From NCBI GenBank assembly GCA_024742485.1, contig JANSYK010000001.1:2418001-2482000 (forward strand): a stretch of DNA of 64,000 bases. Direction: 5' to 3'. Position 1 is the first letter of the stretch; each line of letters begins with the position of its first letter. The notes beneath the pieces are model-generated. The model was not told where the DNA came from, made no database searches, and saw only the letters and a program-made list of their open reading frames with translations. Below, piece after piece: positions 1-64,000 of the stretch. This DNA comes from Alphaproteobacteria bacterium (GTDB taxonomy: Bacteria; Pseudomonadota; Alphaproteobacteria; Rhizobiales; Rhizobiaceae). The position numbers and the translations under genes were made by a program.

Positions 1-1438
1 TCTGCGCCAGCCTTTGCGTGGCGTCATGCGCGGCTGTCAGGTCGGCCCCGTCACCTGCGGCGACCCGATAGGTGTCAATCGTATCGGCAAATTCCGCTGC
101 GGTCGCGCGCCAGTCCATCGGCAAAACAGGCAGCGCGGCATGACGCAGCACCGCCAGAGTATAGATGCGGATATCAGTCAACAGCACGTCGCGATCAGCA
201 ATTTCGAGCGTATCGTCCTCGGTGTGCCACGCAATGTTGCCGCCGCACCCCGACACCTCATAGTAGTCCTTTTCGGCGCGCAGATCATCGGGCATGGTGG
301 ATGACAGGCTGAAATAGGTCGGCAGGCCGATATTGTAAAAAGAATGGTCGCCCGCGCGTTTCGGGCGGATCCAGTCGGGTGTCTGGCCTGCGATCTCTTC
401 GATCACCGACGTCACATGCGCCTTCATTTCCGACATGCAGGTTGTCTTGTGATAGCTGGTCGCCCAGCGGCAGCCCGGACTGTCACAGTTCACCGACGCC
501 ACGCAATTGTTTTCAATATCCATGGCAAAGGCATCGGCATACCAGGTCGACCCCGCATAGCGGCCGGTCGAATGTCCGGGCCACCAGGCAATCCGGACCG
601 AGCGACGCAGTTTCCCGCGATGGTCAGACAGCACCCTTGCAAGCTCGAGCATGGTCGCATCGCCGGTCGCATTGTCACCGACACCGACCTCCCAACTGTC
701 ATAATGTCCATGCACCAGAACAAAGCGGTCTGGATCCTCGGTGCCATCGATCTGAACAACCGGGATCTTCTGCGTGAACCAGCCCTCCAGGAGGTCGCTG
801 CGCATTGTCACACTCTGGCCCGACCCGGCCATTTCGATCAGCGCCTTTCCATCCGGATTGTTGACAGCCAGCACCGGAATTTTCGGCTTGCGCGCCAGAT
901 CGGAAAGTCCCGGCGTGCCCCAGATCGTCGTGCAGGTGCCCCAATGAATGTTCTGGCCGGGATTGATCACGATGAGCCCCAGCGCGCCGGCTTCCTCGGC
1001 AATCGACGTCAGCGCCGGGTTGCCGAAGCCTTCGGTCAGCAGGATCCGCCCCTTCAATCGTTCCGCCAGGTTGCCCGCACCCTCGGCAAACAGGTCGGCC
1101 GCGTCGCGCGTGTAGTTCCTGAGATTCTTGACATTGGCGCCCAGATAGACGAGTTCGCCCGTCACGCCGTCCGGCACTGGCAGGCTCATCGAAGGCGGCT
1201 TGGCCCGAAAGGATTGTCCGTCAATCTCCACGGACGCCGAAAGGGGAACGGACAAATAGATATCCGGCTCATAAACGCTGTGCGGTATGCCCAGCCGCTG
1301 CAGCCGGCCGATAATCTCGTCGGCACCCTTGTTGACATCCTCCGGCATCCAGCGATGCATTGTGGAGAAAGTTTCAACAAGCGACCAGGGTTCCTCCAGG
1401 GTAATACTGGATAAAACGGTTTCTTCATCCGGTGTCAT
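1..1438 (-). CDS. M28-family peptidase homologue with PA-like insert, C-terminus cut by window edge
   Basis: The reading frame is open from an ATG at 1438 to base 1, so only about 479 N-terminal codons are present and the stop lies outside. GAGGAG sits 7 bases before the ATG. The fold reads as an M28 zinc aminopeptidase: HGHYDSW gives the first metal His and its HxD partner, GDNATGD the bridging Asp, VNCDSPG the third ligand and AWHTEDDTLE the last His. The Glu-Glu pair expected before a GL.GS motif is missing; the segment reads WWPGHSTGRYAGS. No signal peptide is seen, so it is probably cytoplasmic and acts after import. It is the last gene of the leftward peptide-importer arm, 21 bases after the permease, and is a paralogue of the protein at 4675-6444. 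A non-peptidase amidohydrolase role is possible. Confidence 0.88.
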   Translation of the reverse strand, partial: MTPDEETVLSSITLEEPWSLVETFSTMHRWMPEDVNKGADEIIGRLQRLGIPHSVYEPDIYLSVPLSASVEIDGQSFRAKPPSMSLPVPDGVTGELVYLGANVKNLRNYTRDAADLFAEGAGNLAERLKGRILLTEGFGNPALTSIAEEAGALGLIVINPGQNIHWGTCTTIWGTPGLSDLARKPKIPVLAVNNPDGKALIEMAGSGQSVTMRSDLLEGWFTQKIPVVQIDGTEDPDRFVLVHGHYDSWEVGVGDNATGDATMLELARVLSDHRGKLRRSVRIAWWPGHSTGRYAGSTWYADAFAMDIENNCVASVNCDSPGCRWATSYHKTTCMSEMKAHVTSVIEEIAGQTPDWIRPKRAGDHSFYNIGLPTYFSLSSTMPDDLRAEKDYYEVSGCGGNIAWHTEDDTLEIADRDVLLTDIRIYTLAVLRHAALPVLPMDWRATAAEFADTIDTYRVAAGDGADLTAAHDATQRLAQ

Positions 1439-1458
1439 CACCGATCTCCTCAACGTCG

Positions 1459-2481
1459 TCAGATTTTCACGCGTGGATCAAGCGCCGAATAGGTCAGATC
1501 GACAATCAGGCTGACCAGCACCACGATGGAGGCGTAGATCAATACGGCACCCTGCACCACGGGGTAGTCATTGGCGTAGATGGCATCGATCATGTAACGG
1601 CCAAGGCCGGGCCAGGAAAACACCGTTTCCGTCACGATCGAACCACCGAGATAAACACCGATTTCCAGCCCGATCACGGTCACCACGGGGATCATGGCAT
1701 TGCGCATGACATGGCGCCACAGGGTCTGGTTGAAGGTCAGACCACGGGCGAGCCCAGCCTTGACATAATCTTCATTGATGACCTCCAGCATACTGGCGCG
1801 TGTCGTCCGGGCAATCAGTGCCGCGGGAGTCAGTCCGAGTGTAATCGCCGGAAGAACCAGATGCGAAAGCAGGTCTTTCACGCCTGCCCAATTGCCCGTC
1901 AGCACGGCATCGAGCAATGGAAATCCCGTCACCGGAGTGATGATCGTGCTGAAGCTGATCATCCCGCTCACTGGCAGGATGTCGAGGCCGACGGAAAAGA
2001 CGATAATCAGCAATATTCCCATCCAGAAGACCGGCATGGAAATGCCCATGAGGCTGACCAGCATGGCGGCGGAATCAAAAATGGAATCGCGCTTGACGGC
2101 CGAAATCGTCCCGGCCGTCACCCCGATAATGGTCCCCAGAATGACCGCAAAGATCGCAAGTTCGATCGTCGCCTTGAGCTTTTCCCAGATCACCGGCAGG
2201 ACAGGTTCATTGGTCTGCAGGCTCTGGCCGAAATCACCTTGCAAGACCCGTGAAAACCAGTTCCAGTATTGCACATAGAAGGGTTGATCGAGACCCAGTT
2301 GGATCCGCAGCGCATCATATTGCGCCTGCGTGGTTTCCTCTTCTCCCAGAAGATTGAGAACCGGATCGCCGGGAATGGCTCGCATGAAGGCGAAGATGAT
2401 CAGAGACAGAACCAGCAGCACGATCACGGCATTGACGAGCCGTGTCGCAATGACAGCCAGCGTCCGTGTCCGGCCGGTCAT
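1459..2481 (-). CDS. Peptide/nickel-type ABC transporter permease (DppB family)
   Basis: Inner-membrane permease of a peptide-type ABC importer, about 340 residues as usual for DppB/OppB. An N-terminal membrane segment (LVNAVIVLLVLSLIIFAFM) is followed by the RAIPGDP motif typical of the family, a large periplasmic loop and further helices. The C-terminal half carries the ATPase-contacting stretch YVKAGLARGL. The ATG at 2481 overlaps the TGA of the upstream ATPase gene by 4 bases (ATGA), which fixes the start; a longer frame upstream lies inside that gene. Its partner permease (DppC type) is on the opposite arm at 9881-10756, an unusual split. The substrate is inferred to be a di- or oligopeptide from the flanking peptidase homologues. 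Confidence 0.93.
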   Translation of the reverse strand: MTGRTRTLAVIATRLVNAVIVLLVLSLIIFAFMRAIPGDPVLNLLGEEETTQAQYDALRIQLGLDQPFYVQYWNWFSRVLQGDFGQSLQTNEPVLPVIWEKLKATIELAIFAVILGTIIGVTAGTISAVKRDSIFDSAAMLVSLMGISMPVFWMGILLIIVFSVGLDILPVSGMISFSTIITPVTGFPLLDAVLTGNWAGVKDLLSHLVLPAITLGLTPAALIARTTRASMLEVINEDYVKAGLARGLTFNQTLWRHVMRNAMIPVVTVIGLEIGVYLGGSIVTETVFSWPGLGRYMIDAIYANDYPVVQGAVLIYASIVVLVSLIVDLTYSALDPRVKI

Positions 2482-3503
2482 GTAGATGCCTCCGCCGGGT
2501 GATGCAGATGGCAGGCCACAAGCCTGCTTCCGACCGGTTTGAGTTCCGGTTCGACCCGCTCGCAGGTGCCGTCGATACGCACCGGACAACGCGACGCAAA
2601 GGCACATCCGGTCGGCCGGTTGATATTGGAAGGTATCTCGCCCTCCAGCGGAACCTGCGCGTTGACACGATCGGGGTCCGGCTGCGGTGTCGCATCGATC
2701 AGCGCCCGCGTGTAGGGGTGCAGCGGATCGTCGAAAAGATCCTGTGTCGGGCCGACTTCCACCATTTGTCCGAGATACATCACGCCGGTTCGATGCGCCA
2801 GAAAACGCATCAGATTGAGATCATGGGTGATGAACAGGCAACCAAGCTGCATCTCGGCCTGCAGTTCAAGGATCATGTTGAGAATGACGGCCTGTACGGA
2901 CACGTCGAGGGCCGAGGTCGGCTCATCCAGCACCAGGAATTCCGGGTCCAGGATGAGGGCGCGCGCAATGGCAATGCGCTGGCGCTGGCCGCCTGAAAAC
3001 TCGTGCGGGTAGCGGTCATAATGATAGTCGGCCAGGCCAACCCGGTTCAGGACCTGCATGACCCGCTCGCGCCGCTGCGACGCATTCATGCCAGTGTGAA
3101 TGATCAGCGGATCGCCGACAATCCGGCCGATGGTCCGGCGCGGATTGAGCGATGTGTAAGGATCCTGGAACACCATCTGCACGCGGGGCCGGATTTCACT
3201 GGCAGAATAGTCCTGGATCGGCCGACTACGGAACCGAATCTCGCCCTCCGTCGGATCGATCAACCCCATTACGAGCCTTGCAACGGTGCTCTTTCCGCAG
3301 CCCGATTCCCCCGCAAGGCCGAAAATCTCGTTGGCCCTTATGGCCATGCTGACATTGTTCACCGCCCGCACGACGGGTGGTGTTTCCCATGGCAGGGAAG
3401 CACTGTTTCGAACCGGAAAACTCATGCCCAATCCACGAACGTCAATCAGTGGATCAGCATCCTGCGCCGGGCTTTCCGTCTGTTTTCGGGCCTTTTCCGT
3501 CAC
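2478..3503 (-). CDS. Peptide ABC transporter ATP-binding protein (DppF/OppF type)
   Basis: Cytoplasmic ATPase subunit, 341 residues. Walker A is GESGCGKST, the signature is EFSGGQRQR and Walker B is FLVLDEPTSALD. The C-terminal oligopeptide-transporter extension follows, with the Cys-containing segment CAFASRCPVR...CERVEP...CHLHHP seen in Dpp/Opp ATPases. The start is GTG at 3503, directly after the TAG of the preceding ATPase gene with no spacer, so translation is probably coupled. It should pair with the 3504-4481 ATPase to power the permeases at 1459-2481 and 9881-10756. Confidence 0.93.
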   Translation of the reverse strand: MTEKARKQTESPAQDADPLIDVRGLGMSFPVRNSASLPWETPPVVRAVNNVSMAIRANEIFGLAGESGCGKSTVARLVMGLIDPTEGEIRFRSRPIQDYSASEIRPRVQMVFQDPYTSLNPRRTIGRIVGDPLIIHTGMNASQRRERVMQVLNRVGLADYHYDRYPHEFSGGQRQRIAIARALILDPEFLVLDEPTSALDVSVQAVILNMILELQAEMQLGCLFITHDLNLMRFLAHRTGVMYLGQMVEVGPTQDLFDDPLHPYTRALIDATPQPDPDRVNAQVPLEGEIPSNINRPTGCAFASRCPVRIDGTCERVEPELKPVGSRLVACHLHHPAEAST

Positions 3504-4481
3504 CTACGTCTCCGCCTTGGCTGGTACACGCATGGGGTGGATGCAGGCCACCGCATGGTCCGGGCCGATTTGCGCGAGTGGCGGAAGTTTCGAACACGCC
3601 TCGCTGGCGCGATCACACCGGTTGGAAAAGCGACAGCCGGCCGGTGGATCGACCAGGTCGGGCACCATGCCCGGAATGGCTTCCAGGCGTGTTTTTCCCG
3701 GTGCCGGCAGGGCATTCAGCAATTTGACCGTATAGGGATGCGCCGGTTCGCGGAAAATCTCCCGCACCGGGCCTGATTCGACAATGCGACCGGCATACAT
3801 GACGATGATTCGGTCGCAATTTTCCGCCGCCACGCCGAGATCGTGGGTAATCAACAAAAGGGAACTGTTCTGTTTGCTGCGAATTTCGCCAAGCAACCGA
3901 AGGATCTGCGCCTGGATCGACACGTCCAGCGCCGATGTCGGCTCATCGGCGATCATCAGGCGTGATCCGCCAACCATGCCCATGGCGATCATCACACGCT
4001 GCGCCATGCCGCCGGACAGCTCGAAGGAATAGCTCTGCATCACCCGCTGGGCATCGCCCAGCCCGACCTGTTCGAGGGTTTCGAGAGCCAAAGCCTGCGC
4101 GGCAGCCCGGTCCATCCCCCGTGCAACGGTTGCCGCTTCCATGAGTTGGTTGCCAACCGTGGCGGTGGGATCCAGCGCTTTTTTCGGTTCCTGGAAGATG
4201 AAGGATATCTTGCGGCCACGGATCTTCCGCATGTCCCGCTCGGAGTATTTGAGGAGATCATCCTTTTCCAGCAGGATCTCGCCGCTCTCGATCTTTCCAG
4301 GCGGTTCGACGAACCCCATGATCGCCCGCGCAGTGACACTTTTTCCACATCCCGTCTCACCCACCAGACCCACGGATTCGCCCTGTCCGATGGAAAACCG
4401 GACACCCTCAAGCGCCTTCACGACACCGCGATAAGTGTAAAAATTGATCTTGAGATCGCGGACTTCGAGCAATGGCTCCAT
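3504..4481 (-). CDS. Peptide ABC transporter ATP-binding protein (DppD/OppD type)
   Basis: First gene of the leftward operon, 325 residues. Walker A is GETGCGKS, the signature is ELSGGMAQRV and Walker B is LMIADEPTSALD, followed by a DppD-type tail with Cys residues (CRFSNRCDRASEAC). It forms the ATPase heterodimer with the next gene. The ATG at 4481 faces the rightward arm across a 193-base divergent control region. No unusual residues were noticed. Confidence 0.93.
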   Translation of the reverse strand: MEPLLEVRDLKINFYTYRGVVKALEGVRFSIGQGESVGLVGETGCGKSVTARAIMGFVEPPGKIESGEILLEKDDLLKYSERDMRKIRGRKISFIFQEPKKALDPTATVGNQLMEAATVARGMDRAAAQALALETLEQVGLGDAQRVMQSYSFELSGGMAQRVMIAMGMVGGSRLMIADEPTSALDVSIQAQILRLLGEIRSKQNSSLLLITHDLGVAAENCDRIIVMYAGRIVESGPVREIFREPAHPYTVKLLNALPAPGKTRLEAIPGMVPDLVDPPAGCRFSNRCDRASEACSKLPPLAQIGPDHAVACIHPMRVPAKAET

Positions 4482-4619
4482 CAGCGCGATTTGCGGTTTG
4501 TGTGCATCATTGACCGTTCTTTTGCGTTACCGGCTCCGGCGCGCAGAGCCTGACTGCCGGGAAGGCTAAGTTGCGTGAACTTGCGTTGTCAAATATGTTT
4601 TTCACTTGCTTAAACCATC

Positions 4620-4651
4620 AAATCCATGCTGTGATAAATCCAAATGGATTT
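4620..4651. promoter_or_regulatory. Inverted-repeat operator candidate in the divergent peptide-locus promoter
   Basis: AAATCCAT at 4620-4627 is mirrored by ATGGATTT at 4644-4651. Inside the same stretch, AAATCC-AAAT-GGATTT (4636-4651) is a perfect 6-base inverted repeat, so three half-sites cluster about 25 bases before the rightward start. The 4482-4674 gap lies between the two arms and has no gene. It probably carries both promoters, but no clear -35/-10 pair stood out. The regulator is unknown; no regulator gene is adjacent. Confidence 0.4.
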
Positions 4652-4674
4652 AATTTCAAGTGAATTGCCGGATC

Positions 4675-6444
4675 ATGACCCAATTTGAAAATACCGCCAG
4701 ACAGGCTGTTTCTGCGGAGGGACTGCAACAAAGCGTCTCCTATCTGTGCTCCCTCGGCGAGAAGGTTCCAGGGACCGCGGAAGAAGAAAAAGCCTGTACC
4801 TATATCACTGATAAGCTTGCCGAATATGGCATCGAACACACCGTCCACCGGTTCGACAGCTATGTCAGCGCGCCCGTCTCCGCAAAGGTTCTGATCACCG
4901 CGCCTGAAACTCTGGAGGTCGAGGCCGTCGGCGTGGCATTTGGCCTCTCGACCCCGCCCGATGGATTTTCCTCGGATGTCGTTTTCGTCGGAACCGGAAC
5001 ACCGCAGGAATATGAGGGCAAGGATGTCAGCGGCAAGATCGTGCTGCTGGAAAAGCTGCCCACGCCGGAACGCGCGACAGTCGCCGCCGCCATGGGCGCC
5101 ACCGGCATGATCTGCATGTCCGCCGGCAAACAGCGGCACAAGATGATCATTACACCGGTCTGGGGCACACCGGGCTATGACGAGGCCCGGAAAATACCGC
5201 GTGTGCATGTCGCGTCCATCGCCGGCGATGACGGCCGTCCGCTGATCGAGTGGGCAAAGGCCGGATCGCTCGAGGCGACCATGGTCACGGAAACATTCGA
5301 AGGGTGGCGCGAAGTTCTGCTGCCGGTCGCGGAGATCAAGGGCCGGGAACCGGAATTCGTCCTGGTGGGTTCCCATTACTGTTCCTGGTTCGAGGGATCG
5401 ACCGACAATGTCACCGGTGACAGCTGCATCCTGGAAATGGCCAGGCTCCTGAAGCAGAACGAGGGCAATCTTCGATACGGCGCCCGCTTTGCCTGGTGGC
5501 CCGGTCACAGCCACGCCCGCTATTCGGGATCAACCTGGTATGCCGATACCTTCTGGCAGGATCTCTTCGATCATGCCATTTCCTACTTCAATATCGACAG
5601 CCCCGGCGTGAAGGGCGCGACGGTCTACGTCCCGCGCCACCAGATGGGCGAGGTCTCGGAATTCAACGAGGCCACGACCAAGGAAATCACCGGCTGGGAC
5701 ACCGACACATCAAGCCGGGCCCAATTGGCACTCGGCAAACGCAAGGACAAATATGTTTCGTCGACCCGTCCGTCCCGCGCGGCCGACCAGTCCTTCTGGG
5801 GGGTCGGCCTGTCATCGATTTCCGTCTATGGCATGCTCACGCCGGACGATCCCAACCGGGACCCGAATGTCGGTGGCTCCGGCGGCGCCTGGTGGTGGCA
5901 TTCGCAGCATGAATCGGTCGACAAGGCCGATATGGATATTCTCAGTCAGGATGTCAGGCTCTACATCACCATCCTTTCAAGATTGTGCAATGCGACGGTA
6001 TTGCCCTTCAACTACACGCTCTCCGCTCAGGATTTTCTCGATGCGCTACGCGAATATGATGAGGAAGCCGGGCAGTGGCTGGACTTCGATCCGCTGAAGG
6101 CAAAGGCACAATCACTGCAAAATGCAGTTGCAGCCATGCACAAGGCCGCAGAGCACCTGACGGACGACGCCGAGACCAGCAGGGTCAACCGAACATATTT
6201 GCGACTCGCCCGCTGGCTCAACCCGGTGCTGTTTCAGACCCGCAGCGGATATGAGCATGATCCGGCCTTGTCTTCGCGCTGCTTGCCGGGACTGTCCGGA
6301 GCCCTGAAACTGAAATCCATGGATCCGCAGTCCGATGCATTCAAATTCGACATTGTGGGACTGAAAAGAGAGATCAACAGGATCAGCCATCATCTTACCG
6401 AAGCGCAACGTCTGGTCGATGGATGGCTGCAGCGCGCCGGTTAA
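4675..6444 (+). CDS. M28-family peptidase homologue with altered active site
   Basis: 589 residues from ATG 4675; a GTG at 4660 is an alternative start and neither has a strong ribosome site. Paralogue of the truncated protein at 1-1438. Residues 60-225 form the PA-like insert. The M28 core starts at VLVGSHYCSW (His234; Cys236 replaces the Asp of HxD), then TDNVTGD (Asp244), WWPGHS (274-279) where a Glu-Glu pair is expected, NIDSPG, and WWWHSQHESVDKAD with the final His. A helical C-terminal region of about 140 residues follows. No signal peptide is seen. First gene of the rightward arm. Metal ligands are mostly kept while the general-base Glu is absent, so the chemistry may differ from an ordinary aminopeptidase. 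Confidence 0.9.
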   Translation: MTQFENTARQAVSAEGLQQSVSYLCSLGEKVPGTAEEEKACTYITDKLAEYGIEHTVHRFDSYVSAPVSAKVLITAPETLEVEAVGVAFGLSTPPDGFSSDVVFVGTGTPQEYEGKDVSGKIVLLEKLPTPERATVAAAMGATGMICMSAGKQRHKMIITPVWGTPGYDEARKIPRVHVASIAGDDGRPLIEWAKAGSLEATMVTETFEGWREVLLPVAEIKGREPEFVLVGSHYCSWFEGSTDNVTGDSCILEMARLLKQNEGNLRYGARFAWWPGHSHARYSGSTWYADTFWQDLFDHAISYFNIDSPGVKGATVYVPRHQMGEVSEFNEATTKEITGWDTDTSSRAQLALGKRKDKYVSSTRPSRAADQSFWGVGLSSISVYGMLTPDDPNRDPNVGGSGGAWWWHSQHESVDKADMDILSQDVRLYITILSRLCNATVLPFNYTLSAQDFLDALREYDEEAGQWLDFDPLKAKAQSLQNAVAAMHKAAEHLTDDAETSRVNRTYLRLARWLNPVLFQTRSGYEHDPALSSRCLPGLSGALKLKSMDPQSDAFKFDIVGLKREINRISHHLTEAQRLVDGWLQRAG

Positions 6445-6492
6445 CCGGCAGGCGTTGTCGCATCGCACCAGAACAAACAGGGAGAACACAAA

Positions 6493-8049
6493 ATGGCATT
6501 AAAACTTAAATTTCTGTCGGGATTGACCGCCGCCGTTCTGCTGCTGTCGGGAATCGTGGCATCAGCTGAGACGCTGATCGTCGCCCGTGGCTCGGATGCC
6601 AATTCGCTGGATCCGGCCGAAGGCACGTCCTTCGAGGCGATCAAGGTCGCAGACTGGACCTTTGACGGTCTTGTGCGTTTTGATGGCAACAGCCACAAGA
6701 TTGTGCCGGCGCTGGCTGAAAGCTGGGACCTGTCGGATGACGGGTTGACCTGGACATTCAAACTGCGTGATGGCGTCACCTTTCACGACGGAACACCGCT
6801 GAATGCCGAAGCGGTTGCCTTTTCGCTGGAGCGGCAGCGCGACAAGGAGCACCCCTATCATTGTGCCAATTGCCGCCGCTGGAGCGCCAAATTCGCCGCC
6901 ATCGAGAAAACCACAGCACTTGACGACAAGACGGTCGAGATCAAGCTGAAGGAGCCGGCACCCGCGCTGCTCGTCAACCTTGCTTTCTATATTGGCTACA
7001 TCGTCAGTCCGACGGCTGTCATGGCCGATCCGGAAGGTTTCCGGTCGAATCCGGTCGGCACAGGCCCCTTCAAATTTGTCCGCTGGGAACGTGACAATTT
7101 CATCGAATATGAGGCCAACAAGGATTATTACCTTGGCGCGCCAAAGGTCGACAAACTGATTGTCCGGGTCATCCCGAACAATGACGTTCGTTTCCTGGCA
7201 CTGAAGAAAGGCGAAGTCCATCTGATCTATGGCGTTCCTTTCCCGCAGTTCGGTGAAGTCGATAGCGACCCGAACCTGACGTTGCATCAGTCGCCGACCC
7301 TGGGCATTTCGTTCATGGCAATGAACACCGAACAGCCGCCCTTTGACGACATCAAGGTTCGCCAGGCCGTTGCCCACGCGATCAACAAGGACCGCATGTT
7401 CCAGACGGTGTTTTTCGGACGCGGTGAGATTGCCAATCAGGTGATTCCCTCGACCTGGTGGGGCCACAGCGACGGCGCCGCGAGCTATGACTATGATCCG
7501 GAAAAGGCCAAGGCGCTGCTCAAGGAAGCCGGTATCGAAGACGGGTTCAAGACCACTTTGACATCCTGGACAAACCCTCGGCCTTATCTTCCGGCACCAC
7601 GCGATGCCGTGTCCCTGATCAAGTCCGACCTTGGTGCCATTGGCATCGATGTGGACGTGCAGACCATGAACTGGTCGACGTTCCGGGAAAGCCGCGGCAA
7701 GGGTGAATATGGCCTGACCATGGGCGGTTGGATTTCCGGCACCCTGGATCCCGACGGCATCATCTATGCCCTCTTCCACAGCCGCTATATTCGCGAGAAG
7801 GATGCCCTGAACTGGGCCCGTTACCGCGACGAGGAACTCGACGCGGTTCTGGAGAAGGCGCGCGGCATCTATGATCAGGACGAACGCGATCCGCTCTACA
7901 AGGAAGCGGCCGACCGGATCACCAATGCCGCGACGGGCGTCTTCTTCGCCCATCCGATTACCGCGATTGCAACCCGGTCGAATGTCAAGAATGCATTCAT
8001 TCACGATTCGAACTGGGTCCCGCTTCACGAGGTCGAAATCGTCGAATAA
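6493..8049 (+). CDS. Peptide ABC transporter substrate-binding protein (SBP_bac_5 family)
   Basis: 518 residues with a classic Sec signal peptide (hydrophobic core LTAAVLLLSGIV, cleavage near ASA-ET). The mature protein opens with the family hallmark LDPAEG...TFDGLVRFDG and LAESWDLSDDGLTWTFKLRDGVTFHDG, and ends with a C-terminal lobe (FFAHPITAIA). It is the periplasmic receptor for the importer encoded on both arms. GGGAG upstream of the ATG is a good ribosome site. A GC-rich hairpin follows the stop codon, which would favour extra receptor over downstream products. Confidence 0.94.
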   Translation: MALKLKFLSGLTAAVLLLSGIVASAETLIVARGSDANSLDPAEGTSFEAIKVADWTFDGLVRFDGNSHKIVPALAESWDLSDDGLTWTFKLRDGVTFHDGTPLNAEAVAFSLERQRDKEHPYHCANCRRWSAKFAAIEKTTALDDKTVEIKLKEPAPALLVNLAFYIGYIVSPTAVMADPEGFRSNPVGTGPFKFVRWERDNFIEYEANKDYYLGAPKVDKLIVRVIPNNDVRFLALKKGEVHLIYGVPFPQFGEVDSDPNLTLHQSPTLGISFMAMNTEQPPFDDIKVRQAVAHAINKDRMFQTVFFGRGEIANQVIPSTWWGHSDGAASYDYDPEKAKALLKEAGIEDGFKTTLTSWTNPRPYLPAPRDAVSLIKSDLGAIGIDVDVQTMNWSTFRESRGKGEYGLTMGGWISGTLDPDGIIYALFHSRYIREKDALNWARYRDEELDAVLEKARGIYDQDERDPLYKEAADRITNAATGVFFAHPITAIATRSNVKNAFIHDSNWVPLHEVEIVE

Positions 8050-8057
8050 CAGAAAGG

Positions 8058-8080
8058 CCGGGCGGCACCATGCCGCCCGG
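8058..8080 (+). other. Intercistronic hairpin after the binding-protein gene
   Basis: CCGGGCGGC (8058-8066), loop ACCAT, GCCGCCCGG (8072-8080): a perfect 9-base stem 8 bases after the stop, with no T-run. It ends 8 bases before the next ATG. Such hairpins protect the upstream message from 3' decay or cause partial termination; the effect here is inferred. Confidence 0.6.
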
Positions 8081-8088
8081 TCATCCAC

Positions 8089-9180
8089 ATGGCCACCGTA
8101 TCCGGGATTACAGCCACGCCGCTGCGTCTGACGCTTGCCAACCCGCTGGCAACGTCGAAGCGAACTTACGGCAGCCTGGATATCATCATCGTTCGCGCCG
8201 ACAGCAAATGCGGGGCCACCGGGTGGGGCGAAGCGCGCGAATGCACCCACATCACCGGCGAAACGCTCGTTGGAATGTGTGATGCCATCAAGAGCCATCT
8301 CGGTCCGGCCGTCATCGATCTCGAACCGGGTGATCTCGCTCACGCCCATCGACGCATGAACGCGGCAATGATCAACAACACTGCAGCAAAATCGGCCATC
8401 GACATGGCCCTTCATGATTTGGCCGGTCTGTTGGCCGGCCTGCCGGTCTCCCGGCTTCTGGGTGGCGGCCCGCGTGGTCCGATTGAAACGTCCAAGGCCG
8501 TCTCGGTCGGCAAGACCAGGGCAATGGTCGACCAGGCCCGGGACTTTGTGGCCGCAGGTTTCAGGACACTGAAACTCAAAACCGGCCTCGATGAAAAGCA
8601 GGAATTGAGCGCCATCACTGCGATCCGGGACACCGTTGGACCGCACATCAATCTCAAACTGGACGCCAATCAGGGTTGGTCACTGCCACAGGCCACGCGG
8701 TTTCTGTCGGCAGTGGAACACCTGGACATTCAGATGGTTGAACAGCCTCTCGCAGCCTGGGACCTTGCCGGCCATGCTGAATTGCGCCGCCGAACACCGA
8801 TCCCGGTGATGCTGGATGAGAGCGTACACGGTCCCCGTGACGCCCGGCGGGCAATCGAGACAGGCGCGGCGGATCTGATCAACATCAAGCTGATCAAGAC
8901 CGGTGGACTGGCGCCGGCGCGGGACCTCACATCCATCTGTGAGGCAGCGGGAATCGCCTGCCAGATCGGCACACTCGACACCGGCATCGGCAGCGCGGCG
9001 GCAGCCCATTGTGTTCACGCCTGTCCCGTCATCCGCTTTGCCGAAATCAATGGTCCAACCCGGCTGGCAAGGGATTTGGCCACGGGATTACAAGTCACGG
9101 ACGGCCATGTCATACTGAGTGAAGGGCCCGGCCTTGGTATTCAAATCGACAAACAAGCGATCGAGGAAATCAGCCCATGA
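8089..9180 (+). CDS. Enolase-superfamily racemase/epimerase (muconate-lactonizing subgroup)
   Basis: 363 residues. The muconate lactonizing enzyme (MLE) subgroup catalytic layout is complete: the KxK pair in TLKLKTG, metal ligands in LKLDANQGW (Asp), QMVEQPL (Glu) and VMLDESV (Asp), and the opposite-face Lys in INIKLIKTGG. This two-Lys arrangement supports 1,1-proton transfer (racemase/epimerase) on a carboxylate. The C-terminal DxD motif of Ala-Glu dipeptide epimerases is not seen; the segment reads GTLDTGIGSA...FAEINGP. N-acylamino-acid racemase, dipeptide epimerase or cycloisomerase are all possible. The peptide importer next to it favours a peptide or N-acyl amino acid substrate. No clear ribosome site precedes the ATG, which lies just after a hairpin. 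Confidence 0.87.
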   Translation: MATVSGITATPLRLTLANPLATSKRTYGSLDIIIVRADSKCGATGWGEARECTHITGETLVGMCDAIKSHLGPAVIDLEPGDLAHAHRRMNAAMINNTAAKSAIDMALHDLAGLLAGLPVSRLLGGGPRGPIETSKAVSVGKTRAMVDQARDFVAAGFRTLKLKTGLDEKQELSAITAIRDTVGPHINLKLDANQGWSLPQATRFLSAVEHLDIQMVEQPLAAWDLAGHAELRRRTPIPVMLDESVHGPRDARRAIETGAADLINIKLIKTGGLAPARDLTSICEAAGIACQIGTLDTGIGSAAAAHCVHACPVIRFAEINGPTRLARDLATGLQVTDGHVILSEGPGLGIQIDKQAIEEISP

Positions 9181-9857
9181 AGATCTGCTACGTGGTTCCA
9201 GGCATCGGTCTGGCGGAGGAGGAGCGAGCCCGGCGAGAGGCCCGGCTGAACGAAATCGCCGCACCCGATACAACGGTTGCCGTGGAACAGGTCGAGGACG
9301 GACCACGCTCCATCGAAAACGCGGTCGATGAATACAAGGCCATGCCCGAAGTGCTGAAATTCATTTGCGGACGGCAGGCCGATTTCGACGGCTTCATCAT
9401 TGGTTGCGCCGGCGACAGTGGTCTCGAAGGCGCACGCGAACAATCGCAAAAACCCGTCATCGGTCCCGGTGAAAGTTCGATCCTGCTGGGCACCTGCGGT
9501 GACAAACTGTTTTCCATGGTGACGATCTCCGGCGAGCGGGCCCGGATCAAGCGGCGCATGGTCCGCGAGGCCGGGCTGGATGAGCGGCGGCTGGTGTCCA
9601 GCCACACGCTGGATATTCCCGTTCTGTCGCTCTATGCCGACAAGGACAAGACCCAGGCGCGCCTCGTCGCACTGATGCATGAGGCCCGGGCAAGGGGTGC
9701 GGAAACCATGCTGCTGGGCTGCATGTCCGTGGCCTTCATGGAAACCGAACGGCTGCGCGCCGTCAGCGACGAGGCGGGAATTTCCCTCGTCAACCCGATT
9801 GTCACGGCTGTCAAAATGGCCGAGGCACAAATCGCCATGCGGCAATTCGGGGGCTGA
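9177..9857 (+). CDS. Asp/Glu/hydantoin racemase family protein
   Basis: 226 residues; its ATG overlaps the preceding stop by 4 bases. The family has two active-site Cys residues, one in each half; here they fit IGCAGDSGLEGARE and LLGCMSVAFM. The first half also carries the QKPVIGPGESS segment typical of hydantoin racemases. It probably epimerises an alpha-carbon of an amino acid derivative without a cofactor. Coupled to the enolase-type enzyme, it suggests that D-configured products from imported peptides are converted. The exact substrate cannot be read from sequence. Confidence 0.86.
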   Translation: MKICYVVPGIGLAEEERARREARLNEIAAPDTTVAVEQVEDGPRSIENAVDEYKAMPEVLKFICGRQADFDGFIIGCAGDSGLEGAREQSQKPVIGPGESSILLGTCGDKLFSMVTISGERARIKRRMVREAGLDERRLVSSHTLDIPVLSLYADKDKTQARLVALMHEARARGAETMLLGCMSVAFMETERLRAVSDEAGISLVNPIVTAVKMAEAQIAMRQFGG

Positions 9858-9880
9858 ACGATGTATCGGAGTCCGGCAGC

Positions 9881-10756
9881 GTGAGCATCACCGACAAGAC
9901 CAGCAGCAGTGGCACCTGGCGCGACAGCATCGGCCATACATTTTACCTTTTCCGGCGCCGGCCAACCGCCTTTGCCGGATTGGGCTTCATCCTCTTTCTC
10001 ATTCTCGTCGCTGTCCTGGCACCGCTCATCGCACCCTATTCACCCGAGGAATTCACCAATGAGGTCCTCAAGGGTCCAAGCTGGGCGCATCCCTTCGGTG
10101 TCGATCATCTCGGCCGTGACCAGTTGAGCCGTGTGATCTATGGAACGCAGATTTCACTCTGGGTCGGGTTTCTCGCGGTCGGCCTGTCTTTAACGGCCGG
10201 AACCGCCATCGGTGTGATCTCCGGCTACTTTGGCGGCTGGATCGACAACATCATCATGCGGGCCATGGATATCATGATGTCGCTGCCCTACGTGCTGCTC
10301 GCCATCCTGATCGCCGCCGCGCTGGGGCCATCCCTGGAAAATGGAATCCTGGCCATCGGCATCGTTCGGGTGCCGCGCTTTGCGCGGCTGGCGCGCGGCT
10401 CGACCCTGTCGGTCAAGGAATTGCTCTATGTGGAAGCCTCCCGAGCCGTGGGCAGCCCGCACTGGCGGATCATCGTCAAGGACATCCTGCCCAATATTGC
10501 CGGCCCGATTGTGGTCTATGCAACACTCAGCCTGGGCGATTCCATTCTGGCGGCCGCGGTATTGAGTTTTCTGGGCCTTGGTGCCCAGCCGCCAACACCC
10601 GAATGGGGTGCCATGCTCAACGAGGCACAGCAATACATCATCAATGCCCCCTTCATGTCGATCTTCCCGGGGCTTGCGATCTTCCTGACCGTGTTGGCTT
10701 TCAACCTTTTCGGCGACGGTCTGCGCGATATTCTGGACCCGAAATCACGGCGCTGA
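9881..10756 (+). CDS. Peptide ABC transporter permease (DppC family)
   Basis: 291 residues from a GTG at 9881 with GGAG 8-12 bases upstream. The N-terminal cytoplasmic tail and first helix (GLGFILFLILVAVLAPLIAPY) lead into HPFGVDHLGRDQLSRVIYG, a DppC hallmark. The C-terminal half has the ATPase-contact stretch YVEASRAVGSPHWRI and ends FGDGLRDILDPKSRR. It is the partner of the DppB-type permease on the opposite strand. Last gene of the rightward arm, 23 bases after the racemase homologue. Confidence 0.93.
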   Translation: MSITDKTSSSGTWRDSIGHTFYLFRRRPTAFAGLGFILFLILVAVLAPLIAPYSPEEFTNEVLKGPSWAHPFGVDHLGRDQLSRVIYGTQISLWVGFLAVGLSLTAGTAIGVISGYFGGWIDNIIMRAMDIMMSLPYVLLAILIAAALGPSLENGILAIGIVRVPRFARLARGSTLSVKELLYVEASRAVGSPHWRIIVKDILPNIAGPIVVYATLSLGDSILAAAVLSFLGLGAQPPTPEWGAMLNEAQQYIINAPFMSIFPGLAIFLTVLAFNLFGDGLRDILDPKSRR

Positions 10757-10829
10757 GAAAACCGGCAATTGCCGGAAGCGGCTGACCTGCCGATAAGACT
10801 TGAATGCGCTGGAAACTCCCAGGCGGCAC

Positions 10830-10861
10830 CCTTTTCACTTCCATGATTGGCCGTGAAAAGG
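10830..10861. terminator. Hairpin between convergent genes
   Basis: CCTTTTCAC (10830-10838) pairs perfectly with GTGAAAAGG (10853-10861) across a 14-base loop. It lies between the importer permease gene and the oppositely facing oxidoreductase gene, so it could end transcription from both sides. A second perfect palindrome, CCGGCAATTGCCGG, is at 10761-10774 just after the permease stop. Neither has a long T-run. Confidence 0.5.
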
Positions 10862-10862
10862 T

Positions 10863-11849
10863 TCAGAACTCAAGCAGAACCTTGCCCATGGAGCCGCGTG
10901 ACGAAATCAAATCATGGGCCGCGCCGACATCGGACAGCGCGAATGTGCCGGCGATCGTCACGATCAGACCGTCGCGCACCATGTCGAACACCGCCGAGGC
11001 ACGGCGTTCCAGCGCCGCCCGTGTCAGCACGTAATGTTTGAGATTGGTGCGCCGGATTGCCAGCGAGCCAAGCGCATTGAGCCGCTGCAGGTCAAACGGT
11101 GGAATAGGTCCGCTCGACGCGCCGAATAGGACCAGCGTGCCAAGCGGCCGCATCAGGCGCAGATTTTGCTCGAAGGTCGACGCGCTGACATTGTCGAGCA
11201 CCGCGTGCAGCCCCTCAAAACCGGCAATTGCCCGGCAGCCGGCCTCGAAATCCTGTTCGCTGTAATTGATCAAGTGATCGGCGCCGAGGCGGCGCGCATG
11301 GTCAAGCTTCTGCGTCGTCGAAGCAGTGGCAATGACCGTCGCACCCCGCCGCTTGGCCATTTGCGTCACCAATCCCCCGGTACCGCCCGCCGCCGCGTGA
11401 ACGAGAACCCAGTCACCAGCCTCAACGCAATAGGCATCGTGGGTCACATAATGCGCCGTCATGCCATGGGTCAGAACAGCGGCCGCTGTCTTCAACTCAA
11501 CATCGTCCGGAACCCGCACCAGGCTGTCCGCCGGCACCACAGCCTTGTCACAATAGGCGCCGAAGACACCGCGATAGGCAACCCTGTCACCAGCTTTGAA
11601 GCTCTCGACCCCCGTACCCACGGCCTCGATTTCGCCGGAGGCTTCATTCCCTGGAACATAGGGCAATTGCGTTTCATATTGCGTGCCGCTGCCGCGGGTC
11701 TTGCCCTGACGCTGCGAGATATCGGCAAAATTCACACCGGCATAGGCCTGCCGCACCAGAACCTCGCCGGCCCCCGGGCTCGGATCCGGCCCGTCATGCA
11801 GGACCATGTTCTCCGGCCCGCCGAAGTCACGCACTAAAATGGATTTCAT
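10863..11849 (-). CDS. NAD(P)H:quinone oxidoreductase, zinc-independent MDR family
   Basis: 328 residues, the usual length for quinone oxidoreductases of the medium-chain dehydrogenase superfamily. N-terminal GroES-like domain (residues 1-120, YAGVNFADISQRQG, PYVPGNEASGEIEAVG) and Rossmann domain with HAAAGGTGGLVTQMA for NADPH. The structural-zinc Cys cluster is absent, as in QOR/zeta-crystallin. It probably reduces quinones or small enones in the cytosol. TTTGCAGG occurs twice upstream (11871-11900 region), a possible operator. It stands alone, facing the importer operon. Confidence 0.9.
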   Translation of the reverse strand: MKSILVRDFGGPENMVLHDGPDPSPGAGEVLVRQAYAGVNFADISQRQGKTRGSGTQYETQLPYVPGNEASGEIEAVGTGVESFKAGDRVAYRGVFGAYCDKAVVPADSLVRVPDDVELKTAAAVLTHGMTAHYVTHDAYCVEAGDWVLVHAAAGGTGGLVTQMAKRRGATVIATASTTQKLDHARRLGADHLINYSEQDFEAGCRAIAGFEGLHAVLDNVSASTFEQNLRLMRPLGTLVLFGASSGPIPPFDLQRLNALGSLAIRRTNLKHYVLTRAALERRASAVFDMVRDGLIVTIAGTFALSDVGAAHDLISSRGSMGKVLLEF

Positions 11850-11949
11850 GATGCCAAGCCTCCCGCTTTGCAGGAAAGCTTAGCGTTTTGCAGGCAAGTG
11901 AGTCCATTCATTCACCCGGTCGGATGTTGCAACTCGCATCAACATCAAT

Positions 11950-12005
11950 ATGTAAAGTGTCCTTTACATTTCGCACACGCATGGTATGTAAAGGATGCTT
12001 TCCAT
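11950..12005 (+). promoter_or_regulatory. Two tandem palindromic operators upstream of the membrane protein/XRE pair
   Basis: Site 1 is ATGTAAAG-TGTC-CTTTACAT at 11950-11969, a perfect 8-base inverted repeat with a 4-base centre. Site 2 is ATGTAAAG-GATG-CTTTCCAT at 11986-12005, the same with one mismatch. The sites are 36 bases apart (start to start), and site 2 ends 16 bases before the gene start. The obvious candidate binder is the small XRE protein at 12420-12626, acting as an autorepressor. Confidence 0.65.
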
Positions 12006-12021
12006 ATCAGGAGAACACAAC

Positions 12022-12420
12022 ATGACACCGGAGCAAGCCACCTGCCGCTATTTCAAAGCCTTTGTTCCAGCGATCTGCGTCTATGCAGTGGGAACAGTGG
12101 GCATCACTTGGCTCGGAAGCAGATCCTTGGTCCCATCTGCCGTCCTGTACATGCTGGCTCTTGTTCCGGTAGTTGCAATCTTCCTTGCGTTCTGGGCGCA
12201 TTGGCGATTTGCGACCGAAGTCGACGAGTTTTTGCGTTTGATTCAGATAAAGGGCACGCTCTTTGGCATCGCCTGCGTCATGATTGTTGCATCCGGATGG
12301 GGTACGTTGGAAACGCTCGCTGATGCACCGAATTTGCCTGTTTTCTGGCTTCTGCCAATCTTCTGGGTGGCACAATCCGCAGCCACAGCCATCATCTCGA
12401 AACGCGAAGGCGTGTTTTGA
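12022..12420 (+). CDS. Small four-helix membrane protein of unknown function
   Basis: 132 residues from ATG 12022 with AGGAG about 9 bases before it; an in-frame ATG at 11995 lies inside the second operator and is unlikely. Four hydrophobic segments are visible (near residues 12-32, 38-60, 78-95 and 104-124) with no other motif. The stop overlaps the next gene's ATG (TGATG), so it is translationally tied to an XRE regulator, an arrangement common for small DUF membrane proteins paired with YozG-like regulators. No function can be assigned. Confidence 0.78.
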   Translation: MTPEQATCRYFKAFVPAICVYAVGTVGITWLGSRSLVPSAVLYMLALVPVVAIFLAFWAHWRFATEVDEFLRLIQIKGTLFGIACVMIVASGWGTLETLADAPNLPVFWLLPIFWVAQSAATAIISKREGVF

Positions 12421-12626
12421 TGAAAAACCGCCTGAAGGCACTTCGGGCGGAACGAGGTTGGTCTCAATCCGTCCTTGGGGACCATCTGGACGTATCGCGG
12501 CAGACGATCAATGCCATCGAAGCCGGGCGATATGATCCATCACTGCCCCTGGCGTTCAAAATCGCTCGGCTGTTCGGCCGGGTTATTGAAGAGATTTTTG
12601 AGGACGATGTTTGCGCTGATGATTGA
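12420..12626 (+). CDS. Small XRE-family transcriptional regulator
   Basis: 68 residues, nearly all a Cro/C1-type helix-turn-helix: LKALRAERGWSQSVLGDHL, then DVSRQTINAIEAGRYDPSLPLAFKIA and an acidic tail (EEIFEDD). This is the YozG-like class of stand-alone regulators. It overlaps the membrane protein gene by one base. It probably represses its own promoter through the two palindromes at 11950-12005. A TTG three bases upstream could also start translation but ATG is preferred. Confidence 0.88.
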   Translation: MKNRLKALRAERGWSQSVLGDHLDVSRQTINAIEAGRYDPSLPLAFKIARLFGRVIEEIFEDDVCADD

Positions 12627-12757
12627 GCGCCGGTAGAACGGTGGCACAGGTTGCACAGTCGTTCATCTCTGACTTCCTCAACCCCACACCCGCAGTCTAA
12701 ACCTTGAAGAATGCTTCATGGCGGGTACATGCGGAGGATACAATATCCGTCCCGGTC

Positions 12758-13354
12758 TTACCCATTGGCCTTGTGCGCCCACGCAATCGCGTCTTCCAAT
12801 CGGTCATCGCCCCAAAACAGCTCGTCTCCGACTTTGAAGCTCGGCGCGCCGAAAACGCCGTTCTTCAGCGCCTGGGCGGTCTGTGCGCGCAACTTGGCCT
12901 TGACCTGCTCATCCCGAGCTCGTTCGATCCATGCCTCGGGATCGGCTCCGGATTGCTTCAGGGCTTCTGAAAGAACATTTTCCTGCGAGATATCATCGCC
13001 ACGGGAAAATTGTGCGGCAAAGACCGCACGGGCGAACGTCCCGCACCAGGGCTCATCCGCAGCAGCAATCATGATGCGCGCAGCCGGAAGACTGTTCATT
13101 GGAAAGATCGTTGGTCGTACAAAGGGCAAGCCGTAATGCTGCGAGCGCCGCTCGAGGTCACGCCACATATGGGCGCCCTTCACCGGATCCAGCACAAACG
13201 GTGAATTGCTGATTCCCTTCTCGCGAAAAATCGGGCCAAGGAGGAAGGGTTTCCATGAAAAATCGAGGTTTTCGGAACTAAGGAGCGCCTCGGCGCGCGA
13301 GACGGTTAAATAGGAGTAGGTGCTGGCGAATTCGAACCAGATTTCCAGCGTCAT
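12758..13354 (-). CDS. 2-hydroxychromene-2-carboxylate isomerase / kappa-GST family (DsbA-like fold)
   Basis: 198 residues from ATG 13354; a TTG eight codons upstream is the longer alternative. Starts with LEIWFEFASTYSYL, where the Ser replaces the redox Cys of DsbA, as in HCCA isomerases. Further family marks are WKPFLLGPIF, PTIFPMNSLPAAR and GVFGAPSFKVGDELFWGDDRL. The family uses glutathione to isomerise aromatic-breakdown intermediates. It follows the LysR gene by 13 bases on the same strand and is probably cotranscribed; the substrate is unknown. Confidence 0.9.
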   Translation of the reverse strand: MTLEIWFEFASTYSYLTVSRAEALLSSENLDFSWKPFLLGPIFREKGISNSPFVLDPVKGAHMWRDLERRSQHYGLPFVRPTIFPMNSLPAARIMIAAADEPWCGTFARAVFAAQFSRGDDISQENVLSEALKQSGADPEAWIERARDEQVKAKLRAQTAQALKNGVFGAPSFKVGDELFWGDDRLEDAIAWAHKANG

Positions 13355-13367
13355 TATTGAATTTGTT

Positions 13368-14249
13368 TCATTTGCCAAGGCCGTCGACCCTGATCATTTT
13401 CGTCGTTGTGCTGAACAGTGTATCCATCATGTCTCGTGTGGCGGTCGATCCGGCCTTCGATCCCAAAAGCCTCAATTCAACCGATGGCAGCGCGGGCAAT
13501 TCCGGCCAATGGTCAACGCTGACGATATCACTCGGCACATTGTGTTCGATCCTCACTCCGACCCCGAAGTTGGAGCGAAGCGCTGCCCAGATCGCCTGAA
13601 GGCTGGGGCTGGTCAGCACTTCGCGCCACCGTCGACCTGCAAGATCAAGCGAAGAAAGGGTCAATTGCCTGAAGAGGCAAGGATAATTGAACATCGCCAG
13701 CGGCATCGGCAGGTTTGAATCCGGTTTTTGATACCGGGCATGCGCGAGCCATCGCAGAGGCAATTCGCAAATCAGCTCGCCCTTGTTCTTCGAGTTCCTT
13801 GGAAAAAAGGCGATTGCCCCGTCAAGACGACCGGCCTCTATCTCTTCGTGAAGTGTGTGATTGTTGCCGGCCCGCACCGCAACGTGAATATCCGGGTGCC
13901 GATTTGAGAACGCATTGAGGGTCGCGGGCATCACGTCGTCGTAGAAATCCTGAGGCAGGCCAAGCCGCACTGTTTCGGGCGCGACAACCGCCCCGACCGC
14001 CCGCGCCGCTTCATCGTTCAACGCGATGATCTGACGAGCGTAGCGGACGAAAGCTTCACCGGCTTCGGTGGGCACCAGGCCTCTGCCCTTTCGAACAAAG
14101 AGTTGCAGGCCGGCCTGCTGTTCCAGCTTCTTGAGCTGCATGCTGATCGCCGATTGCGACCGGCCGAGTGCAAGAGCCGCGCGCGCGAAACTACCGTGCT
14201 CGGTCCCGGCCACAACTGCCCGAAGGGCGCCGATATCATAGTCTGTCAT
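13368..14249 (-). CDS. LysR-family transcriptional regulator
   Basis: 293 residues. N-terminal winged helix (residues 1-60: ALRAVVAGTEHGSFARAALALGRSQSAIS and KLEQQAGLQLFVR) and a periplasmic-binding-like effector domain (VRLGLPQDFYDDVMPATLN). Divergent to the monooxygenase-like gene at 14380 across 130 bases, the usual LysR geometry, and upstream of an HCCA isomerase gene on its own strand. An AT-rich stretch near 14280-14300 (ATTCGTTATTCTTAATTAT) is the likely binding and promoter region. Confidence 0.92.
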   Translation of the reverse strand: MTDYDIGALRAVVAGTEHGSFARAALALGRSQSAISMQLKKLEQQAGLQLFVRKGRGLVPTEAGEAFVRYARQIIALNDEAARAVGAVVAPETVRLGLPQDFYDDVMPATLNAFSNRHPDIHVAVRAGNNHTLHEEIEAGRLDGAIAFFPRNSKNKGELICELPLRWLAHARYQKPDSNLPMPLAMFNYPCLFRQLTLSSLDLAGRRWREVLTSPSLQAIWAALRSNFGVGVRIEHNVPSDIVSVDHWPELPALPSVELRLLGSKAGSTATRDMMDTLFSTTTKMIRVDGLGK

Positions 14250-14379
14250 TATACCCGTTTTCTTGAACTGGGACTTTTGTAATATTCGTTATTCTTAATT
14301 ATCGCATGGTGGTATCGTCTCAATCAAGCCATCACTTTGCGCGGTGTGCTGAGGTCAAACAGGTTCACAGGAGACGCAA

Positions 14380-14757
14380 TTGGAAAATCCACCTGAATCG
14401 AACACAATCATGCGGCTCTTTCACGTCAGGGCAAAACAGGGTGCTGCTGAAAACCTGATGAAGAAATTTGCGACGATTTCGGTCGATGTTGTTCGGGACG
14501 AACCCGGGAATGAAGGTTATTTCTTCGGCCGTGGCGTCGCCTTCGACGAGAACACCGTTGTTTTTGCTTCCTTCTGGAAGGATCTGGCGTCTGTCAGAGA
14601 GCGTTTTGGGGAGAACTGGCAGTCCTCATTCCTGCCGGAAGGCTATGAGGACCTGATCGAAACCTGTTGGATTCAACACATTGATGTTGGCGCTGGTTGG
14701 CATGTCAGGTTTGGTGGATGCGATGATCGGGACCCGACCTCAAAGCGAGAGAATTGA
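14380..14757 (+). CDS. ABM-type (antibiotic biosynthesis monooxygenase) small protein
   Basis: 125 residues from TTG 14380, chosen because AGGAGAC lies 5-10 bases upstream; the first ATG is at 14410. The core MRLFHVRAKQGAAENLMKKFA followed by NEGYFFGRGV and VVFASFWKDLASVRERFG resembles dimeric alpha/beta-barrel monooxygenases. It is a likely target of the divergent LysR regulator. Its last 18 bases overlap the end of the LysE-type gene on the other strand. The reaction is unknown. Confidence 0.72.
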   Translation: MENPPESNTIMRLFHVRAKQGAAENLMKKFATISVDVVRDEPGNEGYFFGRGVAFDENTVVFASFWKDLASVRERFGENWQSSFLPEGYEDLIETCWIQHIDVGAGWHVRFGGCDDRDPTSKREN

Positions 14758-15339
14758 AAACCCGACAGACACGACCAGCATCACGGCAAAGACGATGTTG
14801 ACGACGCGGCCAAGCCTTGGATGTGTCAGAAACTGCGAGAATAGAGAACCGAAGGCCAGCCAGGCAATGGCGGTAATGACAATAACAGCCGACAGTGCCG
14901 CGAGTTTGGCAAGTGTATCAGCGACAATGTCATTATCGACGAGGCGTTGCCCCACATAGACTGCGCCGATGACCGCAAACGCTTTTGGATTTGCCAGAGC
15001 CAGCACCAAACCTGTGAACAATGTCGGCACCTTCGCGACGGGTCCGCCACAGCCTGCGATCGGCGCGGAAGCGATCCGCCATGCAAGATAAAGAATATAG
15101 CCCATTGCCAAAAGGGTAAGAACGCGCGTCAAGACCGGTTGGGACAGGATGATGGCCGTGGCTCCACTGGCGACCAGCACAAGCACACCGACTGTACCGA
15201 GGATAATCCCCGTCAGAAACGGCACGCCGCGATGAAACCCGTAAGCCGTTCCCACGCCCGCCAGGCCAAGGGTTGCCGGCCCGGGGCTGCCCATCAAGGG
15301 GAAAGCCGTCAACCAGAGGAGTAGGAGGTCGTTTGCCAT
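14740..15339 (-). CDS. LysE-family amino acid exporter
   Basis: 199 residues from ATG 15339 (GGAG 5 bases upstream; a second ATG sits directly before it). The N-terminus is the LysE/RhtB hallmark LLLLWLTAFPLMGSPGPATLG, followed by GFHRGVPFLTGIILG and five to six hydrophobic helices. It probably exports amino acids or related metabolites across the inner membrane. The longer frame upstream is not membrane-like. It converges on, and overlaps, the ABM-type gene. Confidence 0.9.
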   Translation of the reverse strand: MANDLLLLWLTAFPLMGSPGPATLGLAGVGTAYGFHRGVPFLTGIILGTVGVLVLVASGATAIILSQPVLTRVLTLLAMGYILYLAWRIASAPIAGCGGPVAKVPTLFTGLVLALANPKAFAVIGAVYVGQRLVDNDIVADTLAKLAALSAVIVITAIAWLAFGSLFSQFLTHPRLGRVVNIVFAVMLVVSVGFSILSL

Positions 15340-15458
15340 CATTCTCCAACATTTTGTCGTCAGAGCACAATGCAGATCAGCAAGCCTCCTGTATTGAACG
15401 AATGTGCAGTGCTGCAGCAACGCCTTAAACAACATGCCCATGTGCAGATGCAAACCGG

Positions 15459-17501
15459 TCAAGGCTCGTGCGTCGGCAATTCCAGAGCATCGCGGAGTGC
15501 GATCGCCAGTGTATTCATCGAATAGGGCTTGGACAGCAACTTGACAGTCTGCTTCAGACCAGTTTGCTGGTCACCGGCTTCAGAAGCATCGTAGCCGGAT
15601 GTCAGCAAGACTCCGGTGCCGGGTAGATTGTCGAATGCCCACTTTGCCAGATCGTAGCCAGAGAGGTCTCCAGGCATCCTGACGTCGCTGAAGATCAGTG
15701 ATACAGGCCCGCCGGTCTCCAGCAGATTGATTGCTCCGGCTGCTGTTGAGGCTTCAATCACCTGGTAACCCAATGCCATCAGGCGTTTGCGTGTAACACT
15801 CAGAACCGCCTTGTCATCTTCAACCAACAGAACCAATTCGCCCCGGCCCAGGGGAACGCCATTATCAGACGATTTAGACACACCCCCATTCGATTGCGAG
15901 GAGGCGCGGGGAAGATGGATTTTGACGGTTGTCCCCTCCCCCTCGATGCTCTCAATCGTGACGAAGCCTCCGGACTGCTTGGCAAATCCGAAAACGGAAC
16001 TGAGACCGAGCCCGCTCCCTTTGCCGGCTTCCTTGGTCGTGAAAAACGGCGTGACCGCATTTTTCAATATGTAGGGTGTCATGCCGGTTCCGGTGTCGGA
16101 AACACAAATCTGAACATATTCACCGGCCAGCGCCCCGGGGATGTACCTGACATCAGCAGCGTCGAATGATTGGTTGCGTGTGACAATACGCAGCCTCCCG
16201 CCCGACGGCATCGCATCACGCGCATTGACAGCAAGATTCAGGATGGCGCTATCCAACTCGCCGGCATCGGCGAATATCCACCAGGCATTGTGGGCCGGCG
16301 TCACCTCAAAGGTGATATTTTCGTCCAGTGTCCGCTCCAACAACTGTCTGGCATTCTCAATTCGTTTGTTGACGTCCAGCAGGGCCGGTTCCAGGGATCC
16401 CTTTCGTGCAAAGGAAAGCAGGCGATGGTTGAGGCTTGCGCCGGCTTCGACGGCCTCCAGCGCATCTTCGATCAGCTCTTTTACCTGATCGTCCGCTATC
16501 CGCATTGCCGCAAGTTCGAGGTTGCCTCCAATAACGGCCAACAGGTTGTTGAAGTCGTGAGCCACACCGCCAGCGAGTTGACCGATTGAATCGAGACGCT
16601 GTGCGTGCGTGAGCGCTTCCTGCGCCTTCTGATGCTCGTGCATTTCCCGCTCCAGTTGGCGGGTGCGCTCGGCGACACGCGCTTCCAGGTCCAGATTTGA
16701 TTGCGACAACCGTCTCTCGACAGTCTTGCGCTCGGTGATGTCATAGTTCACGCCGATCATGGAGGTTGGCTTTCCGCTTTCGTCGCGACGCAGTATGCCT
16801 CCGCGACCAACAAGCCAACGCACCTCTCCGCTTTTGTGCATCACGCGAAACTCTTGCCGAAATGGGAGGTCGCTTTCGACGGTTACAGCGATCGCTTCTG
16901 CGATTCGGTCATGATCATCGGGATGAATGGTCGCAATCGCTCTCTGGCCCAGCATTTCTCCCCCATTGCGAGGAACATCAAACAATTCGAACTGTCGGTC
17001 ATCCCAGTGCAATTGATCATCCGTCAGATCCCAGTCCCATGTCCCGATACCCGCTACTTCGCAGGCAAATCGCATACGCGTTTCACTGGCCTGCAGCGCA
17101 ATGACCGCTTCCTTGAAGGCCGTGATATCCCGTGCCTCCGGGACAAGTGAAACGACAGTCCCGTCATCTTCAAATACCGGCGTAAGTGAAAAATCGACAT
17201 TGACAACTTCGCCGTTCTTGCCGGAGAGCAGCGCTTCGAAACGAGTGGCTTCGCCAGAAGCGCCCCTTCGTATGGCCTGCCTGATGGCGTCTCTGGAATT
17301 CGAAATGTCACGCCACCAAGGTGTCTCCCAGAAAGGCTTGCCGACAACATCTGCGAGACTTGCGCCTACGAATTCAAGCGAACTGCGGTTGGCGTCGAGC
17401 AAGGTACCGTCAGGCGAAAGCAGGCCTATGAAGCTCTGAACGAGGTCATAGACGTTTCGGTGTTGGCTGGCACCACTTCCGACTTCCCGTGAAAGCGACA
17501 T
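15459..17501 (-). CDS. Hybrid sensor histidine kinase: PAS-PAS-HisKA-HATPase-REC
   Basis: About 680 residues from ATG 17501 (AAGGAAAAGG just upstream). Two PAS domains (about 20-130 and 145-260, ending DITERK), a coiled coil, then GGVAHDFNNLL with the phospho-His near residue 315. The ATPase has NLAVNARDAMP, SDTGTGM and GSGLGLSSVFGFAKQSGG. The C-terminal receiver has VEDD, acceptor Asp in FSDVRMPG and the KPY Lys. No membrane segment, so it senses a cytoplasmic signal. The FNN-type H-box places it with NtrB-like blue-light/PAS kinases. No cognate regulator is adjacent. Confidence 0.93.
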   Translation of the reverse strand: MSLSREVGSGASQHRNVYDLVQSFIGLLSPDGTLLDANRSSLEFVGASLADVVGKPFWETPWWRDISNSRDAIRQAIRRGASGEATRFEALLSGKNGEVVNVDFSLTPVFEDDGTVVSLVPEARDITAFKEAVIALQASETRMRFACEVAGIGTWDWDLTDDQLHWDDRQFELFDVPRNGGEMLGQRAIATIHPDDHDRIAEAIAVTVESDLPFRQEFRVMHKSGEVRWLVGRGGILRRDESGKPTSMIGVNYDITERKTVERRLSQSNLDLEARVAERTRQLEREMHEHQKAQEALTHAQRLDSIGQLAGGVAHDFNNLLAVIGGNLELAAMRIADDQVKELIEDALEAVEAGASLNHRLLSFARKGSLEPALLDVNKRIENARQLLERTLDENITFEVTPAHNAWWIFADAGELDSAILNLAVNARDAMPSGGRLRIVTRNQSFDAADVRYIPGALAGEYVQICVSDTGTGMTPYILKNAVTPFFTTKEAGKGSGLGLSSVFGFAKQSGGFVTIESIEGEGTTVKIHLPRASSQSNGGVSKSSDNGVPLGRGELVLLVEDDKAVLSVTRKRLMALGYQVIEASTAAGAINLLETGGPVSLIFSDVRMPGDLSGYDLAKWAFDNLPGTGVLLTSGYDASEAGDQQTGLKQTVKLLSKPYSMNTLAIALRDALELPTHEP

Positions 17502-17616
17502 CCTTTTCCTTTCGACCCGATCTGACAATACTCTACTCTGCGGTCGATGACACCAGCCCCTTCATCCGCATAAAGTGATCCGGCATTCGATTGATGCAGA
17601 TTTTCCGGTAAGGGCA

Positions 17617-17707
17617 ATTCAGGTTTTGACGGGATCGGCAAGACCTGAATGCATCGACAAAATCAAGGCCGACACCGTTATCCCGTTTCTGACAAAACGT
17701 GAAACGG
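17617..17707. repeat. Double-hairpin intergenic repeat, copy A
   Basis: 91 bases with two consecutive dyads: ATTCAGGTTTT (17617-17627) with AAGACCTGAAT (17640-17650), then an imperfect stem from 17675 (CCGTT) to GAAACGG ending 17707. It shares the signature CAGGTTTT...CGGCAA.ACCTGAA.GCATC and TTTCTGACAA with copies at 24301 and 51292. It lies in the 358-base gap between the divergent kinase and ene-reductase genes, which otherwise holds promoters and the operator at 17774. Size and architecture resemble the rhizobial RIME element; identity to it is not established. Confidence 0.85.
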
Positions 17708-17773
17708 TTGTCTGATGATTTCCGTACCGATCTGGCAGGATTGGTTCCGGCGCCTCAAGTTTTGAGATGACTT

Positions 17774-17791
17774 TGTACCGAGCGGTCAGTA
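17774..17791 (+). promoter_or_regulatory. TetR-type operator candidate before the ene-reductase/glcDEF operon
   Basis: TGTACCGAGCGGTCAGTA. The inner TACCGagCGGTCA is a near-palindrome. 15 of 18 bases match the reverse complement of the site at 32706-32723 in front of the ribose-type importer operon. The last two bases start a TATAGT (17790-17795) that could be the -10, so bound protein would block the promoter. The TetR gene at 23652 is the likely binder. Confidence 0.55.
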
Positions 17792-17859
17792 TAGTGCCCG
17801 TGGCATAGGTTGAGCTTTGGCTGAAATCGAGTTGCATTCGGGAAGAGGGAGAGAGCGTT

Positions 17860-19812
17860 GTGACCGGCTATGATCATGTTTCCGCACCAGGACAGATTGG
17901 AAATCTGACCATCAGGAACCGTGTTTCCATGTCTCCGATGGAGCGAAACTGGGCTGACCGGCTCGGCAATCCGACCCAGGCCTACATCGACTATCTGGTT
18001 GAACGTGCCAAGGGTGGTGTCGGGTTGATGGGGGTTGAGTCAACCTATATCGACGCCCGTGGCCGCGGCAACATGTTCCAGCTTGGCCTGTGGCACGACA
18101 GCAATATCGACTGGCACAAGAAGCTCAATGACGCGGTCAAGCCGCACGGCGTGCGCACCCAGGCCGAGATCAACCATGGCGGCCGCAACTGCTCCATACC
18201 ACGCACTGGCCTGCAGCCGGTCGCCCCGTCGCAAATTCCCAATGACATTGTCGGCGCCAATGTGCTGAAGGAACTCAAGGCCGACGGCATATCGGAAATC
18301 GTCGAACGCTTTGCCGATGGCGCCCGGCGGGCAATTGCGGCCGGATATGACATGATCACCATCCACGGTGCCCATGGCTATCTCATCACCAGTTTCCTGT
18401 CGCCGAAATACAATCAGCGCGATGACGACTATGGCGGCAGCGAGGAAAACCGCTGGCGTTTTCCACGCCGGGTCTTTGAAGCCATCCGCCAGGAAGTCGG
18501 CGGCGACGTACCGGTCGGTATCCGCATTTCGGCCATCGAGGATGTGGAAGGCGGCATGACGATCGAACAGTCCGCCAACTTCATCAACCATCTGAGTGAG
18601 CTTGGCCTCGACTATGTGGATGTCAGCGCCGGTATTTATGAATCGCTGGAAACGGTAATCCAGCCCATGGACCTCCAGCAGGGCTGTCTGCTGCCGCATG
18701 CGCGCGCCATCCGGGAGAAGGTCAGCATTCCGGTGATCGCCGCCGGCCGCATCAACGACATCGACATTGCCGAACGAGCTGTCAGCAGTGGCGATGCGGA
18801 TTTCGTCCACATGGGGCGCGCCTTCCATGCCGATCCCGAGATCTATGCCAAAACCGTCAATGGCAACAAGGACAAGGTGATCGGTTGTATCGCCTGCAAC
18901 CAGTGTTGCGCGGTCCTGTTCGTCAATGAACGCTCGGTCTGCACCGTCAATCCGGCCGCCGGCCGCGAGCGGTCGATGCCGATCATTGCAGCGCAAACGC
19001 CGAAAAAGGTCATGGTGGTCGGCGGAGGCCTGGCCGGAATGGAGGCCGCCGCCGTCGCCGCGCAGCGCGGGCACGACGTCACGCTCTATGAGAAGAACGA
19101 CACCTGTGGCGGCATCATCACGATCATGCGCTCGGCCCGCAACAGGCTCAATTGGGGACGAGCCGCTGAAGACAGGATCCAGCTACTGCGGGAATCCGGC
19201 GCAAAGGTCGTGACCGGCAAGGAAATAACGCCCGACGACATCCGGGCAGAAAAGCCCGACGTGCTGATCCTGGCAACCGGAACCAAACCGTTCATGCCGG
19301 CCTATATTCCCGGAATCGATGAGGACATTGTCACCAATTACGATGATCTGATCCGCGGCCGAACGGATGTCGGGGTCAATGTGGTGCTTCTGGGTGGCAA
19401 CATGTCGATCGCCACGACCACCGCCGAATATCTGGCGGAAAATGGCGCGGATGTCACGGTCATCGAGGCAACCGAAACGCTGGCCGAGGATGAGGAATAC
19501 ATGGCTCGAAAGGTCCTAATGGAGCGCATCGAGGCCAATTCGCAGATCACCGTGCGCACCAACGCCAATATTGAAGAGATTCGCGAGGACAGCGTGATCG
19601 TGCAGTCGGGCGGCGAAACCGAAGAGCTGGAGGATATCGACCAGGTCGTCGTGGCGCTTTTGCGGGACATGGATCGCGACCTGATAGAGAACGTCACCGG
19701 CGGCCTCACGGATGAACTGGGGATCGAGACCCATGTCATCGGCGATGCGTCCTGGCCGCGCCATCCCTATTACGCGGTGCTCGAAGGATCGAACATCGGC
19801 CGGGCGATCTGA
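17860..19812 (+). CDS. FAD/FMN/4Fe-4S ene-reductase (2,4-dienoyl-CoA reductase / old yellow enzyme class)
   Basis: 650 residues from GTG 17860, preceded by GAGGGAGAGAG. Residues 1-340 are an OYE-type TIM barrel (LTIRNRVSMSPMERNW, TIHGAHGYLITSFLSPKYN, NQRDDDYGGS). The Fe-S site follows as GCIACNQCC...VCTVNP. The C-terminal half has two dinucleotide folds, VMVVGGGLAGMEAA (FAD) and VVLLGGNMSIATTTAEYL (NADPH). The layout is that of FadH and trimethylamine-dehydrogenase-like enzymes. It probably reduces a C=C bond or demethylates an amine. The operon context with glcDEF-like genes suggests catabolism of an unusual substrate, not fatty acids specifically. Confidence 0.92.
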   Translation: MTGYDHVSAPGQIGNLTIRNRVSMSPMERNWADRLGNPTQAYIDYLVERAKGGVGLMGVESTYIDARGRGNMFQLGLWHDSNIDWHKKLNDAVKPHGVRTQAEINHGGRNCSIPRTGLQPVAPSQIPNDIVGANVLKELKADGISEIVERFADGARRAIAAGYDMITIHGAHGYLITSFLSPKYNQRDDDYGGSEENRWRFPRRVFEAIRQEVGGDVPVGIRISAIEDVEGGMTIEQSANFINHLSELGLDYVDVSAGIYESLETVIQPMDLQQGCLLPHARAIREKVSIPVIAAGRINDIDIAERAVSSGDADFVHMGRAFHADPEIYAKTVNGNKDKVIGCIACNQCCAVLFVNERSVCTVNPAAGRERSMPIIAAQTPKKVMVVGGGLAGMEAAAVAAQRGHDVTLYEKNDTCGGIITIMRSARNRLNWGRAAEDRIQLLRESGAKVVTGKEITPDDIRAEKPDVLILATGTKPFMPAYIPGIDEDIVTNYDDLIRGRTDVGVNVVLLGGNMSIATTTAEYLAENGADVTVIEATETLAEDEEYMARKVLMERIEANSQITVRTNANIEEIREDSVIVQSGGETEELEDIDQVVVALLRDMDRDLIENVTGGLTDELGIETHVIGDASWPRHPYYAVLEGSNIGRAI

Positions 19813-19815
19813 GCG

Positions 19816-21243
19816 ATGGGCCTGGACTGGTTCGGCAGGCACAATCGAGCCCGGACGAACGGCGAGCGGGTCACCCGCGACACCACCCGGTTGCTGGCGG
19901 ATCTGGCCGAAATTTTGCCACCGGACGGTTTGGTCACATCCGATCGCGCGCTCAAGGTCCATGAAACGGACGGATATGTCGCGCAAAAAGGCCGTGCCGC
20001 GGCCATCGCAAGGCCGCGGTCCACCCGGCAGGTCCGGGACGTGATGAGACTGTGCCATCTCCATGGCGCACCCGTTGTTCCGCGTGGTTCAGGAACCAGC
20101 CAGGTCGGCGGCGTTGTTCCTGAGGACGGTGCCATTCTGATTTCAATGGCGCGGATGAAGTCCGTGCTGGAATTCGATCGGAACAAGGGTCTGATCCGCG
20201 TCCAGGCCGGTATCACCAATCTCAAGGTCAGCAAATACGCCGTGCGGGCCGGTTGGTTTCACGCGCCCAATCCTTCATCGCGACGCACCTGTACGATCGG
20301 CGGCAACATCGCCACCAATTCCAGCGGATCGTCGTTCCTGCGCTACGGCGGCACGGCCGATAACCTTGTCGCGGCACACCTGGTTCTCGATGATGGGGAG
20401 AGCATCGAACTCTCCGGCGACGACCCGGCGCTCGCTCTGATCTGCGGGTCGGAGGGACAGATGGGCCTGGTAACGGAAGCGCAGCTTCGGCTCCACCGGA
20501 TTCCCGAAAGCCGAATGGCTCTGGTCGCCGGTTTTGCAACCGTCCGCGCGGCTCTTGCCTTCAGCCAATCGGCACTGGCACAAAGCGACAGCCTGTCCGC
20601 ACTCGACCTGATGGACAAAAGAGCCGTCCGGCTGACTGAAGCGTTTCGGCCCAGCGACTATCCGCTTGGCGCCGAGGCGATCATTTTGGCCGAACTGTCC
20701 GGGCCAGCCGCATCGGTCGATCATCAGACCAACGCACTCGCATCGCTGGCTGGCAGGCACGACATGATCACCTGCAGGACGAGCACCGACATCCAGGCAA
20801 TCTGGTCTGGTCGTAACGCCGTTTACGGCGCGATTGGCCAAAGGAATAACTTTCTCAGCCTCGATTGCGCTGTACCGCTGTCGCAATTGCAGCAGCAAAT
20901 CGAACAAAGCAAGCTCGTGGCGAAAGACCACGCGCTGGAGGTGGCAACTGTCATCCATTGCGGCGACGGAACGGTGCACAGCTTCCTTCTGTTCGATCCC
21001 AATGATCCCGATGAAAGGAGCCGTGCGGACCGCTGCGCCGTCTTGATCCGCAGCAAGGCCGCCGGAAATGGTGGCTCCGTCTCATCTGAATACGGCATCG
21101 GACTTCGAAACCGTAAAGCACTGGCCCTGCAATATTCGGCCCGCTCGCTGAAGCAGCAGACCGACATTGTCGAGGCATTTTCAAAGGAACGCACCCTCAA
21201 CCCCGGCAAGTGTTTTCCGGAATGGATGCGGGGGGCTTCGTAA
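19816..21243 (+). CDS. FAD-binding oxidoreductase, glycolate oxidase GlcD-like subunit
   Basis: 475 residues, 3 bases after the preceding stop. FAD_binding_4 domain (PRSTRQVRDVMRLC, VVPRGSGTSQVGG, GWFHAPNPSS, TIGGNIATNSSGSSFLRYG) and a C-terminal FAD-oxidase domain with the conserved GDGTVHSF near residue 380 and SSEYGIGLRN. The GlcD/D-lactate dehydrogenase family oxidises 2-hydroxy acids and passes electrons through GlcE/GlcF. With the next two genes it forms a GlcDEF-type membrane-associated dehydrogenase; the hydroxy acid substrate is unknown. Confidence 0.92.
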   Translation: MGLDWFGRHNRARTNGERVTRDTTRLLADLAEILPPDGLVTSDRALKVHETDGYVAQKGRAAAIARPRSTRQVRDVMRLCHLHGAPVVPRGSGTSQVGGVVPEDGAILISMARMKSVLEFDRNKGLIRVQAGITNLKVSKYAVRAGWFHAPNPSSRRTCTIGGNIATNSSGSSFLRYGGTADNLVAAHLVLDDGESIELSGDDPALALICGSEGQMGLVTEAQLRLHRIPESRMALVAGFATVRAALAFSQSALAQSDSLSALDLMDKRAVRLTEAFRPSDYPLGAEAIILAELSGPAASVDHQTNALASLAGRHDMITCRTSTDIQAIWSGRNAVYGAIGQRNNFLSLDCAVPLSQLQQQIEQSKLVAKDHALEVATVIHCGDGTVHSFLLFDPNDPDERSRADRCAVLIRSKAAGNGGSVSSEYGIGLRNRKALALQYSARSLKQQTDIVEAFSKERTLNPGKCFPEWMRGAS

Positions 21244-21989
21244 TGGCAACCGCCTATCCTGAAACAATTGGTCAGACCGCACAAATCATACGTGCCGCGG
21301 CAGGTGGTGGCAGCCTGCAGATCATCGGGAACGGAAGCCGCTACCCGGCGGACCCTGGGACACCCGGTCTGTCCGTTGCAGGTTTGTCCGGCATACGGAT
21401 TTATGAGCCGAATGACTGGACCGTAACGGTCGGCGCGGGAACACCACTGGCGCAAATCAACAAAATCACCTCTACGAATGGGCAGAGGCTGGCTTTCGAA
21501 GTGCCAACCGATCGACGAAAGGACGATCCAGACCCCAAAGCAACCATTGGCGGCGCGATTGCGACGAACGCCGGCGCATCTCCCGGTCGCCGGTTGCGGG
21601 ACAGCGTGCTTGGGATGCGGTTCATCAATGGCAACGGCGAAATCATCGAGGCGGGTTCCCGGGCAATCAAGAATGTCGCCGGGATCGATCTGGCGAGAGG
21701 GCTCGTCGGCTCCTGGGGGAACCTCGCATTGATCTGCGAGGTGACGCTGCGTCTGGTCCCCGTTTTACCGCGGCAGCAAACCATCGCGGCCACGGTTCCC
21801 ACCTTCGTGGCGGCCTTGGCGCCGGCCGACGCATCACACGCAGACAGGACAATCGAATTCGGAGCGATCGAGCGGCCTTCGTCGAGCGCAAGACGATCCA
21901 GGGACCGGCTCAACGACCGCATCAAACAGGCCTTTGACCCAAAGGGTGTTTTCAGCAGCAAACCCTTTCTGTTTCGGACCGCGAGTTGA
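21243..21989 (+). CDS. FAD-binding subunit, GlcE-like
   Basis: 248 residues from ATG 21243, which overlaps the TAA of the preceding gene (TAATG). A short FAD-linked oxidase: QIIGNGSRYPADPG, WTVTVGAGTPLAQIN, TIGGAIATNAGASPGRRLRDSVLGM and IKNVAGIDLARGLVGSWG. It ends FDPKGVFSSKPF, a typical C-terminus. It lacks the large oxidase C-domain, as GlcE does. Confidence 0.9.
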   Translation: MATAYPETIGQTAQIIRAAAGGGSLQIIGNGSRYPADPGTPGLSVAGLSGIRIYEPNDWTVTVGAGTPLAQINKITSTNGQRLAFEVPTDRRKDDPDPKATIGGAIATNAGASPGRRLRDSVLGMRFINGNGEIIEAGSRAIKNVAGIDLARGLVGSWGNLALICEVTLRLVPVLPRQQTIAATVPTFVAALAPADASHADRTIEFGAIERPSSSARRSRDRLNDRIKQAFDPKGVFSSKPFLFRTAS

Positions 21990-21998
21990 GGAGGAACC

Positions 21999-23351
21999 AT
22001 GGAAACCCGTTTTTCCATCGCGGCGTTGGCCGACCCGGATGTCCAGGAAGCCGAACAGATTATCAAGCAGTGCATTCATTGCGGATGTTGCAATGCCGGT
22101 TGCCCCACCTTTGATCTGCTGGATGATGAACTGGATAGCCCGCGCGGCAGAATTTATCTGCTCAAGGACATGCTGGAAAACGGCCGGGCCGCCGACCGCG
22201 AAAGTGTTCTGCATCTCGACCGGTGCCTGTCGTGCCTTGGTTGTCTCACGACCTGCCCGTCCAATGTCGACTACATGCATTTGATCGACCATGGGCGTGT
22301 TCATATCGAAAACACATATCAACGCCCTCTTCCCGACCGTATGGTGCGCGCACTCATCAGCCTGGTGTTGCCCTACCCGTCCCGGTTTCGCACCGCAATG
22401 CACTTGGCCCGGCCCGTTAAGCCACTGGCCGAATTGCTGGGATCCATTGCGGCACTCAAACCAGTTGCTGCCATGTTGGACCAGGCGCCCACACAACTGC
22501 CAAAACCTTCAGATGCTCCAACGCGAGGGATCTTCGCGCCTCAAAATTCAGGTACGAAACGGGTTCTCATTCCGTCTGGCTGCGTGCAGCAGGTCCTTGA
22601 CGCCGACATCAACGCATCCGCCATCCGGCTGCTCAATCATTTTGATGTGGCTGTTGAAGTCCCCAACGATGACGGTTGCTGCGGCGCACTTGTCTATCAC
22701 CTTGGGAAAAAGCGCCAGGCGTTGGAGCAGGTACGGCGCAACATCGATGCCTGGCATCCAAAACTTGAAGCCGGCGAAATCGAAGCGATCGTTATCACGA
22801 CATCGGGATGCGGAACAACCATCAAGGATTATGGGCACATGCTGGCCAATGATCCCGACTATCGAGAGCGAGCCCGGCAGATTTCCGAAAGTGCGGTGGA
22901 CATCTCACAATATCTCGTGGCGCTTGATCTGCCGAAACCGGAGCGGAAGCTGGGTGTCAGCGTCGCCTACCATTCCGCCTGCTCGCTACAGCACGGGCAG
23001 AAGATCATGAATGAACCGCGCAAGCTGTTGTTGAGGGCGGGATTCAAGCTCAAGCGCCCTGAAAATGAACATTTGTGCTGTGGATCGGCGGGCACCTATT
23101 CCATTCTGCAATCGGACATCTCCAGGCAACTTCGCGACAACAAGGTCGACCATCTCAGCGCGACCGACGCGCAGGTCATTGCCGCTGGAAACATTGGTTG
23201 CATCAAGCATATCGGAGCCGGAACCGACATTCCCATTGCCCATACCGTGGAATTGCTCGATTGGGCCTATACAGGCCACAAACCAAGGAAACTGGCAGAT
23301 CTTGAACACCAAGACCGAAAGCAGCCAGCAAACGGACACGCAAAGGATTGA
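21999..23351 (+). CDS. Iron-sulfur subunit, GlcF-like (two 4Fe-4S plus two CCG domains)
   Basis: 450 residues with a strong GAGGAGG site. Two ferredoxin-type motifs near the N-terminus, CIHCGCCNAGCPTF and CLSCLGCLTTCPSNV, then two Cys-rich CCG-type domains (DDGCCGALVYHLGKK and HLCCGSAGTYSIL, each with an upstream Cys). It passes electrons from the GlcD/GlcE flavins towards quinone. A loosely conserved, basic C-terminal tail follows. Last gene of the operon. Confidence 0.93.
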   Translation: METRFSIAALADPDVQEAEQIIKQCIHCGCCNAGCPTFDLLDDELDSPRGRIYLLKDMLENGRAADRESVLHLDRCLSCLGCLTTCPSNVDYMHLIDHGRVHIENTYQRPLPDRMVRALISLVLPYPSRFRTAMHLARPVKPLAELLGSIAALKPVAAMLDQAPTQLPKPSDAPTRGIFAPQNSGTKRVLIPSGCVQQVLDADINASAIRLLNHFDVAVEVPNDDGCCGALVYHLGKKRQALEQVRRNIDAWHPKLEAGEIEAIVITTSGCGTTIKDYGHMLANDPDYRERARQISESAVDISQYLVALDLPKPERKLGVSVAYHSACSLQHGQKIMNEPRKLLLRAGFKLKRPENEHLCCGSAGTYSILQSDISRQLRDNKVDHLSATDAQVIAAGNIGCIKHIGAGTDIPIAHTVELLDWAYTGHKPRKLADLEHQDRKQPANGHAKD

Positions 23352-23651
23352 ACCATGGATGGACGGAGGAGCCGGACGCTGAAATTTTCTGTACATTGCA
23401 ACCCAGCGCTGATAATTGCTGCCGTGCGGATGATCGGGTGAACCGGGTTACGGCAGCTTCGCAGGCGTTGAGTTCGACGCCGCACCAGGGATTTCACCGC
23501 AGTGAACAATGTTTCGATCTGCGGCCGCCGGTTCTGTGACGGCGCGACATCGAACTTTCCAGCCAGGTGCGAAGAAAAGCCCGTACAGCCGATGCGTTGG
23601 CAATGCTTGGCATGGTTCGGATCCTGACCACCGGTATTTTTGGAGACTTTT
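23352..23651. other. 300-base gap between glcF-like and tetR genes; no supported gene
   Basis: Short frames exist on both strands but none has a ribosome site, a recognisable domain or a plausible start. On the reverse strand a frame rich in Arg and Gln could be a decayed coding remnant, but I cannot identify it. TGACC-AC-CGGTA near 23624-23635 resembles the operators at 17774 and 32706 with one base less in the middle and may be the tetR autoregulatory site. Confidence 0.4.
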
Positions 23652-24266
23652 TTGAACACTGACCAACCACAAGTGGCGAACAAGCCGCCAAAGCCGATCT
23701 CCGGAACGAAGCGGATGATCATGGCAAAGGCCGCCGATCTGTTTGCCGAAAAGGGGTTCTCAGCCGTTGGAACGACGGAAGTCGGCGAAGTCGTCGGGCT
23801 GGGCAAGGGCGCACTCTACTATCACATCGGGTCCAAGGGCGATCTGCTTTACGTGATCATGACGGATTATATGGCAACGCTGATTGAAAGCGGACGGGCC
23901 ATTGTCCAGGACACAACCGATACCCGGGAGCGGATTGAACAGCTAAGCCGGTCGTTCATGGAAACGATGTTTTCCAACCGCTCCGCCATGACGGTGTGCT
24001 TTCGCGAAATCCACTCCCTTAATATCGACCTGCAGGAAAATGTCGTCCAGCTCCATGGCGACTATCAGGAAATCTGGGAAAAGACCTTCGAGGAAGGTGC
24101 CAAGCGCGGTGAGTGCAGATCGGTAAACCGCATCGAATGCAAGGCGCTTCTCGGCATGTATTTCTACAGTTTTCTCTGGGTCAAGACCAACGGTTCGGCA
24201 ACCGGTGAGGAAATCTCCGACAATTTTGCCGGGATCGTTCTCGACGCGGTCGGCATCGGGCGCTAG
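23652..24266 (+). CDS. TetR/AcrR-family transcriptional regulator
   Basis: About 204 residues from TTG 23652, chosen because GGAGAC lies 8 bases upstream; TTG 23640 and ATG 23715 are alternatives. The N-terminal helix-turn-helix is clear: MAKAADLFAEKGFSAVGTTEVGEVVGLGKGALYYHIGSKGDLL. The C-terminal ligand domain (residues 80-200) is all-helical and KstR-like in length. It sits between two operons that share an 18-base operator-like sequence, so it is the probable common repressor, with a substrate-derived inducer. Confidence 0.9.
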   Translation: MNTDQPQVANKPPKPISGTKRMIMAKAADLFAEKGFSAVGTTEVGEVVGLGKGALYYHIGSKGDLLYVIMTDYMATLIESGRAIVQDTTDTRERIEQLSRSFMETMFSNRSAMTVCFREIHSLNIDLQENVVQLHGDYQEIWEKTFEEGAKRGECRSVNRIECKALLGMYFYSFLWVKTNGSATGEEISDNFAGIVLDAVGIGR

Positions 24267-24300
24267 CAACAAAGACAATCCGAAACGTCGGGCTGGAGCC

Positions 24301-24392
24301 ATTCAGGTTTTTTCGGGATCGGCAAAACCTGAACGCATCAGCAAAATCAATGGCCGAAACCATTGTCACTTTTCTGACAATATGTGAGTCGA
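24301..24392. repeat. Double-hairpin intergenic repeat, copy B
   Basis: First stem ATTCAGGTTTT (24301-24311) with AAAACCTGAAC (24324-24334). The second region, CCATTGTCACT...TTTCTGACAA...ATGTGAG, is degraded in pairing but aligned with copies A and C; it has one extra T. It occupies the whole gap between the convergent tetR and monooxygenase genes and ends 2 bases before the latter's stop codon. It may serve as a bidirectional terminator. Confidence 0.82.
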
Positions 24393-24393
24393 T

Positions 24394-25902
24394 CTACCCG
24401 CCAATGGGCTCACCCGTCGCCGTTTTTCCGTATCGCGCACCGATTTCCGCTCGGATTTCCGGCACGCCATGTTTCCAGAACATCGACCGCATATAGTCCG
24501 CAGCGCCCGGTAGCGCATCCGGCCCGGTGATCCTGAACATCTCCCCGACAACGGCGCTGTTATCGATGATCTCCTGCAGTTCCGCATCTCCGACATCCGC
24601 CGGATCGCCTCCGAAGAGCTTGGCGAAATGGACGGCCATTTCATGTTGCTGGCGATAGTCGGAATGATGCCCCTTTTCGACGCATTCGGCGACACCGGCT
24701 TGCAACGCTTCACGGCTGGGAGCCGGTATAACTCCGCCCCATGTATAGGCGATATAGCGTGCCTGTTGCTCCAGCACGACCGGATAGGGGCCCAATTGGG
24801 CATACATGCCGATAAAGGCCAGATTCTCCAAATCCGGATGAAAGGTGAATTCGCTCAGATCGATCGACTTTCTGGTCAGATTGACAGTTCGCGCAATGCC
24901 ATCGCTCAGATAGGGCAGATTGAGGTCGAAACCGGTGCCGATGATAATCGCATCGACGTCCACCTTGGTTCCATCGGTAAAGGTCACCGTGTTTCCGCTG
25001 ACGCTCTGCACCCACGGCCTGGCGTCAATCCGGTCTTCCGCCATCAGATTGAGATAGTGCTGCGATCCGGTGATACCGGCTTTCGCCATGTCCTCGTGGG
25101 GAGCGGGCGCGCCATATCGTGCAGGATTGCCGCCCATCGTCTCCAGGAATTCCTTTGCACCAGCGAGCAGGACCTCCGGATCCTCTTCCCGAAAGGCAAG
25201 GCCCCCGGCACGGGTGAAGGCGTAATATTCCAGGGGTACACCGGCAAACATTTTCGGCATGACGTAACGCTGTCGGCGCTGAGCCAGATAGACACGCTCC
25301 GTCGGCATCATGGCCATGTCGCTGGCAATCTCCAGAGATGAGATACTGCCGCCGAGAACCAGAATGCGCTTGCCGAGATAGGTCTCGGGCTTCTTGTATC
25401 GAAAGGCGTGAATCACACCGCAATCGCCGGTGAAATCGTCAAGCCCGTCGATCTTCGGAATGTCCGGTTTGTTGAATCGCCCGCTGGCAACGACCACCCG
25501 GTCGAAGTGGCGGGTATTGGTCTCGCCGTGTCTTTCAGTGGTGATTACATAACCGCCGCCGTCGTCTTTTTCCACCAGCTTGACCATCGTTTCGAATTCG
25601 AAAAGGCCTCGCAGGTCGAACTTGTCGACATAGGCGTTGATCATGTCGAGCACCTCGCCATTGCGGGGAAACATCGGAACACCCTCGGCAAATTCGATAT
25701 CCGAATAGCGCGTTGCAAAGCGTGCGGTATTGATCCGCATCCGCGGCCACACACCGCTATTGGTATTGGTCCGCTCCCATTGGCCACCCAGATTGCTGTG
25801 GCTTTCGATTATCGTGCAATCGAACCCCTGGTCCTTCAGATATCGGCCACAGGCAATGCCGGCAATTCCCGCCCCGATGATCGCGACTGTATCCGTCCCC
25901 AT
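24394..25902 (-). CDS. Flavin-containing monooxygenase (class B, FMO/BVMO type)
   Basis: 502 residues. N-terminal FAD fold GAGIAGIACGRYL with LGGQWERTNTNSGVWP, and a second dinucleotide fold ILVLGGSISSLEIASDMA for NADPH. Between them, FTGDCGVIHAFRY corresponds to the FMO fingerprint FxGxxxHxxxY but with two extra residues before the His. VDAIIIGTGFDLNLPYL is the conserved C-terminal ATG-type motif. It probably oxygenates a soft nucleophile (N or S) or a ketone. Last gene of the seven-gene leftward operon, suggesting that it acts on the substrate of the ribose-type importer. Confidence 0.9.
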   Translation of the reverse strand: MGTDTVAIIGAGIAGIACGRYLKDQGFDCTIIESHSNLGGQWERTNTNSGVWPRMRINTARFATRYSDIEFAEGVPMFPRNGEVLDMINAYVDKFDLRGLFEFETMVKLVEKDDGGGYVITTERHGETNTRHFDRVVVASGRFNKPDIPKIDGLDDFTGDCGVIHAFRYKKPETYLGKRILVLGGSISSLEIASDMAMMPTERVYLAQRRQRYVMPKMFAGVPLEYYAFTRAGGLAFREEDPEVLLAGAKEFLETMGGNPARYGAPAPHEDMAKAGITGSQHYLNLMAEDRIDARPWVQSVSGNTVTFTDGTKVDVDAIIIGTGFDLNLPYLSDGIARTVNLTRKSIDLSEFTFHPDLENLAFIGMYAQLGPYPVVLEQQARYIAYTWGGVIPAPSREALQAGVAECVEKGHHSDYRQQHEMAVHFAKLFGGDPADVGDAELQEIIDNSAVVGEMFRITGPDALPGAADYMRSMFWKHGVPEIRAEIGARYGKTATGEPIGG

Positions 25903-25965
25903 ATCAACTTCCTCCTGTAAGATTCATCTCTGGATGTGGTTTCGCTGCCACCAGACGGGCCGGCT

Positions 25966-27168
25966 TCAGGCCATTGCATCTCGCAATGTGTTGAACAGCA
26001 GATCAGCAAAAGCCGGATCGTTGATATTGTCATCGGATTCGATCACCTCGACCGAGGCAGCTTTGGCCTCGAGGACCCCGTCGCGAAAGGCCCGCACGGC
26101 GTCGGGGTCCCAGAACGGCGCATCCGGCTTGTCCAGCATGGACACACCACCCAATGGAACCACGATTGCCGTGGACGCAGACGGATTGCCTATCCTCTTC
26201 GCCGCCACCTGCCCGAGTTCATGGCATTCATCCGCCGTCGTACGCACCAGGGTCACTAGGTCGTTGTGGGCCAGAATTTCGCGGTTATCCAGGGTTTCGG
26301 GCACGGTCCGTCGCCGGCCGTAGCAGATCATGTCGATTGCGCCGGGCGCCAGGACCTGTGGCAATCCCGCCTTGGCTACATTGGTCAACCGGTCGGATCC
26401 GGCGCCGAACATGCCGCCGAACAACTCATCGGTCAGTTCACTGATCGTGATGTCGGCGACCCCCTCCACCAGCCCTTGCTGTGCGAAGGTCTCGAGCGTG
26501 CGGCCACCGGTGCCATTGGCATGGAAAACGTAAGGTTCGAAGGAGGCTTGTGCGAAGAGATCGCTGACCCGCGAAACACACGGAGTCGTGACGCCATACA
26601 TCGACAGTGCAACGGCCCGCTCCGACGAGTTCGACACGGCCAGTGGAACATTCGACTTCAGGGCCACAGCCGTCTTCGCCGCGCGCAGGATCATCTGGCG
26701 CAAGATGGCGTTGTCACCTTCAACATCGGTGATCGGATAGATCAGAACCACATCGTTGGAACCGACAAGTGGCCGTGTATCGGTCGCCACCGCCGTCGAC
26801 ATGAGGATTTTCGGAATACCAAGCGGCAGCAGAGGCGCCAGCCGGGTAAAGGATGACGAAGCGCCGGTGCCGCCCATACAAACCAGAGCGCCCACCTGAC
26901 CCTCTGCCCCAAGCTCGGACAGGATAACGGATGCGGCATCCGCCATGATCGACGTCGCCTCCGCTCTGCCCCTGTCGGCAAGCGTGCGGATATCGACATC
27001 GATGCGGTCTGCCACGGCAGACGCGGGAAAATCCCAGTCATTGTCCTTCGGATAAACCGATATGTCGATCATCACCGGTTCCTCACCAAGGTCCCTTATG
27101 GCCTTGCGCAACGCATTGAGCGGTCCTGCCTTGCTGTCAAAGGTCCCTGCGATGACGATTTTCGACAT
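25966..27168 (-). CDS. Tm-1-like ATP-binding domain protein (UPF0261)
   Basis: 400 residues. N-terminus IVIAGTFDSKAGPLNALRKAI is the UPF0261 hallmark, followed by ADAASVILSELGAEGQVGALVCMGGTG and LMSTAVATDTRPLVGSNDV, and a Gly-rich VFHANGTGGRTLETFA segment. The family is the bacterial counterpart of the N-terminal half of the plant resistance protein Tm-1; its biochemical role is unsettled. The start lies 3 bases after the stop of the PEP-hydrolase-like gene, which matches the other half of Tm-1. In an operon with an importer and redox enzymes it probably takes part in substrate breakdown. Confidence 0.9.
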   Translation of the reverse strand: MSKIVIAGTFDSKAGPLNALRKAIRDLGEEPVMIDISVYPKDNDWDFPASAVADRIDVDIRTLADRGRAEATSIMADAASVILSELGAEGQVGALVCMGGTGASSSFTRLAPLLPLGIPKILMSTAVATDTRPLVGSNDVVLIYPITDVEGDNAILRQMILRAAKTAVALKSNVPLAVSNSSERAVALSMYGVTTPCVSRVSDLFAQASFEPYVFHANGTGGRTLETFAQQGLVEGVADITISELTDELFGGMFGAGSDRLTNVAKAGLPQVLAPGAIDMICYGRRRTVPETLDNREILAHNDLVTLVRTTADECHELGQVAAKRIGNPSASTAIVVPLGGVSMLDKPDAPFWDPDAVRAFRDGVLEAKAASVEVIESDDNINDPAFADLLFNTLRDAMA

Positions 27169-27170
27169 GA

Positions 27171-28010
27171 TCAGCCCTTGCTCAGCGGCACGGATTTGAA
27201 CCCGGCCACTGTGTCCTGAATGGCAGTTTCAACCGGCAGGCGTTCCATGGTCGAAGCGCCGATGAAGCCATCGGTTCCGGTCGCATGCATCACGGTTGCC
27301 ATATCGTCCGGCCCCTCAATGGGTCCGCCGTGCAGGAGAATGATGACATCGTCCCGGATGGATCTGGCGCTTTGCTTCATGGCATTGGTCAACTCGATAC
27401 AGTAATCGAGCGATTTCGATGCCCCGTCCGACGCTCCGATGGAACCACCGGTCGTCAGACCCATATGGGCGACGACAATGTCCGTACCGGCTCTTGTAAA
27501 GGCGTCAACCGAAGCCACGTCATAGCAATAGGCGAGCGTGAAGATGTCCTTTTCGCTGCACATGCGGATCATGTCGACCTCCTTGTCGACCCCGAATCCG
27601 GTCTCCTCCAGCGACTTTCGGTATTCGCCGTCAATATATCCGTGCGAAGGGAAATTGATGACGCCGGCAAATCCCATCGGAGGAAGCGTATCGAGAAAAC
27701 GGGGCATGACACGGGTTGGATCGGCGCCAAATACACCGGCTATCACCGGCGTATCGTCGACGATCGGCAGAACATCGCGCTGTCCCATTTCCACAACGAT
27801 TTCATTGGCATCCCCGATGGGCAGCAGGCCGGCATTGGAGCCATATCCGTTCATCCGATACCGGCCCGAATTGTAGATCAGGATCAGATCGGCGCCGCCC
27901 CGCTCGGCAAATTTCGCCGAGATACCGGTACCGGCACCGGCACCGATGATCGGCCGACTCTCTGCCAGGGATTTACGCAATCGTTTCAAAACCGTCTGGC
28001 GGTCGAACAT
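27171..28010 (-). CDS. Phosphoenolpyruvate hydrolase-like TIM-barrel protein
   Basis: 279 residues. Family marks are PIIGAGAGTGISAKFAERGG near the N-terminus, LILIYNSGRYRMNG, LPIVDDTPVIAGVFGADPT, MGFAGVINFPSHGYIDG and ILLHGGPIEGPDD. Named PEP hydrolase in family databases because of one studied phosphonopyruvate-type member, but the real reaction is mostly unknown. It corresponds to the C-terminal TIM-barrel half of plant Tm-1. Tightly linked to the Tm-1-like gene, so the two products probably work together. Confidence 0.9.
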   Translation of the reverse strand: MFDRQTVLKRLRKSLAESRPIIGAGAGTGISAKFAERGGADLILIYNSGRYRMNGYGSNAGLLPIGDANEIVVEMGQRDVLPIVDDTPVIAGVFGADPTRVMPRFLDTLPPMGFAGVINFPSHGYIDGEYRKSLEETGFGVDKEVDMIRMCSEKDIFTLAYCYDVASVDAFTRAGTDIVVAHMGLTTGGSIGASDGASKSLDYCIELTNAMKQSARSIRDDVIILLHGGPIEGPDDMATVMHATGTDGFIGASTMERLPVETAIQDTVAGFKSVPLSKG

Positions 28011-28049
28011 GGAACGTCTCCGTCGAGATGGGATTGATTGATCCGCCGA

Positions 28050-28844
28050 TCAATCAACCATGATCATGCCGCCATTCACGTGAATGGTCTGACCGGTGAT
28101 GTAGGCCGAGGCTTCCGAGGCCAGAAAGATCGCCGTTCCGACGAGATCTTCCGCAACCGTCATCCGGCCCAGTGGAATATATTTTTCATATTCCATCAGG
28201 AAATCGCGGTGATGGGCGTGCATCGGCGTATCGACGCCGCCCGGCGCAATCGCGTTGACCCGAACGGATGATTCGGCAACGTTCTGTGCCGCGCCGCGCG
28301 TATAGGCCTGCAATCCGGCCTTGGCGGAGCAATAGTCCACGCCACCGCCCGACTGGTTGAAACAGGACGCCCGCGATGACCACGAAGAACCCATATTGAT
28401 GATCGAGCCGCTTCCCTGCGCAACCATCTCGGTCAGGGCAGCCTTCATCAGACGGATCGGCGCTTTGAGATTGATCGTCAGCATGCGGTCCATCTCTTCA
28501 TCTTCGATGGTCGTCGCTTCCGTGTAGCTCATGATGCCGGCATTGTTGATCAGAACATCGATCCGCCCGCCGAGTTCCTTGGCAGCTGCGATCATTTTTG
28601 CCGGCGCATCATCGGCCGACACATCGGCCGCGACCGCGACAACATTCGGATTGATCTCGGCGATCCGCTCCCTTGTCTTGGCCAGCGTGTCCGCATTGAG
28701 ATCGATCATCACCACCTTGGCGCCCGCCGAAGCAAAGCCTTCGCTCAGAGTTTCGCCGATACCCTGGGCCGCACCGGTGATCGCAACCACCTTGTCGGAC
28801 ACATCAAAAAGGTTTCCCCGAATGTTTGGAACTGCAAGACTCAT
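28050..28844 (-). CDS. SDR-family oxidoreductase
   Basis: 264 residues. Classical short-chain dehydrogenase: cofactor motif AITGAAQGIGETL with Asp in MIDLNAD favouring NAD, NNAG, and the catalytic YCSAK. VNAIAPGGVDTPM and a C-terminal YITGQTIHVNGGM complete the pattern. Catalytic Ser is in MGSSWSS. It probably oxidises a hydroxyl of the compound taken up by the importer genes just upstream. Gaps of 39 and 27 bases link it into the operon. Confidence 0.91.
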   Translation of the reverse strand: MSLAVPNIRGNLFDVSDKVVAITGAAQGIGETLSEGFASAGAKVVMIDLNADTLAKTRERIAEINPNVVAVAADVSADDAPAKMIAAAKELGGRIDVLINNAGIMSYTEATTIEDEEMDRMLTINLKAPIRLMKAALTEMVAQGSGSIINMGSSWSSRASCFNQSGGGVDYCSAKAGLQAYTRGAAQNVAESSVRVNAIAPGGVDTPMHAHHRDFLMEYEKYIPLGRMTVAEDLVGTAIFLASEASAYITGQTIHVNGGMIMVD

Positions 28845-28871
28845 GATTGTCTCCCTTGTTTGATTGACGGT

Positions 28872-29861
28872 TCAGGTGCGCCGGTTGGGGCCGAGCGTGT
28901 AGCTCATCAGCAAAGCGACGACGAGAAGGACGCCCTGCACGAAGCTCTGTGCGAAATAGGGGAAATTGAACATCGTCAGGCCGTTGATCAAAACAGCGAC
29001 GAATATGGCGCCGATGAGCGTACCAAAAGCATTGGGACGGTTGGCGCCCAGCACCGCATAGCCAACAAGTGCCGCCGACACAGCCTGCAGCAGAAAGGCA
29101 TCACCCACATTGACATCACCCCGATTGGAACGTGCTGCCAGCATGATCCCGGCAATGGCCGCAAGCGCGCCGGAAATCAGATAGGCGGCCATGCGGTACC
29201 GGGCGACTCGGATGCCGGCGGCAGCCGCAGCAACCGGATTGCCACCAACGGCATAGAAAGCCCGGCCCCAGCGCGTATAGTTCAAGAGAACCATCACGCA
29301 CAGAAAGATAATGCCCGCAACGATGACCGACGCCGGGATGCCCTGGAACTGACCCGATCCCAGCCACTTGAATATGGGTGAAAACTTGCCGGTGGCGGCC
29401 TGTCCATTGACCGCCATGCCCTCGGCGACCGACTGTCCGCCCACACCGAGGAGGGTCAGTCCGTTGATCAGAAACAGTGTCGACAGGGTCGCCACCAGAT
29501 CGGGGATGCGGGCATAGACGATCAGGAACGTATTGAACAGACCGACGGCGAGGCCGGCCCCGATTCCGATCAGGATTGCGGCAATGCCGCCCATATTGCC
29601 GATAACCATGGCGGCCGCTGCCGCCATGACGGCAAGGCTCATGGATGCACCGACCGAAAGATCGAACCCGCCCACCGTCATTGAAACCGTACAACCCAGC
29701 CCGATCACCGCCACAATGGAAGCAGCCTGGAGGACGAACATGGCATTGATGAATGTACCGAAAAACGGTTGCGTAGCCGAAAAATAGGCAATCATCGCAA
29801 AGAGCACTGCAAGCAGGCCGTAGCGGTACACGAAATATTTTGTTTTCTGGACAGGATCCAT
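28872..29861 (-). CDS. Ribose-type ABC transporter permease (RbsC family)
   Basis: 329 residues with about nine hydrophobic segments. The family motif GLGCTVSMTVGGFDLSVGASMSLAV is present, as is the cytoplasmic loop ALGPGFL-like NYTRWGRAFYAVGGNPVAAAAAGI that meets the ATPase. It forms the homodimeric inner-membrane channel with the ATPase at 29912-31441 and the receptor at 31545-32627. Confidence 0.92.
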   Translation of the reverse strand: MDPVQKTKYFVYRYGLLAVLFAMIAYFSATQPFFGTFINAMFVLQAASIVAVIGLGCTVSMTVGGFDLSVGASMSLAVMAAAAAMVIGNMGGIAAILIGIGAGLAVGLFNTFLIVYARIPDLVATLSTLFLINGLTLLGVGGQSVAEGMAVNGQAATGKFSPIFKWLGSGQFQGIPASVIVAGIIFLCVMVLLNYTRWGRAFYAVGGNPVAAAAAGIRVARYRMAAYLISGALAAIAGIMLAARSNRGDVNVGDAFLLQAVSAALVGYAVLGANRPNAFGTLIGAIFVAVLINGLTMFNFPYFAQSFVQGVLLVVALLMSYTLGPNRRT

Positions 29862-29911
29862 CCGCTAGCCGCCTGCTTCGCTGTGTCTGGGACGTGGTTT
29901 TTGAACGCGCA

Positions 29912-31441
29912 TCAATGCAGTGTTTCTCTTCTGTTTTCAGGGGCCGGCGACCCGGTCTGGCTCATGATGTCCGACAGGGATTCGGAACTGACATTGCTCG
30001 CCTTGTCTTCATGAAGGATCTGCCCCTCGACCATGATGAGGACCCGATCGGCCACTTCGATGACCTCTTCGGGATCCGAACTGCAAACAATGACCGGTGC
30101 CTTCAGAGCATAGTCCCGAAGCGCTGCCGATATGGCGCCCCTGGCGCCGATATCGATGCCCCGGAACGGTTCATCCAGAACGAACAGTTTCCAGTCCTGC
30201 TCCATCCAGCGACCGACAAGCAGTTTTTGCTGGTTGCCGCCCGAGAGGTCTTCGATCTCTGCAACGGCTCCCGGACAGACAACGCGAAAACTCTCGATCA
30301 CGTCCTTGGTAAACGCGATCTCGCGGCTCGGGTTCATGATACCGAAACGGTTGAACAGACCCAACAGCCCAATGGTGCAATGGTTCCAGAGGGTTTCTCC
30401 GGGAAAGATTGACTGCAGCGCCCGCTGCTCCGGTACCATGACAACACCGTTCGCCATGGCATCCGCCGCGTCCTTTGGGGTGTAGGGCGTGCCTTCGAGC
30501 TTCATGTCACCGGCAATCAGGCCGCGATGACCGCAGATCTGCTCGAGCAATTCGGTCTTTCCGGCACCGATGAGCCCGGTGAGACCGACGACCTCGCCGC
30601 GGCGCAATTCAAGATTGATCGGCGCACCGTCAGGCGTTGCGCGCAGCCCCTTGGCCTCGAAGGCCAGGTCAGTGCCGTCACGGCATTCATGTCCCGAATT
30701 CAGCACAAGCTCACCGAGGATCGAACTGGCGATGGCCTTGGTATCCAGAGGTGTTTCGTGTTCGGAAACGATCAGCCCGTTGCGCAGCACGACCGCACGA
30801 TCACACAACAATTCGATTTCGCTCATTCGGTGGGAAATATAAAGAATGGCGATCCCGCGCCGCTTCAAATCCTTGACCGCTTCGAACAGTTTTTCCGACT
30901 CCCGCTCCGAAAGCGTCGACGTCGGTTCGTCCAGGATCAGCAGCTTCGGATTCTTGACAAGAGCCCGGGCGATCAGAACTTCCTGTCGCCCGCTCGCCGA
31001 AAGGTTTTCGATCGGCGCCGCCAGGGGCAGGTCAAGTTCAAGCTGCTCTTCAATTTGTTTGGCCCGCTTCATGATGGCGTTCTGGTTGATGAAGATTGAA
31101 GAGCCGGACGCTGAAATTTCTTCCAGGAGAAGATTTTCAGCCACCGACATTCCGAAAACCACTCCGTCATCGATATTCTGGTGCACCGTTTCGATGCCCG
31201 CGCCACGCGCATCATCGGGAAACGCAAATGTTTTCTTCTCGCCCTCGACAAAGATATCACCGGACGTCGCACTGTAATTGGCCGACAATATCTTGATCAG
31301 GGTCGACTTTCCCGCACCGTTCGCCCCCAGCAATCCGAGCGTTTCACCGGCCTTGACGTTGAGACTGACACCGCGCAGGGCGCGTGTGGCGCCAAAAGCC
31401 TTGGTGATGTCTTTGATTTCAAGAAGCACGAATTCGCTCAC
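29912..31441 (-). CDS. Ribose-type ABC transporter ATP-binding protein (RbsA family, double domain)
   Basis: About 509 residues from GTG 31441 (GTG 31429 is also possible; a longer frame to 31498 enters the upstream hairpin). Two fused ATPase domains. The first is intact: GANGANGAGKST-type Walker A (LGANGAGKST), LSASGRQEV signature, LLILDEPTSTLS. The second has GLIGAGKTE and LSGGNQQKLLVGRWM but a weaker Walker B, LFVLDEPFRGIDIGA. This asymmetry is normal for RbsA. It powers the RbsC-type permease. Confidence 0.91.
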   Translation of the reverse strand: MSEFVLLEIKDITKAFGATRALRGVSLNVKAGETLGLLGANGAGKSTLIKILSANYSATSGDIFVEGEKKTFAFPDDARGAGIETVHQNIDDGVVFGMSVAENLLLEEISASGSSIFINQNAIMKRAKQIEEQLELDLPLAAPIENLSASGRQEVLIARALVKNPKLLILDEPTSTLSERESEKLFEAVKDLKRRGIAILYISHRMSEIELLCDRAVVLRNGLIVSEHETPLDTKAIASSILGELVLNSGHECRDGTDLAFEAKGLRATPDGAPINLELRRGEVVGLTGLIGAGKTELLEQICGHRGLIAGDMKLEGTPYTPKDAADAMANGVVMVPEQRALQSIFPGETLWNHCTIGLLGLFNRFGIMNPSREIAFTKDVIESFRVVCPGAVAEIEDLSGGNQQKLLVGRWMEQDWKLFVLDEPFRGIDIGARGAISAALRDYALKAPVIVCSSDPEEVIEVADRVLIMVEGQILHEDKASNVSSESLSDIMSQTGSPAPENRRETLH

Positions 31442-31487
31442 CAGGCTGGAGGAAACAGGACAGTTGGAAGACACCCCGCAGGGCAAC

Positions 31488-31529
31488 GCCTGCGCCACGC
31501 AGCAAGCGATAGTCTGTGATGGCGCAGGC
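31488..31529 (-). other. Intercistronic hairpin between receptor and ATPase genes
   Basis: GCCTGCGCC (31488-31496) pairs perfectly with GGCGCAGGC (31521-31529) over a 24-base loop. It starts 16 bases after the receptor-gene stop codon on the transcribed strand, with no T-run. Such stems keep the receptor message stable or cause partial termination. Confidence 0.55.
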
Positions 31530-31544
31530 AGCAGTCTTGGGATG

Positions 31545-32627
31545 CTACTTTTTCATCCACGGAGCTTCGGCAAGCCCCGGTGTTTGCAGACCCGGGAATT
31601 TCTCCGGAAGTGTTTCCACATTCTGCACACCGGCTTCGATCAGCTCTTCACGGGTGATCACCAGAGGAGGAATGAGAAGGTCATTTCCTTCATAGGAATC
31701 AACCACTTCTCCGGCTGCTACACGAAGGGAAACGCGACCGAAATTGCGCATATCGGTGGTTGCGGTGGCCACCCACGGGCTGTTGTCAGCCGTCATGACC
31801 GCAATATCAGCTGTCGAGATGTCCATGCCGTAAGCTTTCACCTTGTCTTCGAGGCCAAGCTCCTGGATGGCCAGCGTCGCGCCCTTGGTGAATTCGTCAT
31901 AGGGCGCAATGATCGCCACGACATTCGGGTTGGCTGACAGGGCCGCTTTTGCCTGATCTGCCGTTTGAGCAGCCGTATTGGCATTGACGACACCGATCTG
32001 TGCAACCTGCTTGATTCCGGGATTTTCTTCCTGGAATTCCACCCAGACCTCGTTACGAAGGTCGAGCGGGAGATATCCGGCCACGTAAACGTAGATCACC
32101 TCGCCTTCAACCGGCTTGTCCCCGAAATCCGCGGCGAATTTGTCAACGATACCGCGCATCATCAGCTTGTCGCTCTGGTTGACATTGGTGACGTGATCCG
32201 ACGCTTTCACAGAAGCGTTGCTGGTCACGACCGGAATTCCGGCAGCTTTCGCTGCATCCAGGCCCGCTTGCAGACTGTCGCCAAAGCCCCAGCCGATCAG
32301 AATCGCGTCGGGTTGGGTGGAAACCGCCTGCTGCAGTTGCAGCGCCTGTTTCGCATTGTCGCCATCGGCATTGTAGATCGTCAGTTTTGCACCGAGCCTT
32401 TCGGCTTCTTCCTCGACGCCGGCGATCCACTCCTGGTAGACGTCACCGGTGTTCAACTGGCGCACAACGGCGATGTCGACCTCGCCATTGGCAAAGATTT
32501 CGGGTTTGTCCGCTGGCGCATTCGGTGCCACTTTCAACGGCACCGTGTTGGCAACGGCCGCAGTTGCAAGCATCAGACCGACAATACCGGTGGTCAAAAC
32601 ACCTTTTCCAAGCTTCTGTAAATTCAT
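31545..32627 (-). CDS. Ribose-type ABC transporter substrate-binding protein
   Basis: 360 residues with a signal peptide (LTTGIVGLMLATAAVA, cleavage near AVA-NT). The mature protein is a type I periplasmic-binding fold: DIAVVRQLNTGDVYQEWIAG, LTIYNADGDNAKQALQLQQAV, PDAILIGWGFGDSLQAGLDAA, IPVVTSNASV. Sugars, polyols or autoinducer-like molecules are typical ligands; this one is unknown. First gene of the seven-gene operon and preceded by the operator-like site at 32706-32723. Confidence 0.92.
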   Translation of the reverse strand: MNLQKLGKGVLTTGIVGLMLATAAVANTVPLKVAPNAPADKPEIFANGEVDIAVVRQLNTGDVYQEWIAGVEEEAERLGAKLTIYNADGDNAKQALQLQQAVSTQPDAILIGWGFGDSLQAGLDAAKAAGIPVVTSNASVKASDHVTNVNQSDKLMMRGIVDKFAADFGDKPVEGEVIYVYVAGYLPLDLRNEVWVEFQEENPGIKQVAQIGVVNANTAAQTADQAKAALSANPNVVAIIAPYDEFTKGATLAIQELGLEDKVKAYGMDISTADIAVMTADNSPWVATATTDMRNFGRVSLRVAAGEVVDSYEGNDLLIPPLVITREELIEAGVQNVETLPEKFPGLQTPGLAEAPWMKK

Positions 32628-32705
32628 GATCTCCTCCTAGGTTACGCTCTGTTCGTCGCAAGTTCTCTGCAGGCTTTTCCGGTTCACCCTCCAACCTATT
32701 TTTCG

Positions 32706-32723
32706 TAGTGACCGATCAGTACA
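32706..32723 (-). promoter_or_regulatory. TetR-type operator candidate before the ribose-type importer operon
   Basis: On the minus strand it reads TGTACTGATCGGTCACTA, 15 of 18 identical to the site at 17774-17791 and in the same orientation towards its operon. It ends 79 bases before the receptor gene start. It lies in the gap shared with the rightward exporter gene, so that gene could also be affected. Confidence 0.55.
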
Positions 32724-32835
32724 CAAAATCGCTCCTGAGTCAAACGGGATCGACCGGGTGGAGCGGAATGTTACAGCCCCGAGGCACTTCGACTCCATAC
32801 CCAATCGTCCCGCACCTCCTGAATCCATTGATGAC

Positions 32836-34713
32836 ATGGCCTATATGGGGGTCATGTCGCTCAGCAATCGCATCTTTTATCCGTTCGAAACACTGATCCG
32901 CCCGCTGGATTTGCCAACCGGTCCGATGCCCGGCGAAGGCCCCCTGAAACTCGTCTGGTATTTCGCCAAGATGTTTCGTGGAGTGTTGATTGTCGTCGGG
33001 ACACTTTCCGTCGCCTCGGCACTGATCGCACTGTCCGTTGTCTGGGCGCTGGCCTTCATCGTCGATGGCGTGACAAGTGTTGGTGCGGAACAATTCCTGC
33101 GGGACAATGCCTGGACGCTTGGCCTCTTTCTGTTTCTGTTCGCCGTCGTCGATCCGGTGCTGACCTTCATCCGCTCGGCCTTCATGTCGCAGACCGTGCA
33201 GACATTGCTGCCCGCTGCCATGCGCTGGCAAGGGCACAAGGCGGTTGAACGGCAGGATGTGGCGTTTTTCGAAGACCTGTTTGCCGGTCAGGTGGCCTCC
33301 CGAATCGCCCAGGTCACAAGCTCGGTCCAGCGGCAATTGATGGTCGCCATGCAGACAATCCCGCGCATCACCATCCAGTTTCTCGGGTCCTTCACCCTGC
33401 TTGCCGTGCTGGCCTGGCCACTCGCCATTCCCGTGCTGTTGTGGATCATCGCCAATGCCATTGTCGCCCGCATCGCGGTGCCCCTCTACATGGAGCGTTC
33501 CTCGAAAGTCGCGGCGGCCGCCTCCCGCGCAACAGGAGCCATGACCGACGTCTACAGCAATATCGCCATGGTCAAACTGTTTTCGGCCGAGGATAGCGAG
33601 GCCGGTGCCATTCGCCGGGTGATTGGCGAGACCATTGAAACCCAGCACAGGGAAAACCGGTCCTACATCGTCTCCGACAGCACGGTGCAATATCTCAACA
33701 TTGCCCTGATCGTGTCGATCTTCGCGATCGGACTTTGGGGCATGGTGGACGGGTTCATTTCTGTGGGTGAATTTGTCGCCGCCGCCACCGTGTCGCGATC
33801 CCTGTCGGTTTCCTCCTTTGCCTTTATCGGGCTTGGGCAGTCCGTCACTCGCGCGCTCGGCACGATCCGCGATGCCATGCCGGTCATGACGAGCCAACCG
33901 ACCGTCACCGACCGGCCGGACGCCGCCGATCTGCAAATCAGCGGCGGGCGGATTGCCTTTCAGCATGTCGACTTTTCCTACGACATTGAGGGCAAACCGG
34001 TGCTACGGGATCTCTCCCTGAGCATTGAACCGGGTGAAAAGGTCGGGATCGTCGGTCTGTCCGGCGCTGGAAAGTCGACGCTGGTTGCCTTGCTGCTTCG
34101 CCTGCGCGATGTTCAGGGCGGATCAATCAGCATTGACGGACAGGATGTCCGTTCCGTGCGCCAGGCATCGCTCAGAAACCAGATCGGTGTGGTCACCCAG
34201 GACATTTCCCTGCTGCACCGCTCGATCCGCGACAATATCCGCTATGGCGATCCCGATGCGAGCGACGCCGATGTCGAACGCGCCGCCGAACTGGCCCAGG
34301 CCATGGGCTTCATTCGCGACATGAAAGACAAGGAGGGTCGCACCGGACTGGATGCCCATGTCGGCGACAAGGGGGTCAAATTGTCCGGCGGCCAGCGCCA
34401 GCGCGTGACGATCGCCCGTGTACTGCTGAAGAACTCGCCTATTCTGGTGCTCGACGAGGCGACGTCTGCGCTCGATTCGGAAGCAGAATCGGCCATCCAG
34501 TCCAATCTGGCCGCCTTGATGGAGGGCAAGACAACCATTGCCGTCGCCCACAGGCTCTCGACCATCGCGGCCATGGATCGGCTATTGGTTATGGAAAATG
34601 GACAGATCGTCGAAAATGGCACCCATGATGATCTGATCGCCAGCAATGGGCTCTATGCACGGCTCTGGGCCCGTCAGTCGGGTGGTTTCATAGCCACCGA
34701 AACGGCTTCCTGA
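32836..34713 (+). CDS. ABC exporter, fused membrane and ATPase domains
   Basis: About 625 residues; start uncertain among ATG 32836, ATG 32854 and GTG 32758. Six hydrophobic segments in residues 30-330 (type IV exporter fold), then the ATPase: GLSGAGKST, Q-loop VVTQDISLLH, signature KLSGGQRQRV, ILVLDEATSALD and switch His in VAHRLSTI. It belongs to the MsbA/multidrug-like group of homodimeric exporters. Its cargo is unknown. It is divergent from the importer operon and stands before htpG without an obvious link. Confidence 0.9.
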   Translation: MAYMGVMSLSNRIFYPFETLIRPLDLPTGPMPGEGPLKLVWYFAKMFRGVLIVVGTLSVASALIALSVVWALAFIVDGVTSVGAEQFLRDNAWTLGLFLFLFAVVDPVLTFIRSAFMSQTVQTLLPAAMRWQGHKAVERQDVAFFEDLFAGQVASRIAQVTSSVQRQLMVAMQTIPRITIQFLGSFTLLAVLAWPLAIPVLLWIIANAIVARIAVPLYMERSSKVAAAASRATGAMTDVYSNIAMVKLFSAEDSEAGAIRRVIGETIETQHRENRSYIVSDSTVQYLNIALIVSIFAIGLWGMVDGFISVGEFVAAATVSRSLSVSSFAFIGLGQSVTRALGTIRDAMPVMTSQPTVTDRPDAADLQISGGRIAFQHVDFSYDIEGKPVLRDLSLSIEPGEKVGIVGLSGAGKSTLVALLLRLRDVQGGSISIDGQDVRSVRQASLRNQIGVVTQDISLLHRSIRDNIRYGDPDASDADVERAAELAQAMGFIRDMKDKEGRTGLDAHVGDKGVKLSGGQRQRVTIARVLLKNSPILVLDEATSALDSEAESAIQSNLAALMEGKTTIAVAHRLSTIAAMDRLLVMENGQIVENGTHDDLIASNGLYARLWARQSGGFIATETAS

Positions 34714-34809
34714 TCCATGTACAGGCAACCCGGTCGGGACAGCGACTTCCGTGACCGCTGCACGTTCTGCGGCATTGATACCGCCGTGAAACCCGGAACA
34801 CGTTGGGAC

Positions 34810-34833
34810 GCCGGATCGTGAATACGATCCGGC
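34810..34833 (+). terminator. Perfect 10-base hairpin after the ABC exporter gene
   Basis: GCCGGATCGT (34810-34819), loop GAAT, ACGATCCGGC (34824-34833). No T-run follows. It lies 96 bases after the exporter stop and directly before the htpG promoter candidate, so it would insulate htpG. Confidence 0.55.
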
Positions 34834-34835
34834 AC

Positions 34836-34864
34836 CTTGTAGCGCCGCGCCTGCCAGACTATAT
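34836..34864 (+). promoter_or_regulatory. Heat-shock sigma (RpoH)-type promoter candidate for htpG
   Basis: CTTGTA (34836-34841) and CTATAT (34859-34864) are separated by 17 bases. This fits the alphaproteobacterial RpoH pattern of CTTG-type -35 and C-rich CCATAT-like -10. The -10 ends 39 bases before the htpG ATG, a reasonable leader length. Confidence 0.5.
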
Positions 34865-34903
34865 CAGCGTCGAATTTGCATCTTCTCGAAGGACTGTTTG
34901 ATC

Positions 34904-36772
34904 ATGAGTGATACTGCCAACAGGGAAACCCATTCCTTTCAGACGGAGGTCGGGCGCCTGCTCGATATTGTCGCCGGCTCGCTCTATTCAAACCGGGAAA
35001 TCTTCCTGCGCGAATTGGTTTCCAATGCGTCGGATGCCTGTGACAAGCTGCGCCATGGCGCCCTGACGACACCTTCTCTGGTGGAGGGTGACCAGGAATT
35101 TCGCATCGAGCTGGCGCTGGATGCCAAGGCCAAGACCATCACGATCTCGGACAACGGCATCGGCATGAACCGCGACGACCTGATGGAAACACTGGGCACG
35201 ATCGCCAAGTCCGGCACCAGTGCCTTCCTGGAAAATCTCGGCAAGGGTGACGAAAAGGATGATATCAGCCTGATCGGACAATTCGGTGTCGGTTTCTATT
35301 CAGCCTTCATGGTCGCAGACAGCGTTGATGTCGTGACCCGCAAGGCCGGTGAAAAGGAAGCCTGGCTCTGGTCGTCCGACGGCAAGGGCGAGTTCAGCAT
35401 CGAACCGGCGGCGCGCGACGAGCGCGGCACCACAGTGACCCTGCACATCAAGAAGGATGCCAAGGAGTTTCTGGAAGAAGCCCGGCTCAAGCACATTATC
35501 AAGACCTATTCCGATCACATCGGATTTCCGGTCAAGCTGGGCGATGAAACGCTCAACGCAGCATCGGCGCTCTGGACCCGGCCGCCAAAGGAAATCACCG
35601 AACAGCAGCACACGGAATTCTACCACCACACGGCCCACGCCTTTGATGAGCCTTGGCTGGTCATGCACAACCGTGTCGAAGGTCTCGTCAGCTACATCAA
35701 CCTGCTTTATGTGCCGTCAACGCCGCCGTTCGATCTGTACGAACCGGAACGCAAGAACCATGTGAAACTCTATGTGAACCGGGTGTTCATTACCGAGGAC
35801 ACCAAGGGCCTGCTGCCTTCCTATCTGAGATTCCTGCGCGGCGTGGTGGATTCGGAAGACCTGTCACTCAACATTTCCCGCGAAATGCTGCAGACGGATC
35901 CGAAGCTCGCCAAGATCCGCACCGGACTGACCAAGAAAGTGCTCGGCGAACTCAAGAAGAAGGCCAATAAGGACGCCGAGGCCTATGCGGTCTTCTGGAA
36001 GAATTTCGGCGCGGTCTTGAAAGAAGGCCTTGTCGAGGATGATGGCCTGCGCGACCGCATTCTGGAGGTTAGTCGCTTTTCCTCGACCTCGGGATCCGAC
36101 CTGACCAGCCTCGGCGCCTATGTCGAGCGCATGAAGGACGGGCAGGACGCCATCTATTACATCACCGGCACGGATGCCGAGAAGGTCGCCACTTCGCCCC
36201 ATCTGGAAGGATTCCGGGCCAAGGGTGTCGAGGTTCTCCTGCTGTCCGATCCGGTGGATGAATTCTGGCTGCAGCATGTGCCCGAATTTGAAGGCAAACC
36301 GTTCAAGTCGATCACCCGCGGCGCCGCCGATCTTGACAACATCAAGAGCGACGACGCGGCAGACGACAAGAAGGATGAGGACGATACCCCCACCCTGGGC
36401 AGCCTGATTGCGGCCATCAAGCTGGAACTTGGCGATGCGGTAAAGGACGTCCGCCCCTCCAAGCGCCTGACGGAGAGCCCGGTCTGCCTGATTGCGGACG
36501 AAGGCGACATGGACGTCAATCTGGAACGGCTGTTGCAGCGCCACGGGCAGTTACAGGGCGGCATGCCGCGTATTCTGGAACTCAATCCCGGCCATGCGAT
36601 TGTCAGGAAGCTGGCCGAGCGGGCCAGCCGGGACGGCGCCTGCAGCGACGCGCTGCTTCAGGATGCGGCTCACCTTCTGCTGGATCAGGCGCGCATCGCC
36701 GACGGCGAGGCACCAACGGATCCGGCCGAGTTCGGACGGCGTCTGAGCACGGTGATGGAAAACGCGCTGTAA
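34904..36772 (+). CDS. htpG: Molecular chaperone HtpG (Hsp90)
   Basis: 622 residues from ATG 34904; GAAGGA about 10 bases upstream supports it over TTG 34898. N-terminal GHKL ATPase with NREIFLRELVSNASDACDKLR, ISDNGIGMNRDDL, SGTSAF and GQFGVGFYSAFMV. Middle domain has NRVFITED and the catalytic-loop region SEDLSLNISREMLQ. C-terminal dimerisation domain ends in an Asp/Glu-tolerant tail as usual in bacteria. Cytosolic ATP-dependent chaperone of heat and oxidative stress. Single gene behind its own RpoH-like promoter. Confidence 0.97.
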   Translation: MSDTANRETHSFQTEVGRLLDIVAGSLYSNREIFLRELVSNASDACDKLRHGALTTPSLVEGDQEFRIELALDAKAKTITISDNGIGMNRDDLMETLGTIAKSGTSAFLENLGKGDEKDDISLIGQFGVGFYSAFMVADSVDVVTRKAGEKEAWLWSSDGKGEFSIEPAARDERGTTVTLHIKKDAKEFLEEARLKHIIKTYSDHIGFPVKLGDETLNAASALWTRPPKEITEQQHTEFYHHTAHAFDEPWLVMHNRVEGLVSYINLLYVPSTPPFDLYEPERKNHVKLYVNRVFITEDTKGLLPSYLRFLRGVVDSEDLSLNISREMLQTDPKLAKIRTGLTKKVLGELKKKANKDAEAYAVFWKNFGAVLKEGLVEDDGLRDRILEVSRFSSTSGSDLTSLGAYVERMKDGQDAIYYITGTDAEKVATSPHLEGFRAKGVEVLLLSDPVDEFWLQHVPEFEGKPFKSITRGAADLDNIKSDDAADDKKDEDDTPTLGSLIAAIKLELGDAVKDVRPSKRLTESPVCLIADEGDMDVNLERLLQRHGQLQGGMPRILELNPGHAIVRKLAERASRDGACSDALLQDAAHLLLDQARIADGEAPTDPAEFGRRLSTVMENAL

Positions 36773-36796
36773 ACTCTTCATCAAAGCAAAACAGTT

Positions 36797-36820
36797 CTTC
36801 GGCGGATCATTTCGCCGGAG
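36797..36820 (+). terminator. Hairpin after htpG
   Basis: CTTCGGCG (36797-36804), 8-base loop, CGCCGGAG (36813-36820), one G-T pair. It lies 24 bases after the htpG stop and before the oppositely facing TRAP operon. No strong T-run. Confidence 0.45.
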
Positions 36821-36900
36821 TACGGCTCATCTAACTTGGCCTCAACACGACTGCACCGGTCCGAATCCGCAACCACGGTGCATGGGTGATATCACGTGTC

Positions 36901-38211
36901 CTACCTGAATGAATCCGGCATCAGCGTTGTTGGCAACCAAAGGGCGATGTCCGGAAAGAGAATAATGGCCATCAGGATCAGCAACATCGGGATGAGGATG
37001 ATGACAACATCGGGAAGGACCTTCACGACCCTTACATTGCCGATCGCCGCCGAGATGAGCAGACAAAGCCCGTAGGGCGGCGTGACCAGCCCGAATGCCA
37101 GCGATACGATCCCGATAATTGCAAAGACGACCGGATTGATGCCGGCAGCGCTGGCAACCGGAAAAAGAACCGATCCAAGAATGATGATGGTCGGTATGGC
37201 ATCGATAAACAGTCCGAAAAACAGGAACAGGGCGGCAATCACGATGGCCGTGCCGAATCCACCGAATTCCATGCTCGTCATCAGTTCAACGATGAGGCGC
37301 GGTGCATTGTAGAACGATAGCATCCAGCCGAACGCCGACGCCGTGCCAATGGCAAACAGCGAAATCGATGCAAATCGTCCGGTCTCATAGAAGATGCCGC
37401 CAAGATCGCCGAAGCTTACGGTCCGATAGACGAACACACCGAGGATCAACGCATATCCCGCAGCGATGATCGCGCTTTCGGTCGGTGTCACGAGGCCACC
37501 GACAATGCCCCCAACGACAAGAATCGGGGTCAGAAGCGCCAGTGCAGCGCCCCTGAAGGCCTGCCAGAAATCGCTGAAACTCGGTTTGGCGACAATCGGG
37601 TAGTCGTAGATCTTGGCATAGGTGTAAACCGTCGCCATGAGGGCCAAGCCGATCAGCAGTCCCGGAATTGCTCCGGCCAGAAACAATGCACCAACCGACA
37701 CCTGCATGACGCCGCCCCAGACGACCATGAGAATGCTGGGTGGTATGATCACGCCCATGACGGATGAGCACGCTGTCAGCGCAACGGCGAAGCGCGTATC
37801 GTAGCCTTCCTTCACCATGGCCGGGATCAGGATCTTGCCGCATCCGGCCGCATCGGCCGTCGACGAGCCTGAGATGCCGGCAAAAAGCATCGACACAGCC
37901 ACATTCACATGGCCAAGTCCACCGGGCATCCAACCGGTCATCACCCTGGCAAGGGCAATCAGCTTGTCGGTGATCTTGCCTGAATTCATGAGGTTGGCGG
38001 CAAGCAGAAAGAAGGGCACCGCAAGCAGGATGAAGGAGTTGTAGGACTGGAACATGCGGTCCAGAATGATGAACGGGGTCAGTCTGATATCCAGAACGAC
38101 AACGGGAATTGTGGCTATGCCGAGAGCAAAGGCGACCGGCACGCGCAGAATGATGAGCAGCAAGAATCCGCCGACGAGTAGCGCACAAGCAAGGCCGGTT
38201 CCAAGGATCAT
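36901..38211 (-). CDS. TRAP transporter large permease (DctM family)
   Basis: 436 residues, about a dozen hydrophobic helices. Family signatures include LLAVPFFLLAANLMNSGKIT, MLFAGISGSSTADAAGCGKILIPAM and LVTPPYGLCLLISAAIG. It forms the Na+-driven elevator domain of a tripartite importer for an organic acid. Its ATG overlaps the DctQ-type stop by 4 bases. Last gene of the TRAP operon. Confidence 0.94.
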   Translation of the reverse strand: MILGTGLACALLVGGFLLLIILRVPVAFALGIATIPVVVLDIRLTPFIILDRMFQSYNSFILLAVPFFLLAANLMNSGKITDKLIALARVMTGWMPGGLGHVNVAVSMLFAGISGSSTADAAGCGKILIPAMVKEGYDTRFAVALTACSSVMGVIIPPSILMVVWGGVMQVSVGALFLAGAIPGLLIGLALMATVYTYAKIYDYPIVAKPSFSDFWQAFRGAALALLTPILVVGGIVGGLVTPTESAIIAAGYALILGVFVYRTVSFGDLGGIFYETGRFASISLFAIGTASAFGWMLSFYNAPRLIVELMTSMEFGGFGTAIVIAALFLFFGLFIDAIPTIIILGSVLFPVASAAGINPVVFAIIGIVSLAFGLVTPPYGLCLLISAAIGNVRVVKVLPDVVIILIPMLLILMAIILFPDIALWLPTTLMPDSFR

Positions 38212-38702
38212 GATGCGGCGCCCCCTGATGTTCTGTACTCGGAAACGGCTTGCGCCAATCTGTAGGATGCAAAGACCACCCAGACGGCTCCCGCAATCGG
38301 CACTGAAATATAGATCCAGAGCAGATTCACCCGCATCATGACCGAGCTTTGGATAAATCCGACTTCCGCATATTCAACGCCATACCAGGCAAACAGGAGG
38401 GCGAAGATCGCGATGGCCACGAGAACCACACCCTTTTGCAGAAGGATGGATAAGGGACGCGTTGCATCGGGTGTGATCACAACGTCGAAATGTGTCCCTT
38501 CCCAGACAGCGACCATCGAGCCGATCATGACGATCCAGACAAAAATGAATGTCGCCAGTTCCTCGGTCCAAAGATAGGTGGGGATGATCCCGGTGTAGCG
38601 CGATATCACCTGCATCCCGACCGGTATTGCGAGGCATGCCATCAGGGTGCCCAGCACAATTCGCAGACCTTTGCAGAAGGTTTCAAGCACACGGCCGATC
38701 AT
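38208..38702 (-). CDS. TRAP transporter small permease (DctQ family)
   Basis: 164 residues with four hydrophobic helices and the DctQ motif RYTGIIPTYLWTEELATFIFVWIVMIG between helices 1 and 2, plus HFDVVITPDATRP. It holds the large permease in the membrane. Overlaps the next gene by 4 bases, so stoichiometric translation is expected. Confidence 0.93.
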   Translation of the reverse strand: MIGRVLETFCKGLRIVLGTLMACLAIPVGMQVISRYTGIIPTYLWTEELATFIFVWIVMIGSMVAVWEGTHFDVVITPDATRPLSILLQKGVVLVAIAIFALLFAWYGVEYAEVGFIQSSVMMRVNLLWIYISVPIAGAVWVVFASYRLAQAVSEYRTSGGAAS

Positions 38703-38760
38703 GATGGGTTCCTGCTGCTATGGGGCTGAAGCGAGGCGCCAGACAAGGAAATGAACACGC

Positions 38761-38787
38761 CAGGGTGCCCGTCAATCGGACACCCTG
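38761..38787 (-). other. Intercistronic hairpin after the TRAP receptor gene
   Basis: CAGGGTG (38781-38787 on the transcribed strand) pairs with CACCCTG (38761-38767) over 13 bases, starting 9 bases after the receptor-gene stop. It is the third receptor gene in this window followed directly by such a stem. Confidence 0.55.
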
Positions 38788-38796
38788 TTTTTCATG

Positions 38797-39813
38797 TTAC
38801 ATGCCGCGAACCGTTTCGAGCAGGTCCGAGGCGCCGATTTCCTTGGCAAAATCGTCCTGGACGGGAACCACCATCTCCAGCAGTTTCTCGCGGCCATCAA
38901 ATTCCTGAACCTTGATTTGGCCGGCATCAACCATTTCCTGCAGTTTGATACCGTCCTCTCGCGATTCAAGCTCGCGTCCAAATGCGCCGGCTTCCGCACC
39001 GGCCTTTTTGATCGCGGCCTGGAGGTCTTCCGGCAACTTCCGGAACGTCTTGGCACTGAACACGATCGGACGGACCGTGATCGTGTGACGGGTCAAAGTA
39101 ACATTCGGCGCCACCTCGTAAAATTTGAGGTTCTGTATACTGGCTGCCTCGTTTTCGAACCCGGCAATCACCCCGGACTGTATCGCGTTATAGACCTCAT
39201 TATAGGCGATTGCGGACGGTGCAGCGGTCAGGGCAGAAAAGATCTGAGCCTGTATCGGTGCACCCATCACGCGCATCTTGTGGCCTTCAAGTTCGTCAAG
39301 ATTACCGATGGGTTCACTGGAAACAAGGTTGCGGACACCGCCACCAGTGTAGCCGACGACCATGATGTCTGCGTTTTTCTCCAGCTCCGCTTCAAGCGGT
39401 GCAAAAGCGTCGCTCGACAGCACTTTGTTCCAGTGATCAAGGTCACGGAACAGGAACGGCATATCCATCAATGGAATGGAAGGAGCAAATTTGGCCATGT
39501 TGGAAGGCGCCATGATCGTATAATCAATGGCCACGCCCTGCTGCAGGAAATTGACGTAGTCCTTTTCCACACCCAGTTCGCCGTTGAGGCGCAGGTCAAA
39601 AACGACATCGCCGTCATAATACTCATCAACCAGTTCGGCGAATTTCTGCATTGTTTTCGTGAACGCATGGTCACCGTCGAACATGCTCGCACCACGCAGA
39701 GTAACGTCCTGCGCATGGCTGGTTCCTGTCGAAACGGCGCCCGCACCGGCGGCCAGTACAAGGCTCAAAGCAAGTCCGAGCGTCTTTCTCTTTGTGCTGT
39801 CAAAAAGGGTCAT
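38797..39813 (-). CDS. TRAP transporter substrate-binding protein (DctP family)
   Basis: 338 residues. Signal peptide with core LGLALSLVLAAGAGAV, cleavage near SHAQ-D. DctP marks: FAELVDEYYDGDVVFDLRLNGELG, MDMPFLFRDLDHWNKVL, GNLDELEGHKMRVMGAPI with the ligand-binding Arg, and VYNAIQSGVIAGFENEA. It binds an organic or sugar acid in the periplasm. The GntR/SDR neighbours suggest a sugar acid or hydroxy acid. Confidence 0.94.
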   Translation of the reverse strand: MTLFDSTKRKTLGLALSLVLAAGAGAVSTGTSHAQDVTLRGASMFDGDHAFTKTMQKFAELVDEYYDGDVVFDLRLNGELGVEKDYVNFLQQGVAIDYTIMAPSNMAKFAPSIPLMDMPFLFRDLDHWNKVLSSDAFAPLEAELEKNADIMVVGYTGGGVRNLVSSEPIGNLDELEGHKMRVMGAPIQAQIFSALTAAPSAIAYNEVYNAIQSGVIAGFENEAASIQNLKFYEVAPNVTLTRHTITVRPIVFSAKTFRKLPEDLQAAIKKAGAEAGAFGRELESREDGIKLQEMVDAGQIKVQEFDGREKLLEMVVPVQDDFAKEIGASDLLETVRGM

Positions 39814-39887
39814 CGTGTTCCTCCCGATTAGAAGATTTCAAAGCCTGAACCGTTCTCAGACTTCCAGATTTCTGAAAATCTGCCCTG

Positions 39888-39942
39888 AGATAATCCGTCA
39901 AAAAGCCATTCGTCAAGCAAAATGTTGACTAGTATGGTAATT
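39888..39942 (-). promoter_or_regulatory. TRAP operon promoter with a GntR-type site
   Basis: On the minus strand TTGACG (39911-39916) and TTATCT (39888-39893) are 17 bases apart. Upstream of the -35, CTAGTATGGTAATT (39929-39942) matches 11 of 14 bases of the reverse complement of the site before the SDR gene (40888-40901). The rest of the 350-base gap up to the GntR gene is AT-richer than its surroundings and has no supported gene. Confidence 0.5.
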
Positions 39943-40163
39943 TATTTTGTGGCATGCTTCCTGGCAGGAATTGGTCCTGTATCAAAGACGCGGGAGCCAC
40001 AGCTCGGCTTCGATCAATGAGAATGTCGAGTTGTAACAAATGTGTCTTGCAGGTAATTGGAAGGGAACATATGGGCCGCGAAAGTGTCTCTTCGAGCAAA
40101 GCCTGGTTGAGACAATGCGGCCGCGGACTATGTTCGTAATGTGGAATGAAACTGGATTGAGAC

Positions 40164-40853
40164 ATGAATATTCGCCGTGAATTCGTCGAGACCAAACGCC
40201 AGACAACAGCCGAGGAACTGTTCCACCGTCTGCATGCGGATATCATTTCCATGGAACTGGCGCCTGGCACCAAACTGTCAGAGGTTGAAGTTGCCAAAAT
40301 GTACGACGTGTCCCGCCAGCCAGTGCGTGAAGCGTTCATGCGCCTGGGTGACCTGAACCTCCTTCAAATTCGCCCGCAAAAGGCCACACTCGTCAGAAAG
40401 ATCTCATTCGAGGATCTCAAGAACACCCGCTTTATCCGTGCCGCTGTGGAAGTGGAGGTCGTTCGCCGCGCCTGCAAGGTCGCCACCGAGGAAGGTTTGG
40501 CGGCGCTACGCGCCAATCTGGAGCAGCAGAAAAACGCGATTGCCCTGGCCGATTCGAATCTTCTCCACGAGTTGGACTATGAATTCCACAAGCTCATTTG
40601 TGCTGCTGCAGATTGCCTTCCGGCCTTCAAGACCATTGCCGAGAACAAGGCTCACACGGATCGGGTCTGTACGCTTGAGCTCTCCGATGCCTGTGGAATG
40701 CAGGAGATATTCGAGGGTCACTGCAACATTGTCGATGCGATCACGGCACGCGATGAAGAGGCCGCGGTCAAATTCACCAGGCATCATCTGGCGCATCTTG
40801 ACGACACACTGGAAAATGCCCGCCAGAATCACGCTGAATATTTCGAAATCTGA
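40164..40853 (+). CDS. GntR-family regulator, FCD subfamily
   Basis: 229 residues. N-terminal winged helix (residues 12-75: TAEELFHRLHADIISMELAPGTKLSE, YDVSRQPVREAFMRL), then an all-helical FCD domain with the metal/ligand residues in LLHELDYEFHKLICAAA and the C-terminal EGHCNIVDAI. FCD regulators respond to small organic acids. It lies between the TRAP operon and the SDR gene, with matching putative operators in front of both. Confidence 0.93.
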   Translation: MNIRREFVETKRQTTAEELFHRLHADIISMELAPGTKLSEVEVAKMYDVSRQPVREAFMRLGDLNLLQIRPQKATLVRKISFEDLKNTRFIRAAVEVEVVRRACKVATEEGLAALRANLEQQKNAIALADSNLLHELDYEFHKLICAAADCLPAFKTIAENKAHTDRVCTLELSDACGMQEIFEGHCNIVDAITARDEEAAVKFTRHHLAHLDDTLENARQNHAEYFEI

Positions 40854-40872
40854 ACGCCCTCCATTCGATGCC

Positions 40873-40901
40873 TTGACAACTCTGGTAGACTACCATACCA
40901 G
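40873..40901 (+). promoter_or_regulatory. GntR operator over a TTGACA promoter, before the SDR gene
   Basis: A perfect -35 TTGACA (40873-40878) is followed by the perfect palindrome TGGTAG-A-CTACCA (40883-40895) and TACCAG (40896-40901) at -10 spacing. The palindrome fits the loose GntR consensus (GT..AC core). Its right part, GACTACCATACCAG, recurs inverted at 39929-39942 near the TRAP promoter. Confidence 0.6.
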
Positions 40902-40957
40902 TTTGAATCTGACACCAACCAATTGTGTTTGGTTCCGTTAGAGAACAGGGTATTTTC

Positions 40958-41707
40958 ATGACAATGAACGGCAAGACGGCAATCGTAACGGGCGGCGGAC
41001 GCGACATTGGCCGTGCCTGCGCAATGCGTTTGGCAGCAGAAGGCGCACAGGTCGCGATAAACTATCATTCCAGCGCAGAGGGCGCCGATTCCGCGGTCGC
41101 AGAAATCACCGCCGTGGGCGGAAAGGCTTTCGCCCTGCAGGGCGATATGACAAATCCGGATGATGTCGACGCATTGGTCAGCGAAACGAGGGCCCGATTG
41201 AGCGGTGACATTGATGTGTTGGTTCACGTGACGGGCGGGCTGGTCGCCCGCAAGAAGATCGATGAAATGGATCTTGCCCACTGGAACACGGTGATGGATC
41301 TCAACGTGACCTCACTCTATCACATCGTGAAGGCCACCCTGCCCTTCATGCCCGAAGGCGGCAGTATCATTCCGTTTGCGTCCCAGGCCGGTCGCGATGG
41401 CGGCGGACCCGGAGCGGTTGTCTATGCCACATCAAAAGGAGCCGTCATGACGATGTCCCGCGGCATGGCAAAGGAATTCGGCCCCAAAATCCGGGTCAAT
41501 GCCGTGTGTCCGGGCATGATCGACACGGACTTCCACAACGTCTTCACCAAGGATGACGTTCGCAAAAACGTCGCAAATGCCGCGCCATTGAAACGTGAAG
41601 GAACGTCGGAAGATGTTGCCAACCTGGTAGCATATCTGGCGTCAGATCAATCTGCCTTCATGACCGGGACATGCATCGACATCAATGGTGGCATCTTGTT
41701 TTCCTGA
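40958..41707 (+). CDS. SDR-family oxidoreductase
   Basis: 249 residues from ATG 40958 (AGGG about 8 bases upstream; a longer frame to 40925 begins inside the leader). Cofactor motif [14 protein letters not shown], catalytic Tyr-Lys in [19 protein letters not shown] and a C-terminal [14 protein letters not shown]. Basic residues after the first strand are weak, so NAD or NADP cannot be decided. It probably oxidises the TRAP substrate and shares a GntR operator with the TRAP operon. Confidence 0.9.
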
Positions 41708-41730
41708 TGATTGCCTGCAGAAACCCGTGC

Positions 41731-43194
41731 TCACGACTCGGCTGTTCTGCTTGACTTGCCGGCTCGTTCACCTTGTTCCGCCCGCTTGCCTTTCAGCGAC
41801 ACAAAACAGGACATGGCGAACAGACCGAGCAGGGCAATCGGCAGATTGCCGATGAAAATCACACGCGCGACACGGGCGGCTTGATCGGCGGAGCCGCCCA
41901 GCGAAAACCCGGCGGCATTCGCAAGTATGCCGCACACCGACGCACCGAGCGCATATCCGAAGCGTGACACCGTCGGCAAGGCACCGGAAAGCCGAGCGAC
42001 ATCGTCCTCGGCGGCAAGACGCTTGGCCCTGCGCAGAACGAAGGTCCAGGCGGTTCCAAATCCGATCCCCTCGAGGGACGCAAAGACAGCAATCATCGGC
42101 AACGGCCCGTTCGGAATGGCGTAGGCCAGCCCGGCGACACTGCAAAACACCATCACCAGCCCGATGGCGATGAAGAACCGGTCGTAGCGCTCCGGTGACC
42201 CGGAGAGCACGATCGCCGCGACGCTCCATCCGATGGCAACGCTCGCCAGAACGTAGCCTGCCACATAGGCCGGATATCCGTGAATGATGGTCATCAGCAG
42301 CGGTCCATAGGTGCCCAGCCCCATCACCGATACCGCCATCGTCAACGTCATGACCAGTGCCGACCCGACCGGTGTTCGAAGATTGAAGGGCTGCTTCGGC
42401 AACAGGCGCGACATGCCACTTCGGGCGTCCTGCCACAAAAAGAGGAGCAGGCTCATCAAGCCCAGCACCAGCAGGATCGGTGTACGCGACACGGTCACGT
42501 CGATACCGGCATAGGCGATCATCAAAACACCCAGCGTCAGCAGCATGAGGCGACCGATCGGAACCGATCCATCCCCGGCTTCAGCCGGTTTGCGCTCGAC
42601 GAGCCGGATGCCAAGCCAGATCCACAGAGCAAGCCCAACGGCCTGTGCGGCAAAAAAGACAAACCCCATGCGCCAGGTTGAATACTCGACAAACAGACCA
42701 CCGATCAACGGTCCCAGAAACGCCGATGCTCCCCACAGCACCGAGATGATGCCGAAAACCCTGGGGGTCAGGCGGGCAGGAAAGAGCGTCGCGACGGCAA
42801 TGAACGCCAGCGCCGTCAGACCTCCACCCCCGACGCCTTGCAACAGCCGACCGGAAAGCAGCAACGGCATCGTCGGTGCCGCGGCACTGGCCAGACAGCC
42901 GGCGGCGAACACCAGGGCAGCCAGCATCATCGGAATCCGCACACCCCTGTGCAAGACCAGCAGCGCACCACAGGCGCCGGCGACAATCGAACCCAGTTCA
43001 TAGAGCGCGACCGACCAGGCCACATAGGCTTCACCGCCGATCTCGGCAACGATCTGCGGCATCATCGTTGCAACAATCAGGCTGTCGGCCGCGTGCAGCC
43101 ACACACCAAGACTGACCAGCAGGAGTGGCGCTCCATAGTGCCGGTTGACGACTTCACGCCAGCTGACATGGGAAGGTAGGGGCTCTGCCGTCAT
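41731..43194 (-). CDS. MFS multidrug-type transporter (DHA2, about 14 helices)
   Basis: 487 residues from ATG 43194 (GAGAG 7 bases upstream); ATG 43212 is the longer alternative. N-terminal half has WLHAADSLIVATMMPQIVAEIGG (motif D region) and LLQGVGGGGLTALAFIAVAT (motif C region, Gly-rich, antiporter type). The hydrophobic pattern suggests 14 helices. It probably expels drugs or metabolites with protons. It lies behind a MerR-type promoter (43232-43262) but no MerR gene is in the window. Confidence 0.9.
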   Translation of the reverse strand: MTAEPLPSHVSWREVVNRHYGAPLLLVSLGVWLHAADSLIVATMMPQIVAEIGGEAYVAWSVALYELGSIVAGACGALLVLHRGVRIPMMLAALVFAAGCLASAAAPTMPLLLSGRLLQGVGGGGLTALAFIAVATLFPARLTPRVFGIISVLWGASAFLGPLIGGLFVEYSTWRMGFVFFAAQAVGLALWIWLGIRLVERKPAEAGDGSVPIGRLMLLTLGVLMIAYAGIDVTVSRTPILLVLGLMSLLLFLWQDARSGMSRLLPKQPFNLRTPVGSALVMTLTMAVSVMGLGTYGPLLMTIIHGYPAYVAGYVLASVAIGWSVAAIVLSGSPERYDRFFIAIGLVMVFCSVAGLAYAIPNGPLPMIAVFASLEGIGFGTAWTFVLRRAKRLAAEDDVARLSGALPTVSRFGYALGASVCGILANAAGFSLGGSADQAARVARVIFIGNLPIALLGLFAMSCFVSLKGKRAEQGERAGKSSRTAES

Positions 43195-43231
43195 GGGTGA
43201 ACTCTCTCGCATAATGGGCTTGACGGCAATC

Positions 43232-43262
43232 GTTGTAATTTCTCAACTAAGGTTGAGGTCAA
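43232..43262 (-). promoter_or_regulatory. MerR-family-type promoter with 19-base spacer for the MFS gene
   Basis: On the minus strand TTGACC (43257-43262) and TACAAC (43232-43237) are separated by 19 bases, the overlong spacing that MerR-family activators correct. The perfect dyad CTCAAC-TAAG-GTTGAG (43242-43257) sits inside the spacer. The -10 ends 38 bases before the preferred ATG. Confidence 0.65.
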
Positions 43263-43380
43263 GCGCCTTTTGCTGACTGTGGACAGAACCGGTCCCCAAT
43301 CAACATCTCAGACTGATCGGCCAGCCAATGCCCCAACCAAAAGGTTTGGTTGGCTTGATTCTCGATCCGCGCGCCACCAC

Positions 43381-43581
43381 ATGGAAAGAATGGCACCAGC
43401 AATCCTGTTGATTCTGTTCATTTTCCTGTTGGGATATCTGTCCAACCGCATTGCCCGCGCCAAGGGGCGAAATCCCTGGGCCTGGACAATTGCCACTGTC
43501 ATGCTGGGTTTTCCCCTGCTTGTTCTGTTGATTTTACCATCTACACGCCCTGACGGTCCGTCGCAGGCGCAAAACGTGTAG
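43381..43581 (+). CDS. Small membrane protein
   Basis: 66 residues from ATG 43381 (ATG 43390 also possible). Two hydrophobic segments, APAILLILFIFLLGYLSN and WTIATVMLGFPLLVLLILP, joined by a basic loop RIARAKGRNPWAW. Resembles short phospholipase-D-nuclease-N-like hairpin membrane proteins. No ribosome site is obvious, so it remains moderate. Stands alone between the MFS promoter and the TenA-like gene. Confidence 0.5.
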   Translation: MERMAPAILLILFIFLLGYLSNRIARAKGRNPWAWTIATVMLGFPLLVLLILPSTRPDGPSQAQNV

Positions 43582-43746
43582 AAACCCACCTCCATCCCAC
43601 TCAGGATCACGGCCTTCGAGTGACGTACGGCGTTGACTTTCGGTGCCGAACCCATCTCTATCGTCAGACAATGAGCCGGTTTGCATAATGCATTGCAAAC
43701 CAGGCCCGCTGGCACCTGTTCCACCGCTCATGGCGAGGATGACGCG

Positions 43747-44406
43747 TTGACAAATGCTCGACAACTGATTGACCGGACCAAGGCCCATTTGGCTGAGATG
43801 GACGGCGCCATTCGCGGTCACCGTTTTGTGGTTGCCATCGAACAAGGCCAGGTCGACCGGGATGCCCTGCATCATTTTTGCGGCAGCCAGTATCAGATGT
43901 GGAAGACCAATTCCACGGCGGTCAGCATGGCGCGGTTTGAAAACCATCCCTATCGGGAGGTGTTTCTGACGCCCCCGGAGGTTGAAGCCGGTGCCGCCCG
44001 CGAAATCGCGCTACTCGCCCAGAGGCTCGGCATGGACAGCACGGCGCTTGAGCAGTTCGAGCCAACAGCCGAAGCCTTCGGCTACGCCGCCTACAAGGCC
44101 TGGTTGATCTGCTACGGTTCGGCTGCAGAGATGGCCTGTGCTCGCGCCCTCAATCTGTCGGCTTGGGGCTATAATTGCGGCAAGATCAGCCATGGGCTGC
44201 AGAGCCATTACGGCCTGACCGCGGACGAAACCCATTTCTTCGACGGGTTCTCCGGCCTCCGTGAGCTGGAGAACAAGGCGGTGACCGTCATCGACGCCGA
44301 TCTGCAAAACGGGATCAATCCCGTCATGATCACCCGCGCGGCACGGCTCATGCAGTCTTATGAAACCATGTACTGGGACGCGATGGCCCGGCAGGCGGGT
44401 CTGTGA
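43747..44406 (+). CDS. TenA/PqqC-like helical protein
   Basis: 219 residues from TTG 43747 with GAGG 8 bases upstream; an upstream TTG (43681) gives a longer form. All-helical heme-oxygenase-like fold: HRFVVAIEQGQVDRDALHHFCGSQYQMWKTN, FENHPYREVF, YGSAAEMACARALNLSAWGYNCGKISHGLQSHYGL, and a closing helix AARLMQSYETMYWDAM. The family includes thiaminase II, PqqC and newer diiron oxidases; the key Glu and Cys positions do not settle which. It is followed 104 bases later by a PaaI thioesterase gene. Confidence 0.8.
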   Translation: MTNARQLIDRTKAHLAEMDGAIRGHRFVVAIEQGQVDRDALHHFCGSQYQMWKTNSTAVSMARFENHPYREVFLTPPEVEAGAAREIALLAQRLGMDSTALEQFEPTAEAFGYAAYKAWLICYGSAAEMACARALNLSAWGYNCGKISHGLQSHYGLTADETHFFDGFSGLRELENKAVTVIDADLQNGINPVMITRAARLMQSYETMYWDAMARQAGL

Positions 44407-44510
44407 GCAAAATCGAAGAGATGGATGCCGGCTTCCGGATCAGTTGGTTGCCCGGAAACTTCGGGATCGAAAGACGATGACGCGGACAACAGGCAAAGGA
44501 GAATACTCTG

Positions 44511-44933
44511 GTGGATGAGCGCATGGACATTCCGCAATTGAAGGCTTTTTTGGCCGAGGCGTTTGCACCCTGGGTGCAGCAGTTGAACATTCAGCCTGTG
44601 GAGATCAGTTCTACCGGCGCGGTATTCACCGTGCCGGAAAACGCCGATCTGGTGCGTATCGGCGGCATGATCTGCGGTCAGGCCCTCGCAGCAATATCCG
44701 ACACGACCGCCATATTGGCATTGATGGCGCACAATCGTGAACGGCGCATCATGACGACCGTCGACATGACCAACCACTTCCTTCGGCCGGCGATGGCCGG
44801 CGATCTTGAAGCAACCGTTGCCATTCTGTCCAATGGCCGTCGCATGGCCAGCGCGCGGATCGATATTCGCCCGGCCGGAAGCCCGAAAATCTGCGCCGCA
44901 ACCACCTGTGGTTTCGCCTATGTTGAAATGTGA
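44511..44933 (+). CDS. PaaI-type thioesterase (hotdog fold)
   Basis: 140 residues from GTG 44511 with AAGGAG 9 bases upstream. Hotdog marks: LVRIGGMICGQALAAISDTTAILALMA (helix with the conserved Gly-rich and Asp positions), TTVDMTNHFLRPAMAGDLEATVAI and CGFAYVEM. It hydrolyses acyl-CoA thioesters, typically of aromatic or medium-chain acids, in the cytosol. Confidence 0.88.
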   Translation: MDERMDIPQLKAFLAEAFAPWVQQLNIQPVEISSTGAVFTVPENADLVRIGGMICGQALAAISDTTAILALMAHNRERRIMTTVDMTNHFLRPAMAGDLEATVAILSNGRRMASARIDIRPAGSPKICAATTCGFAYVEM

Positions 44934-44942
44934 GGACGGGCC

Positions 44943-45578
44943 TTAGCCAAACAGGTAGAAAAAGAGCGGCACGGGCGCGACCGCAAGAGCGATCGCGACA
45001 AGAAAGCCGAACAACGAAAACAACCCGCTCAGCCCCGCTGTGAAGGCAAGGCCACCACCACCGCCGACCAGCGAATTGCCGGGCATGTTCAACAGCACCG
45101 CCAACGCTACATAGCGATGGCGCAACAAAGCTGGAACAAAACGCCGTGGCGCCCGACTGACCAGCAGTTCAAGCCGCTCTCTGGAATCAAGAGGCGCAAA
45201 TTGCATGACCAGATTATGGGCCCGTTCCATCCCCAGCAGCTTGAAGAACCGACCGATGATCGCGATCGGTACAAATCGCCCGATCAGATAGGAGATAGAC
45301 AGCGCGGCCACCATGCACAGATAGACCAGCAGCGCGATCCTTCCACCAAACACCAATATGAGGCCAAAACCGATTTCCGCACCGGGAACAAATGGCAGCG
45401 CAGACGCGAGCACGAATATGGCAGCAACCGTCATGATCGTCATATGCACGGTTGGCTCATTCGCCGGTCTTACATCGAAGTCCAGAAACTCGAGAAGCCG
45501 GTCACCGACGAGTAGGCCGCCACCAAGAAGAACCGCATAGATTGCGGCCAGAAAGATCCAACGCCATTTCCCGTTCAC
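44943..45578 (-). CDS. VTT/DedA-like membrane protein (TVP38/TMEM64 family), copy 1
   Basis: 211 residues from GTG 45578, which overlaps the upstream stop by 4 bases (GTGA). Hydrophobic helices flank the conserved SALPFVPGAEIG re-entrant loop, VYLCMVAALSISYLIGRFVP, and NMPGNSLVGGGGGLAFTAG, then a terminal helix AVAPVPLFFYLFG. VTT proteins handle phospholipid scrambling or undecaprenyl-phosphate flipping. A paralogue with the same motifs is at 51399-52094, also coupled to a small secreted protein. Confidence 0.86.
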   Translation of the reverse strand: MNGKWRWIFLAAIYAVLLGGGLLVGDRLLEFLDFDVRPANEPTVHMTIMTVAAIFVLASALPFVPGAEIGFGLILVFGGRIALLVYLCMVAALSISYLIGRFVPIAIIGRFFKLLGMERAHNLVMQFAPLDSRERLELLVSRAPRRFVPALLRHRYVALAVLLNMPGNSLVGGGGGLAFTAGLSGLFSLFGFLVAIALAVAPVPLFFYLFG

Positions 45579-46105
45579 CAGCAACCGTCTGGAAGGTTTG
45601 ATTGCGCCGCAACGGATATGTTGGTGGCATCAATGGCCGGTTGAGCCGTTTCGTTTTTGGTGAGGGAACCCTCGAAGACCAGATCGCGGTCAATCTTCCA
45701 ATACCACCGATCCTTGGTCCAGTTCACATCGATCTGAATCTTGTCTCCAGTCACCCGGCCCCGGTAGAGGAATATTCCACGCTCACTGCGCTGTTCACCG
45801 CGAAAATGGATGCTGTCTCCCACCTTGCGAACCCAATATTCTCCGGGCTCGAATCCGCACCGGATGCAAATTGCGGACCAGAACTTCCCATTGTTGAAAT
45901 AAAGCAGGTCATCGCGACCAGGTGCACCCGGATCACCGAATTTTCCTGCAAAGACCATTCCATCAAGCGGCCCGCTCTCTTCGGCGGCCTCGGTCATCGG
46001 CGCAGGCAACACAATGGCTACAATCAGCGCTGTCAGGACCAGTCGGAGCACACTGTATGATCGCAATGACACTCTGGATTGAACAATCGCGTCGGCAGGC
46101 TGCAT
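45575..46105 (-). CDS. Small secreted protein of unknown function
   Basis: 176 residues from ATG 46105 (GTGAGG directly upstream; GTG 46111 and a later GTG are alternatives). Signal peptide core VLRLVLTALIVAIVLPAP, cleavage near TEAAE. The mature 135 residues contain FAGKFGDPGAPGRDDLLYFNNGKFWSAICIRCGFEPG and many aromatic residues, suggesting a small beta-barrel; the two Cys (CIRC) may be redox-active. I do not recognise the family. Coupled to the VTT membrane protein gene. Confidence 0.78.
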   Translation of the reverse strand: MQPADAIVQSRVSLRSYSVLRLVLTALIVAIVLPAPMTEAAEESGPLDGMVFAGKFGDPGAPGRDDLLYFNNGKFWSAICIRCGFEPGEYWVRKVGDSIHFRGEQRSERGIFLYRGRVTGDKIQIDVNWTKDRWYWKIDRDLVFEGSLTKNETAQPAIDATNISVAAQSNLPDGCW

Positions 46106-46236
46106 CCTCACAAGGTAGCGGGTAAAGTCCGTGATGAACAGTCCGATCGGCCATGCACCTTGCCACGGAGACGATACGACGTTTTGCTGGAAACGTTATG
46201 GTGTCGACCGTCGAATTCGGCCAATCCCGAATTGCT

Positions 46237-47310
46237 CTATGCGCCCGGCGACTTCCGGCTTCCGGCAAAGCCGCGTTCCAGCTCGATCAGCTTCTGTTTG
46301 CGCCACAGGCCCCCGCCATATCCGGTCAGCGATCCGTCCGCACCAATGACCCGGTGGCAGGGAACGATCAGCGCGATCATGTTGGCGCCATTGGCACGGG
46401 CGACGGCGCGGGTTGCCGAGGGTTTTCCGATGGAACGTGCAAGGTCGGAATAACTGCGCGTCTGGCCGGGCGGTATCTGTCGGAGTTCGTCCCACACCGC
46501 ACGGGTAAACGGCGTTCCATGATACCGGAGCGGTGTTTCGAACCGGCTGCTTTCGGTTCTGAAAAAGGCCGTCAGTTCCGCCTCTACCTGCTCGGTCGGA
46601 TCGAACCGCCCGATGCCGATTTCGTCACCGGTTGCCTGGCGAATTTTCTGGAGTTCGGCCGGCAGCGCCCGTCTCTCGACAAACTCCAGCAGGTGAAGGC
46701 GTGTTTTGTCGCTGACCGCCACCATTGCCCCAAGCGGCGTGGCAATCCAGTCGGCCCTGAGGGTCTCCTTTCCGGTGAACCGGCCCGGCGCACAACCGAG
46801 CAGGCGCGCAAATGCTGCACGAAATGCGCTGGGGGAGTCATATCCTGCATTCTGCTGCGCATCGATCACACGCCCTCCGGCTGACAGCGTTACAAAACTG
46901 TCGCGCAGGCGCGACAGGCGCGCCATTTCCAGAAACGTGATGCCGAATTGGCGCTTGAAACTTCGGCGTACGGTCGAAGGATCATGACCCCGCGCCGCGA
47001 TATCGGCTTCACTCCAGCGACGGGAAGGTTGGGCCTCCAGCGCAGCCAGCAAATCCCGGATCAGCGGATCTGTGTCTGCTGCCGGCGCCAGGGGTGAGCA
47101 ACGCTTGCAGGGGCGAAATCCCGCCTCCAGACACCCGGCAACAGAGTCGAAAAAACGACAGTTCTCACGCTTCGGATTACGAGCGGGGCAGGTCAGGCGG
47201 CAAAAGATGCCGGTTGATGTCACACCGACAAAGACCTGCCCGTCATAGCTCGGATCGCGGTCAAGGAGCGCAGTGTACAAAGTATCGTCATCAGGAAGAT
47301 CAAAGAGCAT
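46237..47310 (-). CDS. ada: Ada: adaptive-response regulator and O6-methylguanine-DNA methyltransferase
   Basis: 357 residues with full domain order. N-terminal Zn domain with Cys37, Cys41, Cys68 and Cys71 (FCRLTCPAR, PCKRC), where one Cys takes methyl from phosphotriesters. AraC helix-turn-helix (residues 85-180, GYDSPSAFRAAFARLLG). C-terminal methyltransferase with the suicide Cys318 in VPCHRVIG. It repairs alkylated DNA and activates its own regulon when methylated. It stands between a secreted-protein gene and a DMT permease gene; no alkB or alkA is adjacent. Confidence 0.95.
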   Translation of the reverse strand: MLFDLPDDDTLYTALLDRDPSYDGQVFVGVTSTGIFCRLTCPARNPKRENCRFFDSVAGCLEAGFRPCKRCSPLAPAADTDPLIRDLLAALEAQPSRRWSEADIAARGHDPSTVRRSFKRQFGITFLEMARLSRLRDSFVTLSAGGRVIDAQQNAGYDSPSAFRAAFARLLGCAPGRFTGKETLRADWIATPLGAMVAVSDKTRLHLLEFVERRALPAELQKIRQATGDEIGIGRFDPTEQVEAELTAFFRTESSRFETPLRYHGTPFTRAVWDELRQIPPGQTRSYSDLARSIGKPSATRAVARANGANMIALIVPCHRVIGADGSLTGYGGGLWRKQKLIELERGFAGSRKSPGA

Positions 47311-47388
47311 GGTGTCAGACTAGCAAATCACTCCAACCATGGCCGCCTGTTTTCAGGCGTGGATAGTGATTGATGCGCAAAACAAACA

Positions 47389-48405
47389 TCACGGCCCCTG
47401 TCGAATGCGCGCTGCCGCCTCGACCTGGCGATTGATCATCCGCTCCTTGTGAAACACATAGAGCCCGGATCCGACGATGATGATGATTCCGACAATGGTC
47501 GGACCATCGGGAACATCGCCGAAAAACCAGATGCCCAGCCCCGTTGCACTGAGAATCTCCAGATATTGAAAAGGCGCGAGAATGCCGGCCGGCGCCAGCC
47601 GAATTCCGTAAATCGCCAGCATGTGAGAGATCGTCGCGATGGCACCAAGGGCAACAAGGATCCACCAATGCGTCGCTGCTGGCCTCACGAAGTCGAGAAC
47701 CTGGAGCGAAAACTGCGACCCGATCACCATCAGGGGCAGCAATGTCAGGGCTGCAAACAGGCAGACCCAGAGCTGCATGACACGAGCGTCTTCACGCGCG
47801 GCAAGACTGCGTGTGATCGTCAGATAGACTGCAATACACACCGCGCACAGCAAAGGCAGCAATGCCACCGGCCCGACTTCCTGAAAATTCGGGCGAATCA
47901 CGATCAACGCGCCAATGAACCCTATGAGGACAGCAAGGATGCGGCGCGGACCAATCGGTTCGGAGAGAAAATACGCCGACATGAGCGTCAATATCAAAGG
48001 TTCGACAAAGAAAATCGCCGAACTCTCGGCCAGAGGCATTTCTGTCAGGGCCCAGAAGAACAGAACGGCAGCGGCGCTCAGCAATGCTCCACGAACCGCA
48101 TGACTGACGGTTGGCGGCGGGATCTTCCCTCGAAACACGATCCACACCAGCGGCAAAAGAAACAGGAACTGAAAGAAAAAGCGGAAAAATGCGATTTGGC
48201 CCGGTGACAGTGTGTCACCAAGCCCCTTGGCAATCGCATGGACCACCGGCGCCATCATGACAGCGACCGCCATCATGATCATCCCGCCTTCAACCGACGA
48301 AGCCGACGGGCCGCTTGATACGGGCGGGTCTTTCGCTCTTTGGTCTTTCAAACCGGATGCCCTTCCACCGAAGCCGATGACTTTTGAGAGGAAAAAAAAT
48401 GCCAT
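47389..48405 (-). CDS. EamA/DMT-family permease
   Basis: About 338 residues from ATG 48405; ATG 48282 and ATG 48576 (with AAGGG 7 bases upstream) are also possible, and the longest frame runs into the divergent cyclase gene. Two EamA repeats of five helices: MMAVAVMMAPVVHAIAKGLGDTLSPGQIAFFRF... and WWILVALGAIATISHMLAIYGIRLAPAG. Metabolite exporter; substrate unknown. Divergent from the first cyclase gene. Confidence 0.83.
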   Translation of the reverse strand: MAFFFLSKVIGFGGRASGLKDQRAKDPPVSSGPSASSVEGGMIMMAVAVMMAPVVHAIAKGLGDTLSPGQIAFFRFFFQFLFLLPLVWIVFRGKIPPPTVSHAVRGALLSAAAVLFFWALTEMPLAESSAIFFVEPLILTLMSAYFLSEPIGPRRILAVLIGFIGALIVIRPNFQEVGPVALLPLLCAVCIAVYLTITRSLAAREDARVMQLWVCLFAALTLLPLMVIGSQFSLQVLDFVRPAATHWWILVALGAIATISHMLAIYGIRLAPAGILAPFQYLEILSATGLGIWFFGDVPDGPTIVGIIIIVGSGLYVFHKERMINRQVEAAARIRQGP

Positions 48406-48618
48406 TCCAACGAATGCGCTGACACGGCCCAACTGGAACCGGCTGCTGACATGCAATGTCAGGAGCGACTTCTCTGCCCTTGCAATTGTCCTGATGCGAG
48501 CCAATTTATAAAGCGGGTTCAAGGGAGCCGCCACAGGTTTTTCTTGGGGGAAAGAGCGTGAGGATCGCGCCGACATGTCAAAACCCTTCATAAATGGGCG
48601 GAAGGACAGGCGATATCG

Positions 48619-49881
48619 ATGGCTGACAACACACTCATCACGGAGATCGGCGAATGGCTGGTTGACCAGGCTCTGAGCAAGCCGGACATCGTTCAGATGT
48701 TCGAATCGGCCTGCGAACGGCTCTATGGCGCCGGTGTGCCCTTGGCGCGCGCTCGGTTGGCCTGGCCAACGCTGCATCCCCTGTTTCAGGCGGAGACCGT
48801 TTTGTGGGAGCGCGGCAAGAGCACCGGTCTGGAGCAGTTTCAGCATCAGGCCGAACGCACTTCCGACTATCTCCAAAGCCCCATGTTTTTCATGTTGGAA
48901 CACGACATCTCCGTGATCCGGCGTAATCTCGACGGCCCCAACAAACTGATCGATTTCCCCATTTTGGAAGAATTGATCGAAAAGGGAATGACCGATTACC
49001 TGACGATCAGAACCCAATTCAGCAAGACCGATGATGCGAGCAAGATCACCGGTGTATTGGTGGCCTGGGCGTCGGATCGTCCGGGTGGCTTTTCCGATGA
49101 CGATGTTGCCGCGCTGCAGAAGATACAGCGCCGCGTTGCCGTTGCCTGCCGAACGGCCATCCAATCGCGCATTGCCAGCAACATCGTCGAGACCTATCTC
49201 GGCAAGAAAGCCGGCGGACAGGTTCTGGATGGTGCCATCAAGCGCGGTGATGGTCAGGAGACCCAGGCCGTTGTGTGGTATTCGGATTTGCGGGACTCCA
49301 CCGCACTCGGAGACACCATGGAGGCCGAGGACTACTTCGATTTGCTCAACGACTATTATGAGTGCACTGCGGGTTCAGCAATGAATCATGGCGGAGAGGT
49401 TCTCGATTTCATCGGCGATGCCGTCCTGGCAATATTTCCCTTCCAGTCAGAGGACGAATTTCCCGAGGCCGCGGGAGCCGCAACCCGCGCGCTGCGTGAT
49501 GCCAACGCTGTGCATGAGGAACTCAATGCACAACGCCGGGAAAATGGCCGCGTTCCGATCCGCTTCGGTGTCGGTCTCAATGCCGGAAAGGTCATGTTCG
49601 GTAATATCGGCGTGGAGGAACGGCTGACATTTTCCGTCATCGGTCCGACGGTCAACGAGGTGGCACGCATTGAAACTTTGACAAAGGCAGCCGGAACGTC
49701 GGCGCTGGTCACGAAGGAAATCGCCGCCTGCGAGCCCGGTGTCTGGAAATCAACCGGAACCCACAAGCTGGTCGGCGTCACACAGGAACTGGAACTGTTC
49801 GCACCGAAACTGACCGATCAGAAACAATCCAAAGGGGAAAGTGGCGATCATGACGAAGCTGCCGCTCCCCTTCTGAACTGA
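48619..49881 (+). CDS. Class III nucleotide cyclase, tandem copy 1
   Basis: 420 residues. Residues 1-200 are a non-membrane sensory region (GEWLVDQALSKPDIV, RRNLDGPNKLIDFPILEEL, GFSDDDVAALQKIQRR) shared with the next gene; a coiled stretch leads to the catalytic domain (215-380). Metal Asp223 (SDLRDST) and Asp267 (IGDAVLAIF), and transition-state Asn346/Arg350 (GPTVNEVAR) are kept. The purine-selecting Lys is replaced by Asp263 (VLDFIGD) and the second selecting Asp by Thr337 (RLTFSV). It may therefore make cGMP, or have altered specificity, instead of plain cAMP. ATG follows a weak GGACAGG site. Confidence 0.9.
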   Translation: MADNTLITEIGEWLVDQALSKPDIVQMFESACERLYGAGVPLARARLAWPTLHPLFQAETVLWERGKSTGLEQFQHQAERTSDYLQSPMFFMLEHDISVIRRNLDGPNKLIDFPILEELIEKGMTDYLTIRTQFSKTDDASKITGVLVAWASDRPGGFSDDDVAALQKIQRRVAVACRTAIQSRIASNIVETYLGKKAGGQVLDGAIKRGDGQETQAVVWYSDLRDSTALGDTMEAEDYFDLLNDYYECTAGSAMNHGGEVLDFIGDAVLAIFPFQSEDEFPEAAGAATRALRDANAVHEELNAQRRENGRVPIRFGVGLNAGKVMFGNIGVEERLTFSVIGPTVNEVARIETLTKAAGTSALVTKEIAACEPGVWKSTGTHKLVGVTQELELFAPKLTDQKQSKGESGDHDEAAAPLLN

Positions 49882-49951
49882 ATGCACTGAACAATGAATG
49901 CGTCCGAGACGGACGCCACAGGACCCGGCATACGGGAAAACGGACAAAAGC

Positions 49952-51220
49952 ATGGCAAACAACACCCTCATAACAGGGATAGGCGAATGGCTCGTCGATC
50001 AGGCTCTCAGCGAGCCGGACATCATCGAGATGTTCAACACCGTCGGCATGAGACTGTACGCCGCAGGCGTTCCCGTCGCCCGCGCCAGGGTCATCTGGCC
50101 AACCTTGCACCCCCTGTTCCAGGCCGAAACGATCCTGTGGCGGCGTCAGACCGGGTCCGAATTCGAGCAATTTCGTCATGCGTCCGAACCAGGCGAGGGT
50201 TTTCTCAAGAGCCCCTTGCATTTCATGGCGCAGAACAATCTTCCGATCCTGAGACGAAACCTCGATGGCCCCAACAAGCTCATTGACTTCCCGGTACTGG
50301 AAGAATTGGTCGAGCAGGGCTTTACCGATTACCTGACCATTGCCACCGCTTTCGACGGTGAGGATGGCGAGGTCGATACCAACCGGGGTGGATTGATCGT
50401 CTCCTGGTCGTCGGACAGGCCGGGCGGATTTTCAGAAGACGATATCGACGCGCTGCAAAAGATTCAGCGGCGTTTCGCAGTTGCCTGTAAAACAGCCATC
50501 CAGTCGCGTATCACCGGCAATATCGTGGAAACCTATCTCGGAAAGCAGGCCGGTAGGCAGGTGCTTGACGGTGCGATCAAGCGCGGCGATGGGCAGGAAA
50601 CCCAGGCGGTTGTGTGGTTTTCTGATCTGCGCGATTCCACCGCTCTGGCCGACACCATGGCTTCAGAAGCCTATTTCGATCTCCTGAATGACTACTACGA
50701 ATGCACCGCCGGTTCGGCCATACGGCACGGTGGCGAGGTTCTCGATTTCATCGGTGATGCGGTATTGGCCATCTTTCCCTATGAGACCGACGCTGATCTT
50801 CCGGAAGCTGTGAGGGCCGCGACCCAGGCTCTACGGGAGACGGAAGCCTCGTGCCACAAACTCAATACCGAACGCACCGAAAACGGGCTGCGGCCGATCC
50901 GCTTCGGTGTCGGTCTGAACACCGGCAAGGTCATGTTCGGCAATATCGGCGTGGCGCAGCGGCTGACATTCTCGGTGATTGGCCCGACAGTCAACCAGGT
51001 CGAGCGGATTGAAGCCATGACCAAGGCCGTGGAATCACAGTCACTTGTGACAAGGGAAATTGCCGCGGCTGAGCCTGATCGGTGGGTATCGACCGGCATG
51101 CACCGGCTGGTCGGCCTTTCCCAGGAAATCGAGCTGTTCACGCCGAAACCGGAAGAAGGAACGCAACCGGCCGATGCGATCATGCTGGACAAGGATACCG
51201 GTGCACGCGTGCTGAACTGA
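49952..51220 (+). CDS. Class III nucleotide cyclase, tandem copy 2
   Basis: 422 residues from ATG 49952, which aligns with the start of copy 1. Same architecture: N-terminal region with GEWLVDQALSEPDII and RRNLDGPNKLIDFPVLEEL, catalytic domain with FSDLRDST, VLDFIGDAVLAIF (Asp265 in place of Lys), RLTFSV and GPTVNQVERIE. Here the position of the Arg after Asn reads NQVERIE, a small shift from copy 1 (NEVARIE), with the Arg kept. It differs in loops (AFDGEDGEVDTN) and the C-terminal tail. A 70-base gap suggests cotranscription of a recent tandem duplication. Confidence 0.9.
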   Translation: MANNTLITGIGEWLVDQALSEPDIIEMFNTVGMRLYAAGVPVARARVIWPTLHPLFQAETILWRRQTGSEFEQFRHASEPGEGFLKSPLHFMAQNNLPILRRNLDGPNKLIDFPVLEELVEQGFTDYLTIATAFDGEDGEVDTNRGGLIVSWSSDRPGGFSEDDIDALQKIQRRFAVACKTAIQSRITGNIVETYLGKQAGRQVLDGAIKRGDGQETQAVVWFSDLRDSTALADTMASEAYFDLLNDYYECTAGSAIRHGGEVLDFIGDAVLAIFPYETDADLPEAVRAATQALRETEASCHKLNTERTENGLRPIRFGVGLNTGKVMFGNIGVAQRLTFSVIGPTVNQVERIEAMTKAVESQSLVTREIAAAEPDRWVSTGMHRLVGLSQEIELFTPKPEEGTQPADAIMLDKDTGARVLN

Positions 51221-51291
51221 ACGCCGGCTCCGGCACGCAGCAAACGTGGCGCGTCGGCTGTTGGATTTTCTTTTTTCCACCCTTTTGAGCA

Positions 51292-51382
51292 ATTCAGGTT
51301 TTGACGGAAACGGCAAAACCTGAATGCATCAACAACAACAGCGACCAATACCGTTTCACGTTTCTGACAATACGTGAAACGG
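51292..51382. repeat. Double-hairpin intergenic repeat, copy C (best preserved)
   Basis: 91 bases with two perfect 11-base stems: ATTCAGGTTTT (51292-51302) with AAAACCTGAAT (51315-51325), and CCGTTTCACGT (51351-51361) with ACGTGAAACGG (51372-51382). It lies between the convergent second cyclase and VTT genes, ending 16 bases before the VTT stop. Copies at 17617 and 24301 share its layout and core words. Confidence 0.88.
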
Positions 51383-51398
51383 TCCAGGCGGTGCGCGG

Positions 51399-52094
51399 TC
51401 ACAGCGTCAGATAGAAAATCAGCGGCACGGGTGCAATTGCCACGAGAATGGCGGCCAGGAACCGGCGGGTCGAGTAGGCTCCGCTGGCGCCCGCACCAAA
51501 TGCGATGCCGCCGCCACCACCGGCAATCGAATTTCCCGGAACGTTGAGCAGGAGGATCAACAACAGCGTCCGGTTTCTGGAGGCGATCGAGATGAGCTGG
51601 CCTTGCCATGTCCGCCGCGCTTCATGATTGGGACGTAGCATTCGGTTTTTGCCGTGGCCCGTAACCAGTCTGCTGGCTTTCGCAAGTCCCAGCGAGGCAA
51701 ACAGCGCTGAAAGAACAGGTCCCGGCACATAGCGACCGGCAAGGAAGGCCAGCGTCAGGGCCGCAACCATGCACAAATAGACCGGCAGCACCAGCGGTTT
51801 GCCGAAACAGAGCATCAGCATCAGGCCGATTTCCGCGCCCGGTACAAAAGGCAAAGCCGACGTGAGGACGAAAAGAACAAGGGCGGCAGCGATAACAAAA
51901 TCCGGACGCGCCATTCTGGCCACCGCATCGAGATCGACCAGTTGAACCATCCAAACACCGAGGACCGCTCCACCGGCCAGCAGGCAACCATAACCGGCCA
52001 GCAAAACGATCCCCCTGGCCAGATGACCTGCAGAGGGGCCGCTCCAAAGCGGCGCCTTGCGGGCTGTTCCTGCGATCTGCCCGAACTCAGCCAT
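51399..52094 (-). CDS. VTT/DedA-like membrane protein (TVP38/TMEM64 family), copy 2
   Basis: 231 residues from ATG 52094, overlapping the upstream DUF302 gene by 8 bases; TTG 52103 is an alternative. Shares SALPFVPGAEIG, VYLCMVAALTLAFLAGRYVPG, NVPGNSIAGGGGGIAFGAG and IAPVPLIFYL with the copy at 44943. It has a longer N-terminal tail and a basic loop HGKNRMLRPNHEARR. A membrane-lipid or isoprenoid-phosphate flipping role is inferred from the family. Confidence 0.86.
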   Translation of the reverse strand: MAEFGQIAGTARKAPLWSGPSAGHLARGIVLLAGYGCLLAGGAVLGVWMVQLVDLDAVARMARPDFVIAAALVLFVLTSALPFVPGAEIGLMLMLCFGKPLVLPVYLCMVAALTLAFLAGRYVPGPVLSALFASLGLAKASRLVTGHGKNRMLRPNHEARRTWQGQLISIASRNRTLLLILLLNVPGNSIAGGGGGIAFGAGASGAYSTRRFLAAILVAIAPVPLIFYLTL

Positions 52095-52554
52095 CGCTCG
52101 CAAGGACCGTCAATCGGGTCAGCACATTGTGCATGTTCTTGACCGCTGGATGGTCGTCGGTAAATCCGTGGATGCGGGCGGCGTGGAGAGGATCATCATA
52201 CGACAGCCACACCTGACCATCGGCATCCTCATGGGCCAGAATTTTCAATGGCAGATACAGACCGAATCTTTGCCCCTCGCGAAAGATCGTTCCGCCGATC
52301 TTCGGGCTCCCGAAGATGATCAGTGTGGTCGGACGAATGGTCTCACCGACGCTTTCAACCCCTTTTTGAAAATTGACGATCGCAAAGACCTGCGCACCCG
52401 CATCCTCGACCGCGGTCTTGATTGCGGCGATGGCGGAAGCCACGGTGACGCCGTCCTCCGCTTGCTTGGAGACCGTCATTGCAGCGGCCGGCAAAGCAAA
52501 CGCAACGATAAAGAATATCGCCCAAAGGGGCTGTTTGAATTTGCTGACAATCAT
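52087..52554 (-). CDS. DUF302-family secreted protein
   Basis: 155 residues from ATG 52554 with GGGAG about 7 bases upstream. Signal peptide core PLWAIFFIVAFALPAAA. The mature part shows DUF302 marks: GAQVFAIVNFQKGVESVG, TTLIIFGSPKIGGTIF, LPLKILAHEDADGQVWLSYDDP. Function unknown; the domain is a small alpha/beta fold found in periplasmic proteins. Translationally tied to the VTT gene, and divergent from the winged-helix/TPR regulator. Confidence 0.87.
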   Translation of the reverse strand: MIVSKFKQPLWAIFFIVAFALPAAAMTVSKQAEDGVTVASAIAAIKTAVEDAGAQVFAIVNFQKGVESVGETIRPTTLIIFGSPKIGGTIFREGQRFGLYLPLKILAHEDADGQVWLSYDDPLHAARIHGFTDDHPAVKNMHNVLTRLTVLASDG

Positions 52555-52678
52555 GCCAATCTCCCGCACTCTGGTTGATCGGACACTACCGGTCGGTCCA
52601 ATGCCAAGCTTGGGGGAATTTGGGGGATTTTTGGGAGATCGTCCGAGCGCTTTCCGGAAAGGGAACAGAACGGCGGCA

Positions 52679-54196
52679 ATGATATTTCGATTTGATGATT
52701 TCGAACTCGATACCGCAAAGCATGAGCTGCGCAGCGCCGGGTCGGCGTTGCACGTCGAACCCCGGATATTTGCAGTTCTGGCCTATCTGGTTCGCCACCG
52801 GGATCGGATGGTCTCCAAGCACGAACTCATCGAGCAATTGTGGGACGGTCGCGCGGTTTCCGACTGGACCATCTCCGGCAGCATCAAATCCTCCCGAAGC
52901 GCCCTTGGCGACAACGCCAAGACAAAACGCTACATCCGGACCATTCACGGCCAGGGATACCGTTTTATCGCTGATGCGCTGGCAATCGAGGATGGCGACA
53001 CCGGGTCCGCACCAGGGAATTCAACGTCCATCGCTGTTCTGCCCTTTGTCAATCTGAGCGGCCAGGCTGATCAGGATTACCTTTCTGACGGCATCACGGA
53101 AGACCTGATAACCGATCTGGGCAACATCGACGGGCTGATCGCTGTTTCTCGCAATGCTGCCTTTGCGTTTCGCGGCAGCGATAACGACGTTCAGACCGTC
53201 AGCCGACGATTGAACGCCCGATTCCTGCTGCAGGGCAGCGTGCGTCAGAGCGGCCGGACGATCCGAATCAATACCCGGCTTGTCGATGGGTCCAATGGCG
53301 CGCAATTGTGGGCTGAACGGTTTGATGGCGAACCATCGGACATATTTGCGCTTCAGGACCGGATCAGCGCCCGCGTCGTCACGTCGCTGAAACTCAACCT
53401 GTTGCCCTCGCAATCGGGGCATCGCGGCAGGGGGACCAGCAATTCGCAGGCCTATGACCACTGCCTGCGTGGGCGGTCCGAATACTATCTCTACACGCCG
53501 GCCCATCTGGCCAAGGCGCAGGCGCATTTCGAACGGGCGGTGGAGTGTGACCCGGATTATGCAGAGGCCTATGCCTACCAGTCCTATTGCCGTACATCCG
53601 CATATGTCTTCACCTGGCCCGGCTCGGATGCAACGCTTGATACCGCCATCGAGCTGGCGCAAAGGGCAATAGCCCTGGATCCTGCCTCGGCCATCGCCCA
53701 TGCGCGGCTTGGCTGGGTGCTTGGGTTTGTCGACCGGTTCGAAGAAGCAACCGGCAGCTTCGAAACCGCAGGCAACCTCGACCCCCGAAGCGCCGAGGTC
53801 TTTTACGCCTATGGCGAAACCATGAATCGGCGCGCCGATCCGCACAAGGCGCTGGCACTGTTGAAGACGGCTTTTGAGATAGATACGTATGTGCCGCCGA
53901 GCTGGCAGTTCGCCAAAGGCCACTCACATGTTCTGATGCGCGACATTGACGGCGTGCTGTCCAACATTCTGCCTGTTCTGGAACGGGTTCCCGGATTCAT
54001 CCCGGCACGGGTGCAGTTGGCGAGGGCCTACCATGATGCAGGGCAAAACGAAGATGCCCGCAAGATCGTTCAGTCCATTCGCAACTTTGCACCAAAGTAT
54101 CGCCTGCTCAACGCGGCAAGAATGTTTCCCTACCCGGTCACCGCCGAGCGTGATCGGATGATATCGGCCTTGCGCGAAGCCGGACTGCCGGAATGA
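52679..54196 (+). CDS. Winged-helix (OmpR-type) regulator with TolB-like and TPR regions
   Basis: 505 residues from ATG 52679; longer frames overlap the divergent DUF302 gene. Residues 1-100 are a Trans_reg_C winged helix (FRFDDFELDTAKHELR, WDGRAVSDWTISGSIKSSRSALGD, YIRTIHGQGYRFIA). Residues 115-250 match the TolB-like segment often joined to cyclases (IAVLPFVNLSGQADQDYLSDGITEDLI). Residues 270-500 are TPR-like repeats (AKAQAHFERAVECDPDYAEAYAY). No transmembrane helix. CadC-like in layout but soluble; target genes unknown, possibly the adjacent DUF302/VTT operon. Confidence 0.85.
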   Translation: MIFRFDDFELDTAKHELRSAGSALHVEPRIFAVLAYLVRHRDRMVSKHELIEQLWDGRAVSDWTISGSIKSSRSALGDNAKTKRYIRTIHGQGYRFIADALAIEDGDTGSAPGNSTSIAVLPFVNLSGQADQDYLSDGITEDLITDLGNIDGLIAVSRNAAFAFRGSDNDVQTVSRRLNARFLLQGSVRQSGRTIRINTRLVDGSNGAQLWAERFDGEPSDIFALQDRISARVVTSLKLNLLPSQSGHRGRGTSNSQAYDHCLRGRSEYYLYTPAHLAKAQAHFERAVECDPDYAEAYAYQSYCRTSAYVFTWPGSDATLDTAIELAQRAIALDPASAIAHARLGWVLGFVDRFEEATGSFETAGNLDPRSAEVFYAYGETMNRRADPHKALALLKTAFEIDTYVPPSWQFAKGHSHVLMRDIDGVLSNILPVLERVPGFIPARVQLARAYHDAGQNEDARKIVQSIRNFAPKYRLLNAARMFPYPVTAERDRMISALREAGLPE

Positions 54197-54231
54197 TTGA
54201 TTTTCTGCCGGGACCGACAGAAAAGAGCCGA

Positions 54232-55545
54232 TCAAACGGCAATCTGGCCGCTATCGCCATTTGAGGCCGTTGCGTTGTCGCCGACGGATGGCAATTCGAC
54301 CACACCGTCATTTTCCAGGCAGAAGGGTACGAAGGATTCCACCGGCATGGGCTTGGCGAACAGAAAGCCCTGCGCCTCATCGACGCCACGCTGTTTGACG
54401 AACTCCCACTCGTCGATCGTTTCGATGCCCTCCGCCAACAAACGCATATTCATTTGTCGCCCCAGTGTGACAGCAGCCCGCACGGTTTCCTGGCAAAACG
54501 GATCCTTGGTCATTCCCCGGATGAAACTCTGATCGATCTTCAGCTCTGTATAGGGAAATTCCTTCAGGGCCTTGATATTGGCAAATCCGGTGCCGAAATC
54601 ATCAATCGCGATTTCCATTCCCATTAGTCGGAGCCGTGACAGCACCTCGAGTGAATTCGTGTTGAATTCGACAACCGCGTTTTCGGTGATTTCGATCCCG
54701 ATTTCGGTCGGCAGGACGTCGTTCTCACGCAACAGGCGACCCACGATATCCGGAAATTCGAGGATGGCGATCTCATGTGCCGTAACGTTGATCGATGTCT
54801 TGATGTTGAGCCCTTGATGTTTCCAGGACACAATATCCCGAAAGATCGACGTCATCAGATCAAAGGTCAGTTCATTGGTAAGGTTTTCACTCTCGACGAC
54901 AGGCAGGAAATCTGCCGGAGAGAGCACACCGGCCGCGGGATCGCACCAACGCACAAGGGCTTCTGCACCAACAATACGCTTTTGCTGAATGTCGACCTTG
55001 GGCTGGTAGTATGGGCGAAACGCGCCGCTTTCCAACCCTGACCGAATCCTTTCAGCGGTCACATCCATATCAGGCACTACGTCGAATTTGCCCCGTGGGC
55101 TTTCCGGAATCAGGAACACCGAATCTAGGCTGGCTTTGCGCAACGGTTTGCGGCAGGTCCCGATGATGTTCAGCCCATGCATTTCGCCGAGCTTTCGGGC
55201 GCTGTTGATCATCGCCTGGTCGAGGCTTGAAATCAGTGCCAGCTTGCCCTGGTAATTGACAGCCCTGAGTTCACGCAGCAGCTCAATTCCGTCCATATCC
55301 GGCATCATCAGATCAGAGACGATCAGGTCAACCGCCTGGTCCGGCTGTTTGAGAACCATCAGCGCATCCTTTGCGCTATTGGCTTCCAGTACGGAAGCTG
55401 CCCGCAAGCTGTGGAAATAGCCCGAAAGAATCAATATCTGTGTGGGGTCATCGTCGACGACTAGGATATTTTGGCCTGAGAGCATTCCTGAGGGACCTGT
55501 GATCGGCATCATTCCGATCAAAACGATACCCGGAGAAACTTTCAA
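54232..55545 (-). CDS. REC-EAL response regulator (c-di-GMP phosphodiesterase)
   Basis: 437 residues from ATG 55545; ATG 55512 is possible. Receiver domain (25-145) with VDDD and acceptor Asp78 in VSDLMMPDMDG and Lys in CRKP. EAL domain (165-410) with the catalytic set: Glu195 in AEALVRW, Asn in INVTA, Glu in ITEN, DDFGTG, Lys in ELKIDQSF and Glu in LAEGIET. It should hydrolyse c-di-GMP when phosphorylated or released by a kinase. The hybrid kinase gene directly upstream on the same strand (38-base gap) is the likely partner. Confidence 0.93.
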   Translation of the reverse strand: MKVSPGIVLIGMMPITGPSGMLSGQNILVVDDDPTQILILSGYFHSLRAASVLEANSAKDALMVLKQPDQAVDLIVSDLMMPDMDGIELLRELRAVNYQGKLALISSLDQAMINSARKLGEMHGLNIIGTCRKPLRKASLDSVFLIPESPRGKFDVVPDMDVTAERIRSGLESGAFRPYYQPKVDIQQKRIVGAEALVRWCDPAAGVLSPADFLPVVESENLTNELTFDLMTSIFRDIVSWKHQGLNIKTSINVTAHEIAILEFPDIVGRLLRENDVLPTEIGIEITENAVVEFNTNSLEVLSRLRLMGMEIAIDDFGTGFANIKALKEFPYTELKIDQSFIRGMTKDPFCQETVRAAVTLGRQMNMRLLAEGIETIDEWEFVKQRGVDEAQGFLFAKPMPVESFVPFCLENDGVVELPSVGDNATASNGDSGQIAV

Positions 55546-55583
55546 AAGAGAAAACGATCAGCCGAATTTCCGGCCAAAAAAGG

Positions 55584-58352
55584 CTAATTCGCAGCTGTTT
55601 GCAACCACTCGTCGCCCTCCAGACCACCTTGCAACTCGGAGCGAAGAGCATTGATTGCCTGCAATGCGTCGGCATATTCCAACTCTGATTTTTCCAGCAG
55701 GGTGTCGACAAGCGTCAGCTGTTCGTCGTTGGCAGCCTTCTCCAACTGAGCGCAGACATCTGAAAACCGTACGGCCGTCGCATTTGCAGTGATGGATTTC
55801 AGAGCATGGGCTGCTGCGGATACAGCCTTGAGGTCCTTGCCCGCCCGGGCGGATTTCAGCCCGTCAAATGCCGCTGGCGCCGTTTCGACATAGAGGTTGA
55901 GAATGCGGGCAAAGCTGTCGTCGAACATATCGCCGAGAATGTCGCGGAGATTGTCCTGTGCTTCACGATCGAGAACACCTTCAGCTTCACTTCCAGTCGC
56001 GGATATGTTGCCGTCGGTGTGCGCGACCTGGGTCTGACCACCGGCGTCATCATCGCCCAACCACCGTTCGAGGCACTCGCCAAGGGCTTCCATGGTAAAC
56101 GGCTTGACCACGATATCATCCATACCGGCAGCTTTTCGTTGTTCCGATACATGGTCGGCAATATGGGCCGTCAGCGCCACGACCGGGGTATGTGGTTCCG
56201 ATTCGTCGCTTTCATACCGACGAATGAGTTCGGTTGCCTGGAAGCCGTCCATTTCAGGCATGCTGCAATCCATGAAGATGAGATCAAAGCGATCGCGTTT
56301 GACCGCAGCGACAGCGTCCAGACCGTTTTCAGCCACCACGGGATGGATGTCGAAGCGCCGCAGCGCCTGGACAACGACCTCACGGTTAACCGCGCTGTCA
56401 TCGACCACCAATATCGATTTGCCCTGGAAACTGTGATGATGCCGTTGAGTGGATCTGTCACTTTCCAGCAGGGCCTTGCCGCGCGCCCGCCCGCTCATGA
56501 CCCGTACGATTGCATCAAGCGCCGAATAGGTGCTGATCGGCATGGCGAGAATATCCTGAACCCGCTCTTCGAGAATCAGCGCATCGGCGGAAAAATCACC
56601 GAGTTGCGTCACGGCCAGCCGTTGCGTGCCTTCGGGCGCAAGATCGAGTGCTGCGAGCGACTCAGGCTCGGCAATGATCAAATCGAATTCACTCTCATCA
56701 ATGGTCGAAATGGCATCCGGAGGAACCACGCCCGCAACAGCACCGAGCTGCCACAGTGCATCGCGCAGGATCATGGTCGTTGCAGACACCGGCAGGGCAA
56801 GCAGAACATTGCGGCCCGTCAACGCCGGTACAGTTTCCGGCAAACTCTCTTGTGATCTGACCGGCAGCGTAAAGGTAAAGGTTGCTCCGGCCCCGGGTTC
56901 GCTCTGGACGCTGATCTCGCCGCCCATGGCCTCTACCAGCTTCCTGCAGATCGGCAGACCAAGCCCGGTTCCACCATATTTTCGGGTAGTCGACTGATCG
57001 GCCTGCGTAAAGCTGTCAAACACGCGGTGCAGTTTGTCGCGATGGATTCCGATTCCGGTATCACTGACGGCAATGGCAATTTCCGACCGGTCCCCGGTCG
57101 GTCGACCAATGTGGATCGTCACCTGCCCGGATGCGGTAAACTTCAGAGCGTTGTTCACCAGATTGCTCAAGACCTGGTTCAGCCGCACCGGATCGCCGAC
57201 AATGGTTGGCGGAATTCCGGGTTCGACAAAACAACCAATGCTCAGGTCTTTTTCCTTGGCCTGCTGCCAGAAAAGGCTGAGCACATCCTCGGTCAATACC
57301 CGCAAATCCACCGGAATCTCTTCCAGCTCGATCGTACCCGATTCGATTTTCGAAAAATCGAGCACATCGTTGATGATGGCCAACAGGCCGCGGCCCGACT
57401 TCATGACAACATCGGCATAACGCTGATATTTGGGCGCCAGGTCCGCAGTCGCCAGCAATTCTGCCATCACCAGCATCCCGTTCATCGGCGTGCGAATTTC
57501 GTGGCTCATCGTGGCAAGAAACTCGGACTTTGCAGCATTGGCCAATTCGGCTTCGTTCTTGGCAATCGACAACTCGCGGGTTCGGACATCCACCTTTTCT
57601 TCCAGAGATTCCTGGTAATCCAGCAGTTCCCGGTTTCGCTGTGCCAGATCTTCGAGCATGGTGTTGAAGGAACGCGCCAGGATACCGACCTCACCCTTTG
57701 AATCCGTTTCGGCGCGAATCCGAAAATCATTCTCGTCGCCAAAGCGCTGCATCAAGGTTGACAGGGCTGTGATGGGCCGCGTGAGCACCGTAACCGCTCG
57801 GAGACTGAAGATGATTGTGGTAAGGGCCGCGAGAAACGCCAATGCAAGGGTGATGACCAGCGTTGTTACCAACCCCTGTCTGATTTCGGACACATCGGAC
57901 AGAAGCCGAATCTCGCCGATCACATCTCCAGCTTTCAGGATATCGGCACGAACCCACAAATCATTGTGCGTAAGCAGGTCGAAGGCGGTTTTTTCCGTCA
58001 GATCAATATCGTTGCGTTTGAGCAGCGCACTGTAACCGACCTCGGCAATGGGTTCGTTCCTGTCATTGACCACCGCGGCGAAGCGGAACTGATCAAATTT
58101 GCCGATACCAGTGAGTATGCGGCGCACATCATACGCGTTCTCTTCTGCAAGCGGGTCCGCAAGAGAAGTGGCAAACACCTTGGCCGTGGCTTGAAGAGAG
58201 GCCGTTTGCTGTTTGATTTCTCGATTGAACGACACGTAGGACAGAATGGCCGAGGTGGCCATCATCGAGACGAATATCAGCAGAGCAACCGCCAATGACA
58301 GTCGGAATGCGAGACTCTCCCGCCTCTGGAATGGTGTGGATCGCCTGTGCAT
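55584..58352 (-). CDS. BarA-type hybrid sensor kinase: TM-HAMP-HisKA-HATPase-pseudoREC-REC-Hpt
   Basis: 922 residues. Two membrane helices (about 18-40 and 160-183) enclose a periplasmic sensor domain; HAMP at 184-240 and a coiled coil follow. Phospho-His284 in [13 protein letters not shown]-box NNALKF, DTGIGI and GGTGLGL. A first receiver-like segment (512-620) has IIAEPES where the acceptor Asp is expected, so it is degenerate. The second (645-765) has VDD and acceptor Asp695 in [10 protein letters not shown]. The Hpt domain carries His849 in AAHALKS. The final phosphoryl acceptor is probably the REC-EAL protein next to it, linking an envelope signal to c-di-GMP. Confidence 0.94.
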
Positions 58353-58378
58353 CTAGAAGCAACGCCGTCGTGTGCCGG

Positions 58379-59641
58379 TCATTTGATCAGCAGCGCCCGG
58401 CCCTTTTCGGGCGCGATTCCGGCAGGTACAGGGATGGTGGAACTTGCATAGTTCGAATTGATCACCACCTGCGGTCCCTTGCGCGATTCAATCCTGTTGG
58501 CAATGATTGCGGTCCAGGCTGAGCGTTGTCCGACCCGGCTCTTCTTGTCGATGATCAATTTCCCTTTTGGAAGATAGACGGTGCCCTCGAAGAGCTCAGC
58601 ATCCTTGCTTCGAATGACAAACTCCCGGTTATATGTCGATGCACGGTCTTCGTAGAAAAGAATTCCGGCCATTGGCCCTTTCTTTGGCGCCGTCAACTTG
58701 GCCTGGGTGGAAACGCCAAAATTGAAAACGGCCTTGTCTCCAGTGAAAAAGAAGCCGACATTCTTGCCGATCACGGTTGAATCACCGGAGATTTTCAGCG
58801 GACCATCCTTGATGACGTAAATTCCGGGTCTGAACTTCAGGGTCACTTTTCCCTTCGTGACAATGCCACCGCAGTAGGTACCGGGATCGAGAATGTGTGT
58901 ACCGCCCGTCTCCTCGACCATCTCCTTGCATGGCCCGACAGGTGGTGCGGGCCGGCTCATGAGCGGGTCCCTGATGGGAGGACTGTCGGTGACCGGTTTT
59001 GGTTTGTAGCTGGTTACCGGCCCCCTGTATCCACCCGAACTGTAGGTCGCAGCCGATGCCATCCGCGCCGATGACACAACCTCGATTGCACGCTTGTGGG
59101 TGGAATTGGCATAGATGCCACATTTGACGGCCTTCATTGTGGATGCGGCACTCATATGCAGGCTCTTGGCGGCGCCCGTATCCAATGCAATCACACAAAT
59201 GCTCTGAACACCCGCCAGTGTGGCCGTTGCAGACACCTTGATGGGCATGATGCCGTCGCTGACCAGGTGGGCAAAGATAGGTTGCCAGTAGAATTCCAGA
59301 TCCACCTTGACCGTGGTGTCCGCTTTGGACGCGTCGGTCATCACTTTCAGATCGTCCGCCGCGCCCAATGAAATGGCGCTGTCCTCGCGGAAATTCGACA
59401 TCACATAGGTTTCCGCAATGGGTTTGACGTCGCTTTCCTTGGTGCTCGACAATCCCAGTTCAAGCACGCTCGCCAGAGCCGCCGATTCGGCAGCCGCCTG
59501 CAGCTTGGTTTTCTGGTTGGAAAAGATGACGAAATCGATGGCGCCGCCGGTGACCGCCAGCAATGGCATTGCCAAAATCGCAGCGGAAATTGCAAAATTC
59601 CCCCTACGGTTCGTGAATAATTGTGCCAATCGCCCCAGCAT
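58379..59641 (-). CDS. TadE/TadG-like (Flp pilus assembly) protein
   Basis: 420 residues. N-terminal segment RRGNFAISAAILAMPLLAVTGGAIDFVIF is the TadG-type anchor, followed by KTKLQAAAESAALASVLELG. The rest is an extracytoplasmic domain with a Ser/Ala-rich region and several Pro-rich stretches (PPIRDPLMSRPAPPVGPC). Usually TadG carries a VWA domain; none is obvious here. No other tad gene is in the window, so this is an orphan. Probably surface-located, in an adhesion or pilus role. Confidence 0.82.
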   Translation of the reverse strand: MLGRLAQLFTNRRGNFAISAAILAMPLLAVTGGAIDFVIFSNQKTKLQAAAESAALASVLELGLSSTKESDVKPIAETYVMSNFREDSAISLGAADDLKVMTDASKADTTVKVDLEFYWQPIFAHLVSDGIMPIKVSATATLAGVQSICVIALDTGAAKSLHMSAASTMKAVKCGIYANSTHKRAIEVVSSARMASAATYSSGGYRGPVTSYKPKPVTDSPPIRDPLMSRPAPPVGPCKEMVEETGGTHILDPGTYCGGIVTKGKVTLKFRPGIYVIKDGPLKISGDSTVIGKNVGFFFTGDKAVFNFGVSTQAKLTAPKKGPMAGILFYEDRASTYNREFVIRSKDAELFEGTVYLPKGKLIIDKKSRVGQRSAWTAIIANRIESRKGPQVVINSNYASSTIPVPAGIAPEKGRALLIK

Positions 59642-59833
59642 AGGTCGCCCTTCCCCGCAGGAATCATGACCGAAATTAGTGAAAATTCAGTAATTTTTTT
59701 CGTCGATTGTGTGATTTTCGCGCATTACAGTGGCATCACTCGGATTTGATGCGCCCCGTTTACCTGGTCTCAACATGCTTGCACTACACCTGCCGGCAAC
59801 AGGCGTGGGACCAATCATTTGACCGGAACATCC

Positions 59834-60607
59834 ATGACGAAACCGAGGCGATCCGATAGCGCGCTTTCGATCGCAGGCTTGCGCAAGAGCTTCGACAAAC
59901 CGGCCGTTTGCGGCCTTGATCTGAATGTCAGTGCGGGCGAGTTCTATGCCCTTTTGGGTCCGAACGGGGCCGGCAAGACGACAACCCTTCGCATGGTGGC
60001 CGGCCTGCTGCCGCCCGATGCCGGTAGCATTTCCATATTCGGTGTCGATGCCCTGTTTGACCCGGTCGAGGCCAAACGCATCGTCGCATGGGTCTCCGAC
60101 GAACCCATGATCTACGACAAATTGTCACCGTTCGAATATCTGGAATTCGTCGCCGGCCTGTGGGGTGTCGAGACCCAAACCGCACAGGACCGTGCGGAAG
60201 ACCTGCTGGACTGGCTTGGGCTGGCGCCCCACGCCCATGAGCGATGCGGCGGCTTTTCCAAGGGCATGCGCCAGAAGGTGGCGCTGGCCGGCGCACTGGT
60301 GCACGAGCCGCGCCTGATCATTTTGGATGAACCGCTGACGGGTCTCGATGCCGGCTCTGCGCGGCAGGTCAAGAATGTCTTGCTGGAACGGGTTGCCGCC
60401 GGCGCAACCGTGATCATGACCACCCATATTTTGGAAGTTGCGGAACGCATGGCCCGCAGGATCGGTGTCATCGCGGCAGGCCGCCTGATTGCCGAGGGAA
60501 CCCTGCAGGAGCTGCGTGACCGCGCCGGCAGCGACGGTTCCCTGGAGGATATCTTCCTGGATCTCGTGTCAGGCGCCGATGCTGAAACCGGCACCGTCGC
60601 GGCTTAA
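59834..60607 (+). CDS. ABC transporter ATP-binding protein (ABC-2 exporter type)
   Basis: 257 residues from ATG 59834; TTG 59819 is alternative. Walker A LGPNGAGKTT, Q-loop AWVSDEPMIYDKLSP, signature GGFSKGMRQKVALAG, Walker B LIILDEPLTGLDAG and switch His in MTTHIL. Pairs with the next gene, 18 bases downstream, as an exporter or membrane-remodelling system. Confidence 0.92.
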   Translation: MTKPRRSDSALSIAGLRKSFDKPAVCGLDLNVSAGEFYALLGPNGAGKTTTLRMVAGLLPPDAGSISIFGVDALFDPVEAKRIVAWVSDEPMIYDKLSPFEYLEFVAGLWGVETQTAQDRAEDLLDWLGLAPHAHERCGGFSKGMRQKVALAGALVHEPRLIILDEPLTGLDAGSARQVKNVLLERVAAGATVIMTTHILEVAERMARRIGVIAAGRLIAEGTLQELRDRAGSDGSLEDIFLDLVSGADAETGTVAA

Positions 60608-60625
60608 GGCAAGAGGCGCAAACTG

Positions 60626-62152
60626 ATGTCCACCGCTTCGCTGACATGGTTCGCCCGCCACGAAATCAATCTTTTCTGGCGCGACTGGACGGCGCTGATC
60701 GTCCGCGGCAAGGCACACCGGAAGATCGCGGCATGCCTGGCCCTGGGTATCTTTGTCATCGGCATGCATGTCGTGGCCTGGTTCACTGTCACGGGTGCCG
60801 TCGACCTGGCCCAAATTGACCCGCAGGCCATCTACATCTTCGTCACGGGGTGCGGTCTGGTATCGCTGAGCCTGATGGTGTCCCAATCACTGGAATCAGT
60901 AACCCGCGCATTCTATGCCCGTGCTGATCTCGATCTGATCCTGACATCACCGGCCCCATCGAACCGGATCTTCACCATCCGCATTTGCGCCGTGGCGCTG
61001 ACCAGCGTCGTCATGTCTGCGTTGCTTGTCGCGCCCTTCCTGAATGTCATGGCATGGGTGGAGGGTCCGGCCTGGCTGCTTGGCTATTTCACACTGCTGT
61101 CGATGTCGGCCATGGCCACGGCCATATCGCTTGTCATTGCCGTCGCGCTCTTCAAGCTCTTCGGTCCGAAGCGCACGCGCTCCATCGCACAAATCATAGC
61201 CGCTATCATCGGCGCCGGTTTCGCCATCACCATGCAACTTGTCGCCATTGTCTATTTCGGCAATGTCTCGCGTTTGAGCGTTCTGACAGCACCGGAGATA
61301 TCGCGGGTTCTGCCTGACGCATCGGCGATGGCGTGGATACCGGCGCGAGCGCTGCTCGGCGATCCGGCGGCGGTTTTCGTCTTTTCCATGGCCGGTTTCG
61401 GTTTGCTGGCGCTGGCGATCCGGGCATTTTCCACACGCTTCGCCTCACTCGCACTGTCGACATCGGGTGTCAGCGAGCAAAGCGGAAAAACCCGCCGGCA
61501 ACCGAGCACGTTTCGCTTCCGAACAACGCGGCAGACCCTTCGAAACAAGGAACTGGTCCTGCTGGCCCGCGACCCCTGGCTGCTGTCGCAGACGCTGATG
61601 CAGATGCTGTACCTGTTGGTACCGGCATTCCTGCTTTGGCGTAATTTCGGCGCCGATATCGGTGCGATGGTTGTTGTCGTGCCGGTTATCGTCATGGCGT
61701 CGGGTCAACTGGCCGGTGGGCTGGCCTGGCTGACCATATGCGGCGAAGACGCACCGGATCTTGTCCAGACCGCACCGATGAAACCCCGTGCCGGGCTGCG
61801 GGCCAAGATCGAGGCTGTGCTCATCGCGGTCTGCCTGGTGCTCTCGCCCATCCTGTTGTTTCTGGCCCTGGTGGATCTGCGCGCCGCACTGGTGACGATC
61901 ACCTGCCTTGCCCTGTCCGCCGGCGCAGCAACAGCCATGCAGGTTTGGTTCCGCGCGCAAGCCAAGCGCAGCCATTTTCGACACCGCCATGCCTCGTCCA
62001 AGATCGCCACCTTCGCAGAGGCATTTTCGTCCATCTGCTGGGCCGGCTGCGCCGCGTTGGTGGCCGTCGGCAATTGGCTCGCGATCATCCCGGCAATGCT
62101 GGCCTTGGCCGTGCTCGGTCTCATCTGGACCATCCGCCCACGCGAGACCTGA
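60626..62152 (+). CDS. ABC-2-type multi-helix permease
   Basis: 508 residues with about twelve hydrophobic segments and no ATPase motif. N-terminal NLFWRDWTALIVRGKAHRKIA and a conserved helix LVSLSLMVSQSLESVTRAFYARADLDLILTSP, typical of the large ABC-2 permeases that pair with a separate ATPase. Substrate unknown. Cotranscribed with the ATPase gene. Confidence 0.85.
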   Translation: MSTASLTWFARHEINLFWRDWTALIVRGKAHRKIAACLALGIFVIGMHVVAWFTVTGAVDLAQIDPQAIYIFVTGCGLVSLSLMVSQSLESVTRAFYARADLDLILTSPAPSNRIFTIRICAVALTSVVMSALLVAPFLNVMAWVEGPAWLLGYFTLLSMSAMATAISLVIAVALFKLFGPKRTRSIAQIIAAIIGAGFAITMQLVAIVYFGNVSRLSVLTAPEISRVLPDASAMAWIPARALLGDPAAVFVFSMAGFGLLALAIRAFSTRFASLALSTSGVSEQSGKTRRQPSTFRFRTTRQTLRNKELVLLARDPWLLSQTLMQMLYLLVPAFLLWRNFGADIGAMVVVVPVIVMASGQLAGGLAWLTICGEDAPDLVQTAPMKPRAGLRAKIEAVLIAVCLVLSPILLFLALVDLRAALVTITCLALSAGAATAMQVWFRAQAKRSHFRHRHASSKIATFAEAFSSICWAGCAALVAVGNWLAIIPAMLALAVLGLIWTIRPRET

Positions 62153-62177
62153 GATCAGGCACAGTGGGAACGGCGCC

Positions 62178-62876
62178 CTAAAACCGCTCCACCCAGGGCC
62201 GTATGGCCAGTTCGTTGCTCCAGGTCGAGCGATCCTGACGGATGAGATGGAGGTAATTTTTTGCGATTGCATCCGGATCGAGCATGGAATCGGGGCTGTC
62301 GGCCGGTTCCGAGCGACCCGGATTGCGTATGGCTCCGTCAATATTGACCCAGGCCACATGAATGCCCTTCGGGTGCAGTTCGCGCGCCATGGATTCAGCC
62401 AGCCCGCGCTGCGCGAATTTGCCCATGGCAAAGGGTGCGGAAAGCGGAAATCCCTTGATGCCGGCAGATGCGCCGGTGAACAGGATCGTGCCGCGACAAC
62501 CGCCTAGCTCTTCCTGGTCCTGCATGATCCGGGCAGCGGCCTGACCGACCAGAAACGCTCCAAACGCGGTCACCTCCACGGCCTCTCGCACCGCTTCGGG
62601 GTCAAGCTCGGTCAACGGGCCGCGCTGCCGCGCGGAAGGATTGTAGACGACTACATCCAGCCGACCGTCCAGTCCGGCAAACAATTGATCCACATCGCCG
62701 GTCTTCGAAGCATCGCAGGTGGCAACCTGCGCGCCCGTTTCACCCGCCAACGTACCGATTTTGCCGACATTGCGCGCCGCAAGGATCAGCCGGTAGCCCT
62801 CCTGATGCAATTGTCTGGCGAGCGAAGCCGAAAGCCCGTCGCCAACTCCCACAATCAATGCCAATGGTTGTGTCAT
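62178..62876 (-). CDS. SDR-family protein with Phe in place of catalytic Tyr
   Basis: 232 residues. Nucleotide motif IVGVGDGLSASLAR deviates from TGxxxGxG, and the catalytic region reads PFAMGKFAQRGLAESMARE, giving FxxxK instead of YxxxK. DVVVYNPSA replaces NNAG. The Rossmann core and ARELHPKGIHVAWVNIDGAIR are otherwise intact. Similar variants occur in a subgroup of SDRs; catalysis may be lost or different. Stands alone. Confidence 0.86.
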   Translation of the reverse strand: MTQPLALIVGVGDGLSASLARQLHQEGYRLILAARNVGKIGTLAGETGAQVATCDASKTGDVDQLFAGLDGRLDVVVYNPSARQRGPLTELDPEAVREAVEVTAFGAFLVGQAAARIMQDQEELGGCRGTILFTGASAGIKGFPLSAPFAMGKFAQRGLAESMARELHPKGIHVAWVNIDGAIRNPGRSEPADSPDSMLDPDAIAKNYLHLIRQDRSTWSNELAIRPWVERF

Positions 62877-63076
62877 CTCGCCTCCAGGCCGGATGCCGAT
62901 GCTTGCCTCCGCCCGGTTTCCGGCGTTGCGGAGCGGATTGCGTTTTGTCGAGATCGTGTCTCAGGTGATATGTAGGGTCAGGACCCAATAATTTCATCCA
63001 TTCTGCGCTGTCGCAAAGTCGCGCTGCCTTTCACTGGCGCCGCCAAGCGCGTATCCTCGGCAGGTTAAATCAGGGT

Positions 63077-63694
63077 ATGGCACATGAGGCGACGGAATTG
63101 AGCGAAACGGCGTCCAATCTTGCAACGAAAGGAATGCTGGTCGACCCTGGTAACCATTTCAAGGGCCGATACGAAGTCGAACGTAAGTATCGGGTCGATG
63201 ATCTTGAGGCAATGCGTACAAACCTGTGCGCCCTGGGTGCGGTCGGGTTCACGATCGGCAATTCCGAAACCGATGTCTTTTTCGACTTTCCCGATGGCCG
63301 GCTGGCGTCGAATGACCAGACACAAGTTTTGCGCCACATGCGCCCGTCGGGACGTGTGTTGTGGATATCAAAGGGGCCGGGTCCGGACGAATGCACAGCC
63401 ATGGACCTGACCGACAACGCACAGGCCACGGCCATGCTCTTGTCATTGGGCTTTATCGAAACCAATCGCATCGACAAGAAACGCGATATCTATTTCATCG
63501 ACACCTTTCATGCCACGCTCGACAGTGTCGACGGCCTCGGCACTTTTGTCGAATTGGCCGTGATGACCGACGATCAGGATGCGCTGCCGTCCCTGCGGCG
63601 CGGCGTCGATCAAATGGCCCTCAAGTTGAATCTGCTGGACACCATGGAGGAGACGCGGTCCTACCGGCAAATGCTGTTCGAACCCCATCCCTGA
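63077..63694 (+). CDS. CYTH-domain protein (class IV adenylate cyclase / thiamine triphosphatase family)
   Basis: 205 residues. The CYTH hallmark ExExK is present as YEVERKYRV near residue 35, followed by alternating charged strands (ETDVFFDFPDGRL, QVLRHMRP, WISKGPG, KKRDIYFIDTF, FVELAVMTDD). These form a tunnel that binds triphosphates with metal. CyaB-like class IV cyclases and triphosphatases share this fold and cannot be told apart by eye. It is the third possible nucleotide-cyclase gene in the window. Confidence 0.86.
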   Translation: MAHEATELSETASNLATKGMLVDPGNHFKGRYEVERKYRVDDLEAMRTNLCALGAVGFTIGNSETDVFFDFPDGRLASNDQTQVLRHMRPSGRVLWISKGPGPDECTAMDLTDNAQATAMLLSLGFIETNRIDKKRDIYFIDTFHATLDSVDGLGTFVELAVMTDDQDALPSLRRGVDQMALKLNLLDTMEETRSYRQMLFEPHP

Positions 63695-63710
63695 CGCACG
63701 ACAAGGCCGG

Positions 63711-63983
63711 TCAGGCGTCCGGTTCTTCGATCAATCGGTGACTGTCCGCTGCGGTCAGGTCCAGCCGGTATGCGCGCTTCATCGCATCGATAAACGCTCT
63801 GGAATCCGCGTCGAACGGGCTTTTGCCCTCGAAAGCATGAAGGACAATGCCCTCCAGCAGGTCACCCAGCGTCATCTCATGATGGGTCGCCACGGCCTTC
63901 AATACCTTCAAAAGACGTTTTTCCAAACGCACGCCCGTCTGGGTGCGCTCGATTTTGCTTCTTTCCCTGGACATCTCAATCAT
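63711..63983 (-). CDS. Small ribbon-helix-helix-like protein
   Basis: 90 residues from the first start at 63983 (ATG 63974 gives 87). Residues 12-50 fit a ribbon-helix-helix: a short strand TQTGVRL, then helices EKRLLKVLKAVATH and TLGDLLEGIVLHAF. The C-terminal half is helical (FIDAMKRAYRLDL). Probably a DNA-binding protein; target unknown. It faces the CYTH gene, tail to tail, with a 16-base gap. Confidence 0.72.
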   Translation of the reverse strand: MIEMSRERSKIERTQTGVRLEKRLLKVLKAVATHHEMTLGDLLEGIVLHAFEGKSPFDADSRAFIDAMKRAYRLDLTAADSHRLIEEPDA

Positions 63984-64000
63984 CCATCCGCAAGCCGGCC

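Follow-up and report, generated by a model that had tools for sequence, protein, structure and literature searches.

Two opposed operons of a rhizobial genome bring the bacterial counterparts of the plant virus-resistance protein Tm-1 together with an importer and a set of redox enzymes. This raises two questions, whether one regulator joins both operons and what the Tm-1-like proteins do in them. The locus spans about 15 kb of a 64,000-nucleotide stretch of DNA from a member of the Rhizobiaceae, which was analysed as a whole and is called the window here.

Gene content of the two operons

The two operons and the regulator gene between them comprise 12 genes, flanked by two predicted operators.

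17774-17791, + strand: operator 1, TGTACCGAGCGGTCAGTA, precedes the ene-reductase operon, 68 bases 5' of its first codon
17860-19812, + strand: FMN/FAD/Fe-S ene-reductase, 2,4-dienoyl-CoA reductase/BaiCD type, 650 aa (PF00724, Pyr_redox_2)
19816-21243, + strand: GlcD-like FAD-linked oxidase subunit (PF01565, PF02913; below NCBIfam cut-offs)
21210-21989, + strand: GlcE-like FAD-binding subunit, 259 aa (PF01565)
21999-23351, + strand: GlcF-like Fe-S subunit (NF008434, 456 bits, cut-off 333)
23640-24266, + strand: TetR-family regulator (TetR_C_24), probable start 23652
24394-25902, - strand: flavin-dependent monooxygenase, FMO-like (PF00743)
25966-27168, - strand: UPF0261 protein (Tm-1 N-terminal-like), proposed small-molecule kinase (PF06792, PF23189)
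27171-28010, - strand: PEP_hydrolase-family TIM barrel (Tm-1 C-terminal-like), proposed lyase (PF09370)
28050-28844, - strand: short-chain dehydrogenase, SDR (PF13561)
28872-29861, - strand: importer permease, ribose/arabinose type (PF02653; NF007067, 143 bits, cut-off 398)
29912-31498, - strand: importer ATPase with two ABC domains (PF00005, two stretches; NF008442, 388 bits, cut-off 689)
31545-32627, - strand: periplasmic binding protein of the importer (PF13407; top solved match 4ry8, E 1e-54)
32706-32723, - strand: operator 2, TGTACTGATCGGTCACTA, precedes the importer operon, 78 bases 5' of its first codon

By its sequence the importer falls into the ribose/arabinose/xylose class. It reaches none of the NCBIfam cut-offs of named sugar importers shown, and for the RbsABC equivalogs the binding protein scores 26 of 337, the ATPase 300 of 745 and the permease 143 of 398. 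The designation as a ribose-type importer in a preliminary description of this DNA is thus correct for the class and too specific for the sugar, and assignment as a ribose importer was rejected because of these scores. The solved protein closest to the binding protein, 4ry8, is presumably a 5-methylthioribose-binding protein. Three relatives align with the ATPase from residue 24-25, and its start therefore probably lies about 24 codons inside that of the open reading frame. A related importer (62-83%) is also present on a Bradyrhizobium plasmid, with no UPF0261 match within the stretch and a distant PEP_hydrolase-family gene (35%) about 8 kb away.

Customary roles were assumed for the FMO and SDR families, as for the MaoC and thiolase families discussed below. 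The FMO stays below the trimethylamine monooxygenase equivalog (126 of 675 bits), and this assignment was discarded. FMO matches on plasmids of Pelagibacterium (by annotation) and Cupriavidus (by matches) were accompanied by no related cluster.

In the other operon, the top solved match of the ene-reductase is 6qkg 'NCR A' (E 6e-95), which we take to be a 2-naphthoyl-CoA reductase. The bile-acid (BaiCD, 475 of 825) and mycofactocin (OYE 2, 465 of 793) assignments were rejected since both equivalog scores lie below cut-off. The following three genes had been described as a GlcDEF-like oxidase. This is borne out by GlcF alone, which reaches its curated cut-off, and not by GlcD (285 of 897 and 254 of 568) or GlcE (125 of 284), the latter being about 100 residues short and devoid of the mid-part present in the 377-aa GlcE of the relative G307; glycolate as the substrate was rejected on these scores.

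The UPF0261 protein scores 242 and 114 bits for its two Pfam domains, with a gathering cut-off of 27 each. Its structural model (residues 2-400, pLDDT 93.6) has the two-domain fold of Tm-1, with a TM score of 0.81 to tomato Tm-1 (3wrw_A) and of 0.56-0.57 to 9mpy; the query for model and alignments begins at residue 2, and residue numbers there are one lower. By sequence comparison plant Tm-1 (E 6e-55) is nearer to the window protein than Saro_1862 (E 2e-36), the UPF0261 protein that was solved as 9mpy with bound acetovanillone in an entry whose title names the ligand and not a reaction. As pointers to ATP binding or kinase activity there are the annotation name and this ligand. The PEP_hydrolase barrel scores 356.9 bits for PF09370 (gathering cut-off 33.8) and belongs to a family that presumably corresponds to COG5564. 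The top structural match of its model is 2p10, followed by other TIM barrels; TrpA, PdxS, IGPS and methylisocitrate lyase are among the neighbours, with TM scores to non-family structures of only about 0.5-0.58 and two loops poorly modelled. Many polar residues are invariant within the family, as expected for an active enzyme. The folded alignments comprised the window sequence with 38 of the 72 reading frames listed for UPF0261 and 38 of the 87 listed for PEP_hydrolase. Both halves of the Tm-1-like pair are hence present as described, 'PEP hydrolase' being a family label; hydrolysis of phosphoenolpyruvate was rejected as the function of the barrel, with the family name as its sole support.

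Of 134 loci found, 80 were kept and examined; in 61 of these the two genes share a strand and are no more than 400 bases apart. Such pairs adjoin several other kinds of transporter, and their reaction must therefore be a general one. According to PMC5028733, UPF0261 and PEP_hydrolase genes occur in bacteria, archaea and fungi and are fused in land plants, where two gene transfers and a fusion event gave rise to the Tm-1-like protein. The open-licence papers searched gave no function for the pair.

A probable shared operator and its distribution

The preliminary description had noted an 18-base sequence in front of both operons, 15 of 18 positions identical and equally oriented relative to the respective operon, and a tetR gene between them; the sites and the gene are found where it placed them. 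Operator 1 lies inside a promoter-like ATGACT-17-TATAGT (17767-17795, a consensus match only), and a consensus promoter sought at operator 2 was not found. Fifteen is the top 18-mer identity between the 130-bp upstream stretches of the two operons, and of 1490 pairs of 130-bp stretches taken at random from the window 12 reach at least 15/18 as well, so the identity alone is too weak as proof of significance. The original search pattern had been derived from both window sites, so that its matching them is no test. Across the 161 contigs of the genome (6.87 Mb) this pattern gave 18 matches with up to three mismatches and 12 for the reversed control, for which reason the three-mismatch matches were rejected as extra regulon members. 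Only the two window sites had fewer than two mismatches. A two-mismatch site at C154:104172, beside a TOBE-domain ABC ATPase, was taken as chance.

The generalised pattern TGTACYGANCGGTCRGTA is found with up to one mismatch at three places in the genome, namely the window sites (0 and 1) and another contig (1). Its exact form has six copies in 4 of 397 genomes of the order (control pattern, one), five of them in G000, G205 and G307, the same three genomes that carry the PEP_hydrolase clade of the window (E 1e-95 or better). The sixth, in G336, precedes an unrelated TetR gene (TetR_C_28) and a gene of the acetoacetate-decarboxylase family. Sites with no or one mismatch number 17 in 11 of the 16 cluster loci; the reversed pattern has no match in these 16, and 1.45 Mb of background, made up of 79 further loci from mixed taxa, contain no operator site. 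The operator is found again upstream of the importer and ene-reductase operons in three relatives (L009, G205 and G307). The TetR proteins of the three relatives with the same cluster are 61-65% identical to that of the window, and those of five sister loci with exact sites 50-55%. Several genomes that encode a related TetR thus have a conserved operator in front of each of the operons. Upstream of the window's own tetR there is no operator site even at up to five mismatches.

It is this comparison, a rare pattern in the same genomes as the PEP_hydrolase clade, that turns a modest 15/18 match into a strong one. The similarity might be coincidental and the operons unrelated, as the equally good random pairs would allow, but the site is kept in three relatives and the exact pattern is absent from 393 of the 397 genomes, so that we regard coincidence as refuted in practice. 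A TetR regulon that joins the importer and ene-reductase operons is, by phylogenetic footprinting, well supported. TetR would act through the 18-base palindromic operator on the ene-reductase/GlcDEF-like operon and on the importer operon with the genes of binding protein, ATPase, permease, SDR, PEP_hydrolase, UPF0261 and FMO, and by family habit its mode of control may be repression.

Lower module, sister clusters and a predicted pathway

The third site, on another contig, lies by an operon that encodes a second TetR, acetoacetate-CoA ligase, thiolase, an OB-fold protein, MaoC and an MFS protein. The ligase of this trans module (L098) scores 678.7 bits for TIGR01217, above the equivalog cut-off of 520.9. 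G205 and G307 have the full lower module within the cluster, and in L009 MaoC and the start of the ligase gene lie in the cluster at the contig edge. Since the third operon carries the ligase module, which is unified with the others in two relatives, the end point of the pathway is probably acetoacetate or a closely related beta-keto acid; regulon and lower module are supported by these comparisons. The earlier claim of a complete catabolic pathway is only partly right, as completeness within the 15 kb is not supported, the operon for ligase, thiolase and MaoC being on another contig. No named pathway with this set was met in the open-licence papers searched, which agrees with the preliminary description for a search of some, not all, gene combinations. 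At E 1e-98, further orthologous clusters were absent from 297 family and 385 class genomes apart from the window's own, and from 28 genomes of the family of G205 apart from G205 and G307. A protein of locus L092 resembles an isomerase, with 105 of 700 bits for the sulfoquinovose isomerase family.

Seven proteobacterial plasmid loci (Rhizobium, Shinella, Ochrobactrum, Mesorhizobium, Sulfitobacter) form sister clusters. They have the acetoacetate-CoA ligase/thiolase/OB-fold/MaoC/MFS operon and a sugar-class importer in common with the window regulon, a related TetR in six of seven and the exact operator in five. The Sulfitobacter cluster has an FMO 48% identical to that of the window, a TetR of 47% and no site with fewer than three mismatches; the Mesorhizobium cluster showed no TetR match and no operator site. 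All seven encode a class II aldolase and six a PfkB-type kinase, the sequence of the remaining one (L108) ending before the kinase position, whereas the window has UPF0261 and PEP_hydrolase instead. The fetched stretches of the seven loci gave no match to UPF0261, PEP_hydrolase, ene-reductase or GlcDEF, and the top match of the window genome to the sister-cluster aldolase is 28%. The replacement is not a clean one in G205, where a class II aldolase, 59% to that of the sister clusters, lies about 1.7 kb from glcF, beside an apparent inositol-type cluster.

We propose that the regulon imports a sugar-like or polyol-like compound, which SDR, FMO, ene-reductase and the 2-hydroxy-acid oxidase would oxidise and rearrange. 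UPF0261 would use ATP to yield a phosphorylated intermediate, a phosphate ester that the PEP_hydrolase barrel would cleave or rearrange, the two presumably doing the job of PfkB kinase and class II aldolase in the sister clusters. The product, acetoacetate or a close beta-keto acid, would be converted to its CoA ester and thiolysed by the operon at the third operator copy, with its TetR paralogue. From the sister clusters, the ligand of 9mpy and the single-component kinase MarK of the same strain (see below) we propose, with moderate confidence, that UPF0261 is an ATP-dependent small-molecule kinase; weak to moderate is our confidence, drawn in part from the neighbours of its model, in the barrel as a lyase acting on the phosphorylated product. 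The scheme as a whole, i.e. regulon and uptake, kinase/lyase pair and acetoacetate end, has in our estimate an even chance of being correct. We suggest tentatively that Tm-1-like proteins represent an unrecognised class of metabolic enzymes, in which a small-molecule kinase with a separate fold (UPF0261) and a lyase for the phosphate ester (the barrel) offer an alternative to PfkB kinase and class II aldolase.

Three other readings also accept the operator. The regulon might degrade a phenolic or aryl-ketone compound, with UPF0261 phosphorylating the phenol, the ene-reductase reducing a dearomatised ring and the side chain giving acetoacetate. The acetovanillone in 9mpy, 'NCR A' (2-naphthoyl-CoA reductase) as the top solved match of the ene-reductase and the ability of FMOs to act on aryl ketones would fit, but the importer belongs to the sugar class, the 12 genes include neither a ring-cleaving dioxygenase nor an Hpe-like biotin-dependent carboxylase, and the sister clusters have a PfkB-type kinase and an aldolase; we consider this unlikely. 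Similarly improbable is a TetR family that mainly controls the lower module and senses a CoA ester, the window operons having been captured by the operator and serving separate substrates. Five sister loci and the trans locus of the window genome do combine TetR, operator and ligase without the two window operons, yet all modules share one cluster in G205 and G307, parts of the lower module do so in L009, and the importer and ene-reductase operons are together in all three relatives.

More serious, if still doubtful, is the possibility that the regulon is real but that UPF0261 and PEP_hydrolase together make up one two-component enzyme, or an enzyme plus its activator, for a single step without a lyase, for example phosphorylation alone or an ATP-driven rearrangement. 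The proximity of the two genes and their fusion in plants (PMC5028733) are consistent with this, and such a kinase exists for acetovanillone in HpeHI (PMC12167813). Against it stand the invariant polar residues of PEP_hydrolase itself and Saro_1862, a UPF0261 protein that binds acetovanillone and comes from a strain in which, according to PMC13101465, acetovanillone breakdown begins with a single-component kinase, MarK; Saro_1862 is possibly this kinase.

Comparison with known systems

The closest solved relative of the barrel is Mll9387 of Mesorhizobium loti (2p10, E 4e-83), a protein known by its structure, for which 'putative phosphonopyruvate hydrolase' is the entry title and not a tested activity. 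The Hpe/Acv pathway, with HpeHI kinase and HpeCBA carboxylase, resembles the proposed scheme in that a catabolic route has an ATP-dependent start, but HpeHI is an ATP-grasp/swivel dikinase and not a UPF0261 protein (PMC12167813), and no domain of a biotin-dependent phosphophenylethanone carboxylase was detected in the 12 genes of the window. Saro_1862 of Novosphingobium aromaticivorans shares the UPF0261 fold and 14 family-invariant residues (alignment checked by eye) with the window protein, from which it is more distant than plant Tm-1.

The regulon provides UPF0261 and PEP_hydrolase with a defined context: a transcription factor with a very rare short operator, an importer with a binding protein open to ligand screening, and, to judge from acetoacetate-CoA ligase and thiolase, a probable end product. 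The sister clusters, which have a kinase and an aldolase in this setting, predict a definite reaction for the pair. Because the regulon includes bacterial counterparts of Tm-1, it offers a direct way of searching for the original job of that protein. If the kinase/lyase reading is true, Tm-1 would be a fused and repurposed bacterial kinase-lyase, and enzymology could test what this classical virus-resistance gene of plants did ancestrally. Tomato Tm-1 and its plant relatives unite UPF0261 and TIM barrel in one chain; the window has both domains in common with them, but as two genes of a bacterial operon that also encodes an importer and redox enzymes, with no antiviral context.

Two opposed operons and their predicted operator

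Domain and profile searches found the genes as the preliminary description had read them, arranged as two opposed operons that flank a TetR gene.

17860-23351, plus strand: ene-reductase/GlcDEF-like operon (FMN/FAD/Fe-S ene-reductase, then GlcD-, GlcE- and GlcF-like subunits)
24394-32627, minus strand (read leftward): importer operon (binding protein, ATPase, permease, SDR, PEP_hydrolase barrel, UPF0261, FMO)

The window GlcE (21210-21989) has 259 amino acids compared to 377 in the homologue of the related genome G307 and is about 100 residues short in its middle region, the cap, with the C-terminal end still recognisable; given this short subunit, the window oxidase may be altered or impaired.

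The 18-base sites at 17774-17791 (plus) and 32706-32723 (minus) are located 68 and 78 bases from the respective first codons, confirming the claimed positions and the orientation common to both operons. An equally good 18-mer match was obtained in 12 of 1490 random pairs of 130-bp window stretches, and the likeness of the two sites is by itself suggestive only. The proposed genome-wide scan, performed with the generalised pattern TGTACYGANCGGTCRGTA and at most one mismatch, returned only three places in the 6.87-Mb genome, namely the two window sites and C120:68494 on another contig. Among 397 genomes of the order, the window genome included, the exact pattern is present in six copies in four genomes, versus one for the backwards-read control. 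Five copies fall in the window genome and its relatives G205 and G307, the same three of the 397 genomes that harbour a PEP_hydrolase of the window clade at E 1e-95 or better. The sixth, in another genome (G336; L117 158-1518), directly precedes the gene of an unrelated TetR of type TetR_C_28, after which comes a gene of the acetoacetate-decarboxylase family.

Orthologous clusters and the lower module

Three orthologous clusters were found: in the Rhizobiaceae MAG L009, in G205 (L092, L097) and in G307 (L094, L095). Common to all of them are the binding protein, ATPase, permease, SDR, PEP_hydrolase, UPF0261, FMO, ene-reductase and a TetR 61-65% identical to that of the window, and in each the operator is retained upstream of the binding-protein gene and of the ene-reductase gene. 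This conserved neighbourhood, together with exact operators in only four genomes, is in agreement with the claim that one TetR regulon joins both operons, and the comparison supports a regulon that is real and rare. The window clade is rare: it occurs in 1/385 genomes of the class and 1/297 of the family (both times the window genome) and in 2/28 of the family of G205. The GlcDEF genes come after the ene-reductase in G205 and G307; the available stretch of L009 gave no Glc match, and a protein with an alpha/beta-hydrolase domain comes next on the opposite strand. A 479-residue protein inside the G205 cluster (L092 8104-9543) weakly matches sulfoquinovose isomerase (105 bits, cut-off 700); Pfam and PDB searches gave no match for it. 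A CoA ester is a plausible inducer because of the C-terminal family of the TetR and its NCBIfam neighbours FasR and FadR, all of which score under cut-off.

In G205 and G307 the cluster also comprises a lower module of MaoC hydratase, acetoacetate-CoA ligase, a thiolase-like protein with its OB-fold partner, an ordinary thiolase and an MFS transporter; in L009, MaoC is present together with the start of the ligase, which the contig edge cuts off. The window genome carries this module, without the ordinary thiolase, as an operon on C120 (L098, roughly 62.3-68.4 kb), preceded by the third operator and by a paralogue of the TetR (42%). The preliminary description had read the 15 kb as a complete catabolic pathway: the gene list was right, but with the lower operon on C120 the 15 kb are not the whole. 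The end point of the pathway, suggested by one curated family match and the genes around it, is probably acetoacetate or a closely related compound: the L098 ligase scores 678.7 bits against an acetoacetate-CoA ligase equivalog cut-off of 520.9, and lower-module genes surround it. A second, shorter ligase-like protein (34-37% identical to the main one) adjoins MaoC in two relatives (L095 3065-4672 and L009 9672-11333); the L095 copy is under the curated cut-offs (276 vs 521), and the shorter protein may be a copy that has changed or is inactive.

Sister clusters on plasmids

A plasmid search with the C120 thiolase matched 556 records; eight loci among the 15 matches listed were examined. Five (L106, L108-L111) encode a TetR 50-55% identical to that of the window, and in each of them an exact copy of the operator precedes the ligase gene; in L103 (Sulfitobacter) the TetR is 47% identical and the best sites have three mismatches, and L105 and L112 showed neither TetR match nor site. 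All except the Rhodococcus locus L112 have as neighbours an importer of the sugar class, one or two SDRs and a class II aldolase, and six of these seven also have a PfkB-type kinase, the L108 stretch ending ahead of it. In L103 an FMO 48% identical to the window FMO adjoins an aldehyde dehydrogenase. UPF0261, PEP_hydrolase, ene-reductase and GlcDEF gave no match in any of the eight loci within the stretches compared, and the best match to the sister-cluster aldolase in the window genome has 28% identity. A clean swap of kinase and aldolase for UPF0261 and PEP_hydrolase is argued against by G205, where a class II aldolase (59%) is found about 1.7 kb past glcF, beside a cluster that reads as inositol-type.

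The UPF0261/PEP_hydrolase pair and a possible pathway

In 61 of the 80 loci kept from 134 found, the two genes share a strand and lie at most 400 bases apart, and published profile work links them (PMC5028733, PMC8963296). In other loci the pair is accompanied by several further transporter types; its chemistry must therefore be general and not bound to the window substrate. The window genome has a second pair (L096, C120:180000-199000; 9128-11188), 34% and 53% identical to the first, with ABC ATPase matches about 4.5 kb off. On a Thermomicrobium roseum plasmid (L100 7722-16888) the pair stands in a gene run that also encodes a PEP/pyruvate-binding protein and a PEP-utilising enzyme, components reminiscent of two-component small-molecule dikinases.

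The predicted barrel (pLDDT 83.6; weak at 50-64 and 123-126) best matches 2p10, Mll9387 of Mesorhizobium loti (TM 0.81), followed at about 0.5-0.58 by TrpA, PdxS, archaeal triosephosphate isomerase, thiamin phosphate synthase, IGPS and methylisocitrate lyase. Most of these neighbours use phosphorylated substrates. From position, fold and one ligand we infer a putative lyase role for the barrel and a putative kinase role for UPF0261. A sugar-like compound would be imported and oxidised by SDR and FMO, UPF0261 would phosphorylate an intermediate, and the barrel would cleave or rearrange the phosphate ester; a fragment would then be ene-reduced and oxidised as a 2-hydroxy acid, and acetoacetate converted to acetoacetyl-CoA and acetyl-CoA. 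The order of these steps is a guess.

The UPF0261 model (pLDDT 93.6) fits tomato Tm-1 (TM 0.81) better than 9mpy (TM 0.56-0.57), the similarly folded Saro_1862 from Novosphingobium aromaticivorans, solved with acetovanillone bound. Fourteen residues invariant in a 39-row alignment (K12, G98, G99, K119, D138, D147, N152, H215, D238, E243, R259, D278, N301, R308; counted from residue 2, full protein +1) also occur in Saro_1862, as read by eye from the alignment. In that strain, acetovanillone breakdown starts with the single-component kinase MarK (PMC13101465), which we infer to be Saro_1862. The interest of the regulon rests on the pair, as this context makes the role of Tm-1-like proteins accessible to a few specific assays. 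In the regulon, known enzyme families are newly arranged around this uncharacterised pair.
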